DNA from: Candidatus Accumulibacter necessarius | GTDB taxonomy: Bacteria; Pseudomonadota; Gammaproteobacteria; Burkholderiales; Rhodocyclaceae | Direction of reading: 5' to 3' | Assembly: GCA_017302435.1 (NCBI GenBank) | Contig: JAFLDL010000001.1 | Span: forward strand, 167,848-231,847 | DNA length: 64,000 nt | Shown here: in pieces, positions 1-64,000 of the stretch | How positions within the stretch are numbered: the stretch's first letter is position 1 | Layout: every line of letters begins with the position of its first letter | Notes under the pieces: generated by a model | What the model was told of the DNA's origin: nothing | Database searches by the model: none | What the model saw: the letters and a program-made list of their open reading frames with translations, nothing else | Translations under genes and position numbers: made by a program

Positions 1-362
1 AAGGCGCCGCCGCCTCCACGGGTGGTGGCCGCGATATCATCGGCGAATGCTTCCGAACTAGCCGCGTCGGTTAGCAGCGCCCAGTCGACCAACTGGTACT
101 GTTGGTTTGCGCCAGACCATTCGATGTAGGTAACGGCAATTCCGCCCGTCACGCCCGCGATGCCGGCCTTAGTCGCTGCGTTCTTGAATGCATTGACGTA
201 GCCTGATTTCTGCAGAGCGTACTCCGTATCGTCAACGCTGCCAGAAATGTCTACCAGCAGCGCAAGCTCCAGTGCCACCGGGGTGTTGATGGCTTGGGCC
301 GGTACGGCGGCGATGGAACCGATGAGGCCGACGGCGAGGGCGGCCAGTTTTTTATTGAACAT
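1..362 (-). CDS. DUF1194-type von Willebrand factor A domain protein, exported (partial)
   Basis: Only the first 120 or so residues are present; the gene runs off the left edge. The protein begins with a clear signal peptide: Lys4-Lys5, a hydrophobic stretch, and a likely cleavage after Ala22-Gln-Ala24. A VWA domain follows, with a DxSxS metal-site motif (DISGS, residues 38-42). The pattern around it (LELALLVDISGSVDDTEY) is what I know from the DUF1194 family, exported proteins of unknown role. A GAGGAG ribosome binding site lies 8 bases before the ATG. The C-terminus is not visible, so a PEP-CTERM sorting signal, frequent in such proteins, cannot be checked. It faces away from the ispH operon and seems to be its own transcription unit. 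Confidence 0.75.
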   Translation of the reverse strand, partial: MFNKKLAALAVGLIGSIAAVPAQAINTPVALELALLVDISGSVDDTEYALQKSGYVNAFKNAATKAGIAGVTGGIAVTYIEWSGANQQYQLVDWALLTDAASSEAFADDIAATTRGGGGA

Positions 363-816
363 GGGAAGATCTCCTCAAGAGAAAAGTGAAACAGTGTTTT
401 TTGTTTGGGGCCTATTGACTTCAACGAACTCTTCAATCGTCCGCAGCCGACTATAAGCAGATTGCGTGCCAGATTCATTAAGCAGCTGACTTAAAAGCAA
501 AACCGTCTGGAAGTCCGGGACCCGATCCCGCGCGGTGTAAAAAAAGTCGACAGCGCCGACGCATCTGGACCACCGGGCGCGGACAATCCGATCCACGTCC
601 GATCCTTGCACCGAGCCGCTGCCGCGATGCAACGGGCAAGAAATCGGGGAAGCGAGAGCCGGCGTGCTGGGGGCGAGATTTGCGGCAGCGCTGCGGCGCA
701 GCCAGTCAGCGATCGAGCCGCCGGGCGACGTCAGGACCCGCGGTCATGCAGGGGCGGTGTGCCCTGCGCGCGGTCCGGCAAGGCCAACGGCCGACCCTTG
801 CCGTTCGATCCAACCC
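363..816. other. Intergenic region between the DUF1194 gene and ispH
   Basis: These 454 bases carry no reading frame that I trust; the short frames here have no recognisable domains. The part next to 362 must hold the leader and promoter of the DUF1194 gene, but no convincing -35/-10 pair stands out. Near the ispH end, GGCAAGG (777-783) can pair with CCTTGCC (796-802). This hairpin could end the ispH transcript but has no T-run. Confidence 0.5.
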
Positions 817-1740
817 TCAGCCCTGCAGCTCCCGCGGCAGCGCAAAGGTCACGTTTTCCTCGGCGCCATCGACCTGGTCCACCTTGCTCCGGTCGCCAGC
901 CGCCAGTTGATCGACGACTTCCTGGACTAGGATTTCGGGTGCCGAGGCGCCGGCGGTGACGCCGACGCGGCTGGCGCCGGTGAGCCAGGCGGGGTCGATC
1001 TGCTCGGCCTGGTCGACCAGATAGGCGCGGCTGCCGATCAGCGCGGCGACTTCGCGAAGGCGATTCGAGTTGGAGCTCGAGCGGCTGCCGACGACGATCA
1101 CGACCTCGCTGGTCCTGGCCAGTTGCTTGACCGCATCCTGGCGGTTCTGCGTCGCGTAACAGATGTCGTCCTTCTTCGGGCCGATGATCTCGGGGAAGCG
1201 CTCCTGGAGGGCGGCGATTACCAGTGCGGCGTCGTCCATCGACAAGGTGGTCTGGGTGACGTAGGCCAGGCGGGCCGGGTTTGCGACTTCCAGCCGGCGC
1301 GCGTCGGCGACGGTCTCGACGAGATACATGCCGTCGGCGCTCTGCCCCATGGTGCCCTCGACCTCTGGATGTCCCTTGTGGCCGATCATGACAATCTCGC
1401 GGCCCTCCCGGCGCATCCGGCCGACTTCGACATGCACCTTGGTGACCAGCGGACAGGTGGCGTCGAAGACCTTGAGGCCACGCGCCTTGGCCTCGCCGAT
1501 CACGGCCCGGGAGACGCCATGGGCGCTGAAGATGACGATGCTGCCGGCGGGGACCTCGGCCAGATGGTCGACGAAGATGGCGCCCTTGGCGCGCAGGTCA
1601 TCGCAAACGAAGCGGTTATGCACCACTTCATGGCGAACGTAGATCGGCGCGCCGAACTTTTCAATTGCGCGCTCGACGATGGCGATGGCGCGCTCGACAC
1701 CGGCGCAGAAGCCGCGGGGATTGGCGAGAGTGACCTGCAT
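817..1740 (-). CDS. ispH: 4-hydroxy-3-methylbut-2-enyl diphosphate reductase
   Basis: Last enzyme of the MEP isoprenoid pathway: an iron-sulfur protein that reduces HMBPP to IPP and DMAPP. The 307-residue length is usual. The three cluster cysteines are in their expected contexts (GFCAGV near residue 13, DATCPLV near 97, [10 protein letters not shown] near 197). Substrate-binding motifs RHEVVHN, HGV and [14 protein letters not shown] are present. The frame stays open far upstream, but only the start at 1740 gives the standard N-terminus [14 protein letters not shown]. It is the last gene of the ribF-ileS-lspA-fkpB-ispH operon, 8 bases after fkpB, the usual order in betaproteobacteria. Confidence 0.97.
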
Positions 1741-1748
1741 GCGGGGCC

Positions 1749-2222
1749 TCACATGATGGCGATGACTTCGACTTCGAAGCGGATTGCCTTGCCGGCGAGC
1801 GGATGGTTGAAATCGAACAGCGCGCTGCTGTCGTTCAGCTCGCGTAGGAAGCCCGCGAAGCTGGAGGCGCCGTCGGGTGAGCTGAATTCGATCAGCGAAT
1901 TGACCCGGAGTTCCACCTCCGGCGGTAGCGCGCTGCGCGCGATCCGTTCGACGAGGCGCGGGTTGTGGCTGCCAAAGGCGTCCACTTCGTCGAGCTGGAA
2001 GACGTGGCGCTCGCCGGCGGGCAGTCCGAGCAGGCAGCTTTCGAGCGTTTCGGCGAGCTGGCCGCTCCCCATCTGCAGGGTCGCCGGCGACAGGTCGAAG
2101 GTACTGACGTACTCGGTGCCGTCGAGGTCGGCGAGGCGGTAATGCAGCGTCAGATAGCTGTCGGGTCCGACCGTGACCGGGCTGAGCTGGGGGTACACGT
2201 CGCTGGGCGTGATAGGGTTCAT
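1749..2222 (-). CDS. fkpB: FKBP-type peptidyl-prolyl cis-trans isomerase (SlpA/FkpB)
   Basis: Cytoplasmic FKBP-fold proline isomerase and chaperone of the SlpA type, 157 residues. The FKBP core begins around residue 20 with the pattern [15 protein letters not shown]. The insert-in-flap region follows in the middle ([15 protein letters not shown]), and the FKBP fold closes near residue 140 with [18 protein letters not shown]. There is no signal peptide, which separates it from periplasmic FkpA. It lies between lspA and ispH, the classic slpA position. Confidence 0.93.
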
Positions 2223-2280
2223 CGATCTGCTCGCTCGAGGTACCGTTGGAAATGCCCGGCGGTGGCCGCACGCGGATCCT

Positions 2281-2811
2281 TCAAGGTTGCTCCCCGGGAC
2301 GGCTGCGGGCGGAATCGGGCGCGGCGGGCTTGCTGGCGAGCTGATCCCAGACCATCAGCACGGCGCCGACGCTGATCGCCGAGTCGGCGATGTTGAAGGC
2401 GGGCCAGTAGAAACCGGCGACGTGCCATTGAATGAAGTCGACCACGGCGCCGAAGCGGAGGCGGTCGATGACATTGCCGAGGGCGCCGCCGAGGATCAGC
2501 GTCAGCGCCAGCGAGAGCCGGAATTCGCCGCTGTGGCGCGGCAGGATGCTGACGATCCAGGCCGAGATGGCGAGCGCCAGGACGGTGAAGAACCAGCGCT
2601 GCCAGCCACCCGCATCGGAGAGGAAGCTGAAGGCCGCGCCCGGGTTGAAGGTCAGCACCCAGTTGAAGAAGGGCGCGACGTAGATCGAATCACCCGGCTG
2701 CAGCCAGGCGAGGACCAGCCACTTGCTGACCTGGTCACAGACGACGATGATGCCGGCCAGCCACAGCCAGCGGTCGATGTTACGCGAAGGCACGGGTTTC
2801 GCCCTCGCCAT
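2281..2811 (-). CDS. lspA: Lipoprotein signal peptidase (signal peptidase II)
   Basis: Inner-membrane aspartic protease that removes signal peptides from diacylglyceryl prolipoproteins. The protein has 176 residues and four predicted membrane segments. The two catalytic aspartate contexts are visible: [15 protein letters not shown] and FNIADSAI. The chosen ATG at 2811 gives [15 protein letters not shown] and overlaps the 3' end of ileS by 32 bases, implying translational coupling. A longer frame exists upstream but lies wholly within ileS. The C-terminal dozen residues are polar and not conserved in the family. Confidence 0.95.
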
Positions 2812-5608
2812 GCAGGTTGTCGATACAGCGGCCGCAGAGGCCGGGGTTATCGGGGTTGGCGCCGACGTCGGCGCGCACGTGCCAGCAGCGCTCGCATTTG
2901 GCGTGCGGCAACGGGCTGCACCGCAACTCGTCGCTGGCGTCGCGAATGACGTTCGTCTGCGAGCAGATGAGGACAAAACGCAGGTCGTCGCCGAGCGAGG
3001 CGAGCAGTTCGTACTTTTCGCCGTCGCAGTGCAGACTCACTGCGGCCTGCAACGACGAGCCGATGCGGCCTGCGATGCGCAGTTCTTCGAGGGCGCGCAT
3101 GACTTCCGCCCGATAGCTGCGGATCTTGCGCCATTTTTCGAGCAGTTCGTCTTCCGCTGCCGGCGCCGGCAGCGGCTGCCAGGTCTGCAGCATCACCGAC
3201 TGCTCGCCGTCGCCGGTCTGCAATTGCCAGATTTCTTCGGCCGTGAAGCAGAGAACCGGCGCCATCAGCTTGGTCAGGCACTGCAGGATGTGCCACAGCG
3301 CGGCCTGCGCCGAACGGCGAGCCGGCGAGCCGGCGGCCGTGGTGTACAGGCGGTCCTTGAGGATGTCGAGGTAGAAACCGCCGAGATCCTCGGAGCAGAA
3401 GGTCTGCAGCGACTGGACGACGCGGTGGAACTCGAAGCGCTCGTAGTCGGCTTCGCACTGCGCCTGCAGTTGCCGGGTCATGGCCAGCGCGTAGCGGTCG
3501 ATTTCCAACCATTGCTCGACTTCCGGCAGGTCGCGGCCAGGGTCGAAATCCGAGGTGTTGGCGAGCAGGAAGCGCAGCGTGTTGCGGATACGGCGGTAGG
3601 CCTCGACGACGCGCTTGAGAATCTCGTCGGAGATCGACAGTTCGCCCGAGTAGTCGGTGGCGGCGACCCACAGGCGGAGGATTTCGGCGCCGAGGGTGTC
3701 GGCGATCTTCTGCGGCGCGATTACGTTGCCTTTCGACTTCGACATCTTCAGGCCCTTGCCGTCGACGACGAAGCCGTGCGTCAGCAGCGCCTTGTACGGC
3801 GCGCGGCCGTCCATGGCGCAGCCGATCAGGAGCGAACTCTGGAACCAGCCGCGATGTTGATCGGAGCCTTCGAGGTAGAGATCGGCCGGATACGCCAGTT
3901 CGCTACGGTGCGAGCCGCGCAGCACGCTCGCGTGCGTCGAGCCGGAGTCGAACCAGACGTCGAGCGTATCACTCATCTTGCGGTACTGGTCGGCTTCGGC
4001 GCCGAGGAGGTCGCACGCGTCGAGCGCGAACCAGGCTTCGATGCCGGCTTTTTCGACCCGTTGGGCGACGGCTTCGACAAGCTCGGCGGTGCGCGGATGC
4101 GGCGCTCCGGTTTCGCGATGCAGGAAGAAGGGCAGCGGCACGCCCCAATTGCGCTGCCGCGAGACGCACCAGTCCGGGCGGGTACGCATCATCGCTTCGA
4201 GGCGTGCCCGGCCCCAGCTCGGGAAGAAGCGGGTTTCGTCGACGGCGCGTTCGGCGCACCAGCGCAGCGTCGGTTCCTCTTCACCGGGCTGCGCCGCTGC
4301 AGACCCGGGCGGCGGCGGACGGTGGTCCATGCCGATGAACCACTGCGTCGTGGCGCGAAAAATGATCGGCGTCTTGTGGCGCCAGCAGTGGGGGTAGCTG
4401 TGCTGGATTTTCTCCGCCTTGAGCAGGTGAGCATTGGCCGCGAGTTCCTGCAGTACCAGCGGGTTGGCCTCCCAGACCGATTTTCCGGCCAGTTCGCCAA
4501 CGCCGAGCGCGGGCGTGCCGGCAACAAAGCGGCCGTCGTCGCCGACCGGGTTGTTGACCGGCAGGCCGTAGACCTTGCCGATCAGGTAGTCGTCGGTGCC
4601 GTGCGCCGGGGCGGTGTGCACCAGGCCGGTGCCGGCCTCCAGGGTGACGTGCCGGCCGCAGATGATTGCCACGTCCCGCGGCTGGAAGGGGTGTCTGAGC
4701 AGCACCTGTTCGAGCGCGACGCCCCGGGCGGACCCGATCACCGTGCCGGCCAGCGCGTAACGCTGCAGGCAGGCGGCGGCCAGTTCGCGTACGAGGATCA
4801 GGGCGCCTCTTGGTGTGTCGATCAGGTCGTAGTCGAAATCCGGGTGGGCGCAGACCGCCTCGTTCGCCGGCAGGGTCCATGGCGTCGTCGTCCAGATGAC
4901 GGCGAAGGCCGGGCACCGCAGGTGGCTGAGGCCGAAGGCCCTGGCCAGCTTGTCGGCGTGATTGGGATGCACCTCGAAAGCGACGTCGATTGCCGACGAA
5001 GTCTTGTCTTCGTACTCGACCTCGGCTTCGGCCAGCGCCGAACCGCAGTCGAGACACCAGTTGACCGGTTTGAGCCCCTGGTAGAGGTAGCCCTTCTCGA
5101 GGATGGTGCCGAGCGTCCGGATTTCGTCGGCCTCGGTCTTGAAGTCCATTGTCAGGTAGGGTTGGTCCCAGGCGCCGAGAATGCCCAGCCGGATGAAGTC
5201 CTTCTTCTGGCGCTCGATCTGTTCGCCGGCGAAGGCGCGGCACAACTCGCGCACCCGGTCAGCCGCGACGTGCTTGCCGTGCAGTTTTTCGATCTGATGT
5301 TCGATCGGCAGGCCGTGGCAGTCCCAGCCCGGCACGTAGGGCGCATCGAATCCGGCCAGCGTTCTGGCGCGGACGATGATGTCCTTGAGGATCTTGTTGA
5401 CTGCATGGCCGATGTGGATGTCACCGTTGGCATAGGGCGGTCCGTCGTGCAGAACGAAGCGGGGGCGGCCCCGCGAGGCCTCGCGGATCCGCTCGTAAAG
5501 CCTGCCCTGTTGCCAGGCGGCGACCCACTGGGGTTCGCGCCTGGCAAGGTCGCCGCGCATCGGAAACGGCGTGTCGGTGAGATTGAGGGTTTTCTTGTAG
5601 TCGGCCAT
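2780..5608 (-). CDS. ileS: Isoleucyl-tRNA synthetase
   Basis: Class I aminoacyl-tRNA synthetase charging tRNA-Ile, 942 residues, the normal bacterial length. The HIGH motif is exact (residues 65-68, DIHIGHAV) and KMSKS lies near residue 600 ([10 protein letters not shown]). The editing domain sits between them. The C-terminal zinc finger is complete ([12 protein letters not shown], then CGRC). The start at 5608 gives [20 protein letters not shown], the family N-terminus; an in-frame ATG four codons upstream is less likely. It starts 8 bases after ribF and overlaps lspA downstream. Confidence 0.98.
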
Positions 5609-5616
5609 GGCGGTTC

Positions 5617-6540
5617 TCACAACTGGAAGTACGCTTTCACGGCGGCAACGTCGCTGGCGATCTGCGCCTTCAGGGCGTTGAAGTCCGGGAATTTCATTTC
5701 GTCGCGCAACTTGTGCAGGAAGCGGACGTTGAGATGGGCGCCGTAGATGTCGGCAGAGAAATCAAGCAGATGCACTTCAAGCAGCGCTCGTACGACCTGA
5801 TGGGCGGTCGGGCGGTAGCCGAGGTTGGCGGCGCCCCGGTGCGGGCCGCCCGGCAAACCCCTGACTTCGACCGCAAAGACGCCCTGCAGGGGCGGCCGCT
5901 CGTGCTTGATGCGGATGTTTGCCGTGTGGAAGCCGAGCTGGCGTCCGATCTTGTCGCCGTGCACGACGCGGCCATCGATCGAGTACGGGCGGCCAAGCAG
6001 ACGCGCCGCGTGTTCGAGTCGGCCAGCCTGGAGGGCGTCGCGAACCGCCGAGCTGGAGGCGCGCTCGCCGTCCACGGTGATGCTCGCCATGGCGTCGACC
6101 TGGAAGCCAAGACCGGCGCCGGCCTCGCGCAGCAGCGCGAAGTCGCCGGCCCGCCCGGCGCCGAAGCGAAAGTCGTCGCCCACGATCAATTGCCGTACGC
6201 GCAACGCGCCGACCAGTATCCGCTCGATGAACTCTTCGGCGCTCAGGGCGGCGAAGCCCGCATTGAAGCGGCAGACGTGCGCGAGGTCGACGCCGTCGTC
6301 GGCGAGCAGTTCGAGTTTTTCACGCAGCGTGGACAGGCGCGGCGGCGCCGATTCCGGGGCGAAGAATTCGCGCGGATGGGGCTCGAAGGTGAGCACCGCG
6401 GCGGGCAGGCCGGCATTCGCCGCTGCCGCCTTAAGACGAGCGAGCAGCGCGCGATGGCCGAGATGTACGCCATCGAAGTTGCCTATGGTGAGGACGGTGG
6501 CACTGTGCGCTGTCGGCGAGAAACCGCGATAGACGATCAT
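5617..6540 (-). CDS. ribF: Bifunctional riboflavin kinase / FAD synthetase
   Basis: Makes FMN and then FAD from riboflavin. The protein has 307 residues. The N-terminal half is the FMN adenylyltransferase, with [15 protein letters not shown] carrying the HxGH-type nucleotide site. The C-terminal half is the riboflavin kinase ([18 protein letters not shown], then LGFHTANI). The ATG at 6540 gives the standard start MIVYRG; the frame upstream of it has no family match. It is the first gene of the ribF-to-ispH operon and is divergent from ccoI, with about 90 bases between them. Confidence 0.97.
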
Positions 6541-6632
6541 CGGGCGCGAGTGGGGACGGACAAAACGTGCGATTATAACCAGTTTCGTGCGCCGCCGGCC
6601 GGCGCTGGCCTCTTTTCCCATCTGCGGCAGGA

Positions 6633-9089
6633 ATGAACATCGGCAATTGCTACCACTGTGGTCAGCCCATCCCGACCGGGGTTGACCTGGCGACCTCCAT
6701 CGATGGCCAAGCACGCGCCATGTGCTGCGGTGGCTGTCAGGCGGTTGCGCAGGCGATTGTCGACCACGGGCTGGCCGACTACTACCGCAATCGCGACGCC
6801 CTGCCCAATGCACCGCGCGAGGCGATGCCGGCGATCGTCGAAGGCCTCCAGCTCTATGATCACGCAGACTTCCAGAAGAGCTTCGTGCGGCTGCTCGGTG
6901 ACGATCCCGATCGCAGCGAGCGCGAGGCGTCGCTGATCCTCGAGGGAATCACCTGTTCTGCCTGCATCTGGCTGAACGAGCAGCATCTTTCGCGCCTCGC
7001 CGGGGTGACCGCAGTCGACATCAATTACGCGACGCGGCGTGCCCGGGTCCGCTGGGACGAGCGGCGAGTCCGGCTGTCCGGGATCCTGGCGGCGATTGCG
7101 GCGATTGGCTACCGCGCCTACCCCTACGACGCGGCGAAGAGCGAGCAACTGGCGCGCCACGAGCGCCGCAGCGCGCTTTGGCGGGTGTTTGTTGCCGGTT
7201 TCGGCATGATGCAGGTGATGATGTACGCGGTACCGGTGTATCTGGCCGGTGACGGCGAGATGACGCCGGCAGTCGAACAATTGATGCGCTGGGCGAGCCT
7301 GGCGCTGACGGCGCCCGTGGTCTTCTATTCGGCGGCGCCGTTTTTCCGCAACGCCTGGCGCGATCTCCGGCTGCGCCGCGCGGGAATGGATGTGCCGGTC
7401 GCGCTGGGCATCGGAGCCGCTTTTGTGGCCAGCGTCTGGGCGACGCTGACGGCCAGCGGCGAGGTCTATTTCGACTCGGTGACGATGTTCGTCTTTTTCC
7501 TCTTGAGCGGTCGCTTCCTGGAAATGACGGCTCGTCAGCGAGCGGTCAGCGTCACCGAGGCGCTGGCCAGGCTGATGCCGGTAGTGGCGACCCGCCTTGC
7601 CGCCTACCCGGCGAGCCGCGACGGCGAGCAGGTGCTGGCGGCCGACCTGCGGCCCGGCGAGGTGGTCCTGGTACGGCCTGGCGAGACGATTCCGGCCGAT
7701 GGTCAGGTCATTGAAGGGGTAAGCAGCGCCAATGAGGCGCTGCTTACCGGCGAGAGTGCGCCGGTCGGCAAGCGCCCGGGAGTGGCCGTGACTGGCGGTG
7801 CGGTCAATATCGAGAGTCCATTGCTGATCGAGGTGACGCAGGTGGGCGACGGCACCCGGCTGTCGGCGATCGTCCGGCTGATGGAACGGGCGGCGACCGA
7901 GAAGCCGCGAATCGTTGAGCTGGCCGACCGCATCGCCAGTCATTTCATCATCACGCTGTTGTTCCTCGCCGCGGCGGTGGCCGTCGCCTGGTGGTTCATC
8001 GATCCCCGGCAGGTGCTGTGGATCACGGTTTCGGTGCTGGTCGTGACCTGCCCCTGTGCCTTGTCGCTGGCGACGCCGGTGGCGCTGACCGTGGCCAGCG
8101 GGGCGATGGCCAGAGCCGGTCTGCTGGTGACCCGCAGCCATGCGGTCGAGACCCTGGCGCGGGCCAGCCATTTCGTTTTCGACAAGACCGGCACACTGAC
8201 CACCGGCGAGATGAAACTGCTTGAAGTGCTGCCGCTCGGCAGGCTGGACCGGGACGCTAGTCTGGCTTTGGCGGCGGCGCTCGAGCAGGCGTCGGAACAT
8301 CCGATTGGCGCTGCCTTGCGGCAGGCAGCGGCGGGTCAGGTTCTGCCGCTGGTCGATTCCCTGGTCAACGAGCCAGGCTGTGGCGTCAGCGCCGTCCAGG
8401 CGGGCCGCAAGGTGCGCCTTGGCCGTCCCGACCACGTTGTTGCCCTGCATGGCAAGCCGCTGCCGGAACGCGCTCGGTCCCTGTCCGGCAGCGGCGATAC
8501 GGTGATCGGGCTCGGCGACGAGGCTGGCTGGATCGCGCTCTTTCGCCTGGGCGACGATCCGCGACCGGAGGCGGCAGCGCTGGTGTCCGCCTTGCGGGCG
8601 GCGGGGCGGCAGGTGGCGCTGCTGACCGGCGACGCCGCACCGGCTGCTCGCCGAGTGGCGTTGGCGTTGGGGATTGACGAGGTGGAGGCGAACGCTTCAC
8701 CGCAGGCCAAGCACGACTACGTGCGTCGACTGCAGGCCGGCGGGGCCGTGGTGGCGATGGTTGGCGACGGCGTCAATGATGCGCCGGTGCTGGCGCAGGC
8801 GCAGGTGTCGGTGGCCATGGGCGGGGGTTCGCAGTTGGCGCGCACGCAGGCCGATCTGGTGCTGCTCTCGGAAAACCTCGATCACCTGCGGCGCGGCATT
8901 CTCGTCGCGCGCAGTTCACTACGCGTGATCCGGCAGAACCTGTGGTGGTCCTTCGCCTATAATCTGGTCGTCCTGCCTCTGGCGATGAGCGGTTTCATCA
9001 CCCCGTGGATGGCCGGCATCGGCATGTCGGGCAGTTCCTTTCTGGTGGTCGCGAATTCCTTGCGGTTGCAGAAGCTTGCCGAGCGCTGA
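6633..9089 (+). CDS. ccoI: Copper-translocating P1B-type ATPase for cbb3 oxidase assembly (CcoI/FixI)
   Basis: Inner-membrane copper-exporting ATPase that supplies copper for cbb3 cytochrome oxidase. The 818-residue protein has an N-terminal cysteine-rich region (C6xxC9 and CCGGC at 31-35) typical of CcoI/FixI. A heavy-metal domain follows with CSAC at 108-111, then membrane segments. The transport motif is TCPCALS, the phosphorylation site DKTGTLT, and the hinge motif GDGVNDAP. ccoS follows after 6 bases, and the oxidase genes themselves are downstream, so the CcoI assignment is favoured over a general copper-efflux CopA. Confidence 0.96.
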   Translation: MNIGNCYHCGQPIPTGVDLATSIDGQARAMCCGGCQAVAQAIVDHGLADYYRNRDALPNAPREAMPAIVEGLQLYDHADFQKSFVRLLGDDPDRSEREASLILEGITCSACIWLNEQHLSRLAGVTAVDINYATRRARVRWDERRVRLSGILAAIAAIGYRAYPYDAAKSEQLARHERRSALWRVFVAGFGMMQVMMYAVPVYLAGDGEMTPAVEQLMRWASLALTAPVVFYSAAPFFRNAWRDLRLRRAGMDVPVALGIGAAFVASVWATLTASGEVYFDSVTMFVFFLLSGRFLEMTARQRAVSVTEALARLMPVVATRLAAYPASRDGEQVLAADLRPGEVVLVRPGETIPADGQVIEGVSSANEALLTGESAPVGKRPGVAVTGGAVNIESPLLIEVTQVGDGTRLSAIVRLMERAATEKPRIVELADRIASHFIITLLFLAAAVAVAWWFIDPRQVLWITVSVLVVTCPCALSLATPVALTVASGAMARAGLLVTRSHAVETLARASHFVFDKTGTLTTGEMKLLEVLPLGRLDRDASLALAAALEQASEHPIGAALRQAAAGQVLPLVDSLVNEPGCGVSAVQAGRKVRLGRPDHVVALHGKPLPERARSLSGSGDTVIGLGDEAGWIALFRLGDDPRPEAAALVSALRAAGRQVALLTGDAAPAARRVALALGIDEVEANASPQAKHDYVRRLQAGGAVVAMVGDGVNDAPVLAQAQVSVAMGGGSQLARTQADLVLLSENLDHLRRGILVARSSLRVIRQNLWWSFAYNLVVLPLAMSGFITPWMAGIGMSGSSFLVVANSLRLQKLAER

Positions 9090-9095
9090 GCGATC

Positions 9096-9299
9096 ATGGA
9101 AACCCTGTACCTGCTGATTCCAATCTCCGTCGTGCTGGTCTTCCTGATCGGCATCGCCTTCTGGTGGTCGCTGCGCAGCGGCCAGTTCGACGATCTCGAA
9201 GGGCCGGCCTACCGTATCCTGATGGACGACGACCGCTCGTCGCCGCCAACGGCAACCAAGGATGCCGCCGCGCCGGCCGAACCCGGATCAGACTCGTGA
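9096..9299 (+). CDS. ccoS: cbb3-type cytochrome oxidase assembly protein CcoS
   Basis: Small single-span membrane protein needed for cofactor insertion into cbb3 oxidase. It has 67 residues: a membrane helix at about residues 4-24, then the family pattern FWWSLRSGQFDDLEGPAYRIL and a polar alanine/proline-rich tail. It is coupled to ccoI (6 bases). The pair is probably one transcript ending before the oxidase operon. Confidence 0.95.
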   Translation: METLYLLIPISVVLVFLIGIAFWWSLRSGQFDDLEGPAYRILMDDDRSSPPTATKDAAAPAEPGSDS

Positions 9300-9340
9300 C
9301 AAAGCCGAGCCCGGGCGGGTGGGCCGAATCTGCGCAACTC

Positions 9341-9381
9341 TTGACGCAGGTCAAGACGATTCTCCTGCGTGCTGGGACAAT
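9341..9381 (+). promoter_or_regulatory. FNR-type site with candidate -10, downstream of ccoS
   Basis: CTTGACGCAGGTCAAG is a perfect inverted repeat whose core TTGAC-N4-GTCAA (9341-9354) matches the FNR/ANR pattern TTGAT-N4-ATCAA except at the innermost base of each half. GACAAT (9376-9381) is a plausible -10. A start near 9388 would put the site centre at about -40.5, the spacing of class II FNR-activated promoters. No coding frame follows before the terminator at 9455. Confidence 0.55.
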
Positions 9382-9387
9382 TGCCCG

Positions 9388-9481
9388 GTCGATGGCGTCA
9401 ATCCTTTGGTATTTGGCGCCTGACGGGTGTCAGGTCATTTCTCTGTTGGGGTTTGGGTGCGTTTCGACGCACCCTTTTTTT
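9388..9481 (+). ncRNA. Candidate FNR-activated small RNA between ccoS and ccoN
   Basis: An inferred transcript of about 95 bases would start under the FNR-type site and end at the strong intrinsic terminator. It can form a first hairpin (CCTGAC, loop GGGT, GTCAGG, 9419-9434). A single-stranded U-rich stretch containing TTTCTCTGTT follows, then the terminator hairpin and U-run. This is the architecture of Hfq-binding sRNAs such as enterobacterial FnrS. The alternative is that the terminator simply ends ccoIS and the upstream repeat is a second binding site for ccoN. No expression evidence is available. Confidence 0.4.
9455..9481 (+). terminator. Rho-independent terminator before ccoN
   Basis: An 8-bp perfect stem (GGGTGCGT / ACGCACCC) is closed by a TTCG tetraloop and followed directly by seven T. 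It separates the ccoIS unit (or the candidate small RNA) from the ccoNOQP operon. Confidence 0.9.
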
Positions 9482-9517
9482 CGCCATAGGGATTCGCCTG
9501 TGCTAACCGCGCGGAGC

Positions 9518-9559
9518 TTGATCTGTGTCAAATTTGACCTCCAGCGGTTAAAATAACAT
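9518..9559 (+). promoter_or_regulatory. FNR box and -10 of the ccoNOQP promoter
   Basis: TTGATCTGTGTCAA (9518-9531) matches the FNR/ANR consensus TTGAT-N4-ATCAA with one change in the second half. The AT-rich segment TAAAATAACAT (9549-9559) offers TAAAAT or TAACAT as -10. With the latter the start would be near 9566 and the site at about -41.5. Activation of cbb3 oxidase under low oxygen is its established role in proteobacteria. Confidence 0.8.
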
Positions 9560-9636
9560 GTTGAAAGTTAGTGCTCAGAATAAGGGTATTCAGGGCGGTG
9601 AAAACCGGTTTTTTTGGTCAAGAACGAGGTGAGTCC

Positions 9637-11064
9637 ATGTCGGAAACTCAGTCAACATACAATTACAAGGTGGTGCGGCAGTTTGCCGTGATGACGGTCG
9701 TCTGGGGAATTGTCGGAATGCTGGTCGGCGTCATCATAGCCGCCCAGCTGGTCTGGCCGGAGCTCAATGTCGGTTGGCTGCATTTCGGCCGCCTGCGTCC
9801 ATTGCACACCAACGCCGTGATCTTCGCCTTCGGCGGCAGCGCATTGTTCGCCACCTCGTATTACGTGGTGCAGCGCACCTGCCATACGCGAATCTTCTCC
9901 GATGGCCTGGCTGCCTTCACCTTCTGGGGCTGGCAATTGGTGATCGTCCTGGCCGCCCTTACCCTGCCGCTGGGGTTTACTCAGGGCAAGGAATACGCCG
10001 AGCTTGAGTGGCCGATCGACATCCTCATCACGCTGGTCTGGGTGGCGTATGCGGTGGTCTTTTTCGGCACCATCGCCAAGCGCAAGGTGACGCACATCTA
10101 TGTCGCCAACTGGTTTTATGGCGGTTTCATCCTCGCCGTGGCGCTGCTGCATCTGGTCAATAGTGCTGCCATCCCGGTCTCGCTGACCAAGTCCTACTCG
10201 GCTTACGCCGGCGTACAGGACGCCATGGTGCAATGGTGGTACGGCCACAACGCGGTCGGCTTTTTCCTCACCGCCGGCTTCCTGGGCATGATGTACTACT
10301 TCGTGCCGAAGCAGGCCGAACGGCCGGTGTACTCGTACCGCCTGTCAGTGGTTCACTTCTGGGCGCTGATCTTCACCTACATGTGGGCCGGTCCGCACCA
10401 CCTGCATTACACCGCGCTGCCGGACTGGACCCAGTCGGTGGGCATGCTGTTCTCGCTGATCCTGCTGGCGCCCTCGTGGGGTGGCATGATCAACGGCGTG
10501 ATGACTCTTTCGGGTGCCTGGCACAAGCTGCGTGATGATCCGATCCTCAAGTTCCTGATCACCTCGCTGTCGTTCTACGGTATGTCCACCTTTGAAGGCC
10601 CGATGATGGCCATCAAGACGGTCAATGCGCTGTCGCACTACACCGACTGGACGGTCGGACACGTGCATTCGGGTGCTCTGGGCTGGGTGGCGATGGTTTC
10701 GATCGGTTCCATCTATTACCTGTTGCCGCGCCTGTTCGGCAAGTCCGAGATGTTCAGTGTCAAGCTGATCACGGTACATTTCTGGGTGGCGACGATCGGC
10801 GTGGTTCTCTACATCGCCTCGATGTGGATTGCCGGCGTGATGCAGGGCCTGATGTGGCGGGCGGTCAACCTCGATGGCACGCTGACCTACAGCTTCGTCG
10901 AATCGGTCAAGGCTTCGTACCCGTTCTGGGCGATCCGTTTCCTCGGGGGCGTTCTTTTCCTCTGCGGCATGCTGATCATGGCCTACAACATGGTCAAGAC
11001 GATTGCCGGTGGCCGGACCGTCGACGACGCACGCGTCCTGCTGCCCGCCGCTCATCACGCCTGA
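9637..11064 (+). CDS. ccoN: cbb3-type cytochrome c oxidase subunit I (CcoN)
   Basis: Catalytic haem b/b3-CuB subunit of the high-affinity terminal oxidase; it reduces oxygen and pumps protons at the inner membrane. The protein has 475 residues and about twelve membrane segments. Metal-ligand histidines are in typical contexts ([41 protein letters not shown]). The start at 9637 is preceded by GAGGTGAG; an earlier in-frame start would add 22 atypical residues. It leads the operon ccoNOQP and is very likely controlled by the FNR box about 110 bases upstream. Confidence 0.98.
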
Positions 11065-11076
11065 CAGGGGAAAGAA

Positions 11077-11691
11077 ATGAAACTTACGCAAGATGCAATT
11101 GAACGCAATGTCGGGCTGATGGTACTGCTGACCCTGCTGGTGGTCAGCGTCGGTGGTCTGGTCGAGATCGTGCCGCTCTTCTTCCAGAAGTCCACCACCG
11201 AGCCGGTGACCGGGCTCAAGCCCTACGATCCGGTTCGTCTGACCGGGCGTGATGTCTATATCCGTGAAGGCTGCTTCCTTTGCCACTCACAGATGATTCG
11301 CCCCTTCCGCGCGGAAACCGAACGCTATGGGCATTATTCGGTTGCGGGTGAGTTCGTCTATGATCATCCGTTCCAGTGGGGTTCCAAGCGGACTGGCCCG
11401 GACCTGCATCGAGTCGGCGGGCGTTACTCGGATGAATGGCATCGCGCGCACTTGATCAATCCGCGTGACGTGGTTCCCGAGTCCAACATGCCTGCCTTTG
11501 CTTTCCTCGAGAAGGCGGCGGCCGATGCGAACAGCATCGAGAGCAAGATGCACGCTCTGCGCAAGGTCGGTGTTCCGTATACCGACGACGAAATTGCCGG
11601 GGCCAGAAAGCAGCTCGAAGGCAAGAGCGAACTTGACGCTCTCGTTGCCTACCTGCAGGGCATGGGCCTCGAAATGAAGAACGTGAAGTAG
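11077..11691 (+). CDS. ccoO: cbb3-type cytochrome c oxidase subunit II (CcoO)
   Basis: Membrane-anchored monohaem cytochrome c that passes electrons from CcoP to CcoN. The protein has 204 residues: an N-terminal membrane helix at about residues 12-32, then a periplasmic domain with one CxxCH haem site (CFLCH, followed by SQMIRPF). The usual distal methionine contexts (ESNMPAF) are present. It lies 12 bases after ccoN. Confidence 0.98.
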
Positions 11692-11694
11692 GCC

Positions 11695-11889
11695 ATGGAC
11701 ATCAACGATCTGAGATCCATCGTCACCGTCGTTTCCCTGTTGACTTTCCTCGGGATCGTCTGGTGGGCTTACGGCGTGAAAGGCAACAAGAAGCGCTTCG
11801 AGGAAGCGGCCATGCTGCCGTTCAGCGATGAAGAGGCGGATCGGCTGGAACTGGGGCTGGATCGCAACGGACAAAGGAAAGCATCATGA
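11695..11889 (+). CDS. ccoQ: cbb3-type cytochrome oxidase subunit CcoQ
   Basis: Small membrane subunit thought to stabilise the cbb3 complex. It has 64 residues, one membrane helix at about residues 9-27 and a charged tail containing LPFSDEEADRLE, typical of CcoQ. It begins 3 bases after ccoO, and its stop overlaps the ccoP start (ATGA). Confidence 0.93.
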   Translation: MDINDLRSIVTVVSLLTFLGIVWWAYGVKGNKKRFEEAAMLPFSDEEADRLELGLDRNGQRKAS

Positions 11890-12797
11890 ACGATTTTGTT
11901 AATCAGTTTTGGAACTGGTACGTCATTCTTCTCGTGTTGGTCAGCATCATTGCCTGCGGCGTGCTGTTGTGGACGCAAAGCAGTCCGCCTGCCGGCAGCA
12001 AGGTCGACACCACCGGGCATGTATGGGACGAGACGCTTGAGGAATACAACAATCCCCTGCCCAAATGGTGGATGTGGCTGTTCTATATCACGGTGATTTT
12101 TTCGCTGGTCTACGCCGTGCTCTATCCGACACTCGGCAGTTTCCCGGGGCTCCTCGGCTGGTCGTCCAGTGGCCAGTGGGCAAAGGAAATGGCAAAGTTC
12201 GACGAGCAGACCAGACCGCTCTATGCCAAGTACATGAAGACGGATCTCAAGGCGCTGGCTGCCGACAAGGAGGCCAACGAGACCGGCAAGCGCCTGTACC
12301 TGACCTACTGCATGCAGTGCCATGGTGCTGATGCACGCGGCTCGAAGGGCTTCCCGAATCTTGCCGATAACGACTGGCAGTGGGGTGGCGAACCGGCCCA
12401 GATTGTCGAGACGATCAGCGCCGGCCGCATGGGGGTGATGCCGCCGCACGCTCAGCTCGGTGCCGAAACGATCAAGGATCTGGCTGCCTATGTACGTTCG
12501 CTGTCCGCTTTGCCGGCTGATCCGGTGCGCGTCGCCAAGGGGCAGGAAGCCTTCAACAGTGCCGGCTGCTCGGGCTGTCACGGGCCGGATGGCAAGGGCA
12601 TGCATGCGCTGGGGGCTCCAAACCTGACCGACAAGGTCTGGCTCTATGGTAGTTCCGAGGCAACGATCATCGAGACCATCACCAAGGGCCGCACTAACCA
12701 GATGCCGGCCTGGAAAGAGTTCCTCGGTGACGAAAAGGTGCATGTTCTTTCTGCCTATGTCCTGAGCCTGAGCCCTGACGCCGCTGCCAGCAAGTAA
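11886..12797 (+). CDS. ccoP: cbb3-type cytochrome c oxidase subunit III (CcoP), dihaem
   Basis: Membrane-anchored dihaem cytochrome c that receives electrons for cbb3 oxidase. The 303-residue protein has an N-terminal helix, a second helix around residues 58-78 (the long-type CcoP form with WDETLEEYNNPLPKWW between them), and two haem sites, CMQCH and CSGCH. It is translationally coupled to ccoQ. A GC-rich imperfect hairpin follows the stop (near 12810-12835) without a T-run. Confidence 0.98.
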   Translation: MNDFVNQFWNWYVILLVLVSIIACGVLLWTQSSPPAGSKVDTTGHVWDETLEEYNNPLPKWWMWLFYITVIFSLVYAVLYPTLGSFPGLLGWSSSGQWAKEMAKFDEQTRPLYAKYMKTDLKALAADKEANETGKRLYLTYCMQCHGADARGSKGFPNLADNDWQWGGEPAQIVETISAGRMGVMPPHAQLGAETIKDLAAYVRSLSALPADPVRVAKGQEAFNSAGCSGCHGPDGKGMHALGAPNLTDKVWLYGSSEATIIETITKGRTNQMPAWKEFLGDEKVHVLSAYVLSLSPDAAASK

Positions 12798-12949
12798 GTT
12801 GTCTTTGACAACGGGGCGGCGTGGCCGCTCCGTCCTACGGGCCCAGGATGGCGCTGCCCTGACGCCATCCAGCAGGCACGACTGGCCGGCGTAAGCGCAA
12901 CGTCCGGCCCGGATTTGTCGCGCGGCGTTGCAATCCAATTCGGCTTTGG

Positions 12950-12990
12950 CTGATTCAGATCAAGTTCACTCTCGCACCAGAACGTAATAT
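12950..12990 (+). promoter_or_regulatory. FNR box and -10 upstream of ccoG
   Basis: CTGATTCAGATCAA (12950-12963) differs from TTGAT-N4-ATCAA at one base. TAATAT (12985-12990) is a good -10 placed so that the site centre lies about 41 bases before the expected start near 12997. This gives ccoGH and the small gene after it their own oxygen-responsive promoter. Confidence 0.7.
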
Positions 12991-13031
12991 TAGAGTTTGC
13001 TGTAATTTTGAAATCGATTGGAGCCGAGATC

Positions 13032-14447
13032 ATGGACCAGGCGGCCGGAAGCAAGGCCAAGGCAATTCCCATCAACGTCGATACCTTGTACGAGAAGCAC
13101 AAGACCGTCTACGTCCGCAGCGTCACAGGGTTCTTCAATAACTGGCGCTGGGCGATGGTCTTCTTTACCCAGGCTCTGTTCTATGGCCTGTGCTGGCTGG
13201 AGTGGGGCGGACGGCAGGCGGTGCTCTTTCATATCGTCGAACGCAAGTTCTACATTTTTGGCCTGGTCTTCTGGCCGCAGGACGTCATCTACCTGGCGAT
13301 TCTGCTGGTGATTTCCGCCTATGGCCTGTTCCTGGTCACCGCCGTGGGCGGGCGACTCTTCTGCGGCTATGCTTGTCCGCAGACGGTCTATACCGAGATT
13401 CTGCTGTGGATCGAGCGCAAGATCGAGGGTGAACGCCCCGCCCGCATGAAACTCGACGCGCAGCCGATGAATCCGCGCAAGCTTCGGCTGAAGCTCATCA
13501 AGCATTCGCTGTGGCTGGTGATTGCTCTGTGGACAGGGATCACCTTTGTCGGCTATTTCACGCCGATCAAGGATCTGCTGGCGGCGATCGCTGCTTTCGA
13601 TCTCGGCCCCTGGGAAGCTTTCTGGATCCTTTTCTACGCCGCGTTCCTTTACCTCATGGCGGGCTTCCTGCGCGAGCAGGTCTGCAAGTACATGTGTCCG
13701 TATGCCCGCTTCCAGGGCGTGATGTTCGACCCGGATACCCTGATCATCAGCTACGACCCCGAGCGGGGGGAGCCGCGGGGATTGCGCAAGAAGGGATCCG
13801 CCGCGACGGCGCAGCCACTCGGCGACTGTGTGGACTGCAGCATATGTGTTCAGGTCTGCCCGACAGGCATCGACATCCGCAATGGCCTGCAGCTCGAATG
13901 CATTGCCTGCGCGGCATGCGTCGATGCCTGCGATCAGGTGATGGACAAGGTTGGCTCGCCGCGTGGCCTGATTCGCTACTCGACCGAGAATGCCCTGGCG
14001 AAACACTATACGGCAAAGGACATGTTTGCCCACCTGTTGCGGGCGAGAACGCTGTTGTACACCAGCATTCTGCTGGCGATCATTTTTGCGGCCGTGTGGA
14101 GTCTTGCCCACCGCGTGCCCCTGAAGGTTGACGTTTTGCGTGACCGGTCGACCTTGTCGCGCGAGGCAGACGACGGGCGCATCGAGAACGTCTTCAGGCT
14201 GCACATCTCGAACACCGACGAAGCGAAACATCGTTATGTGATCAGTGTCAGTGGTATCGACGGTATTGATATCGTCGGCGAGCGTCTGGTGGAGGTGCCG
14301 TCGGCTTCATCGACGACTGTCGCACTATCGGCGCGGGTCGAGCCGGGGGCGGGCAAGAAGGGTTCGAACCAGATCTTTTTTGACATCAGGGCCGAGGGTG
14401 ACGATGAGATTGCGGTGCGCGAGAAGGCGAGCTTCTTCCTGCCATGA
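13032..14447 (+). CDS. ccoG: Cytochrome oxidase accessory ferredoxin-like protein CcoG/FixG
   Basis: Membrane iron-sulfur protein of the cbb3 biogenesis set, reported in other organisms to reduce copper for CcoN assembly. The 471-residue protein has several membrane helices with a CGYACPQTVYTE motif, an EQVCKYMCPYARFQ motif, and a ferredoxin domain with two [4Fe-4S] sites (CVDCSICVQVCPTGID; CIACAACVDACDQVMD). An Ig-like C-terminal domain follows. The ATG at 13032 has a GGAG site about 10 bases upstream; an ATG 24 bases earlier is possible. Its stop overlaps the ccoH start. Confidence 0.96.
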   Translation: MDQAAGSKAKAIPINVDTLYEKHKTVYVRSVTGFFNNWRWAMVFFTQALFYGLCWLEWGGRQAVLFHIVERKFYIFGLVFWPQDVIYLAILLVISAYGLFLVTAVGGRLFCGYACPQTVYTEILLWIERKIEGERPARMKLDAQPMNPRKLRLKLIKHSLWLVIALWTGITFVGYFTPIKDLLAAIAAFDLGPWEAFWILFYAAFLYLMAGFLREQVCKYMCPYARFQGVMFDPDTLIISYDPERGEPRGLRKKGSAATAQPLGDCVDCSICVQVCPTGIDIRNGLQLECIACAACVDACDQVMDKVGSPRGLIRYSTENALAKHYTAKDMFAHLLRARTLLYTSILLAIIFAAVWSLAHRVPLKVDVLRDRSTLSREADDGRIENVFRLHISNTDEAKHRYVISVSGIDGIDIVGERLVEVPSASSTTVALSARVEPGAGKKGSNQIFFDIRAEGDDEIAVREKASFFLP

Positions 14448-14995
14448 ACAGCAAGCTGAATGCCCGCGCCCAGCCGTGGTACCGTGAGCCCTGGCCGTGG
14501 CTGCTGATGCTGGGGCCAGTAGTGGTTATCTTGGCGGGTTTTGTGACCGCTTATCTGGCAGTCGTCAGCAATGACGGCCTGGTCGAGGACGACTACTACA
14601 AGCAGGGCCTGGCGGTGAACCAGCGTACGGCGCGCGCTCAGCGGGCTGCCGAGTTGGGAATCGAGGCTCAACTGCTGCTGGGCGGCGCTGGTGACCGAGT
14701 TCGCGCCCTGCTGCGCGGCAAGGAGGGCTTCCACCTGCCGGAAGTGTTGAACCTGCGCATTGTGCATCCGACGCGCCCGGGTTTCGACCAGAAGGTGGTT
14801 CTGCGTTCCGAGGGGGGCGGGGTCTATACAGGTGCTCTGGCGCCCCTGCAGGGCCGCTGGCATGTAACGCTCGAGGACGACAGGCAGGAGTGGCGACTGG
14901 CGGGCGATTGGCTAACCGAGTCGCAGGCGGTGTTGCGCTTGACGGCATCGGCCAGGGCAGAGAGTGTTTCGCAGACAGATTCAGAGGGGAGGTAG
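14444..14995 (+). CDS. ccoH: FixH/CcoH family protein
   Basis: Membrane assembly factor of cbb3 oxidase. The 183-residue protein has a single membrane helix at about residues 18-42. The family sequence NDGLVEDDYYKQGLAVN follows, then a periplasmic beta-rich domain (FHLPEVLNLRIVHPT... GRWHVTLEDD). It overlaps ccoG by 4 bases. The C-terminal 20 residues are low-complexity. Confidence 0.93.
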   Translation: MNSKLNARAQPWYREPWPWLLMLGPVVVILAGFVTAYLAVVSNDGLVEDDYYKQGLAVNQRTARAQRAAELGIEAQLLLGGAGDRVRALLRGKEGFHLPEVLNLRIVHPTRPGFDQKVVLRSEGGGVYTGALAPLQGRWHVTLEDDRQEWRLAGDWLTESQAVLRLTASARAESVSQTDSEGR

Positions 14996-14998
14996 GAG

Positions 14999-15136
14999 AT
15001 GGCTTGGGATCTTTTGTTTACGAGTGATTACGGTTTGTTCAGCGTGTTCGTGATCGTCTTCATCATTGGTATGGCGATCTGGTTTCCGTATTTCTTCAAG
15101 AAGAAAATGCGCGAGGACGAGCAAGCGAGAAGATAG
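14999..15136 (+). CDS. DUF3149 small membrane protein
   Basis: A 45-residue protein: MAWDLLFTSDYGLFS, then one membrane helix (about residues 14-32) and a basic-acidic tail ending QARR. The N-terminus and the YFFKKKM motif after the helix fit DUF3149, a family of small membrane proteins often found after ccoH. It follows ccoH by 3 bases with a GGAGGTAGGAG ribosome binding site. Its function is unknown; the position suggests a cbb3-related role. Confidence 0.85.
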   Translation: MAWDLLFTSDYGLFSVFVIVFIIGMAIWFPYFFKKKMREDEQARR

Positions 15137-15827
15137 GCCGGCTTCCCGTCGTCTGCTGCTCGCGCTGACGGTATCGGTGCTGGCGCACGCGGGTCTGTTG
15201 TCGACCGCCTTCAGGTTTTCTCCGGTGCGTTTTGAATTGGCGGCGGCGCCAGTTCAGGTCGTGCTTCAGGTCTCGCACAGGGGCGTGCCGGCCGGAGCTG
15301 CAGTGGCACAAAGGCCGGCGACGGGCGCTGCCGATGATCGGTTGTCAGCCGCGCCAGAGGCGTCGCGACAGCCGGTTGAGCCGGCACGACGGGCCGTGGT
15401 GCGTGCAGCTGTCCCCGAGCCGGCGCCGATGGCCGTGGCAAAGCCCGTGCCCGATCGCTCGTTGCTTCCCGATGCCACGCCTGCTCCCGGGGGTGGCCCT
15501 GCGGCGGTGCGTGAAGGCGTCAGCCCGGATGATCTGCGCCAGTATCGGCTGGCGCTGGCAATGGCAGCCCGTCGCTTCAAACGCTATCCACCACTGGCCC
15601 GCGAGCGCGGCTGGGAGGGAAGGGTCGAGGTGGCGGTGAGCGTGAGCCCATGGCAGCCTGGCCCGCAGTCTTCGCTTGTCCACTCAAGCGGGCATGCCGC
15701 ACTGGATGAGCAGGCTCTGTCGATGATCGCGCAGGCTTCGGCGACCACGATGCTGCCTGAAAGTCTGAAGGGTAGGGACTTCCGCGTCCTGCTGCCAATC
15801 GAATTCACCCTTGACGATGATCGCTGA
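15066..15827 (+). CDS. TonB family energy transducer-like protein
   Basis: The layout is that of TonB: a basic N-terminus, one membrane anchor (SRRLLLALTVSVLAHAGLLS), a proline/alanine-rich spacer, and a C-terminal TonB domain (about the last 85 residues, with YPPLARERGWEGRVEVAVSV). Such proteins carry proton-motive energy from the inner membrane to outer-membrane receptors. The start is uncertain. The frame has only non-ATG options; TTG at 15066 would overlap the DUF3149 gene by 71 bases, and a start nearer the anchor is possible. No exbB or exbD is nearby. It meets the Nudix gene tail to tail with a 23-base overlap. Confidence 0.8.
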   Translation: MVWRSGFRISSRRKCARTSKREDRPASRRLLLALTVSVLAHAGLLSTAFRFSPVRFELAAAPVQVVLQVSHRGVPAGAAVAQRPATGAADDRLSAAPEASRQPVEPARRAVVRAAVPEPAPMAVAKPVPDRSLLPDATPAPGGGPAAVREGVSPDDLRQYRLALAMAARRFKRYPPLARERGWEGRVEVAVSVSPWQPGPQSSLVHSSGHAALDEQALSMIAQASATTMLPESLKGRDFRVLLPIEFTLDDDR

Positions 15828-16368
15828 CCGGTACCGCCGGACGCGGTAGGTCGTCTTCATGAAAAACAAAGCGCCCCGCCTTGCGGTCAGCGAAATAGGC
15901 TTGCAGGCACAGCGTGACGCTCTGGAAGGCCAGAGACTGCCACGGCAGGGTCTGTTCGGAGAACAACCCGGTTTCCAGGGTTTCGAGGCCGGCGGCGAAG
16001 CTAGTATCGAGCAGCCGAGCCCGATAGAACAGATGCACCTGGTTGATGTGCGGCACATTGACCAGCGAAAAGAGCTGCTGGATGTCGACCCGGGCACAGG
16101 CTTCCTCCAGTGTTTCCCGGATGGCGGCCTGGGTCGTCGATTCACCGTTTTCCATGAAGCCGGCCGGCAGGGTCCATAAGCCGTAACGTGGTGCAATCGA
16201 ACGTCGACAGAGGAGAATCTGGTCCTGCCACTCGGCAATGCAGCCGACCACAAGCTTCGGGTTGACGTAATGAATCGTCCCGCAGCGCTGGCACACGTGA
16301 CGTGGCAGGTTGTCGCCGTCGGGAATCAGCAGCTTCACCGTGTCGCCGCATTGACTGCAGAAATTCAT
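15805..16368 (-). CDS. Nudix hydrolase with N-terminal zinc ribbon
   Basis: The 187-residue protein starts with a rubredoxin-like zinc ribbon (MNFCSQCG, then HVCQRCGTIHY). A Nudix domain follows with the complete box (GFMENGESTTQAAIRETLEEACARV, covering GX5EX7REUXEEXGU). This combination occurs in NADH-pyrophosphatase-like and related Nudix proteins; the substrate cannot be told. The ATG at 16368 is chosen because it starts directly at the zinc ribbon; an in-frame ATG 18 codons upstream exists. It is a monocistronic gene divergent from motA. Confidence 0.9.
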   Translation of the reverse strand: MNFCSQCGDTVKLLIPDGDNLPRHVCQRCGTIHYVNPKLVVGCIAEWQDQILLCRRSIAPRYGLWTLPAGFMENGESTTQAAIRETLEEACARVDIQQLFSLVNVPHINQVHLFYRARLLDTSFAAGLETLETGLFSEQTLPWQSLAFQSVTLCLQAYFADRKAGRFVFHEDDLPRPAVPVSDHRQG

Positions 16369-16707
16369 CCGTGGAGTTCCTTCAACCGTTGCCTGATCAT
16401 CCGGCAAGTCTATATGATTCATCCGGAGAGGGAACGCCCGAGAGCGGCCTTTTGGCCCGATCGTGGCCTTGCCGCCTGTCGGAGATGCGGCTGGCGACGG
16501 GGGAAGGTTCTCGCTGCTCTATCGGTGGCCGTCAGTCGGCTTGCGGAAGCAATCTCCCGCGGGTGCCAGGGAATCCGCGACCGGCATCCTGATGCCGTGG
16601 CTCGGGGATTGTCCTCAGCCAGTGGTTCGCAATCTGGCTACAATGCGGGACAATGGTTAGGTTCGGTCGGCGGCGTTCATCGAGGGCGCCATGACAAGGG
16701 GGGGTGG
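16369..16707. other. Intergenic region between the Nudix gene and motA
   Basis: These 339 bases hold no credible gene. Visible elements are a short hairpin (CGGCAT, loop CCTG, ATGCCG, about 16579-16594) and a TACAAT hexamer near 16639 that could be the motA -10, though no good -35 accompanies it. I looked for a flagellar sigma-28 promoter and a riboswitch-like fold and saw neither. Confidence 0.5.
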
Positions 16708-17565
16708 ATGTTTCTGATTGTTGGTTACGTGATCATTCTGGCCTCGGCATTGGGAACCTATGCCGTGCACGGCAGCCTCGCGGCGCTCTGGGTACCACTC
16801 GAGTATATTGCCATCGTCGGCCTGACCGTCGGTGGTTTCGTGGCCTCCAACGACATCAAGATCATCAAGTCGACGGTCGGCGCCTTACCCGGAATATTCA
16901 AGGGATCGAAGTTCACCAGGATCCTTTACGTCGATCTGCTGGCGATGCTTTTCGAGGTCCTGGTCAAGGTCCGCAAGGAAGGCCTGATGTCGATCGAGAA
17001 CGACGTCGAGAACCCGCAAGAGAGCCCGATATTCACCAAGTATCCGGTGCTTTCCAGCGACCATCATGTGATGGAATTCATCACTGATTATCTGCGGATG
17101 ATGGTTGGCGGCAACCTCAATGCCATCGAAATCGAGAGCCTGATGGATATCGAGATCGAGACGCACCACCACGAGGTTGAGACGCCGGGCCACGTGGTCT
17201 CCAAGGTGGCTGACGCGGTGCCGGCTTTCGGTATCATTGTCGCGGTCATGGGGGTGGTGAACGTCATGGGCTCGGTCGGCGAGCCGCCGGCGGTGCTGGG
17301 CAAGATGATCGGCGGGGCTCTGGTGGGTACCTTTCTGGGTATTCTCATTGCCTATGGTTTCGTCTCGCCGGTGGCCAACCTGCTTGAGCAAAAGGCGCAG
17401 GAGGGTTCCAAGATCTACCAGGTCATCAAGGTTGTGCTGTTGGCGTCGATGTCTGGTTATGCGCCACAAGTGGCGGTCGAGTTCGGGCGCAAGGCGCTGG
17501 CTGCCGGGGTACGTCCGACTTTCCGTGAGCTGGAGGAAGAACTCAAGGCCCGCAAGGGCAAGTGA
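16708..17565 (+). CDS. motA: Flagellar motor stator protein MotA
   Basis: Proton-channel stator subunit of the flagellar motor. The 285-residue protein has the four membrane helices of the family: two near the N-terminus, and a pair at about residues 165-220 containing DAVPAFGIIVAVMGVV and GKMIGGALVGTFLGILIAYG. Between them is the large cytoplasmic loop. The ATG at 16708 follows a GGGGGGTGG ribosome binding site and gives the standard MFLIVGYVIIL start. motB follows after 30 bases. No other flagellar or chemotaxis genes are near. Confidence 0.96.
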   Translation: MFLIVGYVIILASALGTYAVHGSLAALWVPLEYIAIVGLTVGGFVASNDIKIIKSTVGALPGIFKGSKFTRILYVDLLAMLFEVLVKVRKEGLMSIENDVENPQESPIFTKYPVLSSDHHVMEFITDYLRMMVGGNLNAIEIESLMDIEIETHHHEVETPGHVVSKVADAVPAFGIIVAVMGVVNVMGSVGEPPAVLGKMIGGALVGTFLGILIAYGFVSPVANLLEQKAQEGSKIYQVIKVVLLASMSGYAPQVAVEFGRKALAAGVRPTFRELEEELKARKGK

Positions 17566-17595
17566 GTAGCGCTTCTGCGACCGATGGGGGACTGA

Positions 17596-18558
17596 ATGAG
17601 CGACGATATACGGCCAATAGTCATCAAGCGCGTGAAAAAGGTGACAGGCGGTCACCATGGTGGCGCCTGGAAGATTGCCTATGCCGATTTCGTCACCGCG
17701 ATGATGGCTTTTTTCCTGCTCATGTGGTTGCTGGGTTCCACCGCCAGCGGTGACCTGAAAGGGATCGCCGATTACTTTCAGAATCCGCTCAAGATCGCCT
17801 CGCAAGGGGGTTCGGGAACCGGTGACAGCTCGAGTGTTCTGAAGGGTGGCGGCAAGGACCTGACGCGCAGTGCCGGTCAGGTCAAGGGTGGCGACATCGA
17901 TGCCAAGAGCAAGACCGTGAACCTCAAGGAGACCAACGCCGAACAGGCGCGCAAGGAGTTCGAGGAGCGCGAGAAGGTAGTGCTCGGCGAACTCAAGCAG
18001 AGTATCGAGAGGCTGATCGAAAGCAATCCCGCACTCAAGCAGTTCAAGAACCAGCTCCTGATAGACATCACCAGCGAGGGTTTGCGGATTCAGATCGTCG
18101 ATGAGCAGAACCGCCCCATGTTCGATACCAGTAGCGCCGAGCTGAAGGCGTACACCCGCGTCATTCTGCGCGAGATAGGCAAGGCGCTTAATGCCGTACC
18201 GAACAAGTTGAGTCTGTCGGGTCACACCGATGCAGCCCAGTTCGGCGGTGGCGACAAGGGCTTTTCGAACTGGGAGCTATCGGCCAATCGCGCGAACGCT
18301 TCCCGGCGCGAGTTGATTTTGGGCGGGATGGATGAGCACAAGGTACTGCGCGTCGTAGGACTCGCTTCCACGGTTCTGTTTGACAAGAACGATCCGTTGA
18401 GCTCGATCAATCGCCGGATCAGTATAGTCGTCCTGAACAGACGGGCGGAAGAGTCCCTGTTGCAGGAAGACGGCAAGGTCGACGCGGTCGAGGTGGGGGG
18501 CCAGGGACTCGACGCCAAGAGTATTGCTCCTCAGGTGGGTTCCGGCAGCAACGGTTGA
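17596..18558 (+). CDS. motB: Flagellar motor stator protein MotB
   Basis: Peptidoglycan-anchored stator partner of MotA. The 320-residue protein has one N-terminal membrane helix beginning AYADFVTAMMAFFLLMWLLG, with the proton-carrying Asp at residue 31, a plug/linker region, and a C-terminal OmpA-like peptidoglycan-binding domain (LSLSGHTDAAQFGG, then NWELSANRANASRREL). The last 45 residues are a variable tail. It forms an operon with motA. Confidence 0.96.
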   Translation: MSDDIRPIVIKRVKKVTGGHHGGAWKIAYADFVTAMMAFFLLMWLLGSTASGDLKGIADYFQNPLKIASQGGSGTGDSSSVLKGGGKDLTRSAGQVKGGDIDAKSKTVNLKETNAEQARKEFEEREKVVLGELKQSIERLIESNPALKQFKNQLLIDITSEGLRIQIVDEQNRPMFDTSSAELKAYTRVILREIGKALNAVPNKLSLSGHTDAAQFGGGDKGFSNWELSANRANASRRELILGGMDEHKVLRVVGLASTVLFDKNDPLSSINRRISIVVLNRRAEESLLQEDGKVDAVEVGGQGLDAKSIAPQVGSGSNG

Positions 18559-18683
18559 AGAGAAAGTCACCGGCATCCGTCTGGCGAAGAGTTTGTTGTG
18601 GCCATCGGCAGCCCGGCAGTGGCCGGATAGCAACCGGGCAGGGATTTTCTGAGGCCTGCCCATCTCGTGGGAGGTGGAACCAG

Positions 18684-20930
18684 ATGAGAAAGAATGGTCT
18701 TTGCAGCTGCCTGTTGGCTGCTTTGGTGATGGTGGCGAGTGCCGGCCCGGCCTCCGGGCTAGAGTTTGGAAGTAGCGAAGAAACCCGCTACGGCGCCCAT
18801 TTCGGTGCCGACAAATGGGTCGATTTTGTCGTTTACGCACCAGAGGCAACGGCGGTAGACCTCCTGCTGTACAGTGATCCGCGAGCACGGGCGCCGAAGC
18901 ATCGGGTGCGCATGACCCGTTCGGGCGACGACTGGAAAGTCCGGGTACGCGGGGCAAACGTCGGTCACGGTCTGTTCTACATGTATCAGGCCAGCGGCAT
19001 GCGCGTGGTCTCACCTGAACGGCCGTACGGCCCCTTGTTCAACCCCGCCTATGTGCTCAATGACCCCTATGCTTATCGCACCGACAACGTCAGGTACGAT
19101 GCGTTTTTCAATAGCGTTCCCTTTGCCGACAGGCAGGCTTCAGTCTATGCCGGCGGAGGCAAGAGTGCCGTTTACGACCATTCCCGGGACCGCTTTCCGG
19201 GGCACGTGAAGATTGCGCCCGAGGATCTCATCGTTTACGAGCTTCACGTCCAGGACTACACGGCGACGCTCGCAAAACTGCCTACCAATCAGCGCGGTAC
19301 CTATCTCGGCCTTACCCGCAGTGGCCTCAGGACTCCCGGAGGCCTTGCCGCCGGAATCGACCACTTGGTTGAACTGGGGGTGAACGCGGTGGAACTGATG
19401 CCGGTGATGGAATACGACGAGCAGACCGGCAACGAGAACGGACGCCTCAACCACTGGGGCTACATGACGACAAATTTTTTTGCGCCTGAAGCACGCTATG
19501 CCGCTCGCCCTGGTCGCCAGGTGGTGGAGTTCAAACAGCTGATCCGGGCTTTGCATGACAGAGGTATCGCCGTTTTCATGGACGTGGTCTATAACCACAC
19601 GGGTGAACAGGGCCCCTGGGTGGCCGACGGCCGCCTGGCGGCCAAGTGCTTCAACCTGATGTGCTTGGCCGCCGATCGGGTGTACCGGGGGACGCCGGAT
19701 AAACGCCATTATCTGAACAACACGGGTACCGGTAACGACCTCGATTTCTCCGGTCGCGAACGCTTCAGCAAGCAACTGGTCAGGGATTCGCTGGCTCTGT
19801 GGCATGAGGTATACGGGATCGATGGTTTCCGCTTTGACCTGGCGCGAATCCTTGCCGAGGGTTCGGACGACGCTGCCGACTGGGTCGACAACGATCCGCG
19901 CTATGCGGCTGCGCACCTTCATGCAGAGCCCTGGGACATGGGGGGCCAGTGGTGGGACTTCATGGACAGCAGCGGCTGGGGTGCCGACAACAATCGCTGG
20001 GCCAAATGGTTGGGTCGCTACCGCGACAAGGTCCGCCGCTTCTCGCAGTCCGCACTGAAGAACCCGGGCGCCTTCAAGCAACTCATCGAAGGCTACGGGT
20101 CGGTGAGCGATGGCGAGGGGCCTGCCGCTTCGAGCCGGCCATGGCGCTCGATCAATCTGGTTGCCGTTCATGACGGCTATACCCTGCGCGACTGTACCTG
20201 GTTCAACGACTCCGATGGTTCGCAGAATTGCTGGGACAGCAACCAGGACGAGGAAGAGCGGCGCAAGCGGCAAAAGCTGCTGCTCGGCGTGCTGCTGACC
20301 TCACAGGGGGTGCCGGTCATTCTGCAGGGAGACGAGTTCGGCCAGACCAAGGCCGGCGCATCGTCACAGGAGGGGGCGCGCAACAGTTACAACTATGAGT
20401 CCAGCACGGGGGACCTGGCAGTCAACCGGGTGAACTGGGTCGACTGGCGTCTCAAGGACGGCGACAACAGCGCGTCGCCTATGGGTCCGCGCTACGGTAC
20501 CGAACTCTTCGAATGGACACGCGGATTGATCACGCTGCGCAAACAATGGAGCCATTTCCGCCGCAGTGAGTTCGCGCACTACGTTTCAGCAGCCCCTGAC
20601 GATCGTTCGGGTCCGATCAATGATGGCCGCTATACCTATACGTGGGAGGGGCCCGCCAGTGGCGAACCGTCGCAACTGGCCGTGGTCTGGTGGGGCAAGG
20701 CAGGCGAGCCTGACCTGATGGTCGTCTATAACGAGCGCTGGGAGCCCTTCACGGTGAATAACCTGGCTGACTGGTCGCAGGGCAACTGGAGAATCCTTGC
20801 GCGTTCCTGGCTCGGGGCCGGACAGGATCTGTGTCGCCCGGAGAATTGGCAGAAGTCTTGCCCGGAAGCGGGCGACCTCATTACAGTCGCTGGTCGTTCG
20901 TTGGCGATCCTGATCAGCGACAATAACTGA
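18684..20930 (+). CDS. Secreted isoamylase-type glycogen debranching enzyme (GH13)
   Basis: Hydrolyses alpha-1,6 branches of glycogen-like glucans. The 748-residue protein has a signal peptide (MRKNGLCSCLLAALVMVASAG), an N-terminal CBM48-like domain, and a GH13 barrel. The four conserved regions are seen: DVVYNHT, GFRFDLA (nucleophile Asp), LHAEPWD (acid Glu) and VAVHDGYTL (transition-state Asp). The pattern resembles Pseudomonas isoamylase more than cytoplasmic GlgX. The ATG at 18684 has a GGGAGGTGG site upstream. The signal peptide implies a periplasmic or extracellular site, unusual for an enzyme of storage glycogen. It follows motB by 125 bases and is probably a separate unit. Confidence 0.9.
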   Translation: MRKNGLCSCLLAALVMVASAGPASGLEFGSSEETRYGAHFGADKWVDFVVYAPEATAVDLLLYSDPRARAPKHRVRMTRSGDDWKVRVRGANVGHGLFYMYQASGMRVVSPERPYGPLFNPAYVLNDPYAYRTDNVRYDAFFNSVPFADRQASVYAGGGKSAVYDHSRDRFPGHVKIAPEDLIVYELHVQDYTATLAKLPTNQRGTYLGLTRSGLRTPGGLAAGIDHLVELGVNAVELMPVMEYDEQTGNENGRLNHWGYMTTNFFAPEARYAARPGRQVVEFKQLIRALHDRGIAVFMDVVYNHTGEQGPWVADGRLAAKCFNLMCLAADRVYRGTPDKRHYLNNTGTGNDLDFSGRERFSKQLVRDSLALWHEVYGIDGFRFDLARILAEGSDDAADWVDNDPRYAAAHLHAEPWDMGGQWWDFMDSSGWGADNNRWAKWLGRYRDKVRRFSQSALKNPGAFKQLIEGYGSVSDGEGPAASSRPWRSINLVAVHDGYTLRDCTWFNDSDGSQNCWDSNQDEEERRKRQKLLLGVLLTSQGVPVILQGDEFGQTKAGASSQEGARNSYNYESSTGDLAVNRVNWVDWRLKDGDNSASPMGPRYGTELFEWTRGLITLRKQWSHFRRSEFAHYVSAAPDDRSGPINDGRYTYTWEGPASGEPSQLAVVWWGKAGEPDLMVVYNERWEPFTVNNLADWSQGNWRILARSWLGAGQDLCRPENWQKSCPEAGDLITVAGRSLAILISDNN

Positions 20931-20996
20931 TCGGGCTACCGGAAGTACCTCTCTGGCCCCTGATGCCGGCAGGCGCCGGACGACCAATGACCGGAA

Positions 20997-21022
20997 CCTG
21001 GCTGCCATGTCGGGCAGCCAGG
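20997..21022. terminator. Bidirectional hairpin between isoamylase and GST genes
   Basis: A 10-bp perfect stem (CCTGGCTGCC / GGCAGCCAGG) with a six-base loop lies between two convergent genes. There is no long T-run, so it may be a weak or Rho-assisted terminator. Confidence 0.5.
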
Positions 21023-21037
21023 TCGAAAATCAGCCAA

Positions 21038-21646
21038 TCACCCCTGCGGCACGGTGTCCACGAAGGCCGGTCGCTGCATCACCTTGTTGTAAAGGCGAGC
21101 GAGGTTGGGGTGCTTGACCTGCCAGTCGATCTCGGGAAAACGGAAAACAAGATAGCCGAGGGCGCAACCGACGGTCACATCGGCGAGCGAGAAATGGGTG
21201 CCCATGCACCAGCTATGGTCGCCAAGTTCGCCCGACATGAACCCCAGACTGCGGATGATCTTGTCTTCCTGGCGGGCGACCCAGTCGAGACTCTGTTGGG
21301 CGGCAGGCCGCTTTCTCTCCAGGAAGACCAGTGCGGCAGCGTCGCAGACGCCGTCTGCCAGTGCTTCCCAACGCTTGACTTCGCAGCGTTCACGATTTGC
21401 GCCGGGCATCAGCTTGTTATTCGGGGCAACATTGTCCAGGTACTCGACGATTACCCGTGAATCGAACAGAACGGTGTCGTCGTCGAGGATCAATACCGGG
21501 ATTTTGCCCAGTGGATTGACGTTGGCAACCTGGTTCTCCGGTGTCCATGGAGAGTCGAGCTCGAAATCGTAATCGATCTTCTTCTCGGCCAGAACGACCC
21601 GAGCCTTGCGTACGTAGGGGCTGGTCAATGATCCGATAAGCTTCAT
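21038..21646 (-). CDS. Glutathione S-transferase family protein
   Basis: The 202-residue protein has the thioredoxin-fold GST N-domain (MKLIGSLTSPYVRKARVVLAEKK, with the Ser-Pro-Tyr active-site start, and the cis-Pro/glutathione motif GKIPVLILDDDTVLFDS). The all-alpha C-domain carries the N-capping motif FSLADVTVG. It resembles the GST genes commonly found divergent from purB in betaproteobacteria. The ATG at 21646 is chosen over upstream in-frame ATGs because it starts at the domain and has AGGAAG before it. Its substrate is unknown. Confidence 0.9.
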   Translation of the reverse strand: MKLIGSLTSPYVRKARVVLAEKKIDYDFELDSPWTPENQVANVNPLGKIPVLILDDDTVLFDSRVIVEYLDNVAPNNKLMPGANRERCEVKRWEALADGVCDAAALVFLERKRPAAQQSLDWVARQEDKIIRSLGFMSGELGDHSWCMGTHFSLADVTVGCALGYLVFRFPEIDWQVKHPNLARLYNKVMQRPAFVDTVPQG

Positions 21647-21729
21647 TCGCTTCCTGTCTTTAGCCATGTGCGCCAGATTATAGCATCGCGGTTGAAACCC
21701 GCTTACGGGCATCTCTCACAGACAGGTAG

Positions 21730-23135
<1,406 letters not shown>

Positions 23136-23136
<1 letters not shown>

Positions 23137-23471
23137 TGAGTGGTCCAGAAACTGTTCGCGAAGCAGACGAGCCGCTGGCAACTGGTACGGCGTCATCGAA
23201 GACGATGGTCTGTCCGAGTTGTGAGCGCCTGTTGCCGGTTGGCTCACCTTACTGCCCGCATTGCTGTGGGGACGACGGGCGACGGGGAGCCATCGGCCGC
23301 GGCGCCATGTTCGGCTGGGTTTTCGGGTTCCTGGCGGGAGGCCTGGCGAGCGCTGCCTGGTCTTCTTTCGTTGGCCCCGAACAGGCGGGCTGGACAGCGG
23401 TGATGACCACCACGTTCACTTGCGCAGTCGTCGGTATGGTCGTCGGGATGGTCGTCAGTCGAAAGGGGTGA
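23136..23471 (+). CDS. Small zinc-ribbon membrane protein, unknown function
   Basis: The 111-residue protein is coupled to purB by a TGATG overlap. After about 24 polar residues there is a zinc-ribbon knuckle pair (CPSCERLLPVGSPYCPHC), then two hydrophobic helices (about residues 57-78 and 87-107) rich in glycine and small residues. This is a tail-anchored membrane zinc-ribbon layout; I do not recognise the family. The frame continues past the stop into a separate DUF2322-like remnant. Confidence 0.65.
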
Positions 23472-23480
23472 GGCGGGGCG

Positions 23481-23651
23481 AAATTTGCCGAAAACCTGAA
23501 GAAGCTGCCGGGAATCGCGCACCTCGCTGCACTCCGGCTGCTAGACGTCGACGGCGAAGTGCTGGCCACGATCGAAAACAAGGCCGGCAGTCAGGGCCCT
23601 CTGGCGGTGTACAATCATCTGGCACAAATGCGATCTGTGTGCAGTCGGTAG
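23481..23651 (+). pseudogene. DUF2322 gene remnant lacking start and C-terminus
   Basis: The translation begins KFAENLKKLPGIAHLAAL, continues through LLDVDGEVLATIENKAG and ends near QGPLAVYNHLAQM before a stop. From memory this is the N-terminal half of the roughly 100-residue DUF2322 family, whose members start M-K-F. Here the codon before KFAEN is GCG rather than ATG. The frame is closed just upstream by the stop of the preceding gene, and the C-terminal half is absent. So it looks like a decayed gene. Use of a distant non-standard start is unlikely, as none lies in frame. Confidence 0.5.
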
Positions 23652-23723
23652 CCGTTGGCTGAAAGCAGCCAAAAGTGGAGAAGTGGTTTTCCGATTTTGT
23701 CGTCAACCTGAATGGAGAAAAAA

Positions 23724-24179
23724 ATGAAGAAGGTCGTTGCCGCCCTGGTACTCACCGGTGTTGCCGGAGGGCTTTTCGCCCAGCAGAGCTTGAAGCCCGA
23801 AGAAATGATCAAGTTCCGCAAGGCCGGCTACAGCTTCATGGCGTGGAACATGGGCAAGATCAAGGCCAACCTTGAAGGGACCTATAACAAGGAGCAGGTC
23901 ATTGCGGCGGCAAACGTGGTTGCGGCGACGGCCAACTCGGGCATGGGCGCGCTTTTCGCGGTGGGCACCGAAAAGGACGTCGGTGGTCAGGCCACGCGTG
24001 TCAAGCCCGAGTTCTTCAAGGAGCAGGATAAGGTCAGGGAACTGGCGATGGCTTATATCAAGGAAGCCAACGAGTTGCAGAAGGTGGCCGCCACTGGCGA
24101 CGCTGCGGCTGTCAAGGTGCAGTTTGGCAAGACTGGCGAGAGCTGCAAGGCCTGCCACGACAAGTACCGCAAGGATTGA
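23724..24179 (+). CDS. cycP: Cytochrome c' (periplasmic monohaem cytochrome)
   Basis: A periplasmic four-helix-bundle cytochrome with one haem bound near the C-terminus. The 151-residue precursor has a signal peptide (MKKVVAALVLTGVAGGLFAQ) and the cytochrome c' pattern KPEEMIKFRKAGYSFMAWNMGKI. The haem site is CKACHDKYRKD at the very end. The family binds NO or CO and is linked to nitric oxide protection. A GGAG site sits about 10 bases before the ATG at 23724; an ATG four codons earlier is less well placed. A cytochrome b561-type gene faces it from downstream. Confidence 0.92.
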   Translation: MKKVVAALVLTGVAGGLFAQQSLKPEEMIKFRKAGYSFMAWNMGKIKANLEGTYNKEQVIAAANVVAATANSGMGALFAVGTEKDVGGQATRVKPEFFKEQDKVRELAMAYIKEANELQKVAATGDAAAVKVQFGKTGESCKACHDKYRKD

Positions 24180-24213
24180 TCGCGATCTGCGCGGGGTAGG
24201 CCTGCGCAGAACC

Positions 24214-24235
24214 GAGGCTGCCCGCAGGCAGCCTC
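24214..24235. terminator. Bidirectional hairpin between cycP and the cytochrome b561 gene
   Basis: A 9-bp perfect stem (GAGGCTGCC / GGCAGCCTC) with a CGCA loop lies between convergent genes. No T-run follows on either strand. Confidence 0.5.
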
Positions 24236-24248
24236 CAGGCGTTGATGC

Positions 24249-24941
24249 TTACCACGCTGGCGCCGAGACGGGTGCCGGGGGAGCTGTCGGCAGCCAGGCG
24301 CCGGAAGCGGCATAGACCGCAGCCAGAGCAACCAGCAAGGCGATGACGAAGGCGATCGGGCCGCCGCCGGTCGCCGAGGTGCCTTGGCCCGGCTCGACAT
24401 CCTGCCAGCCGGTGAGCATCGGCTTGAGAAGATTGTTCTTCCTGATGCGGATGTAAAAGAAGATCGCCGCCAGGTGCAGAACGACGAGGGCGATCAGCGC
24501 ATTGACCGACAGCTTGTGCAGGCCGGTCAGTCGGTCGCTCAAGTCCTTTCCGATCAGATCGTGAAGCGGACCGCGGAAAGCGATATCGTCGTTGCCGAAC
24601 AGGCCACTGGCGACCTGGAAGGCAAGCAGGCCCAGCAGGCTAAAGACCGAGAGGGCGCCGAGCGGATTGTGCCCGACACCTCGCCACTGGCCGCGCAGAT
24701 AGGCAAGAACTGACGCCGGCGTCGGGAAGAAGCTGGCAAAGCGGGCATAGGTCGAGCCGACAATCCCCCAGACCAGGCGAAAAGTCAACAGCCCGAGAAT
24801 GGCCAGGCCGAATTTCCCGTGCCAGTCCATCGCATTACCCCCGATCTTGCCGCTGATGAAGGAGGTAAGCACCAGGATGACCAACAACCAGTGAAAAAGG
24901 CGTGTCGGCAGGTCCCAAAGCCGAATGCGCTGCCTGTTCAT
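24249..24941 (-). CDS. Cytochrome b561 family di-haem membrane protein
   Basis: The 230-residue protein has four to five membrane helices. The typical N-terminal motif is RLWDLPTRLFHWLLV, and later haem-ligand histidines occur in DWHGKFG, LTGLHKLSVNA and LVVLHLAAIFFY. Family members pass electrons from quinols to periplasmic cytochromes. The neighbouring cytochrome c' faces it, which fits a shared redox role but is not proof. The ATG at 24941 has GAAGGAAAG before it; a longer start at 24998 would abut secF. Confidence 0.88.
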   Translation of the reverse strand: MNRQRIRLWDLPTRLFHWLLVILVLTSFISGKIGGNAMDWHGKFGLAILGLLTFRLVWGIVGSTYARFASFFPTPASVLAYLRGQWRGVGHNPLGALSVFSLLGLLAFQVASGLFGNDDIAFRGPLHDLIGKDLSDRLTGLHKLSVNALIALVVLHLAAIFFYIRIRKNNLLKPMLTGWQDVEPGQGTSATGGGPIAFVIALLVALAAVYAASGAWLPTAPPAPVSAPAW

Positions 24942-24998
24942 GGGCTTTCCTTCGGCAGGATCAATTCCAGCCTGACGGCTGACGTTCGCCGGGTTCAT

Positions 24999-25943
24999 CT
25001 AGACGACCGCGCCATCCTCGTTGGCACCTTCGATCTGCTTCTTCGGGCGGATGAACTGCTCGCGCGAAACGCCGAGCCACATGACCAGCGGACTGGCCAC
25101 CAGTACCGAGGAGTAGATGCCGAAGCAGATACCGATGGTCAGTGCCAGCGAAAAGTAGTACAGCGTTTCACCACCGAAGACCAGCATCGACAGAACCATC
25201 ATCTGCGTTGATCCGTGCGTGATGATGGTGCGCGAAATGGTGCTGGTGATCGCGTGGTCGAGTACCTGTGGCGTCGTCAGGCCGCGGACCTTCCGGAACG
25301 TCTCGCGCACGCGGTCGAAGACCACAACCGACTCGTTGACCGAGTAACCAAGAACGGCCAACACCGCAGCCAGCACGGAGAGCGAGAACTCCCACTGGAA
25401 GAAGGCGAAGAAGCCGAGGATGATGATCACGTCGTGCAGGTTGGCGATGATCGCCGAAACGGAAAAGCGCCACTCGAAGCGAAAGGCCAGGTAAACGACG
25501 ATGCCGACGACAACCAGCAGTAGGGCCAGGGCCCCGTTCTCCGCCAGTTCCCTGCCCACCTGGGGGCCAACGAATTCCACCCGGCGCAGCGTGGCGCCCG
25601 GAGCTTCGGCATCGAGGGCCTGCATCACCGACTCACCGATCCTGGCGGTGTTCTGCTCGGCTTTGAGGGGCAAACGGATCAGGACGTCCTGGCTGGAGCC
25701 GAAATTCTGTACCGAGAAGTCGCTGTAGCCGGCCTTGCCGAGGCTCTCGCGGACTTTTTCCAGATTGGCTGCCTGCGCGTAGTTGATCTCGATCAGCGTG
25801 CCGCCGGTGAACTCGACCGAGAGGTGCAAACCGCGGCTGAAGAGGAAAAACACCGCCAGCAGGAAAGTGAGCAGCGAGATGACGTTGAACACCACGGCAT
25901 GGCGCATGAAGGGGATGTCTTTTCTGATGCGGAAGAATTCCAT
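24999..25943 (-). CDS. secF: Protein translocase subunit SecF
   Basis: Inner-membrane partner of SecD; the pair uses proton-motive force to help Sec-exported proteins leave the channel. The 314-residue protein has six membrane helices, the first at about residues 18-37. The periplasmic domain carries VEFTGGTLIEI, and the second half has the RND-like motif LGYSVNESVVVFDRVRE. It follows secD by 12 bases. Confidence 0.97.
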   Translation of the reverse strand: MEFFRIRKDIPFMRHAVVFNVISLLTFLLAVFFLFSRGLHLSVEFTGGTLIEINYAQAANLEKVRESLGKAGYSDFSVQNFGSSQDVLIRLPLKAEQNTARIGESVMQALDAEAPGATLRRVEFVGPQVGRELAENGALALLLVVVGIVVYLAFRFEWRFSVSAIIANLHDVIIILGFFAFFQWEFSLSVLAAVLAVLGYSVNESVVVFDRVRETFRKVRGLTTPQVLDHAITSTISRTIITHGSTQMMVLSMLVFGGETLYYFSLALTIGICFGIYSSVLVASPLVMWLGVSREQFIRPKKQIEGANEDGAVV

Positions 25944-25955
25944 CTTCGTGCTTCC

Positions 25956-27833
25956 CTATTTGATTTCCGCAGCGCCGACGTTAGCCGGCTTCCAGACCTG
26001 ACCGATGGCCAGCGACTCGACTTTGCGGCGACGGCCGTAGATCAGGTTGATCATGGCGCGCGAAACAACCACGGCCGAGAACAGGGAGGTCAGAATCCCC
26101 AGACAGTGCACGACCGCGAAGCCACGTACGGGGCCTGAGCCAAAAATCAGCAGGGCAATGCCGGCAATCAACGTCGTGATGTTGGAATCGAGAATCGTGC
26201 CAAACGCGCGCTCGTAACCGGTGTGGATGGCCGCCTGCGGCGAAGAGCCATTGCGCAGTTCCTCGCGGATGCGCTCGTTGATCAGGACGTTGGCGTCGAT
26301 CGCCATACCCAGCGTCAGTGCGATGGCGGCGATTCCTGGCAGGGTCAATGTCGCCTGTAGCAAGGAGAGCAGGGCAACCAGGAAGAGCAGATTGGACGCC
26401 AGGGCAATGACCGAGACCAGACCGAAGAGCTGGTAGTAGGCGATCATGAAGACGGCAATCGCGGCAAAGCCCCACATCGTCGACTGGAATCCCTTCTGGA
26501 TGTTGTCCGCGCCGAGACTGGGGCCAATCGTGCGTTCCTCGATGATCTCCATCGGCGCGGCCAGCGAACCAGCGCGCAGCAGTAGTGCCGTGTCGTTGGC
26601 CTCCATCGTGCTCATGCGGCCGGAGATCTGGACGCGACCGCCGCCGATCTCCGCGCGTATGACGGGCGCGGTAACAACCTCGCCCTTGCCCTTCTCGATC
26701 AGCACAATGGCCATGCGTTTGCCGACGTTGTCGCGCGTGACGTCCTTGAAAATGCGCGCACCGGCCGAATCGAGGGTGAGATGCACAGCGGGTTCATTGG
26801 TCTGGTTGTCGAAGCCCGGTTGCGCGTCAGTCAGTCGGTCGCCGGTCAGCACCACCTGCTTCTTGACCAGCAGTGGCATCCCACCGCGTTCGACATAGAG
26901 TTCGGTACCGAAAGGCACCTGACCGGCCTGGGCCGCTTCGAGGGCGCCGGCGGTTTCCTCGACCATGCGGATTTCCAGCGTTGCGGTACGGCCGAGTATG
27001 TCCTTGGCCTTGGCCGTGTCCTGCACACCGGGCAACTGGACGACGATGCGGTCGGCGCCCTGCTGGGCAATCACCGGTTCGGCAACGCCGAGTTCGTTGA
27101 TCCGATTGTTCAAGGTCGTCATGTTCTGCTTGATTGCGAACTCCTGGATGCGCTTGATCGCCTCGGGCTTGAGCGTGGCGACCAGTCGGAGGTCGTCGCC
27201 TTCTCCCTGGTCGACCAGGAGCAGGTCGGACTGGCTGTCTTCCAATACCACTCGGGCCTTGTTACGTGTCTCGTTGTCGCGGAAGCGAATGACCACCCGG
27301 TCGCCTTCACGGGTAATGCCGGCGTGCCGGACCGTCTTGTCGCGCAACAGACTACGCAGGTCGCCGCTTATCGAGTCCAGGCGCTTGGTCAGTGCCCCCT
27401 TCATGTCCACCTGGAGCAGGAAATGTACCCCGCCGCGCAGATCGAGGCCGAGATACATCGGCAGGGCATGCAGACTGGTCAGCCATCGCGGTGAGCTCGA
27501 CAGCAGGTTGAGTGCAACGACGTACTGCGGGTCGCCTGCGTCGGGGTTGAATTGCTTTTCCAGCAGATCCTTTGCCTGCAACTGGCTGTCCGTGGTTTGC
27601 AGGCGAACCTTGACACCGTTGCTGTCAAGGAAGATGCCGTTGCTCTCGATCCCTGCCGTCTGCAGGACCCTGGCCACGCGTTCTCGCGTCTTCTCATCGA
27701 TCTTCAGCGTCGCCTTGGCACTGGAAACCTGCACCGCTGGCGATTCGCCAAAGAAGTTCGGCAGTGTATAGACCAGGCCGAACAGCAGGGCAAGGGCGAC
27801 GATAACGTACTTCCAGAGCGGGTAACGATTCAT
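25956..27833 (-). CDS. secD: Protein translocase subunit SecD
   Basis: The 625-residue SecD protein begins MNRYPLWKYVIVALALLFG and has the periplasmic P1 domain (YLGLDLRGGVHFLLQVDM). Its C-terminal membrane bundle carries LTLGMAIDANVLINERIREEL and the FGSGPVRGFAV region. It lies between yajC and secF as in most proteobacteria. Confidence 0.98.
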   Translation of the reverse strand: MNRYPLWKYVIVALALLFGLVYTLPNFFGESPAVQVSSAKATLKIDEKTRERVARVLQTAGIESNGIFLDSNGVKVRLQTTDSQLQAKDLLEKQFNPDAGDPQYVVALNLLSSSPRWLTSLHALPMYLGLDLRGGVHFLLQVDMKGALTKRLDSISGDLRSLLRDKTVRHAGITREGDRVVIRFRDNETRNKARVVLEDSQSDLLLVDQGEGDDLRLVATLKPEAIKRIQEFAIKQNMTTLNNRINELGVAEPVIAQQGADRIVVQLPGVQDTAKAKDILGRTATLEIRMVEETAGALEAAQAGQVPFGTELYVERGGMPLLVKKQVVLTGDRLTDAQPGFDNQTNEPAVHLTLDSAGARIFKDVTRDNVGKRMAIVLIEKGKGEVVTAPVIRAEIGGGRVQISGRMSTMEANDTALLLRAGSLAAPMEIIEERTIGPSLGADNIQKGFQSTMWGFAAIAVFMIAYYQLFGLVSVIALASNLLFLVALLSLLQATLTLPGIAAIALTLGMAIDANVLINERIREELRNGSSPQAAIHTGYERAFGTILDSNITTLIAGIALLIFGSGPVRGFAVVHCLGILTSLFSAVVVSRAMINLIYGRRRKVESLAIGQVWKPANVGAAEIK

Positions 27834-27891
27834 GGATGCTTGCGGGCAGATGGCGCGGGTGCTGCTGGCAGGCAGGCCACCCGGCAGGTGG

Positions 27892-28221
27892 TTAGAGTGC
27901 TTTCAGTGTGCCTTTGGGAAGAAGCACGGTGACTGCCTGCTTCTGCACCTGGATTTCGACGGTATCGGCGACTTCGAGGCTGATGAAGTTGTCGCTGACC
28001 CGGGTAATGCGACCGGCAACACCGCCCCCGGTGACCACTTCGTCTCCCTTGGCGAGGGCTTCAATCAGTGCTTTGTGTTCCTTCGCGCGCTTCATTTGCG
28101 GCCGAATCATCAGGAAGTAGAGGACAACGAACATCAGAATGATCGGCAGCAACTGCATGAAGCCACCCATCGGGTCGGCAGCGGCGGCGGCTTGTTGGGC
28201 GTGGGCGGTGCTGATCAGCAC
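27892..28221 (-). CDS. yajC: Preprotein translocase accessory subunit YajC
   Basis: The 109-residue single-span protein belongs to the SecDF-YajC complex. The helix lies at about residues 20-38, followed by FLMIRPQMKRAKEHKALIEAL and the conserved GDEVVTGGGVAGRI. In most relatives tgt lies just upstream; here tgt is 13.8 kb away with the ethylmalonyl-CoA genes in between. Confidence 0.97.
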   Translation of the reverse strand: MLISTAHAQQAAAAADPMGGFMQLLPIILMFVVLYFLMIRPQMKRAKEHKALIEALAKGDEVVTGGGVAGRITRVSDNFISLEVADTVEIQVQKQAVTVLLPKGTLKAL

Positions 28222-28269
28222 ATCGGTCTCCTAAGGCAGAAGGTTGGAAATAAGCCGGCGATTGTACCA

Positions 28270-28404
28270 CTAGCGCCTGGACTCCTGAGTACGGACGCTG
28301 TCGAGGGAAGCGACCTGTTGCCGAAGGGTGCCGGCAGCAATCGCGAACCAGCACCAGCCGCGAGCAGTCCAGTAGCCATCGATCAGGCCGTTGGGCAGGT
28401 TCAT
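28270..28404 (-). CDS. Possible 44-residue protein between etfA and yajC
   Basis: An ATG with GGGAGG about 10 bases upstream opens a 44-codon frame (MNLPNGLIDGYW... ending QESRR) with a central hydrophobic, tryptophan-containing segment. Codon use resembles the neighbouring genes. It lies 25 bases after etfA and ends just before TACAAT (minus strand, 28266-28261), a possible yajC -10. I recognise no family. It could be a real miniprotein, a decayed gene end, or chance. Confidence 0.3.
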   Translation of the reverse strand: MNLPNGLIDGYWTARGWCWFAIAAGTLRQQVASLDSVRTQESRR

Positions 28405-28428
28405 GCGGCCTGGCCTCCCTGGCGCGGC

Positions 28429-29361
28429 TCAGCCGAGTTCCGCCTGCAGCGCCGGCAGGACTTCGAAGAGGTCGCCGACCAGGCCATAATCGGCGACCTG
28501 GAAGATCGGTGCTTCGGCGTCCTTGTTGATCGCGACGATCACCTTGCTGTCCTTCATCCCGGCCAGGTGCTGTATGGCACCCGAAATGCCGACCGCGATA
28601 TAGAGCTGCGGCGCGACGATCTTGCCCGTCTGGCCGACCTGGTAGTCATTCGATACGTAACCGGCATCCACCGCCGCACGCGAGGCGCCCAGGGCGGCCC
28701 CGAGTCTGTCGGCCAGCGGTTCGAGCAAGCGGTGAAAGTTCTCGCCGTTGCCCATGCCGCGACCACCCGACACGATCACCTTGGCAGCGGTCAGCTCCGG
28801 TCGTTCCGACTTGCTCAGTTCGCGACCAACGAGCTTGTTCTGGGCGAGATCGGGGCCGGCGCTCAGGTTCTCGATGCGCGCGCTACCCCCGTCGCCGGCG
28901 GCTTCGAAGGCCGTCGCCCGTACCGTGATGACCTTGACCGGGTCGGCCGACTGCACGGTGGCGACGACGTTGCCGGCGTAGATCGGGCGGACGAAGGTGT
29001 CGGCGGATTCGACGCCGATGATCTCGGAGATCTGCGCCACATCGAGCAGCGCGGCCACGCGCGGCATGAAGTTCTTGCCGCAGGTCGTCGCCGCCGCCAG
29101 CAGGTGAGTATGGCTTGCCGCATTGGCTACCACCAGCGCCGCCAGGTTCTCGGGTGACTGATCGGCGTAGTGCGGCGCGTCAGCGACCAGCACCTTGCTC
29201 ACGCCGGCCAGCCCTGCCGCGGCATCGGCGGCCGCGGCACAGGCGCTGCCGGCAACCAGCAGGTGAATCTCGCCCCCGATTTTCGTCGCCGCGGTGACGG
29301 CGTTGCGTGTCGCCGCCTTGATCGAGGTATGGTCGTGTTCAGCAATGACGAGAATGGCCAT
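28429..29361 (-). CDS. etfA: Electron transfer flavoprotein alpha subunit
   Basis: FAD-binding subunit of ETF, which takes electrons from acyl-CoA dehydrogenases and passes them to ETF:quinone oxidoreductase. The 310-residue protein has the N-terminal ETF domain ([10 protein letters not shown]...) and the C-terminal FAD domain with [10 protein letters not shown] and the signature [20 protein letters not shown]. It is 2 bases after etfB. Its position beside the methylsuccinyl-CoA dehydrogenase operon suggests it serves that enzyme. Confidence 0.97.
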
Positions 29362-29363
29362 GG

Positions 29364-30113
29364 TCAGATTACCTTTGCTTCAGTCTTGAGTTTCATCACC
29401 AGATCGGCCGCATCGGCCACCTTGATGCCTGCCGTTCGCTTCGGCGGTTCGGCGACCTTGAGTGTCTTCAGGCGCGGCGCGACATCGACCCCCAGCGTCG
29501 CCGGGTGGGTCGTCTCGAGCGGCTTCCTCTTGGCTTTCATGATGTTCGGCAGCGTCGCGTAGCGCGGTTCGTTGAGGCGCAGGTCGGCTGTCAGCACGGC
29601 TGGCAAGGGTACCTCGACGGTTTCCAGACCACCGTCGATCTCGCGCGTGACGGTCGCCAGCTGCCCGGCGACGACGATCTTCGAGGCGAAGGTTGCCTGC
29701 GGCCAGTTCATCAGCCCGGCCAGCATCTGCCCGGTCTGGTTGGCGTCGTCGTCGATCGCCTGCTTGCCGCACAGGACGATCTGGGGCTGCTCCTTCTCAC
29801 ACACCGCCTTGAGCAGTTTGGCGACCGCCAGTGGTTGCAGTTCGACATCGGTCTGGATCAGGATGCCGCGGTCGGCGCCAATCGCCATCGCCGTGCGCAG
29901 GGTCTCCTGGCAGTTGGCGATGCCCGCCGAAACGGCGATCACTTCCGTGGCAATACCGGCTTCTTTCAGACGCACCGCCTCTTCAATCGCGATCTCGTCA
30001 AAGGGGTTCATCGACATCTTCACGTTCGCCAGATCAACGTCGCTCGCGTCAGGCTTGACGCGAACCTTGACGTTGTAATCCACCACTCGTTTCACTGCAA
30101 CGAGGATCTTCAA
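29364..30113 (-). CDS. etfB: Electron transfer flavoprotein beta subunit
   Basis: AMP-binding subunit of ETF, 249 residues, with the family N-terminus [21 protein letters not shown] and the signature region [18 protein letters not shown]. The start codon is TTG, not ATG: TTG at 30113-30111 follows GGGAGAGAAAA and gives the exact family N-terminus, while no ATG fits. It is the first gene of the etfBA pair. Confidence 0.96.
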
Positions 30114-30272
30114 TTTTCTCTCCCTTATGACTCAGCCGGATCAGTTCCCGATAATCCTGTTTACGCCAGCAGACCGGCCGGAATGACCTTCGGCCGGGAC
30201 AACATCGACGGCCGTTCGCAGAGTGTCGAGCGTCACACTCCGGAGCACGATCGGCTGGCGCCCCGCCTGGGT

Positions 30273-30722
30273 TTACTTGCCTGCCGCTTCGCGCTTCTGC
30301 CGCGAGGTGGGCATCAATGTCGCCTCGCCATCAATGACCACCTTGTCACCGACGGTGCACACGGTATCGAGCACCACCCGGCACTTTTCAGCGATCACTT
30401 CCTTGACCGTCACCCTGGCATGGACAGTGTCGCCCGGACGTACCGGGGCGCGGAAGCGCAACGACTGGTTCATGTAAATCACGCCCGGACCGGGCAAACG
30501 ATTGCCCAGCACCGCTGAAATCAGGCTTGCGGACAACATGCCGTGCGCGATACGGCCGCCGAACATCGTGGTCTTGGCAAAGTCTTCATCCATATGAACC
30601 GCATTGACGTCGGTGGACACACCGGCGAACAGGACAAGGTCTGCGTCGGTAATGGTCTTGGCGATTTCTGCGCTCATGCCGACAGACAAGTCTTCTATGT
30701 CGTAACCGTTCTGGGGATTCAT
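30273..30722 (-). CDS. MaoC-like (R)-specific enoyl-CoA hydratase (PhaJ-like)
   Basis: The 149-residue hot-dog-fold protein has the hydratase-2 motif with catalytic Asp and His (DVNAVHMDEDFA, residues 38-49) and GGRIAHGMLSASLISA. Such enzymes interconvert crotonyl-CoA and (R)-3-hydroxybutyryl-CoA. Beside the ethylmalonyl-CoA operon it could feed crotonyl-CoA to Ccr from the PHB branch, but a role in PHA synthesis from fatty acids is equally possible. It lies alone, with about 250 bases before it and 160 after it free of genes; an inverted repeat at 30174-30197 follows. Confidence 0.85.
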   Translation of the reverse strand: MNPQNGYDIEDLSVGMSAEIAKTITDADLVLFAGVSTDVNAVHMDEDFAKTTMFGGRIAHGMLSASLISAVLGNRLPGPGVIYMNQSLRFRAPVRPGDTVHARVTVKEVIAEKCRVVLDTVCTVGDKVVIDGEATLMPTSRQKREAAGK

Positions 30723-30973
30723 GAAAGTCCTTTCTCGTAATCATCAGCGCGGAAATGGCCGCGCCCAGGGAAAGTGGCGCTTGCCAATGCCTGCGCCACT
30801 AGATTCTGTTGGAGGTTTCGGGAACCTGTGAGATGGGTGCGCTGCGGGGATCGTCATCTGAACCGAACCATCTGCAGTATCCTTGACACGTACATCTCCG
30901 TCAAGCGCCCATGGTTATCCGACAAGGCGCTGTCGATAGAGAACTGATCGAGTAGCGGGGCATTGGTAGCAGT

Positions 30974-31951
30974 TCAGCTGGCAGCAATGACGACCTTGCC
31001 GGTAGACTTGCGGCTCACCACCTGATCGAGCGCCTCAACCGCCTGCTTCAACGGATAGGTCGCAGAGACGTGCGGCTTGATCGAACCTGCCAGATACCAC
31101 TGAATCAGCGTCTGGAAACTCTCGGTCATCACCTCCGGATTCAACTCGGCATAGGCCGGCCAGTTCACTCCAATCACGTCCACATTCTTGACCAGCAGAT
31201 GATTGGCAGGGATCTGCGGTACGCTGCCACCGGCAAAGCCGATGACCAGGATGCGCCCTTCGAAGGCGATGCTGCGCAGCGAAGCGGTGAACAGCTCTCC
31301 GCCAACCGGATCGTAGACCACGTCGGCCCCTCGACCATCCGTTAACTCCTTTATCCTTGCCCGCACGTCCTCCTGGCTTGAATCAATCAGATGGTCCGCT
31401 CCGTGTTTACCAGCTACCTGCAGCTTGCCAGCGCTGCTGGCCGTCGCGATCACCGTCGCCCCCAGTTGCTTGCCGATAGCGACGGCGGTCAATCCGACGC
31501 CGCCAGATGCACCGTGCACCACCAGTGTTTCCCCCGCGCGCAGCCGTGCTCGATGCGACAGGGCGACATGCGAGGTGCCGAACACCACGGGAAAGGCAGC
31601 GCCGTGTTCCCACGACATCGCCGCCGGCATCGGCACGCAGCGCTTGCTGTCGGCGACAACCTGCTCGGCATAGCCGCCGTGCGGCGTGATGGCGATCACC
31701 CGATCGCCAGGCGCGATCCCGGTCACGCCGGCGCCCAGTTCGAGCACCTCACCGGAGACTTCAAAGCCGGGACTGAAGGGCGGCTGCGGTTGCTTCTGGT
31801 ATTGGCCACGGGTGATCAGGCTGTCGGCGAAATTGACTCCGCAGGCCCGGACGCCGATGCGCACCTGGCCGGGACCGGGGCGCGGCTCTGCAACCTCGGC
31901 CAGGCGCAACCCAGCTGGACCAACGAGTTCTTGGCAGACGATGGCTTGCAT
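30974..31951 (-). CDS. Zinc-independent NADPH:quinone oxidoreductase family protein
   Basis: The 325-residue medium-chain dehydrogenase/reductase begins MQAIVCQELVGP. It has the GroES-like domain (NFADSLITRGQYQ, FSPGFEVSGEVLELG) and a Rossmann domain with VVHGASGGVGLTAVAIGKQLGA. No zinc-ligand cysteines are seen, as in quinone oxidoreductase/crotonase-type members. It follows the ccr terminator. Its substrate is unknown; a role in reducing an unsaturated acyl-CoA or quinone is only a guess from the family. Confidence 0.88.
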   Translation of the reverse strand: MQAIVCQELVGPAGLRLAEVAEPRPGPGQVRIGVRACGVNFADSLITRGQYQKQPQPPFSPGFEVSGEVLELGAGVTGIAPGDRVIAITPHGGYAEQVVADSKRCVPMPAAMSWEHGAAFPVVFGTSHVALSHRARLRAGETLVVHGASGGVGLTAVAIGKQLGATVIATASSAGKLQVAGKHGADHLIDSSQEDVRARIKELTDGRGADVVYDPVGGELFTASLRSIAFEGRILVIGFAGGSVPQIPANHLLVKNVDVIGVNWPAYAELNPEVMTESFQTLIQWYLAGSIKPHVSATYPLKQAVEALDQVVSRKSTGKVVIAAS

Positions 31952-31976
31952 GTCAGCGAGTCCTCCATCGTTGAAG

Positions 31977-32016
31977 AAAAAAAGCCCTTCTCGGCCGCGA
32001 AGGATAAGAAGGGCTT
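31977..32016 (-). terminator. Rho-independent terminator after ccr
   Basis: On the minus strand a 10-bp perfect stem (AAGCCCTTCT / AGAAGGGCTT) with a 15-base loop is followed by a run of seven or more T. It ends the ethylmalonyl-CoA operon about 70 bases after ccr. Confidence 0.9.
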
Positions 32017-32085
32017 GATGCCTGTTCCCCCGCCCGGGGTCGGGCGGGGTGGCGCGAAGCGCCTGCTGGCCAGATCGAACGCCGA

Positions 32086-33840
32086 TTACTCGCCGATGAT
32101 CTTGCGCACGACGTCGGTCATCGAGATCACGCCGACCGGCTTCTCCTTCTCGGTGACCACCAGGCGGTGCATCCGGCGGCCCGTCATGAGGCTGACCGCA
32201 TCGCTCAACAGCATGTCCGCATCGCAGGTTGCGCAACCGGGGGTCATGACCTGGCTGGCCAGCATTGCGCGTGCCTGATCGGGTGTCCGGCCCTGCCGTG
32301 CCAGAACCATATCGGTTTGCGAGACGACGCCGATGGCTTTTCCTTGCGCATCCATCACCACCACGGCATGAATCTCCTTCTCCACCATGATCTTGGCCAC
32401 ACTGCCGATGGTATCGTCCGGCGTGCACGAGATGATGCCAAGATGCATCAGATCGCGAACCCTGCTGCCATCGTCGGCGACCGTGATCGGCTCGCCCTCC
32501 GCGATGCCCGGCAGCGGCGTGGACATCGGGTAAGGCGCTGGTGTGGTATGCACGTCGCCCTTGGGCAGTGTTGGATGCACCATCGCCACGGCCGGCTTGC
32601 CGCTGGCGCCCAGGCCGAACTCGGTGGCGCCAATCAGCACCGACATGTTGCCGTGTGGGTGTTTGTTGTCGTGCATCAAGAGATGGGCAAGCGGCAATTC
32701 TTCGTAGGTGAACGCCCGCGACAGGCATGGGTCAAGCTGGCCGCGCAGCGCCAGCTGGTTCATCTCGTTGCACTGATCGGCATTGGCGAAATGCGAACCT
32801 TGCAGGCGCTTCTGGCGCATCCATAGGTAGCGTAGATCGACCGTCGCATTGTAGCCGGAGGTGCCGGCGCAGACGACGACCATACCGCCAGTTTCGCAAA
32901 CGAAGATCGAGGTCGGGATGGTGCTTTCACCGGGATGTTCGAAAACGATGTTCGGCGCGCGCTTCTCACCCAGAACTTCCCAGATCTTTGCCCCGAACGA
33001 CCGCACCCCCTTCAACCACTTGGCGTAGCCGGCATTATCCTTCCAGTGCGGCAACATTCCCCAGTGATCGAAGTCGTTACGGTTGATGCAGCCCTTGGCC
33101 CCCAGTTTCATGCAGTAGTCAAACTTGTCTTCGCCTGACACCATGGCGACCGACGTCGCGCCGACCGCCTTGGCGATCTGAATTGCCATCGAGCCGAGAC
33201 CGCCCGCACCGCCCCAGATCAAGGCCACATCTCCCTTCTTGATCGAGCTGGCCCCCCAGCCATGCAGCATTCGCCAGGCAGTCGCCGCGACCAGCGTGTA
33301 GGCTGCCGCTTCTTCCCAGTTCATGTGCTTTGGCTTCGGCATGCACTGATGGCCTTGGACTCTTGTGAATTGGGCAAAACTGCCGAAATTGGTTTCGTAA
33401 CCCCAGATTTTGAAAGACGGCGAGTACATCGGATCGCCGCCACCCTTGACCCACGCGCAGTTGCGGTTCCATTGGCCGCAATGCATTACCACTTCGTCAC
33501 CGACCTTGACGTTGGTAACGTCCTTGCCGACGGCGTAAACGATGCCGGAAGCATCGCTGCCACCGATGTGGAAGTCCTCGGGTTCGCCACCCTTGTTGCG
33601 AGCGGCGATGACGTTCACCGGGATACCCAGTGCCGCCCAGACGTTGTTGTAGTTGATTCCCGCTGCCATGACATACACCAACACTTCGTCATCGGCGATA
33701 GACGGGGTATTGACGACTTCCTTCTGAAACGCCTCGGTTGGCTTGCCAAAGCGCTCCGGACGGATCAGCCAGGCATTCATTTTCTCCGGAACTTCGCCCA
33801 ACGGAGGTCTGTTGCCTATTGCATAGAGTTGCGTACTCAT
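32086..33840 (-). CDS. ccr: Crotonyl-CoA carboxylase/reductase with C-terminal CBS-domain pair
   Basis: Key enzyme of the ethylmalonyl-CoA pathway: reductive carboxylation of crotonyl-CoA with NADPH and CO2 to ethylmalonyl-CoA. Residues 1 to about 440 are a full Ccr. They include [12 protein letters not shown] (61-72), the CO2-pocket region [14 protein letters not shown], the NADPH Rossmann motif [17 protein letters not shown], and GSHFANADQ with the pocket His. About residues 459-584 form two CBS motifs ([40 protein letters not shown]), which bind adenine nucleotides or SAM in other proteins. Family members I know are about 430-450 residues and lack this. The ATG at 33840 has GGAG at a good distance. 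It is the last gene of the operon. Confidence 0.95.
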
Positions 33841-33850
33841 AAACATGCTC

Positions 33851-34870
33851 CTATCTGGTTGAGTTGCTCGATGATTTTCCCGAGGTGAATCGGGAAAGGA
33901 TGTGCATTCGCATACGTTCGTACTCGGCAAACTGATTACAACGATTTTCGCTCAGCCGCTGGTCGATGATGCCGTGACCACCAGCCAACTCCAGGCCAAA
34001 GGTGCCGAATTCCTCTTTCAGCAGACGCATGACCCAGGCACTCTGATGGCGGGAGCGCAGTTTTCCCAGCAAGCCCGCATCGGTGAGAAAGCTGCGGTGC
34101 CTGTCGAAATGGTCGAGGAATGGTTTGATGCCGGTATGCGTGGTGGCACTCACCAGACATACCGGGTAGTCCCAACCCTCCCGGCGATCCGGCCGGGAAG
34201 CGCTGCGGCCAAGCTCGCTGGCAGTCTTGTGCGCCGCGGCGCCAAGATCGGCCTTATTGACCGCAAAAATGTCCGGAATCTCGATGATGCCCGACTTGAG
34301 ATACTGGATCGTATCGCCCGAGGCCGGCTGCGCCACATAGCAGACCGTGTCGCCGATCTCCGCAATATCGATTTCGGTCTGGCCAACGCCGACTGTTTCG
34401 ATCACCACAATATCGAAACAGCCCAGCATCAGCCAACTCATCGGCCAGACCTCGGTCGCCACCCCACCCAGCTGACTGCGATTGGCCAGCGAACGAATGA
34501 ACAGGCCTTCGTCGTAAGACGAGTTCTTGATGCGGATGCGGTCCCCGAGCAAGGCGCCACCGCCCAGTTCGGGGCGACTCGACGGATCCACCGCCAGGAC
34601 GCCGACCGTCCGGCCGGCGAGCCGCCACTCGCGGATCATCGCGGCGACGAGCGATGACTTGCCGGCACCGGGCGGGCCGGTGACGCCGATGAGGTGGCCG
34701 TCGTTCAGCCAGCGCTCGCCCGAGAGCGACGCGAGCAGCCGCGCTGAACGGTCACGTGCCGCCGCCAGCTTGTTGTCGAGCAGGTTCAGCCCGCTGGCAA
34801 CCGCCGCCCGCTCCCCGCGCAGTATTCCTGACGCCAACTGCTCGGGGTCCGGAAGCTTGACCTCGGTCAT
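33851..34870 (-). CDS. meaB: MeaB/ArgK-type GTPase chaperone for a B12-dependent mutase
   Basis: G-protein chaperone that protects and reactivates adenosylcobalamin-dependent acyl-CoA mutases. The 339-residue protein has Walker [13 protein letters not shown], the switch region [32 protein letters not shown] and the NKAD guanine motif. It lies 10 bases after ecm and 10 bases before ccr, so its client is most likely the ethylmalonyl-CoA mutase next to it. Confidence 0.95.
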
Positions 34871-34880
34871 GGTCGATCCG

Positions 34881-36899
34881 TCAATTCATCGCCGGAAGTC
34901 GTTCGAGGCCGTTGCACTCCCGGATCACGTTGACCATATCCTCCATGATGGTATTGAGATTGAAATCCTTCGGCGTGTAGACGGCTCGCACGCCTAGCGA
35001 CGTCAGCTTTTCGGCATCCTCCGGCGGGATGATGCCACCGGCAATCACCGGCACATTTGCCAGATCCCGCAACCGCAGTTCCTGCAGAACCGATTCCACC
35101 AGTTCCATATGGCTTCCCGAAAGGATCGACAGACCGACCATATGCACGCCTTCCTCCTGCGCCGCCTGGGCAATCTGCTGCGGCGTCAGCCGAATGCCGT
35201 CGTAGACGACCTCGAAGCCGACATCCCTGGCCTTGACGGCGACCTGTTCCGCACCATTGGAATGTCCGTCGAGCCCCGGTTTGCCGACCAGCAGTTTCAG
35301 GGGCCGCCCGAGGGCAGCGCCGGTGCTCGCCACCCTTGCCCGGAGATCGGTGACCTGATCCCGCTTACCCAGCACTTCGCGGCTGTCGATGGCAATGTCG
35401 ATCCCGGTCGGTGGTCTGAACTCGCCGAACACCGCGCGCAGCGAATCGCCCCATTCGCCCGTGCTGACGCCCGCCAGGGCGCAGCGAATCGAACTGGGCA
35501 TGATGTTCTCGCCACTCCTGGCGGCGTCGGCAAGCCCCTGCAGGGCGGCACGGACGTCGTCGGCATTGCGGTTCTTTCGCTGCGCCTGCAGCCGTTCGAT
35601 CTGTTCGCGCTCGGCCGCCGGGTTGGTTTTCATGATCGCCCCGTCGCTGCCCAGGGTCAGCGGCGATACAGCCGTTTCCTGGAAGCAGTTGACCCCGATG
35701 ATCTTCAGATCGCCCGACTCGATGGCGCGCAAGCGGTTCATGTGGCTACCGACGAGTTCCCGCTTGATATAGCCCGATTCGATCGCGGCAATGATCCCGC
35801 CCTGGGCCTCGACGTTGTCGATTTCCGTTCGCGCACCCGCGATCAGTTCCCTGACCTTGGCGGCGATGACCGGCGAGCCATCGAGAATGTCCTCGTACTC
35901 GAGCAGATCGGTTTCGAAGGCCACCACCTGCTGCATCCGCAGTGCCCATTGCTGATCCCAGGGGCGCGGCAAGCCCATCGCCTCGTTCCAGGCGGGGAGC
36001 TGGATGGCGCGGGCTCGTGCGCCTTTCGAGAGCACCACCGCCAACATTTCCAGCACGATTCGCTGGACGTTGTTTTCCGGCTGCGGCTCGGTCAACCCGA
36101 GGGAGTTTACCTGCACGCCATAGCGGAACCGCCGCAGCTTGGGATCTTCAACCTTGTAGCGGGTCAGCGCCAGTTCGTCCCACATTTCTCCGAACGCCCT
36201 GAGCTTGCAGCACTCTTCGACGAAACGTATGCCGGCATTGACAAAGAAGGACATACGTTCGACGACCTGGGGAAACGCTGCCGGCTCGATCTCGCCGGAA
36301 GCCTTTACCCGATCAAGCACCGCCATCGCCGTGCACAGGGCATAAGCCAGTTCCTGCACCGGCGTGGCCCCCGCCTCCTGCAGGTGGTAACTGCAGATAT
36401 TGGTCGGATTCCACTTCGGCACCTGCTTGACCGTGTAGTTGATCGTATCCGCGATCAGGCGCATCGAGGGGCCTGGCGGATAGATATAGGTGCCACGCGA
36501 GAGATACTCCTTGATGATGTCGTTCTGGGTGGTACCGCTCAGTTTCTTCGCGTCGATCCCCCGGCGCTGCGCCAGACCGATATACAGCGACAATAACCAT
36601 GCCGCAGTCGCATTGATGGTCATTGACGTGTTCATCTGATCGAGCGGGATCTGATCGAACAACTGATCCATGTCCTCGATGGATGATATTGGCACGCCGA
36701 CCTTGCCGACTTCCCCCCTTGCCAGCGGACTGTCGGCATCGTAGCCGGTCTGCGTCGGCAGATCGAAGGCCACCGACAGTCCCGTCTGGCCTTTGGCGAG
36801 ATTGGTGCGATAGAGCGCGTTGGAGGCCTTGGCCGAGCTGTGACCGCTATAGGTCCGCATCAACCAGGGCTGATCCCGTTTTTTCTGGACGGCAACCAT
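34881..36899 (-). CDS. ecm: Ethylmalonyl-CoA mutase (adenosylcobalamin-dependent)
   Basis: Converts (2R)-ethylmalonyl-CoA to (2S)-methylsuccinyl-CoA. The 672-residue protein has the mutase barrel (LSVAFDLPTQTGYDADSP, ISSIEDMDQLFDQIPLDQMNTSMTIN) and the C-terminal B12 domain with the DGHSNG cobalt-ligand motif at 544-549. The single-chain size and the neighbouring ccr and mcd favour Ecm (MeaA) over methylmalonyl-CoA or isobutyryl-CoA mutase. It begins 2 bases after the upstream maoC gene. Confidence 0.95.
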   Translation of the reverse strand: MVAVQKKRDQPWLMRTYSGHSSAKASNALYRTNLAKGQTGLSVAFDLPTQTGYDADSPLARGEVGKVGVPISSIEDMDQLFDQIPLDQMNTSMTINATAAWLLSLYIGLAQRRGIDAKKLSGTTQNDIIKEYLSRGTYIYPPGPSMRLIADTINYTVKQVPKWNPTNICSYHLQEAGATPVQELAYALCTAMAVLDRVKASGEIEPAAFPQVVERMSFFVNAGIRFVEECCKLRAFGEMWDELALTRYKVEDPKLRRFRYGVQVNSLGLTEPQPENNVQRIVLEMLAVVLSKGARARAIQLPAWNEAMGLPRPWDQQWALRMQQVVAFETDLLEYEDILDGSPVIAAKVRELIAGARTEIDNVEAQGGIIAAIESGYIKRELVGSHMNRLRAIESGDLKIIGVNCFQETAVSPLTLGSDGAIMKTNPAAEREQIERLQAQRKNRNADDVRAALQGLADAARSGENIMPSSIRCALAGVSTGEWGDSLRAVFGEFRPPTGIDIAIDSREVLGKRDQVTDLRARVASTGAALGRPLKLLVGKPGLDGHSNGAEQVAVKARDVGFEVVYDGIRLTPQQIAQAAQEEGVHMVGLSILSGSHMELVESVLQELRLRDLANVPVIAGGIIPPEDAEKLTSLGVRAVYTPKDFNLNTIMEDMVNVIRECNGLERLPAMN

Positions 36900-36901
36900 G
36901 A

Positions 36902-38083
36902 CTATCCCCTTTTCCGGATCAAGAGACGTCTCTCGATCTCAAAGATCTTCTGATCAATCTTCTCCTTGCCCATCTCCTTCTTGTCGTTCTCCTTGATGAA
37001 CAGGTCCTCGCCATACTTGGCAAACGCGTTCGCCGCGCTGATGTTCTTGACGCCAATGAGCTGGAAACTGACGAGCCCGAACTTCGCGCCGAGGTCGCCC
37101 GGCGCATCCTCGGCCGCCAGCACGCGCGACAGGGCGGCAACCGTATCGCCACTGACCGATGGCTGCGTGTGATAGCCCTCGGTAAAACCGAGTTCCCAGA
37201 CGCTGTTCTCGCTCACGTCGCGGCTGGCCAGGCCTTCCAGCCAGGCGAACACCAGACCGCCATAAACGATCGGGTCACCGCTCATTTTGCCCGACAGGCC
37301 GGCACTGAAGATACGGTCGAAATGGAGCGGATGCGTGTTGCCCACCGCATAGGTCAGTGGCAGATGTTCCTCGGTGATCGTCCGCCCGTTGGCATGAACG
37401 ATGACCTCGCCGACGGTGAAATCCTCGAACCAGGAATTGGGGCCGGTGAGACGCGAAGGGATCTGCGCCGGAAAGTCCGGCAGCAGGACATCGGCATCCT
37501 CGACCCAGGGGAAGGCCGGCATCACTGCCGATGGCGGCAAGGGGGTGGTAGAGGGGCGGTCTCCCTGCCCGGCGACCATGATTTTTCTCTCGTACTGGAG
37601 GACGACCTCGTCGTTCTGGTTGATGCCCAGGGTCCGGATGGTCACGATACCCGGCTTGCCGGCACCGCGTTCCTTGCGGTCGATGACCTTGGTCAGCGAG
37701 CGAATCGTATCCAGCGCATGAACCGGCCGCAGGTACTGTGCATCGTAATAGCCGAGATTGGCCATCGCCTTCTCCGAATCGTTCTGCACACCCAGTGACA
37801 GAACGACGTTGAAGACCATCTGCGGCGACGCCAGCAGACCAGAGAAGCCATTGGCCCTGGCATACTGCTCATTCAGGTAAAGCGGATTGCATTGCATGTA
37901 GGTTCGGGCGAAAGCCTCCATCTGGGCAGCAAGGAAGGTGAAACCGCGGGGGTGGACAAAAACCTGCCCCGGCACGAACTCTTCCAGATAGCGGCCATAG
38001 TGCGGATAGCGGACGCTTCTTAGGTCCACCTCCACTTTCCCGGCCAATTCAAGCTGTGCTCGAAAACGAATTGCTTGCGACAT
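36902..38083 (-). CDS. MaoC-family hydratase, probable mesaconyl-CoA hydratase of the ethylmalonyl-CoA operon
   Basis: The 393-residue protein has two hot-dog-fold MaoC domains: residues about 30-170, and about 215-360 with NTHPLHFDRIFSAGL and GDPIVYGGLVFAWLEGLA. Its operon place between mcd and ecm points to hydration of mesaconyl-C1-CoA to beta-methylmalyl-CoA. Streptomyces ethylmalonyl-CoA clusters, as I remember them, also hold a MaoC gene here. It is clearly different from the second, Chloroflexus-like Mch at 50986. The charged C-terminal tail (KENDKKEMGKEKIDQKIFEI) is not part of the fold. The substrate is inferred from context only. Confidence 0.75.
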   Translation of the reverse strand: MSQAIRFRAQLELAGKVEVDLRSVRYPHYGRYLEEFVPGQVFVHPRGFTFLAAQMEAFARTYMQCNPLYLNEQYARANGFSGLLASPQMVFNVVLSLGVQNDSEKAMANLGYYDAQYLRPVHALDTIRSLTKVIDRKERGAGKPGIVTIRTLGINQNDEVVLQYERKIMVAGQGDRPSTTPLPPSAVMPAFPWVEDADVLLPDFPAQIPSRLTGPNSWFEDFTVGEVIVHANGRTITEEHLPLTYAVGNTHPLHFDRIFSAGLSGKMSGDPIVYGGLVFAWLEGLASRDVSENSVWELGFTEGYHTQPSVSGDTVAALSRVLAAEDAPGDLGAKFGLVSFQLIGVKNISAANAFAKYGEDLFIKENDKKEMGKEKIDQKIFEIERRLLIRKRG

Positions 38084-38148
38084 GGCATCTTCCTTTTGGC
38101 ATGGCTATCCCGCGCGCTGTATCGGCGCGCATCGGGCTGAAGGTGGAC

Positions 38149-39822
38149 CTACACAGCGTCAATCAGCGAGCGTGCGATGACCTTCAGAGCCAGCGTTTCC
38201 TCTGCCCCCTCGAAGATCGACAGCACCCGCGCATCGAGGAAGTAGCGGCTGACCGCCGTCTCCTCGGCATAACCCATCCCGCCATGAATCTGCATCGCTT
38301 CGCGGGTGAGCCATTCGGCCGTCCGACAGGTGAACAGCTTGACCATGCTGGCTTCCATTTGCCCCTGTCCCTGATCCATCAAGCGACCCACGGCGTAGGT
38401 GAACTGGCGGGAGATGGTCAACAGCGTTGCCATGCGCGCCAGCTTGACGAGCGTGAGTTGATAATCTCCGATAGGTTTGCCAAAGGCCTTGCGCTCCTGG
38501 GAATAGGAAACCGCCTTTTCGAAAGCCGCCTGCATGACGCCAATCGCTCGCGCAGCGGTCTGAATGCGGCCGCCGGCAAATCCGGCCATGGTGAAGTAGA
38601 ACCCCTTGCCTTCGCCGTCCGGTCCACCCACCAGATTTTCGTCCGGAACAAAAACGTTGTCGAAGAACACCTCGTACGAATGCATCCCGCGATATCCAAT
38701 GGTCGCAATCGCCCGGCCAGTCAGCACGCCGCCCTGCGGCTGACGGTATTCGAAGTCGTGGCCGTCGTACGAGTCCTTCTCGACCAGGAACATGCTCAGG
38801 CCGCGATGGCCGAGCGAGCGGTCGGGATTGGAGCGCGCCAGAACCAGGAGGACGCCAGCCTTGCCGGCCATTGTGCACCAGGTCTTGACGCCGTCGAGAA
38901 TCCAGCCGCCCTCACACTTCGTTGCTTTCAGTCGCATCGCGGCGACGTCGGAACCGGTATCGGGTTCGGTCACGGCGATTGCACACAAGGGGTCGCCCAT
39001 CGCCACCTGCGGCAGCCACTTCTGTCGCTGCTCTTCTGTTCCACCCTTGAGCAGGGAGCGGCTGAGGATTTCCGGTCGAGTGATCAGACTACCCGCCCCG
39101 CCGAGCGAGCCGCGCGAAAGCTCTTCGGTGACCACGATCATCCCCATGTTGTCTTCATGATCATCGCTCTGCAGGCCACCGTAGCGCTCGGGAATCGACA
39201 GACCAAAGCAGCCCATTTCCGTCAAGGGATCGAGAATCTCCTTCGGAATGATCTGGTCATGACGATGAATCTCCTCCGCCAGTGGCATTACCACGTTCGT
39301 AGCCAGCTTGCGGAACGAATCCTGCATCATGGTCGCATCGTCACTCAGCATGTAGGCGCCGCTCGCGCCATTCAGCGCGATGACTTGCCTGCCCAGCGCC
39401 TCGAGATTGCCCGCGTCCAGCTGCGTCTGGCAGAACTGGTTGAGGGCCGATGCCGACAAGGCAGCGATGTCCGTATCGTTCAGGCCAAAGCTCTGCGGTC
39501 GCGCCCGCAGACGATTGTGAATGTTTTGCAATGCCTCGGCACAGAACACCTGGGCCATCTGCTCTTCCAGACAGGTGCCACCGCCTGTCTGAACTGCGGC
39601 CGCCTTGCCGGCATATTCCACCGCGAAACGTGCGCCGGTCGATTCGGCGGCACACCAGGCCAGATCAAAACTGGCCATCTGATGTGCATCCAGTTTCTCG
39701 TTCGAGACTCCCTTGCCGCCGATGCTTTGCTGCTTGATCCAGTTCAGTGACTTCCTGATCAGTGCATCGGCTGATTCGAGATGCTGCAACGCTCCCTGCA
39801 TCCCGCTGTTGACCTCAGTCAT
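38149..39822 (-). CDS. mcd: (2S)-Methylsuccinyl-CoA dehydrogenase
   Basis: FAD-dependent acyl-CoA dehydrogenase that oxidises methylsuccinyl-CoA to mesaconyl-C1-CoA and passes electrons to ETF. The protein has 557 residues, with an N-terminal extension of about 150 residues before the dehydrogenase core; this long form is typical of Mcd. Core motifs are CAIAVTEPDTGSDVAAMRLKA, GGRIQTAARAIGVMQAAFEKA and the C-terminal IHGGMGYAEET. The family's catalytic glutamate is expected near IFEGAEETLALKVIAR. It lies 65 bases before the MaoC gene. Confidence 0.92.
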   Translation of the reverse strand: MTEVNSGMQGALQHLESADALIRKSLNWIKQQSIGGKGVSNEKLDAHQMASFDLAWCAAESTGARFAVEYAGKAAAVQTGGGTCLEEQMAQVFCAEALQNIHNRLRARPQSFGLNDTDIAALSASALNQFCQTQLDAGNLEALGRQVIALNGASGAYMLSDDATMMQDSFRKLATNVVMPLAEEIHRHDQIIPKEILDPLTEMGCFGLSIPERYGGLQSDDHEDNMGMIVVTEELSRGSLGGAGSLITRPEILSRSLLKGGTEEQRQKWLPQVAMGDPLCAIAVTEPDTGSDVAAMRLKATKCEGGWILDGVKTWCTMAGKAGVLLVLARSNPDRSLGHRGLSMFLVEKDSYDGHDFEYRQPQGGVLTGRAIATIGYRGMHSYEVFFDNVFVPDENLVGGPDGEGKGFYFTMAGFAGGRIQTAARAIGVMQAAFEKAVSYSQERKAFGKPIGDYQLTLVKLARMATLLTISRQFTYAVGRLMDQGQGQMEASMVKLFTCRTAEWLTREAMQIHGGMGYAEETAVSRYFLDARVLSIFEGAEETLALKVIARSLIDAV

Positions 39823-39873
39823 GGCTCATCCCTTTCTTTCCAGCCAGTCGGCCGGTATCGTTTCCTGGTCCGA

Positions 39874-41316
39874 TTACTTCTTGGTCCGATTATTGACGAT
39901 GCGAACAAACGAACGGGAACGCAATTCGTCCAGGGTGATCCCTGTCGCCAGAACCTCCTGTTCGGTGATTGCGCCGCAGGCCATTCCCCGCAGGAAGAAG
40001 TTCAGCAGTCCCTGACCCGTTGCCGCGTCGTCGAAGGTATTGCCCACCAGCGTTGCCTGGGCGGCCTTGTTGAGGAATGCGTTCAGCCGTGCCGAGGCAT
40101 CCTGCAGGCCGCTGAGGAAGAAGGTGTCGACCGCCGCATAGCGCACCGGTAACTGCCCCGGATTCAGATCCCACCCCTGGTAGTAGGCGTGCCGCATCGA
40201 GTGCATGATGTTGTCGTAGTGCAGCTTCCAGGCGCCATGCACCACCGCGCGATTCTCATCCATCTGCTGGGGAGAGAGCACAGCGTCCCTGGTCGCCTTG
40301 TGCGGTCCGATCGGCATGCTGGTGGTGGCCCCGTCGCTGATCGTGATACCGGTTCCTGCCAGGCTGACCTGCAGCACATGGCGGGCAAAATCGCAGGCCG
40401 GATGGGTGTGACTCTGGTGTGCGGCCGTGATGTTGCACGACGCCGTGTAATCGTAAGTCCCGAAAATCGCCGAACGGCAGCGGTGACCGCCAGCTGCCAC
40501 CAGCAGTGGAACCGTGTTTTCGCCCTTGTGGTTGATGATCGACTGGGTGGTTTCGATCATGATCTCCATTCTGAGCGAATCTTTTGGAAAGCCAAGCCTG
40601 GCTTCCAGATTCTCCAGTACCTTCGCACAGGTGGAGACCTGCGTCGGCGTGGTGACCTTGGGGAGCGTGACAATGAAGTTCTGTGGCAGTTTGCCACCGG
40701 TTTTTTCGGCCAACCGGGTCAGGAAGATATCCAGGGTACGAATCGAGCGAACCTTGCACTCGTCCGAGAACGTCTTAACCCGGATACCGATAAACGGTGA
40801 GAGCACATTTTCGCTCATCCCTTTGGCCACCTCATCGGCAGCGGCGACGGCATGTCCGTCTTCCTCGTCGTCCGGGCGATTGCCGTAGCCATCCTCGAAG
40901 TCGATGCGGTTGTCTTCGATGGGCTCGGTTTGCAGCTTCTTCAGTACCCGGTTGTAGACCGTGAATGCCAGCCAGGCGGCAGGCTTGATCTCGCGCACGT
41001 ACTCGGGATTCGCTTCCAGCGCACGCGTCAGACTCTCGATATAGATGGGGTTCGTCGGCAGCGCATCGGCGCCCGGCAGACCCAGCACACGGGCAAACAC
41101 GTGGTAATTGGGCGCATAGGTGTCGAGCGTCTTGAGCGCAACTTCACCCAACTTGGCGGCAAACCCCGCCTTGAACAGATTGGCGCCTCCATAGACCGTG
41201 TGTACCGGCTGCCTTTCAAAGGAATCCGCAGGATAGTGGGCCTTGAAATCCGCATTGGAATCGTGCAGTTCGCTGCAATAGGCATTCACTTCATCATGGG
41301 TCAGCGTGAGCTTCAT
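39874..41316 (-). CDS. DUF6986 / HpcH-HpaI aldolase-like protein, first gene of the ethylmalonyl-CoA operon
   Basis: The 480-residue protein contains QPVHTVYGGANLFKAGFAAKLG near residue 35. TIM-barrel features reminiscent of the CitE/HpcH lyases (RIDFEDGYGNR; FIVTLPKVTTP; MEIMIETTQSII; FGTYDYTASCNI) follow. I know such proteins as the DUF6986 family, sometimes annotated 'aldolase' or 'phosphoenolpyruvate kinase', without a proven reaction. An operon for the ethylmalonyl-CoA pathway needs a beta-methylmalyl-CoA/malyl-CoA lyase or a malyl-CoA thioesterase. The acidic metal-binding residues of that superfamily seem present. A C-C lyase or thioesterase is therefore a reasonable guess, not a demonstrated function. 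GGAGG lies about 8 bases upstream of the start. Confidence 0.7.
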   Translation of the reverse strand: MKLTLTHDEVNAYCSELHDSNADFKAHYPADSFERQPVHTVYGGANLFKAGFAAKLGEVALKTLDTYAPNYHVFARVLGLPGADALPTNPIYIESLTRALEANPEYVREIKPAAWLAFTVYNRVLKKLQTEPIEDNRIDFEDGYGNRPDDEEDGHAVAAADEVAKGMSENVLSPFIGIRVKTFSDECKVRSIRTLDIFLTRLAEKTGGKLPQNFIVTLPKVTTPTQVSTCAKVLENLEARLGFPKDSLRMEIMIETTQSIINHKGENTVPLLVAAGGHRCRSAIFGTYDYTASCNITAAHQSHTHPACDFARHVLQVSLAGTGITISDGATTSMPIGPHKATRDAVLSPQQMDENRAVVHGAWKLHYDNIMHSMRHAYYQGWDLNPGQLPVRYAAVDTFFLSGLQDASARLNAFLNKAAQATLVGNTFDDAATGQGLLNFFLRGMACGAITEQEVLATGITLDELRSRSFVRIVNNRTKK

Positions 41317-41868
41317 ATATTGCCTCCGTAATGTTGGCTAACAATTCACAGACATCCACTGGTTTGACGATCCTTCCCAGGAATGGGCCGGGAGACCGTC
41401 GACAATCGCAACTGGTATTGAGGGAACATGAACGGTGTTGCCTGGGGTTCGACGGGGCTTGGCTGAAAGAGAAGACCGGTCGCGGCAACTGAGAGTGAAG
41501 GCGGCCAAAGGGCGAGGTGTGCTTGAAGCGAAGGGGCGGGCGACAGATGGTCCACCCGGAACCTTCCGGCGGCGATTGAGCGAAAGCCACTTGCGCGCAG
41601 CCTTGATCGACACAATTCCCTCCTTGGGCCGGCCGCAATCCGCCCGGAGAGAGCGACTGGCGCCTGCTGCATGGAGAAGGACGGCAAAAGGGGGTGTTCA
41701 TGCCCAAAACGAGAAATCTAGACGAAGAATAGGCTAACCGTCTCTGTCAGTCGGTCAGGGTCGTCGCGATTGATGTTTTGGCTCTTGATCCGCATCCTGT
41801 GCTCAGGGTGCAGGCAGCGGCTTATTGGCTCCGGCTTGACGCCGAAGCATACAGAATCCAACGGCACC
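41317..41868 (-). other. Long leader of the ethylmalonyl-CoA operon, no secure gene
   Basis: About 550 bases separate the predicted transcription start from the DUF6986 start codon. Short frames here have mixed, unnatural composition. One minus-strand frame (ending at 41294) finishes with FLGRIVKPVDVCELLANI, which looks like the end of a response-regulator receiver domain (invariant Lys-Pro, then ELL). The rest of a receiver domain is missing, so this may be a decayed gene. I looked for a cobalamin riboswitch because the operon includes a B12 enzyme and saw no B12-box-like conserved core. Confidence 0.4.
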
Positions 41869-41874
41869 GAGTAG

Positions 41875-41904
41875 AGTATAGGGGCCCTTGTCTGGCGCTG
41901 TCAA
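41875..41904 (-). promoter_or_regulatory. Sigma-70 promoter of the ethylmalonyl-CoA operon
   Basis: On the minus strand a perfect -35 TTGACA (41904-41899) and TATACT (41880-41875) are 18 bases apart. Transcription would start near 41868 and run into the DUF6986-mcd-maoC-ecm-meaB-ccr operon. Confidence 0.65.
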
Positions 41905-41912
41905 TCTCGGCG

Positions 41913-41936
41913 TCAGGACGGATTCGTTCGTCCTGA
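41913..41936. repeat. Inverted repeat between tgt and the operon promoter
   Basis: TCAGGACG and CGTCCTGA form an 8-bp perfect dyad around an 8-base centre, 9 bases upstream of the -35 hexamer. It may end the tgt transcript (no T-run follows) or bind an activator of the ethylmalonyl-CoA operon. Confidence 0.45.
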
Positions 41937-42028
41937 TGATGGTTTAGGAGGTCGTCGGCGGGTTTGGTCGCCATGGCCCTGCGGGCCAGTTTTTGGTCCC
42001 CGGCTTCCCCGGCTGAAGCGGCTTGCCC

Positions 42029-43243
<1,215 letters not shown>

Positions 43244-43311
43244 TCAGGCCACTTCACTGATTACAATAGCGGGTCGCTGCGCGGGCAAGCGCTGGCCGGG
43301 TGAGCGACCAG

Positions 43312-43333
43312 CACCCCTGGCGAACCAGGGGTG
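43312..43333. terminator. Hairpin downstream of ppdK
   Basis: A 9-bp perfect stem (CACCCCTGG / CCAGGGGTG) with a CGAA loop lies 17 bases after the ppdK stop on the minus strand. There is no T-run, so termination is plausible but unproven. Confidence 0.5.
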
Positions 43334-43350
43334 CCTGTTCCCACGCTGTC

Positions 43351-46083
43351 TTATTCGGCGTTGTCGATCGCCGCTTGCGCAGCCGCCAGTCGGGCAATGG
43401 GCACCCGGAACGGCGAGCAACTCACATAGTCAAGGCCAACACGATGGAAGAACTCGACCGAAGCCGGGTCGCCACCGTGCTCACCACAGACGCCCAACTT
43501 GATGCCCGGGCGCGCTGCCCGACCTTTTTCGACGGCCATCTTGACCAGCAGTCCGACGCCCTTCTGGTCGATCGACTGGAAGGGATCACGCTCGTACATG
43601 CCGTCCTTCAGATAGCTCGGCAGGAACTTGCCGGAGTCGTCGCGGGAGAAACCCATGGTCATCTGCGTCAGGTCGTTGGTGCCAAACGAGAAGAACTCGG
43701 CTTGCTGGCCGATACTGTCGGCGATCAGAGCCGCGCGCGGCGTTTCGATCATGGTGCCAAGCAGGAAGTCGAGCTTCTCACCACGTTCCGCAAAAACTGC
43801 CGCTGCCGTCTGGCGGATGACCTTCGCCTGGGCGTTGAATTCACGGACGGTTCCGACCAGCGGGATCATGATTTCAGCCTTGACGTCATAACCCTTGGCC
43901 TTCATGTTCAGTCCCGCCTCGAGGATGGCGCGCGTCTGCATCTCGGTGATTTCAGGGTAGGTGATGCCGAGGCGGCAGCCGCGATGGCCCATCATCGGGT
44001 TGAACTCGTGCAGATCGTCGACCCGCATCTTGATGACGCCCAGCGGCACATTCATCTCATGCGCCATGATTCGCTGGTTGTCTTCGTCATGGGGCACGAA
44101 CTCGTGCAGCGGCGGGTCAAGCAGGCGGATGGTGACTGCCAGGCCGCTCATCTCGCGGAACAAGCCCTCGAAGTCACCGCGCTGCATCGGCAGCAGCTTG
44201 GCCAGTGCCCGACGGCGACCGGTTTCATCCTCGGCGAGGATCATTTCACGCACCGCCTTGATGCGGTCGCCCTCGAAGAACATGTGTTCGGTACGGCAGA
44301 GGCCGATACCCTTGGCGCCGAAGTTACGCGCCGCCTTGGCATCGTCGGGAGTGTCGGCATTGGCGCGCACGCCCAGTCGCTTGTAGCGGTCGGCGAGGTC
44401 CATCAGCGACCCGAAGTCGCCGGTGAGTTCGGCTTCCTTGGTCGGTACCTGGCCCAGGTAGACCTCGCCGGTCGATCCGTCGAGCGAAAGCCATTCGCCT
44501 TCCTTGTAGGTTTCGCTACCGACTGACATCGTGCGCGCGTGGTAATCGACATGCACCGCGCCGGCACCGGAGACGCAGCACTTGCCCATGCCGCGCGCGA
44601 CCACGGCTGCGTGCGAGGTCATGCCGCCGCGGGCAGTGAGAATTCCGTTGGCGACGCTCATGCCGCGCAGGTCCTCTGGCGAGGTTTCCTGGCGCACCAG
44701 GATCACCGTCTTGCCTTTTCTGACCCATTCTTCGGCTTCGTCGGCAAAGAAGACGATCTGCCCGGTCGCCGCACCCGGTGAAGCCGGCAGGCCATGCGCG
44801 ATCGAACGTGCCTTCTTGATTGCGGCCGGGTCGAAAACCGGGTGCAGGAGCTCGTTGAGGCGCTCCGGGTTGACCCGGCGCAAGGCTTCCTTCTCGTCGA
44901 TGATGCCCTGGCGCAGCATTTCCATTGCGATACGCACCATCGCCGAACCGGTGCGTTTGCCGTTGCGCGTCTGAAGCATCCACAGGCGGCCTTCCTGGAT
45001 CGTGAACTCGACGTCCTGCATGTCGGCGTAATGCTTTTCCAGCTTGGTTTCAGCCTGCAGAAGTTGCTGGTAGATCTCGGGCATCAGCTCTTCCAGCGAC
45101 GGGAACTTGCTGCGGCGATCGGCTTCGCTCACCAGGGCCAGCTGTGCCCAGCGGCGCGAACCCTCGAGGGTGACCTGTTGCGGTGTGCGGATGCCGGCAA
45201 CGACGTCTTCACCCTGGGCATTGATCAGGAATTCACCGTTGAACAGGTCTTCGCCGGTACTTGCGTCACGGGTGAAGGCGACGCCGGTGCCGCTGTTCTC
45301 GCCAAGATTGCCGAAGACCATGGCCTGGACGTTGACCGCTGTGCCCCAGGAATCCGGGATATCGTTCAACTCGCGATAAACTTTGGCGCGGTCGTTGTTC
45401 CAGCTTTGGAAGACCGCCATCACGGCACCCCAGAGCTGTTCCCAGGGATCGGTCGGGAACTCGCGGCCAACCCGCGCACGAATCAGGCCCTTGAAACGCA
45501 GGACAAGCTCTTTCAGGTCCTCGGTTTCGAGATCCGTATCGAGTTGGACCCCCTTCTTCTCCTTGACCATGTCGATAACCACTTCGAAGGGGTCATGATC
45601 TTCCTTCGAGACCGGCTTGAGGCCCATGACCACGTCACCGTACATCTGGACGAAGCGGCGGTACGAGTCCCAGGCGAAACGCTCGTTGTTGGCCTTGCGA
45701 GCCAGCCCGGCAACCGCCTCGTCATTGAGCCCGAGATTGAGGATGGTGTCCATCATGCCCGGCATCGATGCGCGCGAGCCCGAGCGGACGGATAGCAGCA
45801 GCGGATCCGAGGAGTCGCCGAACTTCTTCCCCATTTCCTGTTCGACGAACGCGACTCCCTCGCGAACGTTGGCTTCGATCAGTTTGAATACTGCTTCCTT
45901 GCCCTGCTCGCTGTAGACGGTGCAGGCCTCGGTGCTGATCGTGAAGCCTGATGGCACCGCAATTCCCAGGCGGCACATTTCGGCCAGGTTGGCGCCCTTG
46001 CCGCCCAACAGATTCTTCATCTTGGCATCGCCGTCAGTTCGAGCAGCACCGAATACATAGACGTTCTTGGTTTCAGTTGACAT
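43351..46083 (-). CDS. ppdK: Pyruvate, phosphate dikinase
   Basis: Interconverts pyruvate + ATP + Pi and PEP + AMP + PPi. The 910-residue protein has an N-terminal ATP-grasp domain (GGKGANLAEM; RSGSRASMPGMMDTILNLG) and a central phosphohistidine domain (TARGGMTSHAAVVARGMGKCCVSG, with the regulatory Thr two residues before the catalytic His). Its C-terminal PEP/pyruvate barrel carries GVCGEHGGDP, the catalytic Cys. The start at 46083 (MSTETKNVYVFG) is standard; the longer frame upstream is not. It follows the pyruvate oxidoreductase genes by about 160 bases, which suggests a shared job of making PEP from acetyl-CoA via pyruvate. Confidence 0.97.
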   Translation of the reverse strand: MSTETKNVYVFGAARTDGDAKMKNLLGGKGANLAEMCRLGIAVPSGFTISTEACTVYSEQGKEAVFKLIEANVREGVAFVEQEMGKKFGDSSDPLLLSVRSGSRASMPGMMDTILNLGLNDEAVAGLARKANNERFAWDSYRRFVQMYGDVVMGLKPVSKEDHDPFEVVIDMVKEKKGVQLDTDLETEDLKELVLRFKGLIRARVGREFPTDPWEQLWGAVMAVFQSWNNDRAKVYRELNDIPDSWGTAVNVQAMVFGNLGENSGTGVAFTRDASTGEDLFNGEFLINAQGEDVVAGIRTPQQVTLEGSRRWAQLALVSEADRRSKFPSLEELMPEIYQQLLQAETKLEKHYADMQDVEFTIQEGRLWMLQTRNGKRTGSAMVRIAMEMLRQGIIDEKEALRRVNPERLNELLHPVFDPAAIKKARSIAHGLPASPGAATGQIVFFADEAEEWVRKGKTVILVRQETSPEDLRGMSVANGILTARGGMTSHAAVVARGMGKCCVSGAGAVHVDYHARTMSVGSETYKEGEWLSLDGSTGEVYLGQVPTKEAELTGDFGSLMDLADRYKRLGVRANADTPDDAKAARNFGAKGIGLCRTEHMFFEGDRIKAVREMILAEDETGRRRALAKLLPMQRGDFEGLFREMSGLAVTIRLLDPPLHEFVPHDEDNQRIMAHEMNVPLGVIKMRVDDLHEFNPMMGHRGCRLGITYPEITEMQTRAILEAGLNMKAKGYDVKAEIMIPLVGTVREFNAQAKVIRQTAAAVFAERGEKLDFLLGTMIETPRAALIADSIGQQAEFFSFGTNDLTQMTMGFSRDDSGKFLPSYLKDGMYERDPFQSIDQKGVGLLVKMAVEKGRAARPGIKLGVCGEHGGDPASVEFFHRVGLDYVSCSPFRVPIARLAAAQAAIDNAE

Positions 46084-46246
46084 ACACACATACCTCGCAG
46101 GTGAGGGAACAAGGAAAGGACACTTCAAACGACACGTTCGAAGTGCCCCCAGAGTTGGTGATCCGGACATCCACACCGGGCCACGGTGTTTCTTGCTCCT
46201 GCCGGTACAACAGGTCAGGAGCGGCAGACTTGGTCTTGCGGAGCGC

Positions 46247-47869
46247 TCAGATCTCTTCTGCCTCCATCTTGATCGCGCCGCAAGGACATTCGGCGACACA
46301 CATGCCGCAACCCTTGCAATAGTCGTAGTTGAACTCGAAGCGTTTGCCGGGGCCGAGCTTGATCACCGCGTTGTCGGGGCAGACGCCGTAGCAGTTGTCG
46401 CATTCGAAGCAGTTGCCGCAGGAAAGACAGCGCCGCGCTTCAAAGAGCGCATTGCTCTCGTCGAGTCCGCCCTGGACTTCATCGAAGGTGGACTGACGAC
46501 GGATGATGTCGAGCATCGGCCGCACGGTCTTGGGTGCGTCGGCGTAGTACCAGGTGTTGAGCTTCTCGAAGGTAGCGACCTCGCGCTGGACCGGCGGGAA
46601 ATACTGCTCGCCGCGCAGCCAGCCATCGATATGCCGTGCCGCCTGCTTGCCGTGTCCGATGCCGACGGTTACGTTGCGCTCGGCGGGGACCATGTCGCCA
46701 CCCGCAAAGATGCCCGGATGGCCGGTCATCATGTTGGCACCGACCTCGACCACACCATCGATCACCTTCAGTCCGGGAACGCCTTCGAGCAGCCCGAGAT
46801 CAACGTCCTGTCCGAGCGCGAGCACCAGCGAATCGGCTTCGATGGTCTCGAACTCGCCGGTGGGTTGTGGAAAGCCCTTGCTGTCGAGAGCCATCTTCTC
46901 GATGGTCAAAGAGGATTCGTGCGCCTGCTTGATGGTCGACAGCCACTTGACCATGATGCCTTCCTGGAGCGCTTCCTCGAGTTCGAAATCGTGCGCCGGC
47001 ATTTTCTCGCGGGTGCGGCGATAGACGATCAACGGCTCGGCACCCATACGCTTGGCGGTGCGGGCCACGTCGATGGCCGTATTGCCACCGCCATAGACGA
47101 CGACGCGGCGGCCGAGCAGGGGCTTGTCTTCACCCTCCATGCTGCGCAGCAGGGAGATGGCGTCGATGATCTTGGCGGCGTCACCGGCCGGGATCGTCGC
47201 TCGCTTGCCGATGTGCGCCCCGACGGCCAGGAAGGCGGCGTCGAATTTGCCTTCCGTCATGGTCGTCAGTATGTTGTCGACCTTGCTGTTGAGCTTCACC
47301 GTGACGCCGAGGTCGACGACCCGCTGCATTTCGGCTTCCAGAATGTCGCGCGGCAGGCGGTACTTGGGGATGCCGAAGCGCATCATGCCGCCAAGCAGCG
47401 GGCCGGCTTCGTAGAGCGTGACACTGTGGCCGAGCCGGCGCAGGTGGTAGGCCGCCGACATGCCGGAGGGGCCGGCGCCGACGACCAGGACGTGCTTGCC
47501 GGATTCGGTGGCCGGCGGCGTCAGCTTCCAGCCCTGCTTGAGCGCTTCGTCACCAAGAAAGTGTTCGACTGAGTTGATACCCACCGGTGCGTCGAGTTGC
47601 CCGCGATTGCAGGCGCCCTCGCAGGTGTGGTAGCAAACCCGACCCATGATTGCCGGGAAGGGATTGTCTTTCGTCAGATGCCGCCAGGCGCTTTCGTAGT
47701 CGCCGGATTCAGCATGGAACAGCCAGCCCTGGATATCCTCGCCGGCCGGACATTGCTTGTTGCAGGGAGGTAGCCGGTCAAGATAAACCGGCCGCGACGT
47801 GCGCCACGAGCCGGTATGGTTGGCCAGGGATGAGCCTGGGTCTAGGGTAATGGCAAAGGGTTTTTCCAT
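46247..47869 (-). CDS. GltD-like NAD(P)H oxidoreductase with ferredoxin domain, pyruvate oxidoreductase electron subunit
   Basis: The 540-residue protein has an N-terminal iron-sulfur segment (PPCNKQCPAGEDIQGW; GRVCYHTCEGACNRG) and a flavin/NAD(P)H two-dinucleotide-fold core as in glutamate synthase small subunit (VLVVGAGPSGMSAAYHLRRLG; VVVYGGGNTAIDVARTAKRMGA). Its C-terminal two-[4Fe-4S] ferredoxin domain (CLSCGNCFECDNCYGVCPDNAV; CKGCGMCVAECPCGAI) resembles a POR delta subunit. It overlaps porB by a few bases, so it is probably the electron-transfer subunit. This would let the pyruvate oxidoreductase use NADPH or NADH rather than only free ferredoxin. The nucleotide preference cannot be read with certainty. 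Confidence 0.88.
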   Translation of the reverse strand: MEKPFAITLDPGSSLANHTGSWRTSRPVYLDRLPPCNKQCPAGEDIQGWLFHAESGDYESAWRHLTKDNPFPAIMGRVCYHTCEGACNRGQLDAPVGINSVEHFLGDEALKQGWKLTPPATESGKHVLVVGAGPSGMSAAYHLRRLGHSVTLYEAGPLLGGMMRFGIPKYRLPRDILEAEMQRVVDLGVTVKLNSKVDNILTTMTEGKFDAAFLAVGAHIGKRATIPAGDAAKIIDAISLLRSMEGEDKPLLGRRVVVYGGGNTAIDVARTAKRMGAEPLIVYRRTREKMPAHDFELEEALQEGIMVKWLSTIKQAHESSLTIEKMALDSKGFPQPTGEFETIEADSLVLALGQDVDLGLLEGVPGLKVIDGVVEVGANMMTGHPGIFAGGDMVPAERNVTVGIGHGKQAARHIDGWLRGEQYFPPVQREVATFEKLNTWYYADAPKTVRPMLDIIRRQSTFDEVQGGLDESNALFEARRCLSCGNCFECDNCYGVCPDNAVIKLGPGKRFEFNYDYCKGCGMCVAECPCGAIKMEAEEI

Positions 47870-48882
47870 CAGTTCGCCTCCTCGTCGAGCAGTCCGTATC
47901 TGCGAATGTTCTTGTCTGCCGCCGCTTGCAGGCGGGCGATCGTTTCCACTGCCGGCTTCTTGCCGAACAGGTGCGCGTAGCGCTTCTGAAGCTTCAGATA
48001 CTCCTCGACGGGCTGCTGCCGGCGGATTTTCAGGGAACTGGTGAGATCGCCACGTTCGGCTTCGAAAACCGGGAAGATGCCGGTTTCCTTGGCCAGACGC
48101 GCCAGCTTGATGGTGTCTTCGGAAGCCGCGCCCCAGCCGAGAGGGCAGGGCACCAGAATGTGGATGTAGCGTGCGCCGCGTATCCCCATGGCCTTGGTCA
48201 CCTTGTATTCAAGGTCGCGCAGGTCGGCGACGGTGGCCGTCGCGACGTAGGGGATCTCGTGCGCCATGGCAATCAACGGCACGAACTTGCCCTGGCCGAA
48301 AGCGTTGCCGGGTTCGGGGCCGACCGGCATGGTGGTCGCTGTGCGTGCTGCCGGCGGGGTCGCCGAACTGCGCTGCACACCGGTGTTCATGTAGCCGCCG
48401 TTGTCGTAACAGATGTAGAGCACGTCATCGTTACGTTCGAACATCCCCGACAGGCAACCGAAACCGATGTCGGTAGTGCCCCCGTCACCGCCTTGGGCGA
48501 CGACACGCACGTCGCCCATCTGGCCCTTCTTCCTTTTGACCTTGATCGCGGCGGCGATGCCAGTGGCCACTGCCGCCGTGTTGCCGAACAGCGAGTGAAT
48601 CCAGGGAATCTGCCACGAAGTTTCCGGGTAGGGCGTCGAGAAGACCTCAAGGCAGCCGGTGGCATTGGCCGCAATAAGGCGACCACTGGCCGCTTTCATG
48701 GCCGCATCGATGGCGTAGCGTGCGCCCAGTGCTTCACCACAGCCCTGACAGGCACGATGCCCCGAGTTGAGGGAATTGGTACGTTCCATGTTCGCCTGCA
48801 CACTGCGTTCTTCCTCGGCCAGCAAGCGATTGCCGACCGTGAAGGTGCCGGTCTGATAGAAATGAACGGGTTGGAAGCTCAT
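47869..48882 (-). CDS. porB: Pyruvate:acceptor oxidoreductase beta subunit (TPP-binding)
   Basis: Catalytic subunit with thiamine diphosphate and a [4Fe-4S] cluster. The 337-residue protein has cluster cysteines CQGCGEALG, ATGCLEV and VPCPLGWG, and the TPP motif GDGGTTDIGFGCLSGMFERND followed by YDNGGYMNTG. The pattern is that of pyruvate rather than 2-oxoglutarate enzymes (GGYMNTGVQRSSATP). It is 11 bases after porA. Confidence 0.92.
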   Translation of the reverse strand: MSFQPVHFYQTGTFTVGNRLLAEEERSVQANMERTNSLNSGHRACQGCGEALGARYAIDAAMKAASGRLIAANATGCLEVFSTPYPETSWQIPWIHSLFGNTAAVATGIAAAIKVKRKKGQMGDVRVVAQGGDGGTTDIGFGCLSGMFERNDDVLYICYDNGGYMNTGVQRSSATPPAARTATTMPVGPEPGNAFGQGKFVPLIAMAHEIPYVATATVADLRDLEYKVTKAMGIRGARYIHILVPCPLGWGAASEDTIKLARLAKETGIFPVFEAERGDLTSSLKIRRQQPVEEYLKLQKRYAHLFGKKPAVETIARLQAAADKNIRRYGLLDEEAN

Positions 48883-48893
48883 CAGTGTTCTCC

Positions 48894-50147
48894 TCAGACA
48901 ATACCGGTGGCAACGACGCCGATGTCGCGCAGCATGCTTTCGGCTGCCGGACCCGAACGGCGCGTGGTTCGCTCGCGTTCGAGTTGCTTATTGACCACGT
49001 TCCAGTCGAGATCGAGAAAGGTCAGGTGGCCCAATTCGCCGCGCGCTGCCTTGGAAAACAGCGCATGCAAGGACTTTCTGGTGATCGCCCGTCCGCCGAG
49101 TCCGGCGACGACGGTGTGTCCATGCAGTTGCAGACCCGACATCGCCATCCGTACATCGGTAGACACGACGCCACCGATGCCGACAGCGAGGCTCTTCTCG
49201 AGCACCACGACGCGCTGCGCGTTCTGCAACGCGGCACGTACGCTGTCGATCGGGAAAGGCCGGTAGGACGTAATGCCGAGCACGCCGATCTTCTCGCCGG
49301 CCGCGCGCATGTCGTCTACGGTGTCCTTGATCGTTCCCAGCACCGACCCCATGGCAACGACGATGGTTTCCGCGTCTTCGGTCAGATACGAATGCGTCAG
49401 ACCGCCCGAGTCGCGACCGAAGATTGTCTTGAATTGTTCGGCCAGCTGCGGGATACGTTCAAGCGCCTGCATCTGCTTGGCGTGCGCCAGGTAGCGGACC
49501 TCGGAGAAAGCTTCCGGTCCGACCATGGCGCCGATCGAAACCGGCTCGGTGGGATCGAGCACCTGGCGTGGTTCGTAAGGCGGCAGGAAAGCGTCGACCT
49601 GTTCCTGCGTCGGCACGTCTACGCGCTCGTAGGCGTGCGTCAGAATGAAGCCATCCATGCAGACCATCACCGGCAGGCTTACTTCCTCAGCCAGCTTGAA
49701 GGCCTGGATATGCAGATCGAGCGCCTCCTGGTTGGTCTCGGCGAAGAGCTGGATCCAGCCGCTGTCGCGCTGCGAGAGCGCGTCGGTGTGGTCGTTCCAA
49801 ATGTTGATCGGCGCTCCGATGGCGCGGTTGGCGACCGTCATGACAATCGGCAGGCCGAGGCCGGAAGCGTTATAGACCGCCTCGGCCATGAACAGAATGC
49901 CTTGCGAAGCGGTGGCGGTGTAGGTGCGGGCACCGGTCGCCGACGAGCCAATGGCGACGCTCATGGCAGCGAACTCGGACTCGACGTTGATGAACTCGCA
50001 ATTTTCGATTTCACCCCCTTTCACCATTTCGCCGAGACCTTCGACGATGTGCGTCTGCGGTGAAATGGGATAGGCGCAGATTACCTCTGGTCGGCAAAGG
50101 CCGACCGCTTCGGCAACAGCGTGTGAACCTTCAGTCTGCTTAAGCAT
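48894..50147 (-). CDS. porA: Pyruvate:acceptor oxidoreductase alpha subunit
   Basis: The 417-residue protein has the N-terminal pyrimidine-binding domain (AYPISPQTHIVEGLGEMV; FINVESEFAAMSVAIGSSATGARTYT; SQGILFMAEAVYNASGLGLP) and the domain II pattern EDAETIVVAMGSVLGTIKDTV. Together with porB and porG it makes the three-chain type of enzyme that interconverts acetyl-CoA + CO2 and pyruvate. It overlaps porG by 8 bases. Confidence 0.92.
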   Translation of the reverse strand: MLKQTEGSHAVAEAVGLCRPEVICAYPISPQTHIVEGLGEMVKGGEIENCEFINVESEFAAMSVAIGSSATGARTYTATASQGILFMAEAVYNASGLGLPIVMTVANRAIGAPINIWNDHTDALSQRDSGWIQLFAETNQEALDLHIQAFKLAEEVSLPVMVCMDGFILTHAYERVDVPTQEQVDAFLPPYEPRQVLDPTEPVSIGAMVGPEAFSEVRYLAHAKQMQALERIPQLAEQFKTIFGRDSGGLTHSYLTEDAETIVVAMGSVLGTIKDTVDDMRAAGEKIGVLGITSYRPFPIDSVRAALQNAQRVVVLEKSLAVGIGGVVSTDVRMAMSGLQLHGHTVVAGLGGRAITRKSLHALFSKAARGELGHLTFLDLDWNVVNKQLERERTTRRSGPAAESMLRDIGVVATGIV

Positions 50148-50736
50148 GTGCGGCCTCCTGGTGACGTGCTCCGGCGATTTCGTCCATCACGAACTGATAA
50201 GCCTCGCTGGCGGCAGCGATGTTGGCAATGGCGATCTTTTCCGGGAACTTGGCGTTGATGGCCTTGATCACCGACTCCAGCCGGATGAGACCGGACGCGG
50301 CGGCGAAGCCGGCCAGCAAGGGCACATTGGGCATCGGTCGGCCGACGTGCTTGCGGCTGAGTTCGGTGGCGGGAACCGTGCATAGTCTGTCCGCCGGCCA
50401 GTCACGGACATAATCACCGAGGCCCAGCTCGTCGAAAGTGCGGCTGGTGTTGATCAGGATGTAACCGCCTTTCTTCAGCCCCGAGAAGACGTCGACCTGG
50501 AGCAGCAGGGTCGGATCCTGAATGATCAGGGCATCGGGTTCCATGATCGGTTCGCGCAACCGGATCTCCTTGTCGGCGATGCGGCAGAAGGCGACGACAG
50601 GGGCACCGGTTCGTTCCGAACCGAAACTCGGGAAGGCCTGAGCGTGGCGGCCCTCCTCAAACGCAGCAATCGACAACATCTCGGCAGCCGTAACCACGCC
50701 TTGGCCGCCGCGACCGTGTATTCGGACCTGGAACAT
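50140..50736 (-). CDS. porG: Pyruvate:acceptor oxidoreductase gamma subunit
   Basis: The 198-residue protein has the family signature MFQVRIHGRGGQGVVTAAEMLSIAAFEEG and FPSFGSERTGAPVVAFCRI. It is the first gene of the por operon; GGAGG stands 5 bases before the ATG, and a candidate promoter lies 40-70 bases upstream. Confidence 0.93.
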   Translation of the reverse strand: MFQVRIHGRGGQGVVTAAEMLSIAAFEEGRHAQAFPSFGSERTGAPVVAFCRIADKEIRLREPIMEPDALIIQDPTLLLQVDVFSGLKKGGYILINTSRTFDELGLGDYVRDWPADRLCTVPATELSRKHVGRPMPNVPLLAGFAAASGLIRLESVIKAINAKFPEKIAIANIAAASEAYQFVMDEIAGARHQEAAHA

Positions 50737-50777
50737 AATTCCTCCATTGTTTTACATCGTTCTATTGACGTTCGCGC

Positions 50778-50806
50778 AGCATAGCTGAGTTCGAGTCCGA
50801 TGAAAA
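50778..50806 (-). promoter_or_regulatory. Candidate promoter of the por operon
   Basis: On the minus strand TTTTCA (50806-50801) and TATGCT (50783-50778) are 17 bases apart, giving a start near 50771 and a leader of about 35 bases before porG. The -35 is weak. Confidence 0.4.
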
Positions 50807-50985
50807 CAACGATACCGCGGCGTATGGCGGAATTTCTTGCGGTGGCGGTGGCTCCGGAGCACGTTTTGTGGTAGCCAAGAGGGCCTCATGCTGACTGCTG
50901 AAAGCCAGTCGCTGGAGCAGAAAGGCCCGCAGCGGCGCGGTGACTGTGCGCGCACCGCTGGTGGTGGCCTTCGGATAGTCGAAGC

Positions 50986-52044
50986 CTACGCTCTTCTCGG
51001 TATCAGCACCGTATAGTCGAAGTCGAGCAGCACGCTCGGGTCATAGCGGCCATCGATGGTCTTGTAGGGAAACTCGGCGCAGGGCTGGTCCTTGGTCGCC
51101 ACGGTGCGCAGGCGGAGCGCCCCGAGATCATTGCGTCCCGGCAGGTCGACCCGGTCGATGACTTCCGACCAGGCGTAGATCGTATCGCCGGCAAAGGCCG
51201 GGGCGACGTGCCGGCCGCCGTTGATCGCCGCGACGCTGAAAGCGTTGGCCAGCCCGTTGAAGGAAAGCGAGCGCGCCAGGCTGATGATGTGACCGCCATA
51301 GATGATCCGGCGGCCGAAGCGCCCGGCTTTTTCCGCCTGCTGGTTGAAGTGCACGCGAGCGGTGTTCTGGTACAGGCGAGTGGCCATCATGTGCTCGCTT
51401 TCTTCGATGGTCATGCCGTCCACGTGGTCGATGCGTTCGCCGACCTGATAGTCGTCCCACAGGTCAGGGCTACCTGACAGGGCCTGGTCATACTGTTCGA
51501 TCCTGATACCGGTCGGAACGATCAGATCGCTTGCCGCCACAGCAGTGGGAAGATCGGGCACGACGGCTTCCGGCGCTGGCGATTGCGGGTCACGCTTGCG
51601 AACCATGACCCAGCGGCAATAGTCGAGGGCGATCTGCCCACGCTGATTGACGCCGCAGGAGCGCACAAAAACGATGCCGGTTTTGCCATCGCTGTTCTCT
51701 TTCAGGCCAATCACCGTCGAATCGGCGCTGAGCGTATCACCCGGATAGACCGGGTGGCCAAAACGGCCGGCCGCGTAGCCGAGGTTGGCGACGGCATTGA
51801 GCGAGATGTCCGGTACGGTCCGGCCAAAGACCATGTTGAAGGCAAGCAGGTCGTCGACCGGGGCGCGCGGAAAGCCCAGGCTGTGGGCGAATGTGTCAGC
51901 TGAATTGGTGGCAAAGCGCGTGCCGGTCAGCGCGGTGTACAGCGCCACGTCGCCCTCGGTGATGGTTCGCGGTGTCGCGTGGGCAATCGCCTGCCCAACG
52001 TGGAAGTCCTCAAAGAAATTACCCAGTCTGGTCTTTTCGCTCAC
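50986..52044 (-). CDS. mch: Mesaconyl-C1-CoA hydratase (beta-methylmalyl-CoA dehydratase)
   Basis: Interconverts (2R,3S)-beta-methylmalyl-CoA and mesaconyl-C1-CoA. The 352-residue double hot-dog protein begins with the family text GNFFEDFHVGQAIAHATPRTITEGDVALYTALTG and carries FPRAPVDDLLAFNMVFGRTVPDISLNAVANLGYA, then IIYGGHIISLARSLSFNGL. I recall the Rhodobacter and Chloroflexus Mch proteins as nearly the same over these stretches. It is the last gene of the smtA-smtB-mct-mcl-mch run, 33 bases after mcl. Confidence 0.93.
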   Translation of the reverse strand: MSEKTRLGNFFEDFHVGQAIAHATPRTITEGDVALYTALTGTRFATNSADTFAHSLGFPRAPVDDLLAFNMVFGRTVPDISLNAVANLGYAAGRFGHPVYPGDTLSADSTVIGLKENSDGKTGIVFVRSCGVNQRGQIALDYCRWVMVRKRDPQSPAPEAVVPDLPTAVAASDLIVPTGIRIEQYDQALSGSPDLWDDYQVGERIDHVDGMTIEESEHMMATRLYQNTARVHFNQQAEKAGRFGRRIIYGGHIISLARSLSFNGLANAFSVAAINGGRHVAPAFAGDTIYAWSEVIDRVDLPGRNDLGALRLRTVATKDQPCAEFPYKTIDGRYDPSVLLDFDYTVLIPRRA

Positions 52045-52077
52045 TTGACTTTCTCCCCGCGCGCTTTAATAAAGAGT

Positions 52078-53121
52078 CTACAGGCCATAGGCTGCCGCCA
52101 GTTCAGGATCTCGCCTGGCCACCAGCCGCGCCAGGTCGACGATGACCTTGGCCTGTTTCCAGGTCGCATCGTCCTGCATCTTGCCGTCTATCGTCGCCAC
52201 GCCGCTGCCATCGGGCATGGCTTCAAGGATGCGTTTGGCAAACAGCACTTCCTTGACGTCGGGGCTGAAAACACGCTTGGCAATGGCGATCTGGTTCGGT
52301 GCCAGCGACCAGGCGCCCGAGCAACCCATCAGGAAGGCGTTGCGGAACTGAGCTTCGCAGGCCGCTTCGTCCTTGAGATCGCCGAACGGACCGTAAAAGG
52401 AGCGCAGGCCATGCGCCACGGCCGCATCGACCATGCGCGCCACGGTGTAGTGCCAGAGATCCTGCTGGAAGAACGCGCGCCGCTCGTGGCCTTCTTCCGG
52501 GTCGGCGAGGACGCCGTAGCCGGGATGTCCGCCACCAACGCGGGTCGTCTTCATGCCGCGCGAGGCGGCGAGGTCGGCCGGGCCGAGGCTCAAGCCGTGC
52601 ATGCGCGGGCTGGCGCCGCAAATGGCCTCGACGTTGGTCACGCCCTGCGCCGTCTCGAGCAGGGCGTGCAACAGAATCGGCTTGCGGATGGCGTACTTCG
52701 CTTCCAGCAGGGCGACATATTGATCGACAAAATGGATGTCCCATGGCCCCTCGACCTTGGGAATCATGATTACATCGAGTTTGTTGCCGACGTGCTTGAT
52801 GATCTGCTCAAGGTCGTCGAGGACCCACGGGCTGTTCAAGGCATTGATGCGCACCCACATCGCGGTATCGGCGAAATCGTGATTGCTCAGGAGGTCGATG
52901 AAGCCGGCGCGCGCCGCGTCCTTGGACTCGATCGGGATGGCATCCTCGAGGTTGCCGCACATCACGTCGCATTGCCGCGCGGTTTCGGGTGCCTTGGCAC
53001 GGATCTTGTCGATGTGCGGGGGAAAGAAATGGATCATCCTTTCCGGCCTGACCGGCAGTTCACGCAGGGGCTGAGGGGCGCCAATGGCGAGCGGCTTGTA
53101 GAAGTGTACTGGTAGCTTCAT
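52078..53121 (-). CDS. mcl: Malyl-CoA / beta-methylmalyl-CoA / citramalyl-CoA lyase
   Basis: HpcH/CitE-fold lyase, 347 residues. Motifs such as [72 protein letters not shown] and [20 protein letters not shown] match what I remember of the Chloroflexus trifunctional enzyme. That enzyme cleaves malyl-CoA, makes beta-methylmalyl-CoA from glyoxylate and propionyl-CoA, and cleaves citramalyl-CoA to pyruvate and acetyl-CoA. Being beside mct, smtAB and meh supports the trifunctional reading. A strong hairpin lies between mct and this gene. Confidence 0.92.
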
Positions 53122-53163
53122 GGGGCAATTTCCCTGGTCAAAAGAAAGCAGTTGGATTCTTGG

Positions 53164-53192
53164 ACGGCCGCGGAGCCTTTACCCGCGGCCGT
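53164..53192. repeat. Strong hairpin in the mct-mcl intergenic gap
   Basis: A 10-bp perfect GC-rich stem (ACGGCCGCGG / CCGCGGCCGT) with a 9-base loop begins directly after the mct stop codon and about 43 bases before mcl. No T-run follows on the minus strand, so an RNA-processing or stabilising element is as likely as a terminator. Confidence 0.6.
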
Positions 53193-53193
53193 T

Positions 53194-54414
53194 TCACTTG
53201 GGTCCGGCGACGACGCGCGCGTCGTGCAGGCGGCCGACTTCGGCTTCGCTCAAGCCGAGGATGTCGAGGAGAATCTGATCGGTGTGCTCGCCCAGTCTGG
53301 GCGCCGGTGTCGCCGGCAGGCGAGGCAGGCGGCCGAAGTCGAGCGGCGTCGTCGGCATCAGGTAGGTGCCGATGCCGGGTTGTTCAGTCAGCGTGAACAG
53401 CGGATTATCGGTCGAGCAATCGGGGTCAGTGGCAATTTCTTCGCGCACGCTGCGATAGGGGCCCCAGGTGACGCCGTGCGCATCGAGGGTCAGCGCGGCT
53501 TCGGCCAGCGTACGGGCGTGGAACCACGGTTCGAGCAGCCTGGCGATCTCCTGGCGGGCGCGATAGCGATCGCCCTCGTCTTCGAAATCGAGGCCCAGCC
53601 GGGCAGCGAGCGCGGCGACCGGCTCGCGGAGACCGGTGGCCTTGGTCAGGCGGCGCCACTGCATGCCGGTCAGGGCGACGACCATCAGGCGCTTGCCGTC
53701 GAGCGTTGCGAAGTCACGGCCAAAAGCGCCGTAGAGGTAGTTGCCCTGCCGTGGTCGGTCGGTGTCGTTGACCATCGCTTCAGCAAGCATGCCGAAATTG
53801 CCGAGCATTGCCAGCGCCACGTCCTTCAGCGCCAGGCGAACGAGTTGTCCTTCGCCGGTCAGCCGCCGGTGCCTTTCGGCCGCGAGCAGACCCAGCGCGA
53901 TCATCTGGCCGCTGATGAAGTCCCAGGCCGGAAAGACGTGGTTCACCATCTCCGGCGAAGTATTTGGCCCGGTCATCATTGGCAGGCCCATCTGCGGGTT
54001 CAGCGTGTAATCCACCTCCGAGCTGCCGTCGCGGCGCCCGGTCAGGTTGACCATGATCAGATCCTGACGTTGCGCTTGCAGCGCTTCGTAAGCCAGCCAG
54101 CCCTTGGCCGGAAAGTTGGTGCTGAACAGGCCGGCGCCTTCGCCCGGGGCACAGATCAGCTGAGTCAGCAGCTCCTGTCCGCGTGGCAGCCGGAAATCGA
54201 CGGCGATCGAGCGTTTGCCCTTGTTCAGGCCGGCCCAGAACAGGCTGTGCTTGCCGTCGAGAGTCAGTGGCCAGCGGCCATAGTCGAGACCGCCGCCGAT
54301 CGGGTCGAAACGGATGACCTCGGCGCCTAGCTGGGCGAGCGTCATGCCGCCCAGCGGCGCAGCGACAAAGGCCGAGCCCTCGATCACCCGCAGACCCTTG
54401 AGAATTCCTTCCAC
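53194..54414 (-). CDS. mct: Mesaconyl-CoA C1-C4 CoA transferase
   Basis: Class III (CaiB/BaiF) CoA transferase, 406 residues, that moves CoA within mesaconate from C1 to C4. The start EGILKGLRVIEGSAFVAAPLG, then NLTGRRDGSSEVDYTLNPQMG, and GQLVRLALKDVALAMLGNFGM agree with the Chloroflexus Mct as I recall it. The likely catalytic Asp is in VFPAWDFISG. Its position between smtB and mcl is the same as remembered for Chloroflexus. This step, with Meh, distinguishes the 3-hydroxypropionate bicycle from the ethylmalonyl-CoA pathway. Confidence 0.9.
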   Translation of the reverse strand: MEGILKGLRVIEGSAFVAAPLGGMTLAQLGAEVIRFDPIGGGLDYGRWPLTLDGKHSLFWAGLNKGKRSIAVDFRLPRGQELLTQLICAPGEGAGLFSTNFPAKGWLAYEALQAQRQDLIMVNLTGRRDGSSEVDYTLNPQMGLPMMTGPNTSPEMVNHVFPAWDFISGQMIALGLLAAERHRRLTGEGQLVRLALKDVALAMLGNFGMLAEAMVNDTDRPRQGNYLYGAFGRDFATLDGKRLMVVALTGMQWRRLTKATGLREPVAALAARLGLDFEDEGDRYRARQEIARLLEPWFHARTLAEAALTLDAHGVTWGPYRSVREEIATDPDCSTDNPLFTLTEQPGIGTYLMPTTPLDFGRLPRLPATPAPRLGEHTDQILLDILGLSEAEVGRLHDARVVAGPK

Positions 54415-54439
54415 TTTCTTCCCCCCAATCCAGCTGCGT

Positions 54440-55669
54440 TCAGATCACGCGCTTGCGGCGCAACTCTTCGATTTCGGCGGCATCCATGCCCAGCAGGTCC
54501 GCGAGCACTTCGTCGGTGTGCTGCCCGAGCTTCGGTCCGAGGTGCTTGATTCGTCCCGGCGTTGCCGACAGCCGCGGCAGCACCGCGGGCACGATGACCG
54601 TCTCGCCAATGTCCTCCTCGTCGATCGCCACCAGATTGCGCCGGGCGTGAAACTGCCGGTCGCCGAAGATGTCTGCGATGCTGTTCAGTGGGCCGGCCGG
54701 TGCGCCTGCGGCAAAGCAGCGATTGAGGAGTTCCTCGCGATGCAGCGAACCACACCAGTCGCGGACGATCTCGTTCACGTCATGGCGGTTTTCCAGCCGC
54801 GTCTTCTGGTCGCCGTAGACGTGCGCCGCCGCCAGTTCAGGTCGGCCCATGGCAATCGCCAGACGTTCGAAGAGCTTGTCGGTGACGCACGAAATCGCCA
54901 CCCACTTGCCGTCGTCCTTGGTCGGGAAATGACCATGCGGGCAGGCAAAGTCGTTGTGCGTCGGCCCGTGCCGTTCGCGTATCCGTCCGAACATCCCGTA
55001 GGCCGGCGCCAGTTCGTCGGTGCAGCGAAACACGGACTCGTAAAGCGCGGCATCGATGTACTGCCCCTGACCGGTGCGCTCGCGGTGGCGCAGGGCCATC
55101 AGAATGCCGATGCAGCCGTAAAGACCGGTGAGGTAATCGCCGAGGGTCGTCGAACCCGGCGTCACCGGCGTTCCCCTCGGCATGCCGGCGAGAAAGGCGA
55201 TACCACCGACGGCGTGCGCGACGCGGGCAAAGCCGGGTCGATCGCGGTAGGGCCCGGTCTGGCCGTAGCCGGTGACGCGCAGCATGATCAGGCCGGGATT
55301 GATCTTGCGCAGCACCTCCCAGCCGAGTCCCCACTTTTCCAGGGTGCCGGGCCGGAAGTTCTCGCACAGCACGTCCGACTTCTCGATCAGCTGCTTGAAC
55401 AGCTCGACGCCTTCGGGCAGGTGCAGGTCGATCGTCACCGATTTCTTGTTGCGTGCTTCGCTGAGCCAGGCCAGGGTGTCCTTGCGCTTGGTCGGCGTGC
55501 CGAAGTAACGCATCGGGTCGCCGCCAACCGGGTTTTCGACCTTCAATACCTCGGCGCCAAATTCGCTCAGAATGGTGGCGCTGTAGGGCGCAGCGATCAC
55601 CGTCGCGGCATCGATGACGCGGATGCCGGCAAGTGGCAGCCGGGCCTCGGCCTGATCAGTGGTGGTCAT
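54440..55669 (-). CDS. smtB: Succinyl-CoA:malate CoA transferase, subunit (SmtB-like)
   Basis: Class III CoA transferase, 409 residues. The N-domain is [36 protein letters not shown], and the catalytic Asp lies in [13 protein letters not shown]. It has the [13 protein letters not shown] and [15 protein letters not shown] patterns. Next to a paralogue of similar sequence it probably forms the two-subunit enzyme that makes malyl-CoA from malate. Which of the two is called A or B is from memory and could be swapped. The ATG at 55669 leaves 22 bases to the upstream gene. Confidence 0.85.
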
Positions 55670-55691
55670 GGAAGCACTCGCTATGGTCCGT

Positions 55692-57035
55692 TCAGATGAT
55701 CTTGTGTTGCCGCAGCCGCTTGATTTCCTGCGCCGAGATCCCGAGCAGCTCGCGCAGGATTTCATAGGTCGCATTGCCCAGCGGTGGTCCGAGATTCGAA
55801 ATCCTGCCCGGCGTTTCGGACAGCGTCGGCACAACGCCCGGGATGACCACTTCACCCAGGCCTTCTTCCTGCAGACGGACGAGATTGCCACGGGCCTGGA
55901 AATGCTCGTCCTCGAAGATGTCGGCGATGCTGTTGACCTTGCCAATCGGCACTTCGCCGTCGATGCAGCGCTTCATCACCTCGTTGCGGGTCAAGGAGCC
56001 GACCCATTCGATGACCATGCGGTTGACCTCGTCGCGTGCCGCCAGGCGCTTCCGCTGGTGGCCATAGCAATCGGCAGCAGCCAGTTCCGGTTTGCCCATC
56101 ACCGCGGCGAAGCGTTCGAACATCTTGTCGGTGGTGCACGCGATGGCCACCCACTTGTCGTCGACGGTGCGGAAATGCCCGTGCGGAACGGCGACGAAGC
56201 TGCCGGCGCCCTCGCGTTCGCGGACCTTGCCGAAGAGGCCGTAAGCGGCGGCGATTTCGTCCATCTGGCGGAAGACCGCCTCGTAGATGCCGATGTCGAT
56301 GATCTGGCCTTCGCCGCTCGCCTCGCGGTGGCGCAATGCCAGGAGGATGCCGATCGCGCCGTAGAGACTGGACAGGTAATCACCCATCGGCGCGGTGCCG
56401 GGGACTACCGGCGTCTCGCCGGGGAAGCCGGCGAGGTAGGAGAGCCCGGCGAAACCATGCGCGATGTGCGCGAAGCCCGAACGCCGGCGATACGGCCCGG
56501 TCTGCCCGTAGCCCGAGACGCGCAGCATCACCAGGCCGGGGTTGGCCTTGCTCAGCGCATCCCAGCCGAGTCCCCACTCCTCCATCGTACCGGGACGGAA
56601 GTTCTCGATCAGCACATCGGACTTGGCGACCAGTTTGAGGAAAAGATCGACCCCTTCCTGCTGGCGGAGGTCGAGGGTCACCGACTTCCGGTTGCGGCCT
56701 TCGCTGAGCCAGGCCAGCGTCGCATCATGGCGTTTCGACGCGGTGCCGAAACGGCGCATCGGGTCACCGGCGATCGGGTGCTCGACCTTGAGGATTTCGG
56801 CACCGAATTCGCCGAGGATCGACGCGGCATAGGGGCCGGCCAGAAAGGTGCCAACGTCGATCACGCGCAGGCCGCTCATCGGCAGCTGGTCGTTTTCGCT
56901 CGACCGCTCCAGGTCGGGGTCGTCCTCCCGCGATGGCCCGCCGGGGGACGCAACCCTGGCCGGCGCTTCCTTCGCACCGGTGGCAAGGCCAGGCGGCAGC
57001 GAGGCGGACCTGGTCGAACCTGCTCCCTCTTTCAT
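55692..57035 (-). CDS. smtA: Succinyl-CoA:malate CoA transferase, subunit (SmtA-like)
   Basis: Class III CoA transferase, 447 residues. After a low-complexity, charged N-terminal extension of about 50 residues the domain begins [33 protein letters not shown]. The catalytic Asp lies in [13 protein letters not shown], and the end is [15 protein letters not shown]. Translation could also start at the internal Met just before SGLRVID. It is the first gene of the smtA-smtB-mct-mcl-mch run and is divergent from meh. Confidence 0.87.
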
Positions 57036-57068
57036 GGTCGTTTCTCCCGACGGCAGCGCCAGAAAACC

Positions 57069-57122
57069 GATCAGTTCCTGATCCCAAAACCGACACGGCG
57101 CCGGCGCAAGGGCGACAGTATA
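57069..57122. promoter_or_regulatory. Operator-like palindrome and -10 in the smtA leader region
   Basis: GATCAGTTCCTGATC (57069-57083) is a perfect dyad (GATCAG / CTGATC with a three-base centre) in the shared smtA-meh region. TATACT on the minus strand (57122-57117) is a good -10 for smtA, though no clear -35 precedes it. The palindrome would lie downstream of that start, where a repressor could block it. Confidence 0.45.
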
Positions 57123-57208
57123 CGAGCAATCGGGTGCCGCTGGCGCAAAGATCTGAGCCTTGCGGGGTATCGGCTCCGCGGTCGTGTGCCGAAACCGGTC
57201 TGGCTGCG

Positions 57209-57217
57209 TGCTATGCT
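57209..57217 (+). promoter_or_regulatory. Possible extended -10 promoter of meh
   Basis: TGCTATGCT is an extended -10 element about 45 bases before the meh ATG; no matching -35 is seen. Confidence 0.35.
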
Positions 57218-57261
57218 GTCACGGTGAATTGCTTCCGGAAATCCGCGAAAGGATCGTTTTC

Positions 57262-58131
57262 ATGACTGATGCAAGCGAAGATTACGCCGCATGGATCGGC
57301 CGCCAGGAAGTCACTGACGATGACCTGTGTCTGGCGCCCGCCCTGGCGGCGGCGGCGATGTTCGATGACACCTCGACGACTTTCGCGATGGGTAGTCCGC
57401 TGCCGCCCGTGTGGCATTGGTTCTACTTTCTTCCCCGGGCGCCGCAGGCGCTGCTCGGCGTCGACGGGCACCCGCAGCGTGGTGGCTTCATGCCGCCGAT
57501 CCCCTATCCGCGACGGATGTTTGCCGGCGCACGCATGCGTTTCCACCGTCCGCTCCTGATCGGCCAGCCGGCGAGGCGTGAGGCGATCATTCGCGATATC
57601 CGGCTCAAGTCCGGACGCTCCGGCGCACTCGCCTTTGTTTCCGTCCTCTGCCGTTTTCACCAGGAGGGCCGGCTGTGTATCGAAGAGGAACAGGACATCG
57701 TCTATCGTGAACCCGGACCAGCGGTGGCCAGCCCGCGCGTGCTCGACTGGTCGCCGCTACCGGCAGGCGCCTGCTCCCGCATCGTCACGCCGGATCCCAA
57801 GTTGCTGTTTCGCTTCTCGGCATTGACCTTCAACGCGCATCGGATTCATTACGACCGTCCCTACGCAATCGACGAGGAAGGTTACCCGGGCCTGGTCGTG
57901 CACGGCCCGCTGACCGCCGTGCTGCTGATGGAAGTGCTGCGGCAGCAGGTGGTGGCGCAGCCGGTGAGCGAGTTCAGCTTCCGCGGGCTGGCACCGCTCT
58001 TCGATCTGGCACCGTTCCGGCTGGTGTGTACACCGGAGGATGGCGGGTTTTCGCTTGAGGCGCAGGCACCGGACGGCACGACCGCGATGAGCGCGCGGGC
58101 GGCGATCGCCAACGGCTTGCCAGCCGGGTGA
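57262..58131 (+). CDS. meh: Mesaconyl-C4-CoA hydratase
   Basis: The 289-residue MaoC/HTD2-like hot-dog protein has the pattern DASEDYAAWIGRQEVTDDDL, LPPVWHWFYFLP and MPPIPYPRRMFAGARMRF. The catalytic region is FSALTFNAHRIHYDRPYA, and GYPGLVVHGPLTAVLLMEVL follows. This fits Meh, which hydrates mesaconyl-C4-CoA to (S)-citramalyl-CoA, though the same subfamily includes other acyl hydratases. Its place beside smtAB and mct makes Meh the best reading. The ATG at 57262 has GAAAGGA 8 bases before it. It is the only gene of this module on the plus strand. Confidence 0.85.
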   Translation: MTDASEDYAAWIGRQEVTDDDLCLAPALAAAAMFDDTSTTFAMGSPLPPVWHWFYFLPRAPQALLGVDGHPQRGGFMPPIPYPRRMFAGARMRFHRPLLIGQPARREAIIRDIRLKSGRSGALAFVSVLCRFHQEGRLCIEEEQDIVYREPGPAVASPRVLDWSPLPAGACSRIVTPDPKLLFRFSALTFNAHRIHYDRPYAIDEEGYPGLVVHGPLTAVLLMEVLRQQVVAQPVSEFSFRGLAPLFDLAPFRLVCTPEDGGFSLEAQAPDGTTAMSARAAIANGLPAG

Positions 58132-58141
58132 GCTCTGGATC

Positions 58142-61100
58142 TCACTCCCCCCGGATCAGCGCCACCAGGTCCTCGGTTGATGGCAGGGCACTGGCTTCAC
58201 CTTCGGCGAGGATGCTCTCGGCGAGCGAACGCTTTTCGTGGTGCAGATCCACGATGCGTTCCTCGACCGTCCCCTTGGTGACCAGCCGATAGACCGTCAC
58301 CGGCCGTAATTGGCCGATGCGGTGCGCGCGGCCCATGGCCTGGTCTTCAGCCGCCGGGTTCCACCACGGGTCGGTGATCACCACGTAATCGGCGGCGGTC
58401 AGGTTGAGGCCGAAGCCGCCGGCCTTGAGGCTGATCAGGAAGAGGTCGCCTTCGCCGGCCTGGAAGGCGGCGACGCGGCGGCTGCGTTCGGCCGCCGGGG
58501 TGGCGCCGTCGAGGTACTGGTAGCGGACCCCTGCCTCGTCGAGCGGTGCGCGCAGGATTTGCAGGAAGTCGACGAACTGGCTGAAGACCAGCGCCTTGTG
58601 GCCGTTGGCGATCAGTTCACCGGCGAGGTCGGCGAAGGCCTGCACCTTGGCACCGGCGATGCCGAACTCGGGGCTGCACAGGCGCGGGTCGCAGGCCGCA
58701 CGGCGCAGGCGTGTCAGTTGCGCCAGGATGTTGAACTGCGCCTGCGCCTCGGGTGCGCTTTCCAGGGTGGCGTCGATTTCGCGTGCAGCCTCGCGGCGCA
58801 GGGCCTCGTAGTGCGCGGCTTCGGCGCTTTCCGGAGCGACGGTGAGGACCAGTTCGGTGCGCGGCGGCAGTTCCTGCAGCACTTCCGACTTCGTGCGGCG
58901 CAGGACAAAGGGGCCGATCAGGCGCTTGAGCACATGCTGCGCCTCGCGGTCGCGGTTGCGCTCGATCGGGCCGGCGAAGCGTTCGTTGAAGCGGTGGGTG
59001 GTGCCGAGCAGGCCGGGGTTGGCAAAGCGCATGATCGACCAGAGGTCGGCCAGCCGGTTTTCCACCGGCGTACCGGTCAGTGCCAGGCGGAAATCGGCGT
59101 TGAGTTCGAAGACCGCCTGCGAGCGCTTGGCGGCGGCGTTCTTGATCGCCTGCGCTTCGTCGGCGATGAGCGTATGCCAGGTGACGCCGGCGAAGCGTTC
59201 CTGCGCCAGTTGCAGCAGCGTGTAGGAGACGATCAGCAGGTCCTGCGGCCCGGCCCTGGTGACCAGTTCCTCGCGCTCGCTGTCGCTTGCCTCGCCGTAG
59301 ATGCGGGCGTTGAGCGTCGGTGCGAAGCGCTGTGTTTCGGCCAGCCAGTTGCCGCAGACCGAGGTTGGCGCGATCACCAGCGCGGCGCCCCCGGCCGCCC
59401 GCTCGAGCAGCACGCCGAGCGCCTGCAGCGTCTTGCCGAGGCCCATGTCGTCGGCCAGGCAGCCGCCCATGCCGGCGCTTGCCAGGCGGACCGCCCATTG
59501 GTAACCATCTTCCTGATAAGGCCGCAGCGTGGCCTGGAGCAGGCTGGGCAGTTTCGGCTCGATCGATTGCGCCTTGCGCAGGCGGTCGATGGCCTGGCGG
59601 AAGTCGGCCGTGGCGTTCAGCTCGGTGCCTTCGAGCACCTCGTCGAGCCAGGCGGCGGCGATCGTCGGTGCCTTGCCGCCGTCCTTGTCGGTTTCGAGAA
59701 CGGCCGCCAGATCGCTCAGCTTCTGCTTCAGCGAACGGGTCAGCGCGGCATAGACACCGTCACCCATCGGCACGAAGCGCGTCTTGTCGCGCGCCGCGGT
59801 GAGCAGGGTGGCGAGCTGCAGCACCAGCCCTTCATCGAGCGTTGCCTGCCCGGAGACGCGGAACCAGTCACGCTCGCGACTGACCCGGACGCCGAGCTGC
59901 CGCGTGTCGACGGTGACGACGCGCACGCTCTTGCCCTTGGGCCATTCGACCGCGGCAATCGCGGGCAGCGTCGGCAGCTTCTCGACGACACCGAGCGCTT
60001 CTTCCGGATCGTCGACCAGCCATTCGGCGGTGCCCTCGCTGCTGTCAAGGAAGGGCAGGGCGTCGAGGACTGCTTCGAGATGCCGGCGCTCGGCGGCGAG
60101 GTCGCGCTCGGTGCCGACCGTCTCGCTGCCGATCACGCTCATCAGGCGGGTCCGGCCGCTGCCCGCCGGCAGGCGCGGTCCGTCGGCGCCGAGCGGCGTC
60201 ACCACCAGGCGCAGCGAAAGCTGGTCACCCACCGGCGAGAGTTCGGCGTGCAGGCGCGAGTCGCTGGCCACTTGCCGGGTGGCCTGCGCCGAGTCGGCGT
60301 GCACCTGGAAGCGGGCGGCGAGCGCGCGCAAGGTCTTCTCGACTTCCTCCTGGGCACCGGGCGCGTGCGCCGGAATGGCAAAGCGACCGGCAACGAGGTG
60401 GGCCGCCTGCTGTTGCTCGGCCGAGAAGCGCACCAGCCGCAAGCGCTGCGGGCCGTCCTGAACGAGCGTGATCAGGCGCAGTGCTTCGGCTTCACGGCGT
60501 TCGTCGGCGTCGGTGACGTAGTAGATGTCGTGGTCGACGGTCGGCCGCAGGGGTGGTTCGATGCGCATCACGAAGTGGTCGCCCTGCCGGATCAGCTCGA
60601 GTTCGGGAGCGCTTTCGGTGAGGTCGACGAACTGCTCGGACGCATTTGCCAGGACGATGCACGGATGCCCGACGAGGGCCACGATCGCCGTTGACAGATC
60701 GAGGTGATAACGGTTGCTGTAGCCGCGCTCGGCGCGTATGGCACGGGCGACCTTGGTATCCCACGTGGGCAGCTGCTCGCTGCCAGCGATTCTCGTCAGG
60801 CTGATGGCGCGCGGGCGGCCCCAGCCGCGCTGCGTGCGCTTCTGTTCGAGCGGCTTGATGTCGAGCAGCCGGCCCTGCTTGCCGAGTTCGATTTCCCATA
60901 GCAGGCGCGTGGCTTCGCCGCCGGCATCGCCCGTTTGCCCGCCGCCCAGCGATTGCAGCGCGGCGAGGATTTCCCGCCACTGTTCGCCGGCGCCGGCGAT
61001 GAAAAAGCCAGCCGGCGGATCGCGCCCGTCGAGCACCGCTTCGCCGCCATCGAGCAGGCGCACCAGCGACTGCATCTGACAGGCGAGCAACTTCTCGCGC

Positions 61101-62338
61101 AGGAAGGCGATGGTGTCGCTCCATTGCTTCGCCGGACTCGGGGCGTCCCGCTCGGCAATCATCTCGCTACCCAGCCAGGCCGCGAGCAGGATCGCCCACA
61201 GCGAGTCGAGCCCCGGACGTTGCCGCACGTCCGATGATGGCTTGAAGGCGCCGCGCACGACCGGCGCCTTGCCGAGACGCACGTCGAGCGCATGCACCCA
61301 GCGCCCCCAGCCGCTGTAAGGGTTCGGCACGCGCTGACCGGCCTCGCCGGCGCAGAACTTGCGCGCCAGCTGGAGGTGGCCGGGCGTTGCCTGGGCAAGC
61401 AGCGACAGCGGGTAGAACCAGGCGACGCTGTCGGCAAGGAAGCGCTTGGTGCCGCCGATCTCGCTCTTGCGCTGCTTGAACGCCGCTTCGAAAGCCGCCT
61501 GTCCGGCCGCCCATTGGCCGTCGAGCACCAGCATCGCGGCCCGCATGCCGGCGGCCACGCCACCATCTAGGCCGGCCAGCGCCGCGGCCAGCAAGCCGGC
61601 GTCAGCACGCTCCATGGCGAGGTCGGCGAGCGCCATGCGCAGGCTCTCGGATAACTCGGCGGGGCGCTGTGCGAGCTGCGCGAAGGCCCAGTCGGCAACC
61701 GGCAGGTAGTGCTTTGCCCAGTGCAGGCAGATGCTGGCGGTGGCCTGGCTGGCAAGCTGCCAGCGTTCGACGGCGTCGATACGTTCGAAACTCGGGCCAT
61801 CGAAACCGAGCAGAATGCCGTTGATGAGAATGCTGTCCCAGCCGATGTACTGCGAAACCTGGTTCCTGATGTTCGCCAGCTCTGCGGCCGGCGCGCCCAG
61901 GAAGAACTTGGCGCGCACGTAGGCAATTGTCGTCGGAATGCTGCTGGTGCCCCAGTAGTACCTTGATCGCGACGGATCAAAATGGTCGAGCTCGCAGATC
62001 AGTTGTACGAGCTGGTTGCCCCGGCTGGTTTCGAGCAATTGCCGGTAGAGCGGCGCGCGCAAGGCGTCGGGCAACTGGATGGCGGCGGGCCGGGCCGGGT
62101 CGTCGAGCAGCAGTTGCCTCCGGGCGAGGTCCTGCACCGCTTGCTTGACGTCGCCGACGGTGAAGGCCTTGCCGGCGCTGGTTTTCAGGCCGCAAAGGCC
62201 GAGCAGGCGATGGATTTCGGTTGGCGAGCGATAGGTCCATAGCAGCGCGCAGGCCAGCGCGACCTTGTGCGTGTTGGGGGTCAGGCCGAGCTTGTCGAGT
62301 GAGTTGACCGCGGCGGTGTCGAGAGGGTCCCTGAGCAT
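58142..62338 (-). CDS. SNF2-family DEAD/DEAH-box helicase
   Basis: The 1398-residue protein has an unassigned N-terminal region of about 900 residues followed by a SNF2 motor. Motifs are ADDMGLGKT (near residue 960), TLIADEAQAIKN (near 1055), LALTGTPVENRLADLWSIM, and the helicase C domain with FSQFVDFLQILRA, ISLKAGGFGLNLTAADYV and AMGRAHRIGQLRPVTVYRL. Bacterial relatives are ATP-dependent DNA translocases or RNA polymerase recyclers. The target here is unknown. It follows queA by about 40 bases and meets meh tail to tail 10 bases apart. Confidence 0.9.
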   Translation of the reverse strand: MLRDPLDTAAVNSLDKLGLTPNTHKVALACALLWTYRSPTEIHRLLGLCGLKTSAGKAFTVGDVKQAVQDLARRQLLLDDPARPAAIQLPDALRAPLYRQLLETSRGNQLVQLICELDHFDPSRSRYYWGTSSIPTTIAYVRAKFFLGAPAAELANIRNQVSQYIGWDSILINGILLGFDGPSFERIDAVERWQLASQATASICLHWAKHYLPVADWAFAQLAQRPAELSESLRMALADLAMERADAGLLAAALAGLDGGVAAGMRAAMLVLDGQWAAGQAAFEAAFKQRKSEIGGTKRFLADSVAWFYPLSLLAQATPGHLQLARKFCAGEAGQRVPNPYSGWGRWVHALDVRLGKAPVVRGAFKPSSDVRQRPGLDSLWAILLAAWLGSEMIAERDAPSPAKQWSDTIAFLREKLLACQMQSLVRLLDGGEAVLDGRDPPAGFFIAGAGEQWREILAALQSLGGGQTGDAGGEATRLLWEIELGKQGRLLDIKPLEQKRTQRGWGRPRAISLTRIAGSEQLPTWDTKVARAIRAERGYSNRYHLDLSTAIVALVGHPCIVLANASEQFVDLTESAPELELIRQGDHFVMRIEPPLRPTVDHDIYYVTDADERREAEALRLITLVQDGPQRLRLVRFSAEQQQAAHLVAGRFAIPAHAPGAQEEVEKTLRALAARFQVHADSAQATRQVASDSRLHAELSPVGDQLSLRLVVTPLGADGPRLPAGSGRTRLMSVIGSETVGTERDLAAERRHLEAVLDALPFLDSSEGTAEWLVDDPEEALGVVEKLPTLPAIAAVEWPKGKSVRVVTVDTRQLGVRVSRERDWFRVSGQATLDEGLVLQLATLLTAARDKTRFVPMGDGVYAALTRSLKQKLSDLAAVLETDKDGGKAPTIAAAWLDEVLEGTELNATADFRQAIDRLRKAQSIEPKLPSLLQATLRPYQEDGYQWAVRLASAGMGGCLADDMGLGKTLQALGVLLERAAGGAALVIAPTSVCGNWLAETQRFAPTLNARIYGEASDSEREELVTRAGPQDLLIVSYTLLQLAQERFAGVTWHTLIADEAQAIKNAAAKRSQAVFELNADFRLALTGTPVENRLADLWSIMRFANPGLLGTTHRFNERFAGPIERNRDREAQHVLKRLIGPFVLRRTKSEVLQELPPRTELVLTVAPESAEAAHYEALRREAAREIDATLESAPEAQAQFNILAQLTRLRRAACDPRLCSPEFGIAGAKVQAFADLAGELIANGHKALVFSQFVDFLQILRAPLDEAGVRYQYLDGATPAAERSRRVAAFQAGEGDLFLISLKAGGFGLNLTAADYVVITDPWWNPAAEDQAMGRAHRIGQLRPVTVYRLVTKGTVEERIVDLHHEKRSLAESILAEGEASALPSTEDLVALIRGE

Positions 62339-62378
62339 ATACGGAGTGAGGAGTGAACGGACGGGGAGGGCGTGCGGC

Positions 62379-63410
62379 TCAGTGCCGAGTCAGCAGCATG
62401 GCGTCGCCATAGCTGAAAAAACGGTAGCGCTGGCGGATCGCATGATCATACGCGCCACGGATGGTCTCGAGGCCGGCGAACGCCGAAACAAGCATCAGCA
62501 GCGTCGATTTCGGCAGGTGAAAGTTGGTGATCAGCCGGTCAACGACGCGGAATTCGTAGCCCGGGGTGATGAAGATGTCGGTTTCGGCAGCCCCGGAACG
62601 TAACTCGCCACCCTGTGCCGCTGCCTCGAGGGCGCGCAGGCTGGTCGTACCGACCGCGATGACCTTGCCGCCACGCGCACGCGTGCGGGCAATGGCGGCG
62701 ACGGTGGCGGGCGGAATCTCGAAGCGCTCGGCGTGCATGCGGTGCTCGCTGAGCCGGTGCACGCGCACAGGCTGAAAGGTGCCGGCACCGACGTGCAACG
62801 TCAGCCAGGCGACTTCGACACCGCATTCAGCGAGTCGGGCGAGCAGTGCCGCATCGAAATGCAGCCCGGCGGTGGGTGCCGCCACGGCGCCAGGGCACCG
62901 GGCAAAGACGGTCTGATAACGCGCCTCATCGGCGGCGCTGGCAGCGTGCTGGATGTACGGCGGCAGCGGCAACCGGCCGTGCTGCTCGATCAGGCTCCAC
63001 AGGTCTCCCTCGCCGACCAGTTCCAGCACGAAGAACTCGTCCTGCTCGCCGCTGCGGCCGCGGACCACCAGCTCGATGCTGTCTTCAAGCAGGATCCGGT
63101 TACCCGGCTGTGGCGACTTGCTGGCCCGCAGCTGAGCCACCGCGTGGCGCGGATCGACGATGCGCTCGATCAGAACTTCGATCCGGCCACCGCTCTGCTT
63201 GTGGCCGAAGAGGCGCGCCCGGATCACTCGCGTATCGTTGAATACCAGCAGATCGCCAGGTTGCAGCAATTGCGGAAGCTCGCCGAAGCAGTGGTCGGCA
63301 AGCATTCCGTCGGCGAGTTGCAGCAGCCGGCTGGCGGTCCGCTCAGCGGTCGGGTGCTGGGCGATCAGTTCGCCGGGCAGGTCGAAGTCAAAATCGTCGA
63401 GCGTGAGCAT
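62379..63410 (-). CDS. queA: S-adenosylmethionine:tRNA ribosyltransferase-isomerase
   Basis: Adds the cyclopentene ring precursor to preQ1 in tRNA, the step after Tgt in queuosine synthesis. The 343-residue protein begins [20 protein letters not shown]. It includes [43 protein letters not shown] and [17 protein letters not shown]. tgt, its usual next gene, is found 19.2 kb further along the same strand. Confidence 0.97.
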
Positions 63411-63537
63411 GCGTGAGCGGGTTGATGAAGCGGTGTCGAGGGAGATCTGGCGGCGGAATGTGCTCCGGTCTGCTTGTTCGCTACCGGAGAATCAGCGATA
63501 ATCAGCGCCTCTTCCGGCTCGGCAGCAGCGAGCCAAA

Positions 63538-63624
63538 GCCGAGATGGCGGAATCGGTAGACGCAGCGGACTCAAAATCCGCCGGTGGAAACATCGTGGGG
63601 GTTCGATTCCCCCTCTCGGCACCA
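63538..63624 (+). tRNA. tRNA-Leu (anticodon CAA)
   Basis: A complete 87-base tRNA with a 7-bp acceptor stem (GCCGAGA / TCTCGGC), the D-arm, and an anticodon arm GCGGA-CTCAAAA-TCCGC whose loop gives anticodon CAA. A long variable arm typical of class II tRNAs, the T-arm with GTTCGATTC, and an encoded CCA end follow. Confidence 0.96.
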
Positions 63625-63656
63625 ACAGGCAAGCCAAGGTAGTCCATAGCCGTCCG

Positions 63657-63682
63657 AAAAACCCGCCAGGTGCGGGTTTTTT
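63657..63682 (+). terminator. Rho-independent terminator after tRNA-Leu
   Basis: Stem CCCGC / GCGGG, extended by A-T pairs, has a 5-base loop and ends in six T. It lies 33 bases after the tRNA. Confidence 0.9.
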
Positions 63683-63893
63683 GTTGGCTTCTTGTCCTGT
63701 GCGGTTTGGCATGGTGCAGTGGCATCCGGTGTAAAGCAGGGCCAGTGTCCGGGGCATGTCCACTTGCTTTCGGGTAAGCGGATGCCAGCCCAACGATGCC
63801 CGAACCGGACTCTGACGCGAGGCAGCGAGTTTAGACCATGGCGGCCTCTGTGTCTCTCTCTCACGTCGAAGTAGTCGGCCCTGCAAAATTCGC

Positions 63894-64000
63894 CTACCAG
63901 CCCAGGAACGCGAGGCCCGGCGCGTGACGCACCGCCCGACGAGGTTCATTGCCTGAAATCACCGCCCACAGCGCCAGCCACAGCGAGCGCAAAAAAGCCG
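63894..64000 (-). CDS. C-terminal end of an unidentified gene (partial)
   Basis: About 34 codons enter from the right edge and end at a TAG. The translation (SLWLALWAVISGNEPRRAVR, then HAPGLAFLGW) has natural codon use and a hydrophobic stretch, but is too short to identify. Between it and the tRNA terminator I see no gene; an attachment-site duplication or integrase beside the tRNA cannot be judged because the window ends. Confidence 0.35.
   Translation of the reverse strand, partial: AFLRSLWLALWAVISGNEPRRAVRHAPGLAFLGW

Follow-up and report, generated by a model that had tools for sequence, protein, structure and literature searches.

A branched C5-CoA hub, with two exits from mesaconyl-C1-CoA, may be encoded at a single locus of Candidatus Accumulibacter necessarius, a bacterium from wastewater with plastic-like storage granules; we give this reading close to, but not quite, an even chance. 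Profile searches of the 64,000-nt window (the whole stretch of DNA analysed; GCA_017302435.1, contig JAFLDL010000001.1, positions 167,848–231,847, forward strand) identified, between positions 28429 and 58131, the gene set of the ethylmalonyl-CoA (EMC) pathway minus the epimerase; ppdK, porDBAC, an additional mch, mcl, mct, smtB, smtA and meh share the contig. A comparison by sequence that took in 27 other genomes of Accumulibacter supports a coupling of the EMC pathway and the 3-hydroxypropionate half-bicycle at mesaconyl-C1-CoA, and a predicted route from acetyl-CoA and CO2 to pyruvate is plausible from the genes encoded.

In this hub, crotonyl-CoA from PHB or acetate would be carboxylated by Ccr and converted to mesaconyl-C1-CoA by an epimerase, Ecm/MeaB and Mcd with EtfAB. 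Exit (a), the classical EMC route, would use Mch and Mcl to give propionyl-CoA and glyoxylate, whereas in exit (b) Mct would form mesaconyl-C4-CoA, Meh would form (S)-citramalyl-CoA and the same Mcl would release acetyl-CoA and pyruvate. Algebraically, exit (b) equals the EMC pathway plus the half-bicycle, because the Mch and beta-methylmalyl-CoA lyase steps cancel, with the net reaction acetyl-CoA + CO2 + 2 NADPH + quinone -> pyruvate + quinol. Pyruvate could be connected to PEP/glycogen or acetyl-CoA through PpdK and through Por, the latter running either way. Gene content, linkage, residues, the absence of smtAB from half of the genus and the position of meh are observations; the enzyme activities, their direction and a meaningful flux through exit (b) are predicted. 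Such a flux would most plausibly occur in the aerobic PHB-to-glycogen phase, because Mcd needs an electron acceptor.

Gene content of the locus

Table 1. Features of the EMC and half-bicycle gene clusters, in window coordinates
Gene	Product	Position	Strand	Match
etfA	electron transfer flavoprotein alpha, likely Mcd acceptor	28429..29361	-	PF01012/PF00766
etfB	electron transfer flavoprotein beta	29364..30113	-	PF01012
phaJ-like	MaoC (R)-enoyl-CoA hydratase	30273..30722	-	PF01575, 91 bits
qor	PIG3-type NAD(P)H oxidoreductase	30974..31951	-	TIGR02824, 257 bits (below cut-off 297)
ccr	crotonyl-CoA carboxylase/reductase (start placed within ORF 32086-33930)	32086..33846	-	TIGR01751, 561 bits (cut-off 379)
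meaB	mutase-associated GTPase	33851..34870	-	PF03308, 213 bits
ecm	ethylmalonyl-CoA mutase by operon context	34881..36899	-	PF01642 + B12-binding
mch (EMC copy)	mesaconyl-C1-CoA hydratase	36902..38083	-	PF19315, 69 bits
mcd	(2S)-methylsuccinyl-CoA dehydrogenase	38149..39822	-	8ciw, 626 bits
DUF6986	CitE-like protein	39874..41316	-	PF22484, 582 bits
ppdK	pyruvate phosphate dikinase (start placed within ORF 43351-46299)	43351..46080	-	TIGR01828, 1335 bits
porD	GltD-like flavoprotein + PorD-type ferredoxin domain fusion	46247..47869	-	PRK12771, TIGR02179
porB	pyruvate:acceptor oxidoreductase beta	47869..48882	-	PRK11865, 334 bits (below cut-off 405)
porA	pyruvate:acceptor oxidoreductase alpha	48894..50147	-	PF01855, PF17147
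porC	pyruvate:acceptor oxidoreductase gamma	50140..50736	-	TIGR02175, 199 bits
mch (second)		50986..52044	-	4e3e, 573 bits; 8hgn (beta-methylmalyl-CoA dehydratase), 486 bits
mcl	Chloroflexus-type malyl/beta-methylmalyl/(S)-citramalyl-CoA lyase	52078..53121	-	4l7z, 663 bits
mct	mesaconyl-CoA transferase, intramolecular	53194..54414	-	TIGR04253, 854 bits (cut-off 725); 8apq, 732 bits
smtB		54440..55660	-	PF02515, 389 bits; 75% to Roseiflexus locus L088
smtA		55692..57035	-	PF02515, 368 bits; 78% to Roseiflexus locus L088
meh	predicted mesaconyl-C4-CoA hydratase (start placed within ORF 57160-58131)	57262..58131	+	8khg (itaconyl-CoA hydratase), 231 bits

An earlier sequence-only reading of this DNA had named ccr, ecm, meaB, mcd, MaoC hydratases, mcl, mct, smtAB and meh, and each of these genes was found within the interval (Table 1). 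The interval also contains etfAB, phaJ, qor, the DUF6986 gene, tgt, porDBAC and ppdK, which that reading did not mention.

On the EMC side, Ccr scored above the cut-off of its family model and ends in a CBS pair (two CBS stretches). The best structure match of Mcd is the solved (2S)-methylsuccinyl-CoA dehydrogenase, and its 557 residues include the expected N-terminal extension, with the core starting at about residue 157. Ecm was assigned on the basis of its operon position and of a score (521 bits) below the 876-bit cut-off of the methylmalonyl-CoA mutase equivalog; the solved structures matching it are other mutases, and two more mutases are encoded elsewhere in G000 (open frames of 746 and 1100 aa). 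Size, context and family suggest that the phaJ-like protein probably links (R)-3-hydroxybutyryl-CoA and crotonyl-CoA. The genes annotated in the window include no ethylmalonyl-CoA epimerase, and none of the 28 genomes had a TIGR03081 match above the cut-off. The best match in G000 (43.5 of 115 bits), a PF13669 Glyoxalase_4 protein (114 bits), is a candidate. The conversion of crotonyl-CoA and CO2 to acetyl-CoA and pyruvate, as proposed in the sequence-only reading, is predicted from enzymes encoded together, except for an epimerase that lies elsewhere and is a candidate only.

On the half-bicycle side, the window contains smtAB, an Mct scoring above the cut-off for the intramolecular transferase and a lyase that, by sequence, is of the trifunctional Chloroflexus type. 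Mcl matched 4l7z, which we take to be the entry for the tri-functional lyase, and 4l80 at 663 bits, versus 185 bits for the malyl-CoA lyase 4l9y, and its Glu156 and Asp183 were invariant across 13 lyases. The Chloroflexus enzyme is called tri-functional in the available part of PMC3832036. Residues D165, L43, R47, Y136, F101 and R75 of Mct were invariant in 10 sequences, and its catalytic and cork residues were conserved, except that the CoA-site Arg104 is replaced by Lys. Judged against the accessible portions of PMC9813914 and PMC3832036, Mct and Mcl are both Chloroflexus-type in sequence and retain the published catalytic residues bar this one arginine. Mcl was the only match in G000 at E<=1e-30, and one Chloroflexus-type lyase per genome was found in the three Accumulibacter genomes searched; it must therefore serve both pathways, unless the DUF6986 protein does so. 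Meh matched the itaconyl-CoA hydratases 8khg/8huc (231 bits), with 68% to the meh of Roseiflexus locus L088.

Conservation in Accumulibacter and in more distant relatives

Synteny was compared in 24 genomes including the window (G121, G123 and G133 left out; G145 on the EMC side only). In 16 of the 23 ccr-positive genomes, ccr and mct lay on one contig, 6-19 kb apart and in three layouts. Near a contig end, other EMC genes share the contig with mct in G122 and with meh and smtA in G145, bringing the genomes with linked clusters to 18 of 23. This linkage is beyond chance, because it recurs across the genus; ccr had no match in four of the 27 mct-positive genomes. Six genomes have meh on the same strand as the EMC genes and downstream of phaJ, at a distance from the phaJ stop of 0 nt (G127), 1 nt (G131) or 0.35-0.83 kb (G122, G124, G133 and G138); G121 had no meh match. 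The EMC operon has kept its own mch, for which exit (b) would have no need: among the fetched stretches, this gene was missing between ecm and mcd only in G079, and its dN/dS was 0.10-0.11. Malate synthase and isocitrate lyase were found in all 28 genomes, so glyoxylate could be made and used without the cluster, even where smtAB is gone. The sequence-only reading had described the route as glyoxylate-free; such a route is encoded, but the description is too strong as an exclusive one, since the retention of mch, malate synthase and isocitrate lyase makes the propionyl-CoA and glyoxylate exit available too.

At a threshold of E<=1e-110, SmtB was without a match in 14 of the 28 genomes, 13 of which had mct (12 of these 13 with ccr) and 12 of which had meh. 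The smt site was spanned unbroken in 11 smt-less genomes, nine without a trace of smt and two with decayed fragments, and in 10 of them mct had mcl and mch as neighbours; neither was found in the neighbourhood of mct in the smt-less G137. At least six changes of smt state occurred on a 23-genome tree built from the cluster genes mct, mcl, mch, porA and porB (8 of 20 inner branches starred), which cannot separate loss from gain. For mct, mcl, mch and meh, median dN/dS values between smt-less genomes were 0.05-0.17, indicating purifying selection, over pairs that include time preceding the loss of smtAB; the genes compared were matched over >=80% of their length in fetched stretches (mct in 23 genomes, meh in 17 and ccr in 8, window included), and the G144 mct, broken into two pieces, was excluded. 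The direct connection from EMC to pyruvate that had been suggested earlier fits these genus-wide patterns, with smtAB missing in half of the genomes and meh in the EMC operon of six. A complementarity of ccr and SmtB was not used as an argument: of 22 good-quality mct-positive genomes, two lacked ccr, ten lacked SmtB and none lacked both, a pattern with a 29% probability by chance.

Outside the genus, a contig scan yielded 559 confirmed candidates, the best 80 of which were considered, with a Ccr search on 50 of these 80 loci; a family-wide Mct search covered 121 genomes from a larger group. In Chloroflexi, Gemmatimonadetes and most of the Burkholderiales-type relatives among these 50 loci, the meh/smtAB/mct/mcl/mch cluster was not accompanied by a Ccr match. 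The gammaproteobacterial MAG G151 had ccr, mcl-mct-meh and mch, with no SmtB match. An mct-meh pair without smtAB in Defluviicoccus was ruled out: 77% SmtB-like proteins are encoded elsewhere both in L097 (G152) and in the similar assembly L098 (G153). In 12 of the best 80 of 559 relatives, Mct lay near an Mcd-like dehydrogenase (55-58% to that of the window; L119, L120, L122, L124, L129, L140, L141, L145, L146, L155, L156 and L158). These loci were not adopted as an independent hybrid and appear to represent another catabolic pathway, because Ccr had no match in any of the eight genomes searched (L140, L146, L155 and L156 left out) and thiolase-like proteins together with a short-chain dehydrogenase are encoded at the two annotated loci, L119 and L141.

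Alternative explanations

The locus might instead combine two ordinary adjoining pathways, an explanation with an appreciable probability that we nevertheless place clearly below even. The EMC pathway would then supply propionyl-CoA and glyoxylate, as a redox sink and PHV precursor, and the half-bicycle would, at other times, join propionyl-CoA and glyoxylate, from SmtAB/Mcl or isocitrate lyase, to form pyruvate and acetyl-CoA. Such an arrangement is consistent with the constraint on both mch genes where present, with the retention of SmtB in the other half of the genomes, that of the window among them, with the ubiquity of isocitrate lyase and malate synthase, with the Ccr-less clusters of distant relatives and with three Accumulibacter genomes (G135, G142 and G143) having SmtB without a Ccr match. 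It does not readily account for the absence of smtAB from half of the genus while the remainder is kept, mostly beside the EMC genes, or for meh inside the EMC operon. The single Chloroflexus-type Mcl in each of the three genomes searched also argues against separate pathways, as do a mesaconyl-C1-CoA pool common to both and the fast Mct of Chloroflexus (PMC9813914, in the part available).

It is unlikely that the lower part runs in reverse, from pyruvate and acetyl-CoA through citramalyl-CoA and mesaconyl-C4/C1-CoA to propionyl-CoA and glyoxylate, yielding anaerobic PHV precursors from glycogen-derived pyruvate in a manner resembling the citramalate cycle described for purple bacteria (PMC8307300, in part). 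The lyase steps are reversible according to the accessible text of PMC3832036, the other steps are so in principle, and Por and PpdK belong to the same array. However, the same text reports that the Chloroflexus lyase makes citramalyl-CoA only with a large excess of pyruvate, the equilibrium lying strongly towards cleavage, and the neighbouring ccr-ecm-mcd operon would be left without a role. An autonomous EMC operon, with DUF6986 acting as its dedicated lyase or thioesterase and with the enzymes of the half-bicycle confined to propionate assimilation, is highly improbable. The DUF6986 gene adjoins mcd in all 18 EMC operons with a fetched mcd end (including the window and a split copy in G125) and is under purifying selection (dN/dS ~0.08), and motif inspection located the metal-ligand Glu and Asp in its CitE-like core. 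Nevertheless, its match with the profile of the Mcl family (probability 95.4) spans 97 columns only, the lyase or thioesterase role is putative, and the meh in the EMC operon would go unexplained. The AlphaFold2 model was poor (mean pLDDT 52.5; 17 sequences, 87-97% identity), so DUF6986 was assessed by profile comparison and motifs.

Relation to published pathways

The chemistry of the net route through exit (b) is not new, since it was published in 2021 as a computed artificial design, the reductive citramalyl/ethylmalonyl-CoA pathway (PMC10521678, section 3.4, Fig. 5 and Table 1), with the net reaction acetyl-CoA + HCO3- + 2 NADPH + UQ -> pyruvate + 2 NADP+ + UQH2 + CoA and an energy of -39 +/- 9 kJ/mol. 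Intermediates and net reaction match those predicted here. Section 3.4 names no natural host, whereas in Accumulibacter the genes are linked in a natural genome and accompanied by additional exits (Mch twice, SmtAB) and by Por/PpdK. The earlier claim that the hybrid had gone unnoticed holds for Accumulibacter in the literature searched, which contained no report of the net route in nature, but not for the design itself. That Accumulibacter naturally runs this pathway for converting PHB to pyruvate, PEP and glycogen falls somewhat short of an even chance in our estimation; it would be an oxygen-tolerant, ferredoxin-free carboxylation of acetyl-CoA through mesaconyl-C1-CoA and citramalyl-CoA, with the EMC pathway and lower half-bicycle fused, SmtAB shed in half of the genus and Meh in the EMC operon in one lineage. 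If the flux exists, a key organism of biological phosphorus removal can make pyruvate out of storage polymer and CO2, and the module designed for carbon fixation has a counterpart that evolved in nature and whose enzymes are ready-made. The THETA and CETCH cycles are engineered assemblies rather than natural loci, and THETA continues on to citramalyl-CoA. Both have mesaconyl-C1-CoA in common with the Accumulibacter route (PMC10249356, in part).

The available text of PMC12604563, a recent transcriptome study, interprets EMC transcription in Accumulibacter as a propionyl-CoA/redox route and calls the interplay of these genes with the glyoxylate shunt unclear; the terms 'mesacon', 'citramal' and 'hydroxypropionate' are absent from that text. 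The hub would make testable why EMC genes are transcribed alongside the glyoxylate shunt, and the genus, whose members differ in the presence of smtAB and of ccr, constitutes a natural experiment.

Accumulibacter shares ccr, meaB, mcd, mch, etfAB, a lyase and a putative ecm with the EMC pathway, but its Chloroflexus-type lyase is encoded in a neighbouring operon, its Ccr has a CBS tail, and a second exit would be open through Mct and Meh. Likewise, the predicted meh, smtA, smtB, mct, mcl and mch have the order and orientation seen for the second half of the 3-hydroxypropionate bi-cycle in Roseiflexus L088 and Chloroploca L091, differing in the adjacent porCABD-ppdK, the joined EMC operon and the absence of smtAB from half of the genus. 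Finally, methylsuccinate utilisation in itaconate clusters (PMC12290011, in part) starts from methylsuccinate, involves no carboxylation and needs no Mct, because its dehydrogenase is C4-CoA-specific.

Gene content and proposed route

The window is the terminal part of contig 1 in a 4.56 Mb genome (88 contigs), and all the genes named in the sequence-only reading were found there (see table). According to the proposal, ethylmalonyl-CoA pathway (EMC) enzymes would convert crotonyl-CoA to mesaconyl-C1-CoA, from which Mct, Meh and then Mcl, belonging to the second cycle of the 3-hydroxypropionate bi-cycle (half-bicycle), would generate acetyl-CoA and pyruvate. The EMC and the half-bicycle together would have the same net reaction, because their Mch and β-methylmalyl-CoA lyase steps are opposite and cancel out; two lyases working in opposite directions are described in the accessible text of PMC3832036. 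The net reaction (acetyl-CoA + HCO3- + 2 NADPH + UQ -> pyruvate + 2 NADP+ + UQH2 + CoA) has an energy of -39 ± 9 kJ/mol according to section 3.4 of PMC10521678, which presents the route as an artificial design. The pyruvate exit would operate in the aerobic phase (PHB to pyruvate, to PEP via PpdK, to glycogen), because Mcd electrons go to a flavoprotein and quinone, and the propionyl-CoA exit would operate in the anaerobic phase.

Features and their coordinates in the window and in loci fetched from relatives
Sequence	Coordinates	Strand	Feature
Window	28.4-41.3 kb	minus	etfA, etfB, phaJ, qor, ccr, meaB, ecm, mch, mcd, DUF6986 gene
Window	32086-33846		Ccr, with a C-terminal CBS domain pair (domain search)
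Window	39874-41316		DUF6986 (PF22484) protein
Window	42.0-57.0 kb	minus	tgt, ppdK, porD, porB, porA, porC, second mch, mcl, mct, smtB, smtA
Window	46247-50736		porCAB and a GltD-like flavoprotein fused to the PorD ferredoxin domain
Window		plus	meh
L065 (G144)	14600-15900		mct as two partial matches
L067 (A. aalborgensis, G079)	9500-14800		EMC operon; half-bicycle mch the only mch seen
L119 (marine gammaproteobacterium)	6307-11209		Mct homologue (~60%) near Mcd-like dehydrogenase (55-58%); thiolase-like proteins, short-chain dehydrogenase
L141 (marine gammaproteobacterium)	6305-11227		as L119
L154 (Contendobacter)	5638-12510		smtA-smtB, meh-like hydratase (39%), CitE/RipC-like lyase, mct, cobyrinate diamide synthase, consecutively

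The statement in the sequence-only reading that homologues of the bicycle genes had been noted in Accumulibacter agrees with PMC6593406 and PMC9813914, the accessible parts of which name half-bicycle genes in this genus. EMC transcription in Accumulibacter is reported in PMC12604563, in the accessible text of which the strings mesacon, citramal and hydroxypropionate occur nowhere. The claim that the hybrid route is unreported held for Accumulibacter, as no paper joining the two pathways in this genus was found in the accessible literature, but not for the net route, given the design in PMC10521678. An earlier proposal may exist elsewhere in print, because most subscription papers lay outside the search.

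Mct scored above the equivalog cut-off and gave a full-length alignment with 8apq, the structure of the Chloroflexus enzyme. Asp165, Leu43, Arg47, Tyr136, Phe101 and Arg75 were conserved in all 10 aligned sequences, in which alignment Arg104 was replaced by Lys in the window's Mct; the six conserved residues are described for intramolecular transfer in the accessible part of PMC9813914, which also names Arg104. Mcl matched 4l7z with 663 bits, versus 185 bits for the lyase 4l9y, and retained the metal ligands Glu156 and Asp183 (Glu157 and Asp184 in the numbering of PMC3832036). As far as that source is accessible, (S)-citramalyl-CoA is efficiently cleaved by the Chloroflexus lyase, and its formation is possible even for the Rhodobacter enzyme. 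Mcd matched the (2S)-methylsuccinyl-CoA dehydrogenase 8ciw. No solved Meh structure was found, the closest structural match to the window's Meh being itaconyl-CoA hydratase, the product of which is (S)-citramalyl-CoA. The accessible text of PMC12290011 agrees with this product. The EMC epimerase was absent from the window's annotated genes, and none of the 28 genomes in the genus search (the window's included) contained a match above the family cut-off; 27 had a match of 42-47 bits, below this cut-off, which in the window's genome is a Glyoxalase_4 protein, a candidate epimerase encoded at about 152.3-152.8 kb of contig 1. The statement in the accessible part of PMC12604563 that the epimerase gene is present in Propionivibrio, unlike Accumulibacter, implies the same gap.

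Three further proteins displayed specific features. The CBS pair of Ccr possibly confers adenylate control of carboxylation, and a similar tail was recognized by eye in Defluviicoccus, Contendobacter and other mct-positive relatives, excluding locus L197. The DUF6986 gene adjoins mcd in all 18 EMC operons with the mcd end fetched; its product, not mentioned by name in the literature searched, has a CitE-like core in which Glu255 and Asp289 align with the Mcl metal ligands (profile comparison), making it a candidate lyase or thioesterase. PorCAB and the fused flavoprotein/ferredoxin probably form a pyruvate oxidoreductase linked to NAD(P)H.

Linkage of the two clusters within Accumulibacter

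Mct was detected in 27 of the 28 genomes and Ccr in 23. Among these 23, ccr and mct lay on one contig, 6.2-19.4 kb apart, in 16, among them G018 and G131, the two genomes that consist of one contig. The two operons were divergent in 13 of the 16 and collinear in the others, with the EMC operon upstream (G129, G141) or downstream of tgt (window). With G122, in which one contig end carries mct, DUF6986 and part of mcd, and G145, in which meh and smtA share a contig with the EMC operon, linkage was found in 18 of the 23 ccr-positive genomes; ccr and mct were on separate contigs in G079, G121, G133, G134 and G140. These 18 cases are not independent events, because the genomes are related. The second mch was followed by porC in 20 of 24 genomes compared (window included); por was not present beside it in G079 and G125, and this mch was not found in the fetched stretches of G137 and G134.

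In most Accumulibacter loci, as in those of Roseiflexus and Chloroploca, meh is transcribed divergently to smtA or mct. Six genomes (G122, G124, G127, G131, G133 and G138) instead carry it on the EMC strand, downstream of phaJ, its start separated from the phaJ stop by 0 bases in G127 and 1 base in G131. In the other four, 0.35-0.83 kb separates the meh start from phaJ, and a TAG immediately precedes this start; in G124 the TAG is the stop of a truncated phaJ copy (51% match), and by eye G122, G133 and G138 resemble this case. The five of these genomes included in the tree (all but G133) group into a single supported clade, and the placement of meh in the EMC operon is therefore a single event. 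The sole known role of Meh is mesaconyl-C4-CoA hydration, and its position in the EMC operon is thus the genomic clue that points most directly to coupling.

Absence of SmtAB and possible use of the two exits

Malyl-CoA produced by SmtAB feeds the half-bicycle, as established for Chloroflexus. No SmtB match reached E≤1e-110 in 14 of the 28 genomes; 13 of these 14 had Mct (12 of the 13 also Ccr), and 12 of the 14 had Meh. G123 lacked all four proteins, and G132, an assembly 83% complete, had Mct, with Ccr not found. Fetched sequence spanned the smt site in 11 smt-less genomes, with no trace of smt in nine and decayed fragments in G124 and G132; mct was adjoined by mcl and mch in all but G137. 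The smt state changed at least six times on the 23-genome tree. Median dN/dS among smt-less genomes was 0.153 for mct, 0.050 for mcl, 0.119 for mch and 0.168 for meh (0.112, 0.043, 0.111 and 0.154, respectively, among smt-bearing genomes), showing purifying selection. The lower module is therefore mostly retained without its SmtAB feeder, normally alongside the EMC, a pattern consistent with Mcd supplying mesaconyl-C1-CoA to it directly.

This direct exit has to be weighed against that through propionyl-CoA and glyoxylate. Both mch genes, the EMC and half-bicycle copies, are constrained (dN/dS), so the latter exit is in use somewhere; within the fetched stretches, the EMC copy was missing between ecm and mcd only in G079. 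Each of the 28 genomes encodes malate synthase and isocitrate lyase, the latter of which could serve as another source of glyoxylate for the lower module. The half-bicycle module also occurs with SmtB and without Ccr in G135, G142 and G143. None of the 22 good-quality Mct-positive genomes lacked both feeders (Ccr and SmtB), a result with a probability of about 29% by chance alone. G144, with its partial mct matches, contains ccr, smtAB, mcl and meh.

Contexts of mct outside the genus

Mct exceeded the cut-off in three of 121 sampled family genomes, all three from Accumulibacter, and is thus rare nearby outside the genus. The best 80 of at least 559 Mct candidates displayed several gene contexts. 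Roseiflexus, Chloroploca, Gemmatimonadetes and Burkholderiales shared the half-bicycle set; Defluviicoccus (L097) and an assembly similar to it carried mct paired with meh; Contendobacter and its kin (12 of the 80) combined mct with meh-like and CitE-like genes; and mct lay near an Mcd-like gene in another 12, mostly marine gammaproteobacteria. A search of 50 such genomes gave a Ccr match in 16, exceeding the cut-off in 15; the 16 included the PHA-storing sludge bacteria Defluviicoccus and four of five Contendobacter records, the EMC of which is described without mention of citramalyl-CoA in the accessible parts of PMC9041414 and PMC8956781. The cluster of L119 and L141, in the genomes of which Ccr had no match, appears to be catabolic and is unassigned to a pathway. 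The Contendobacter genome containing L154, with its consecutive smtA-smtB and mct genes, encodes Ccr.
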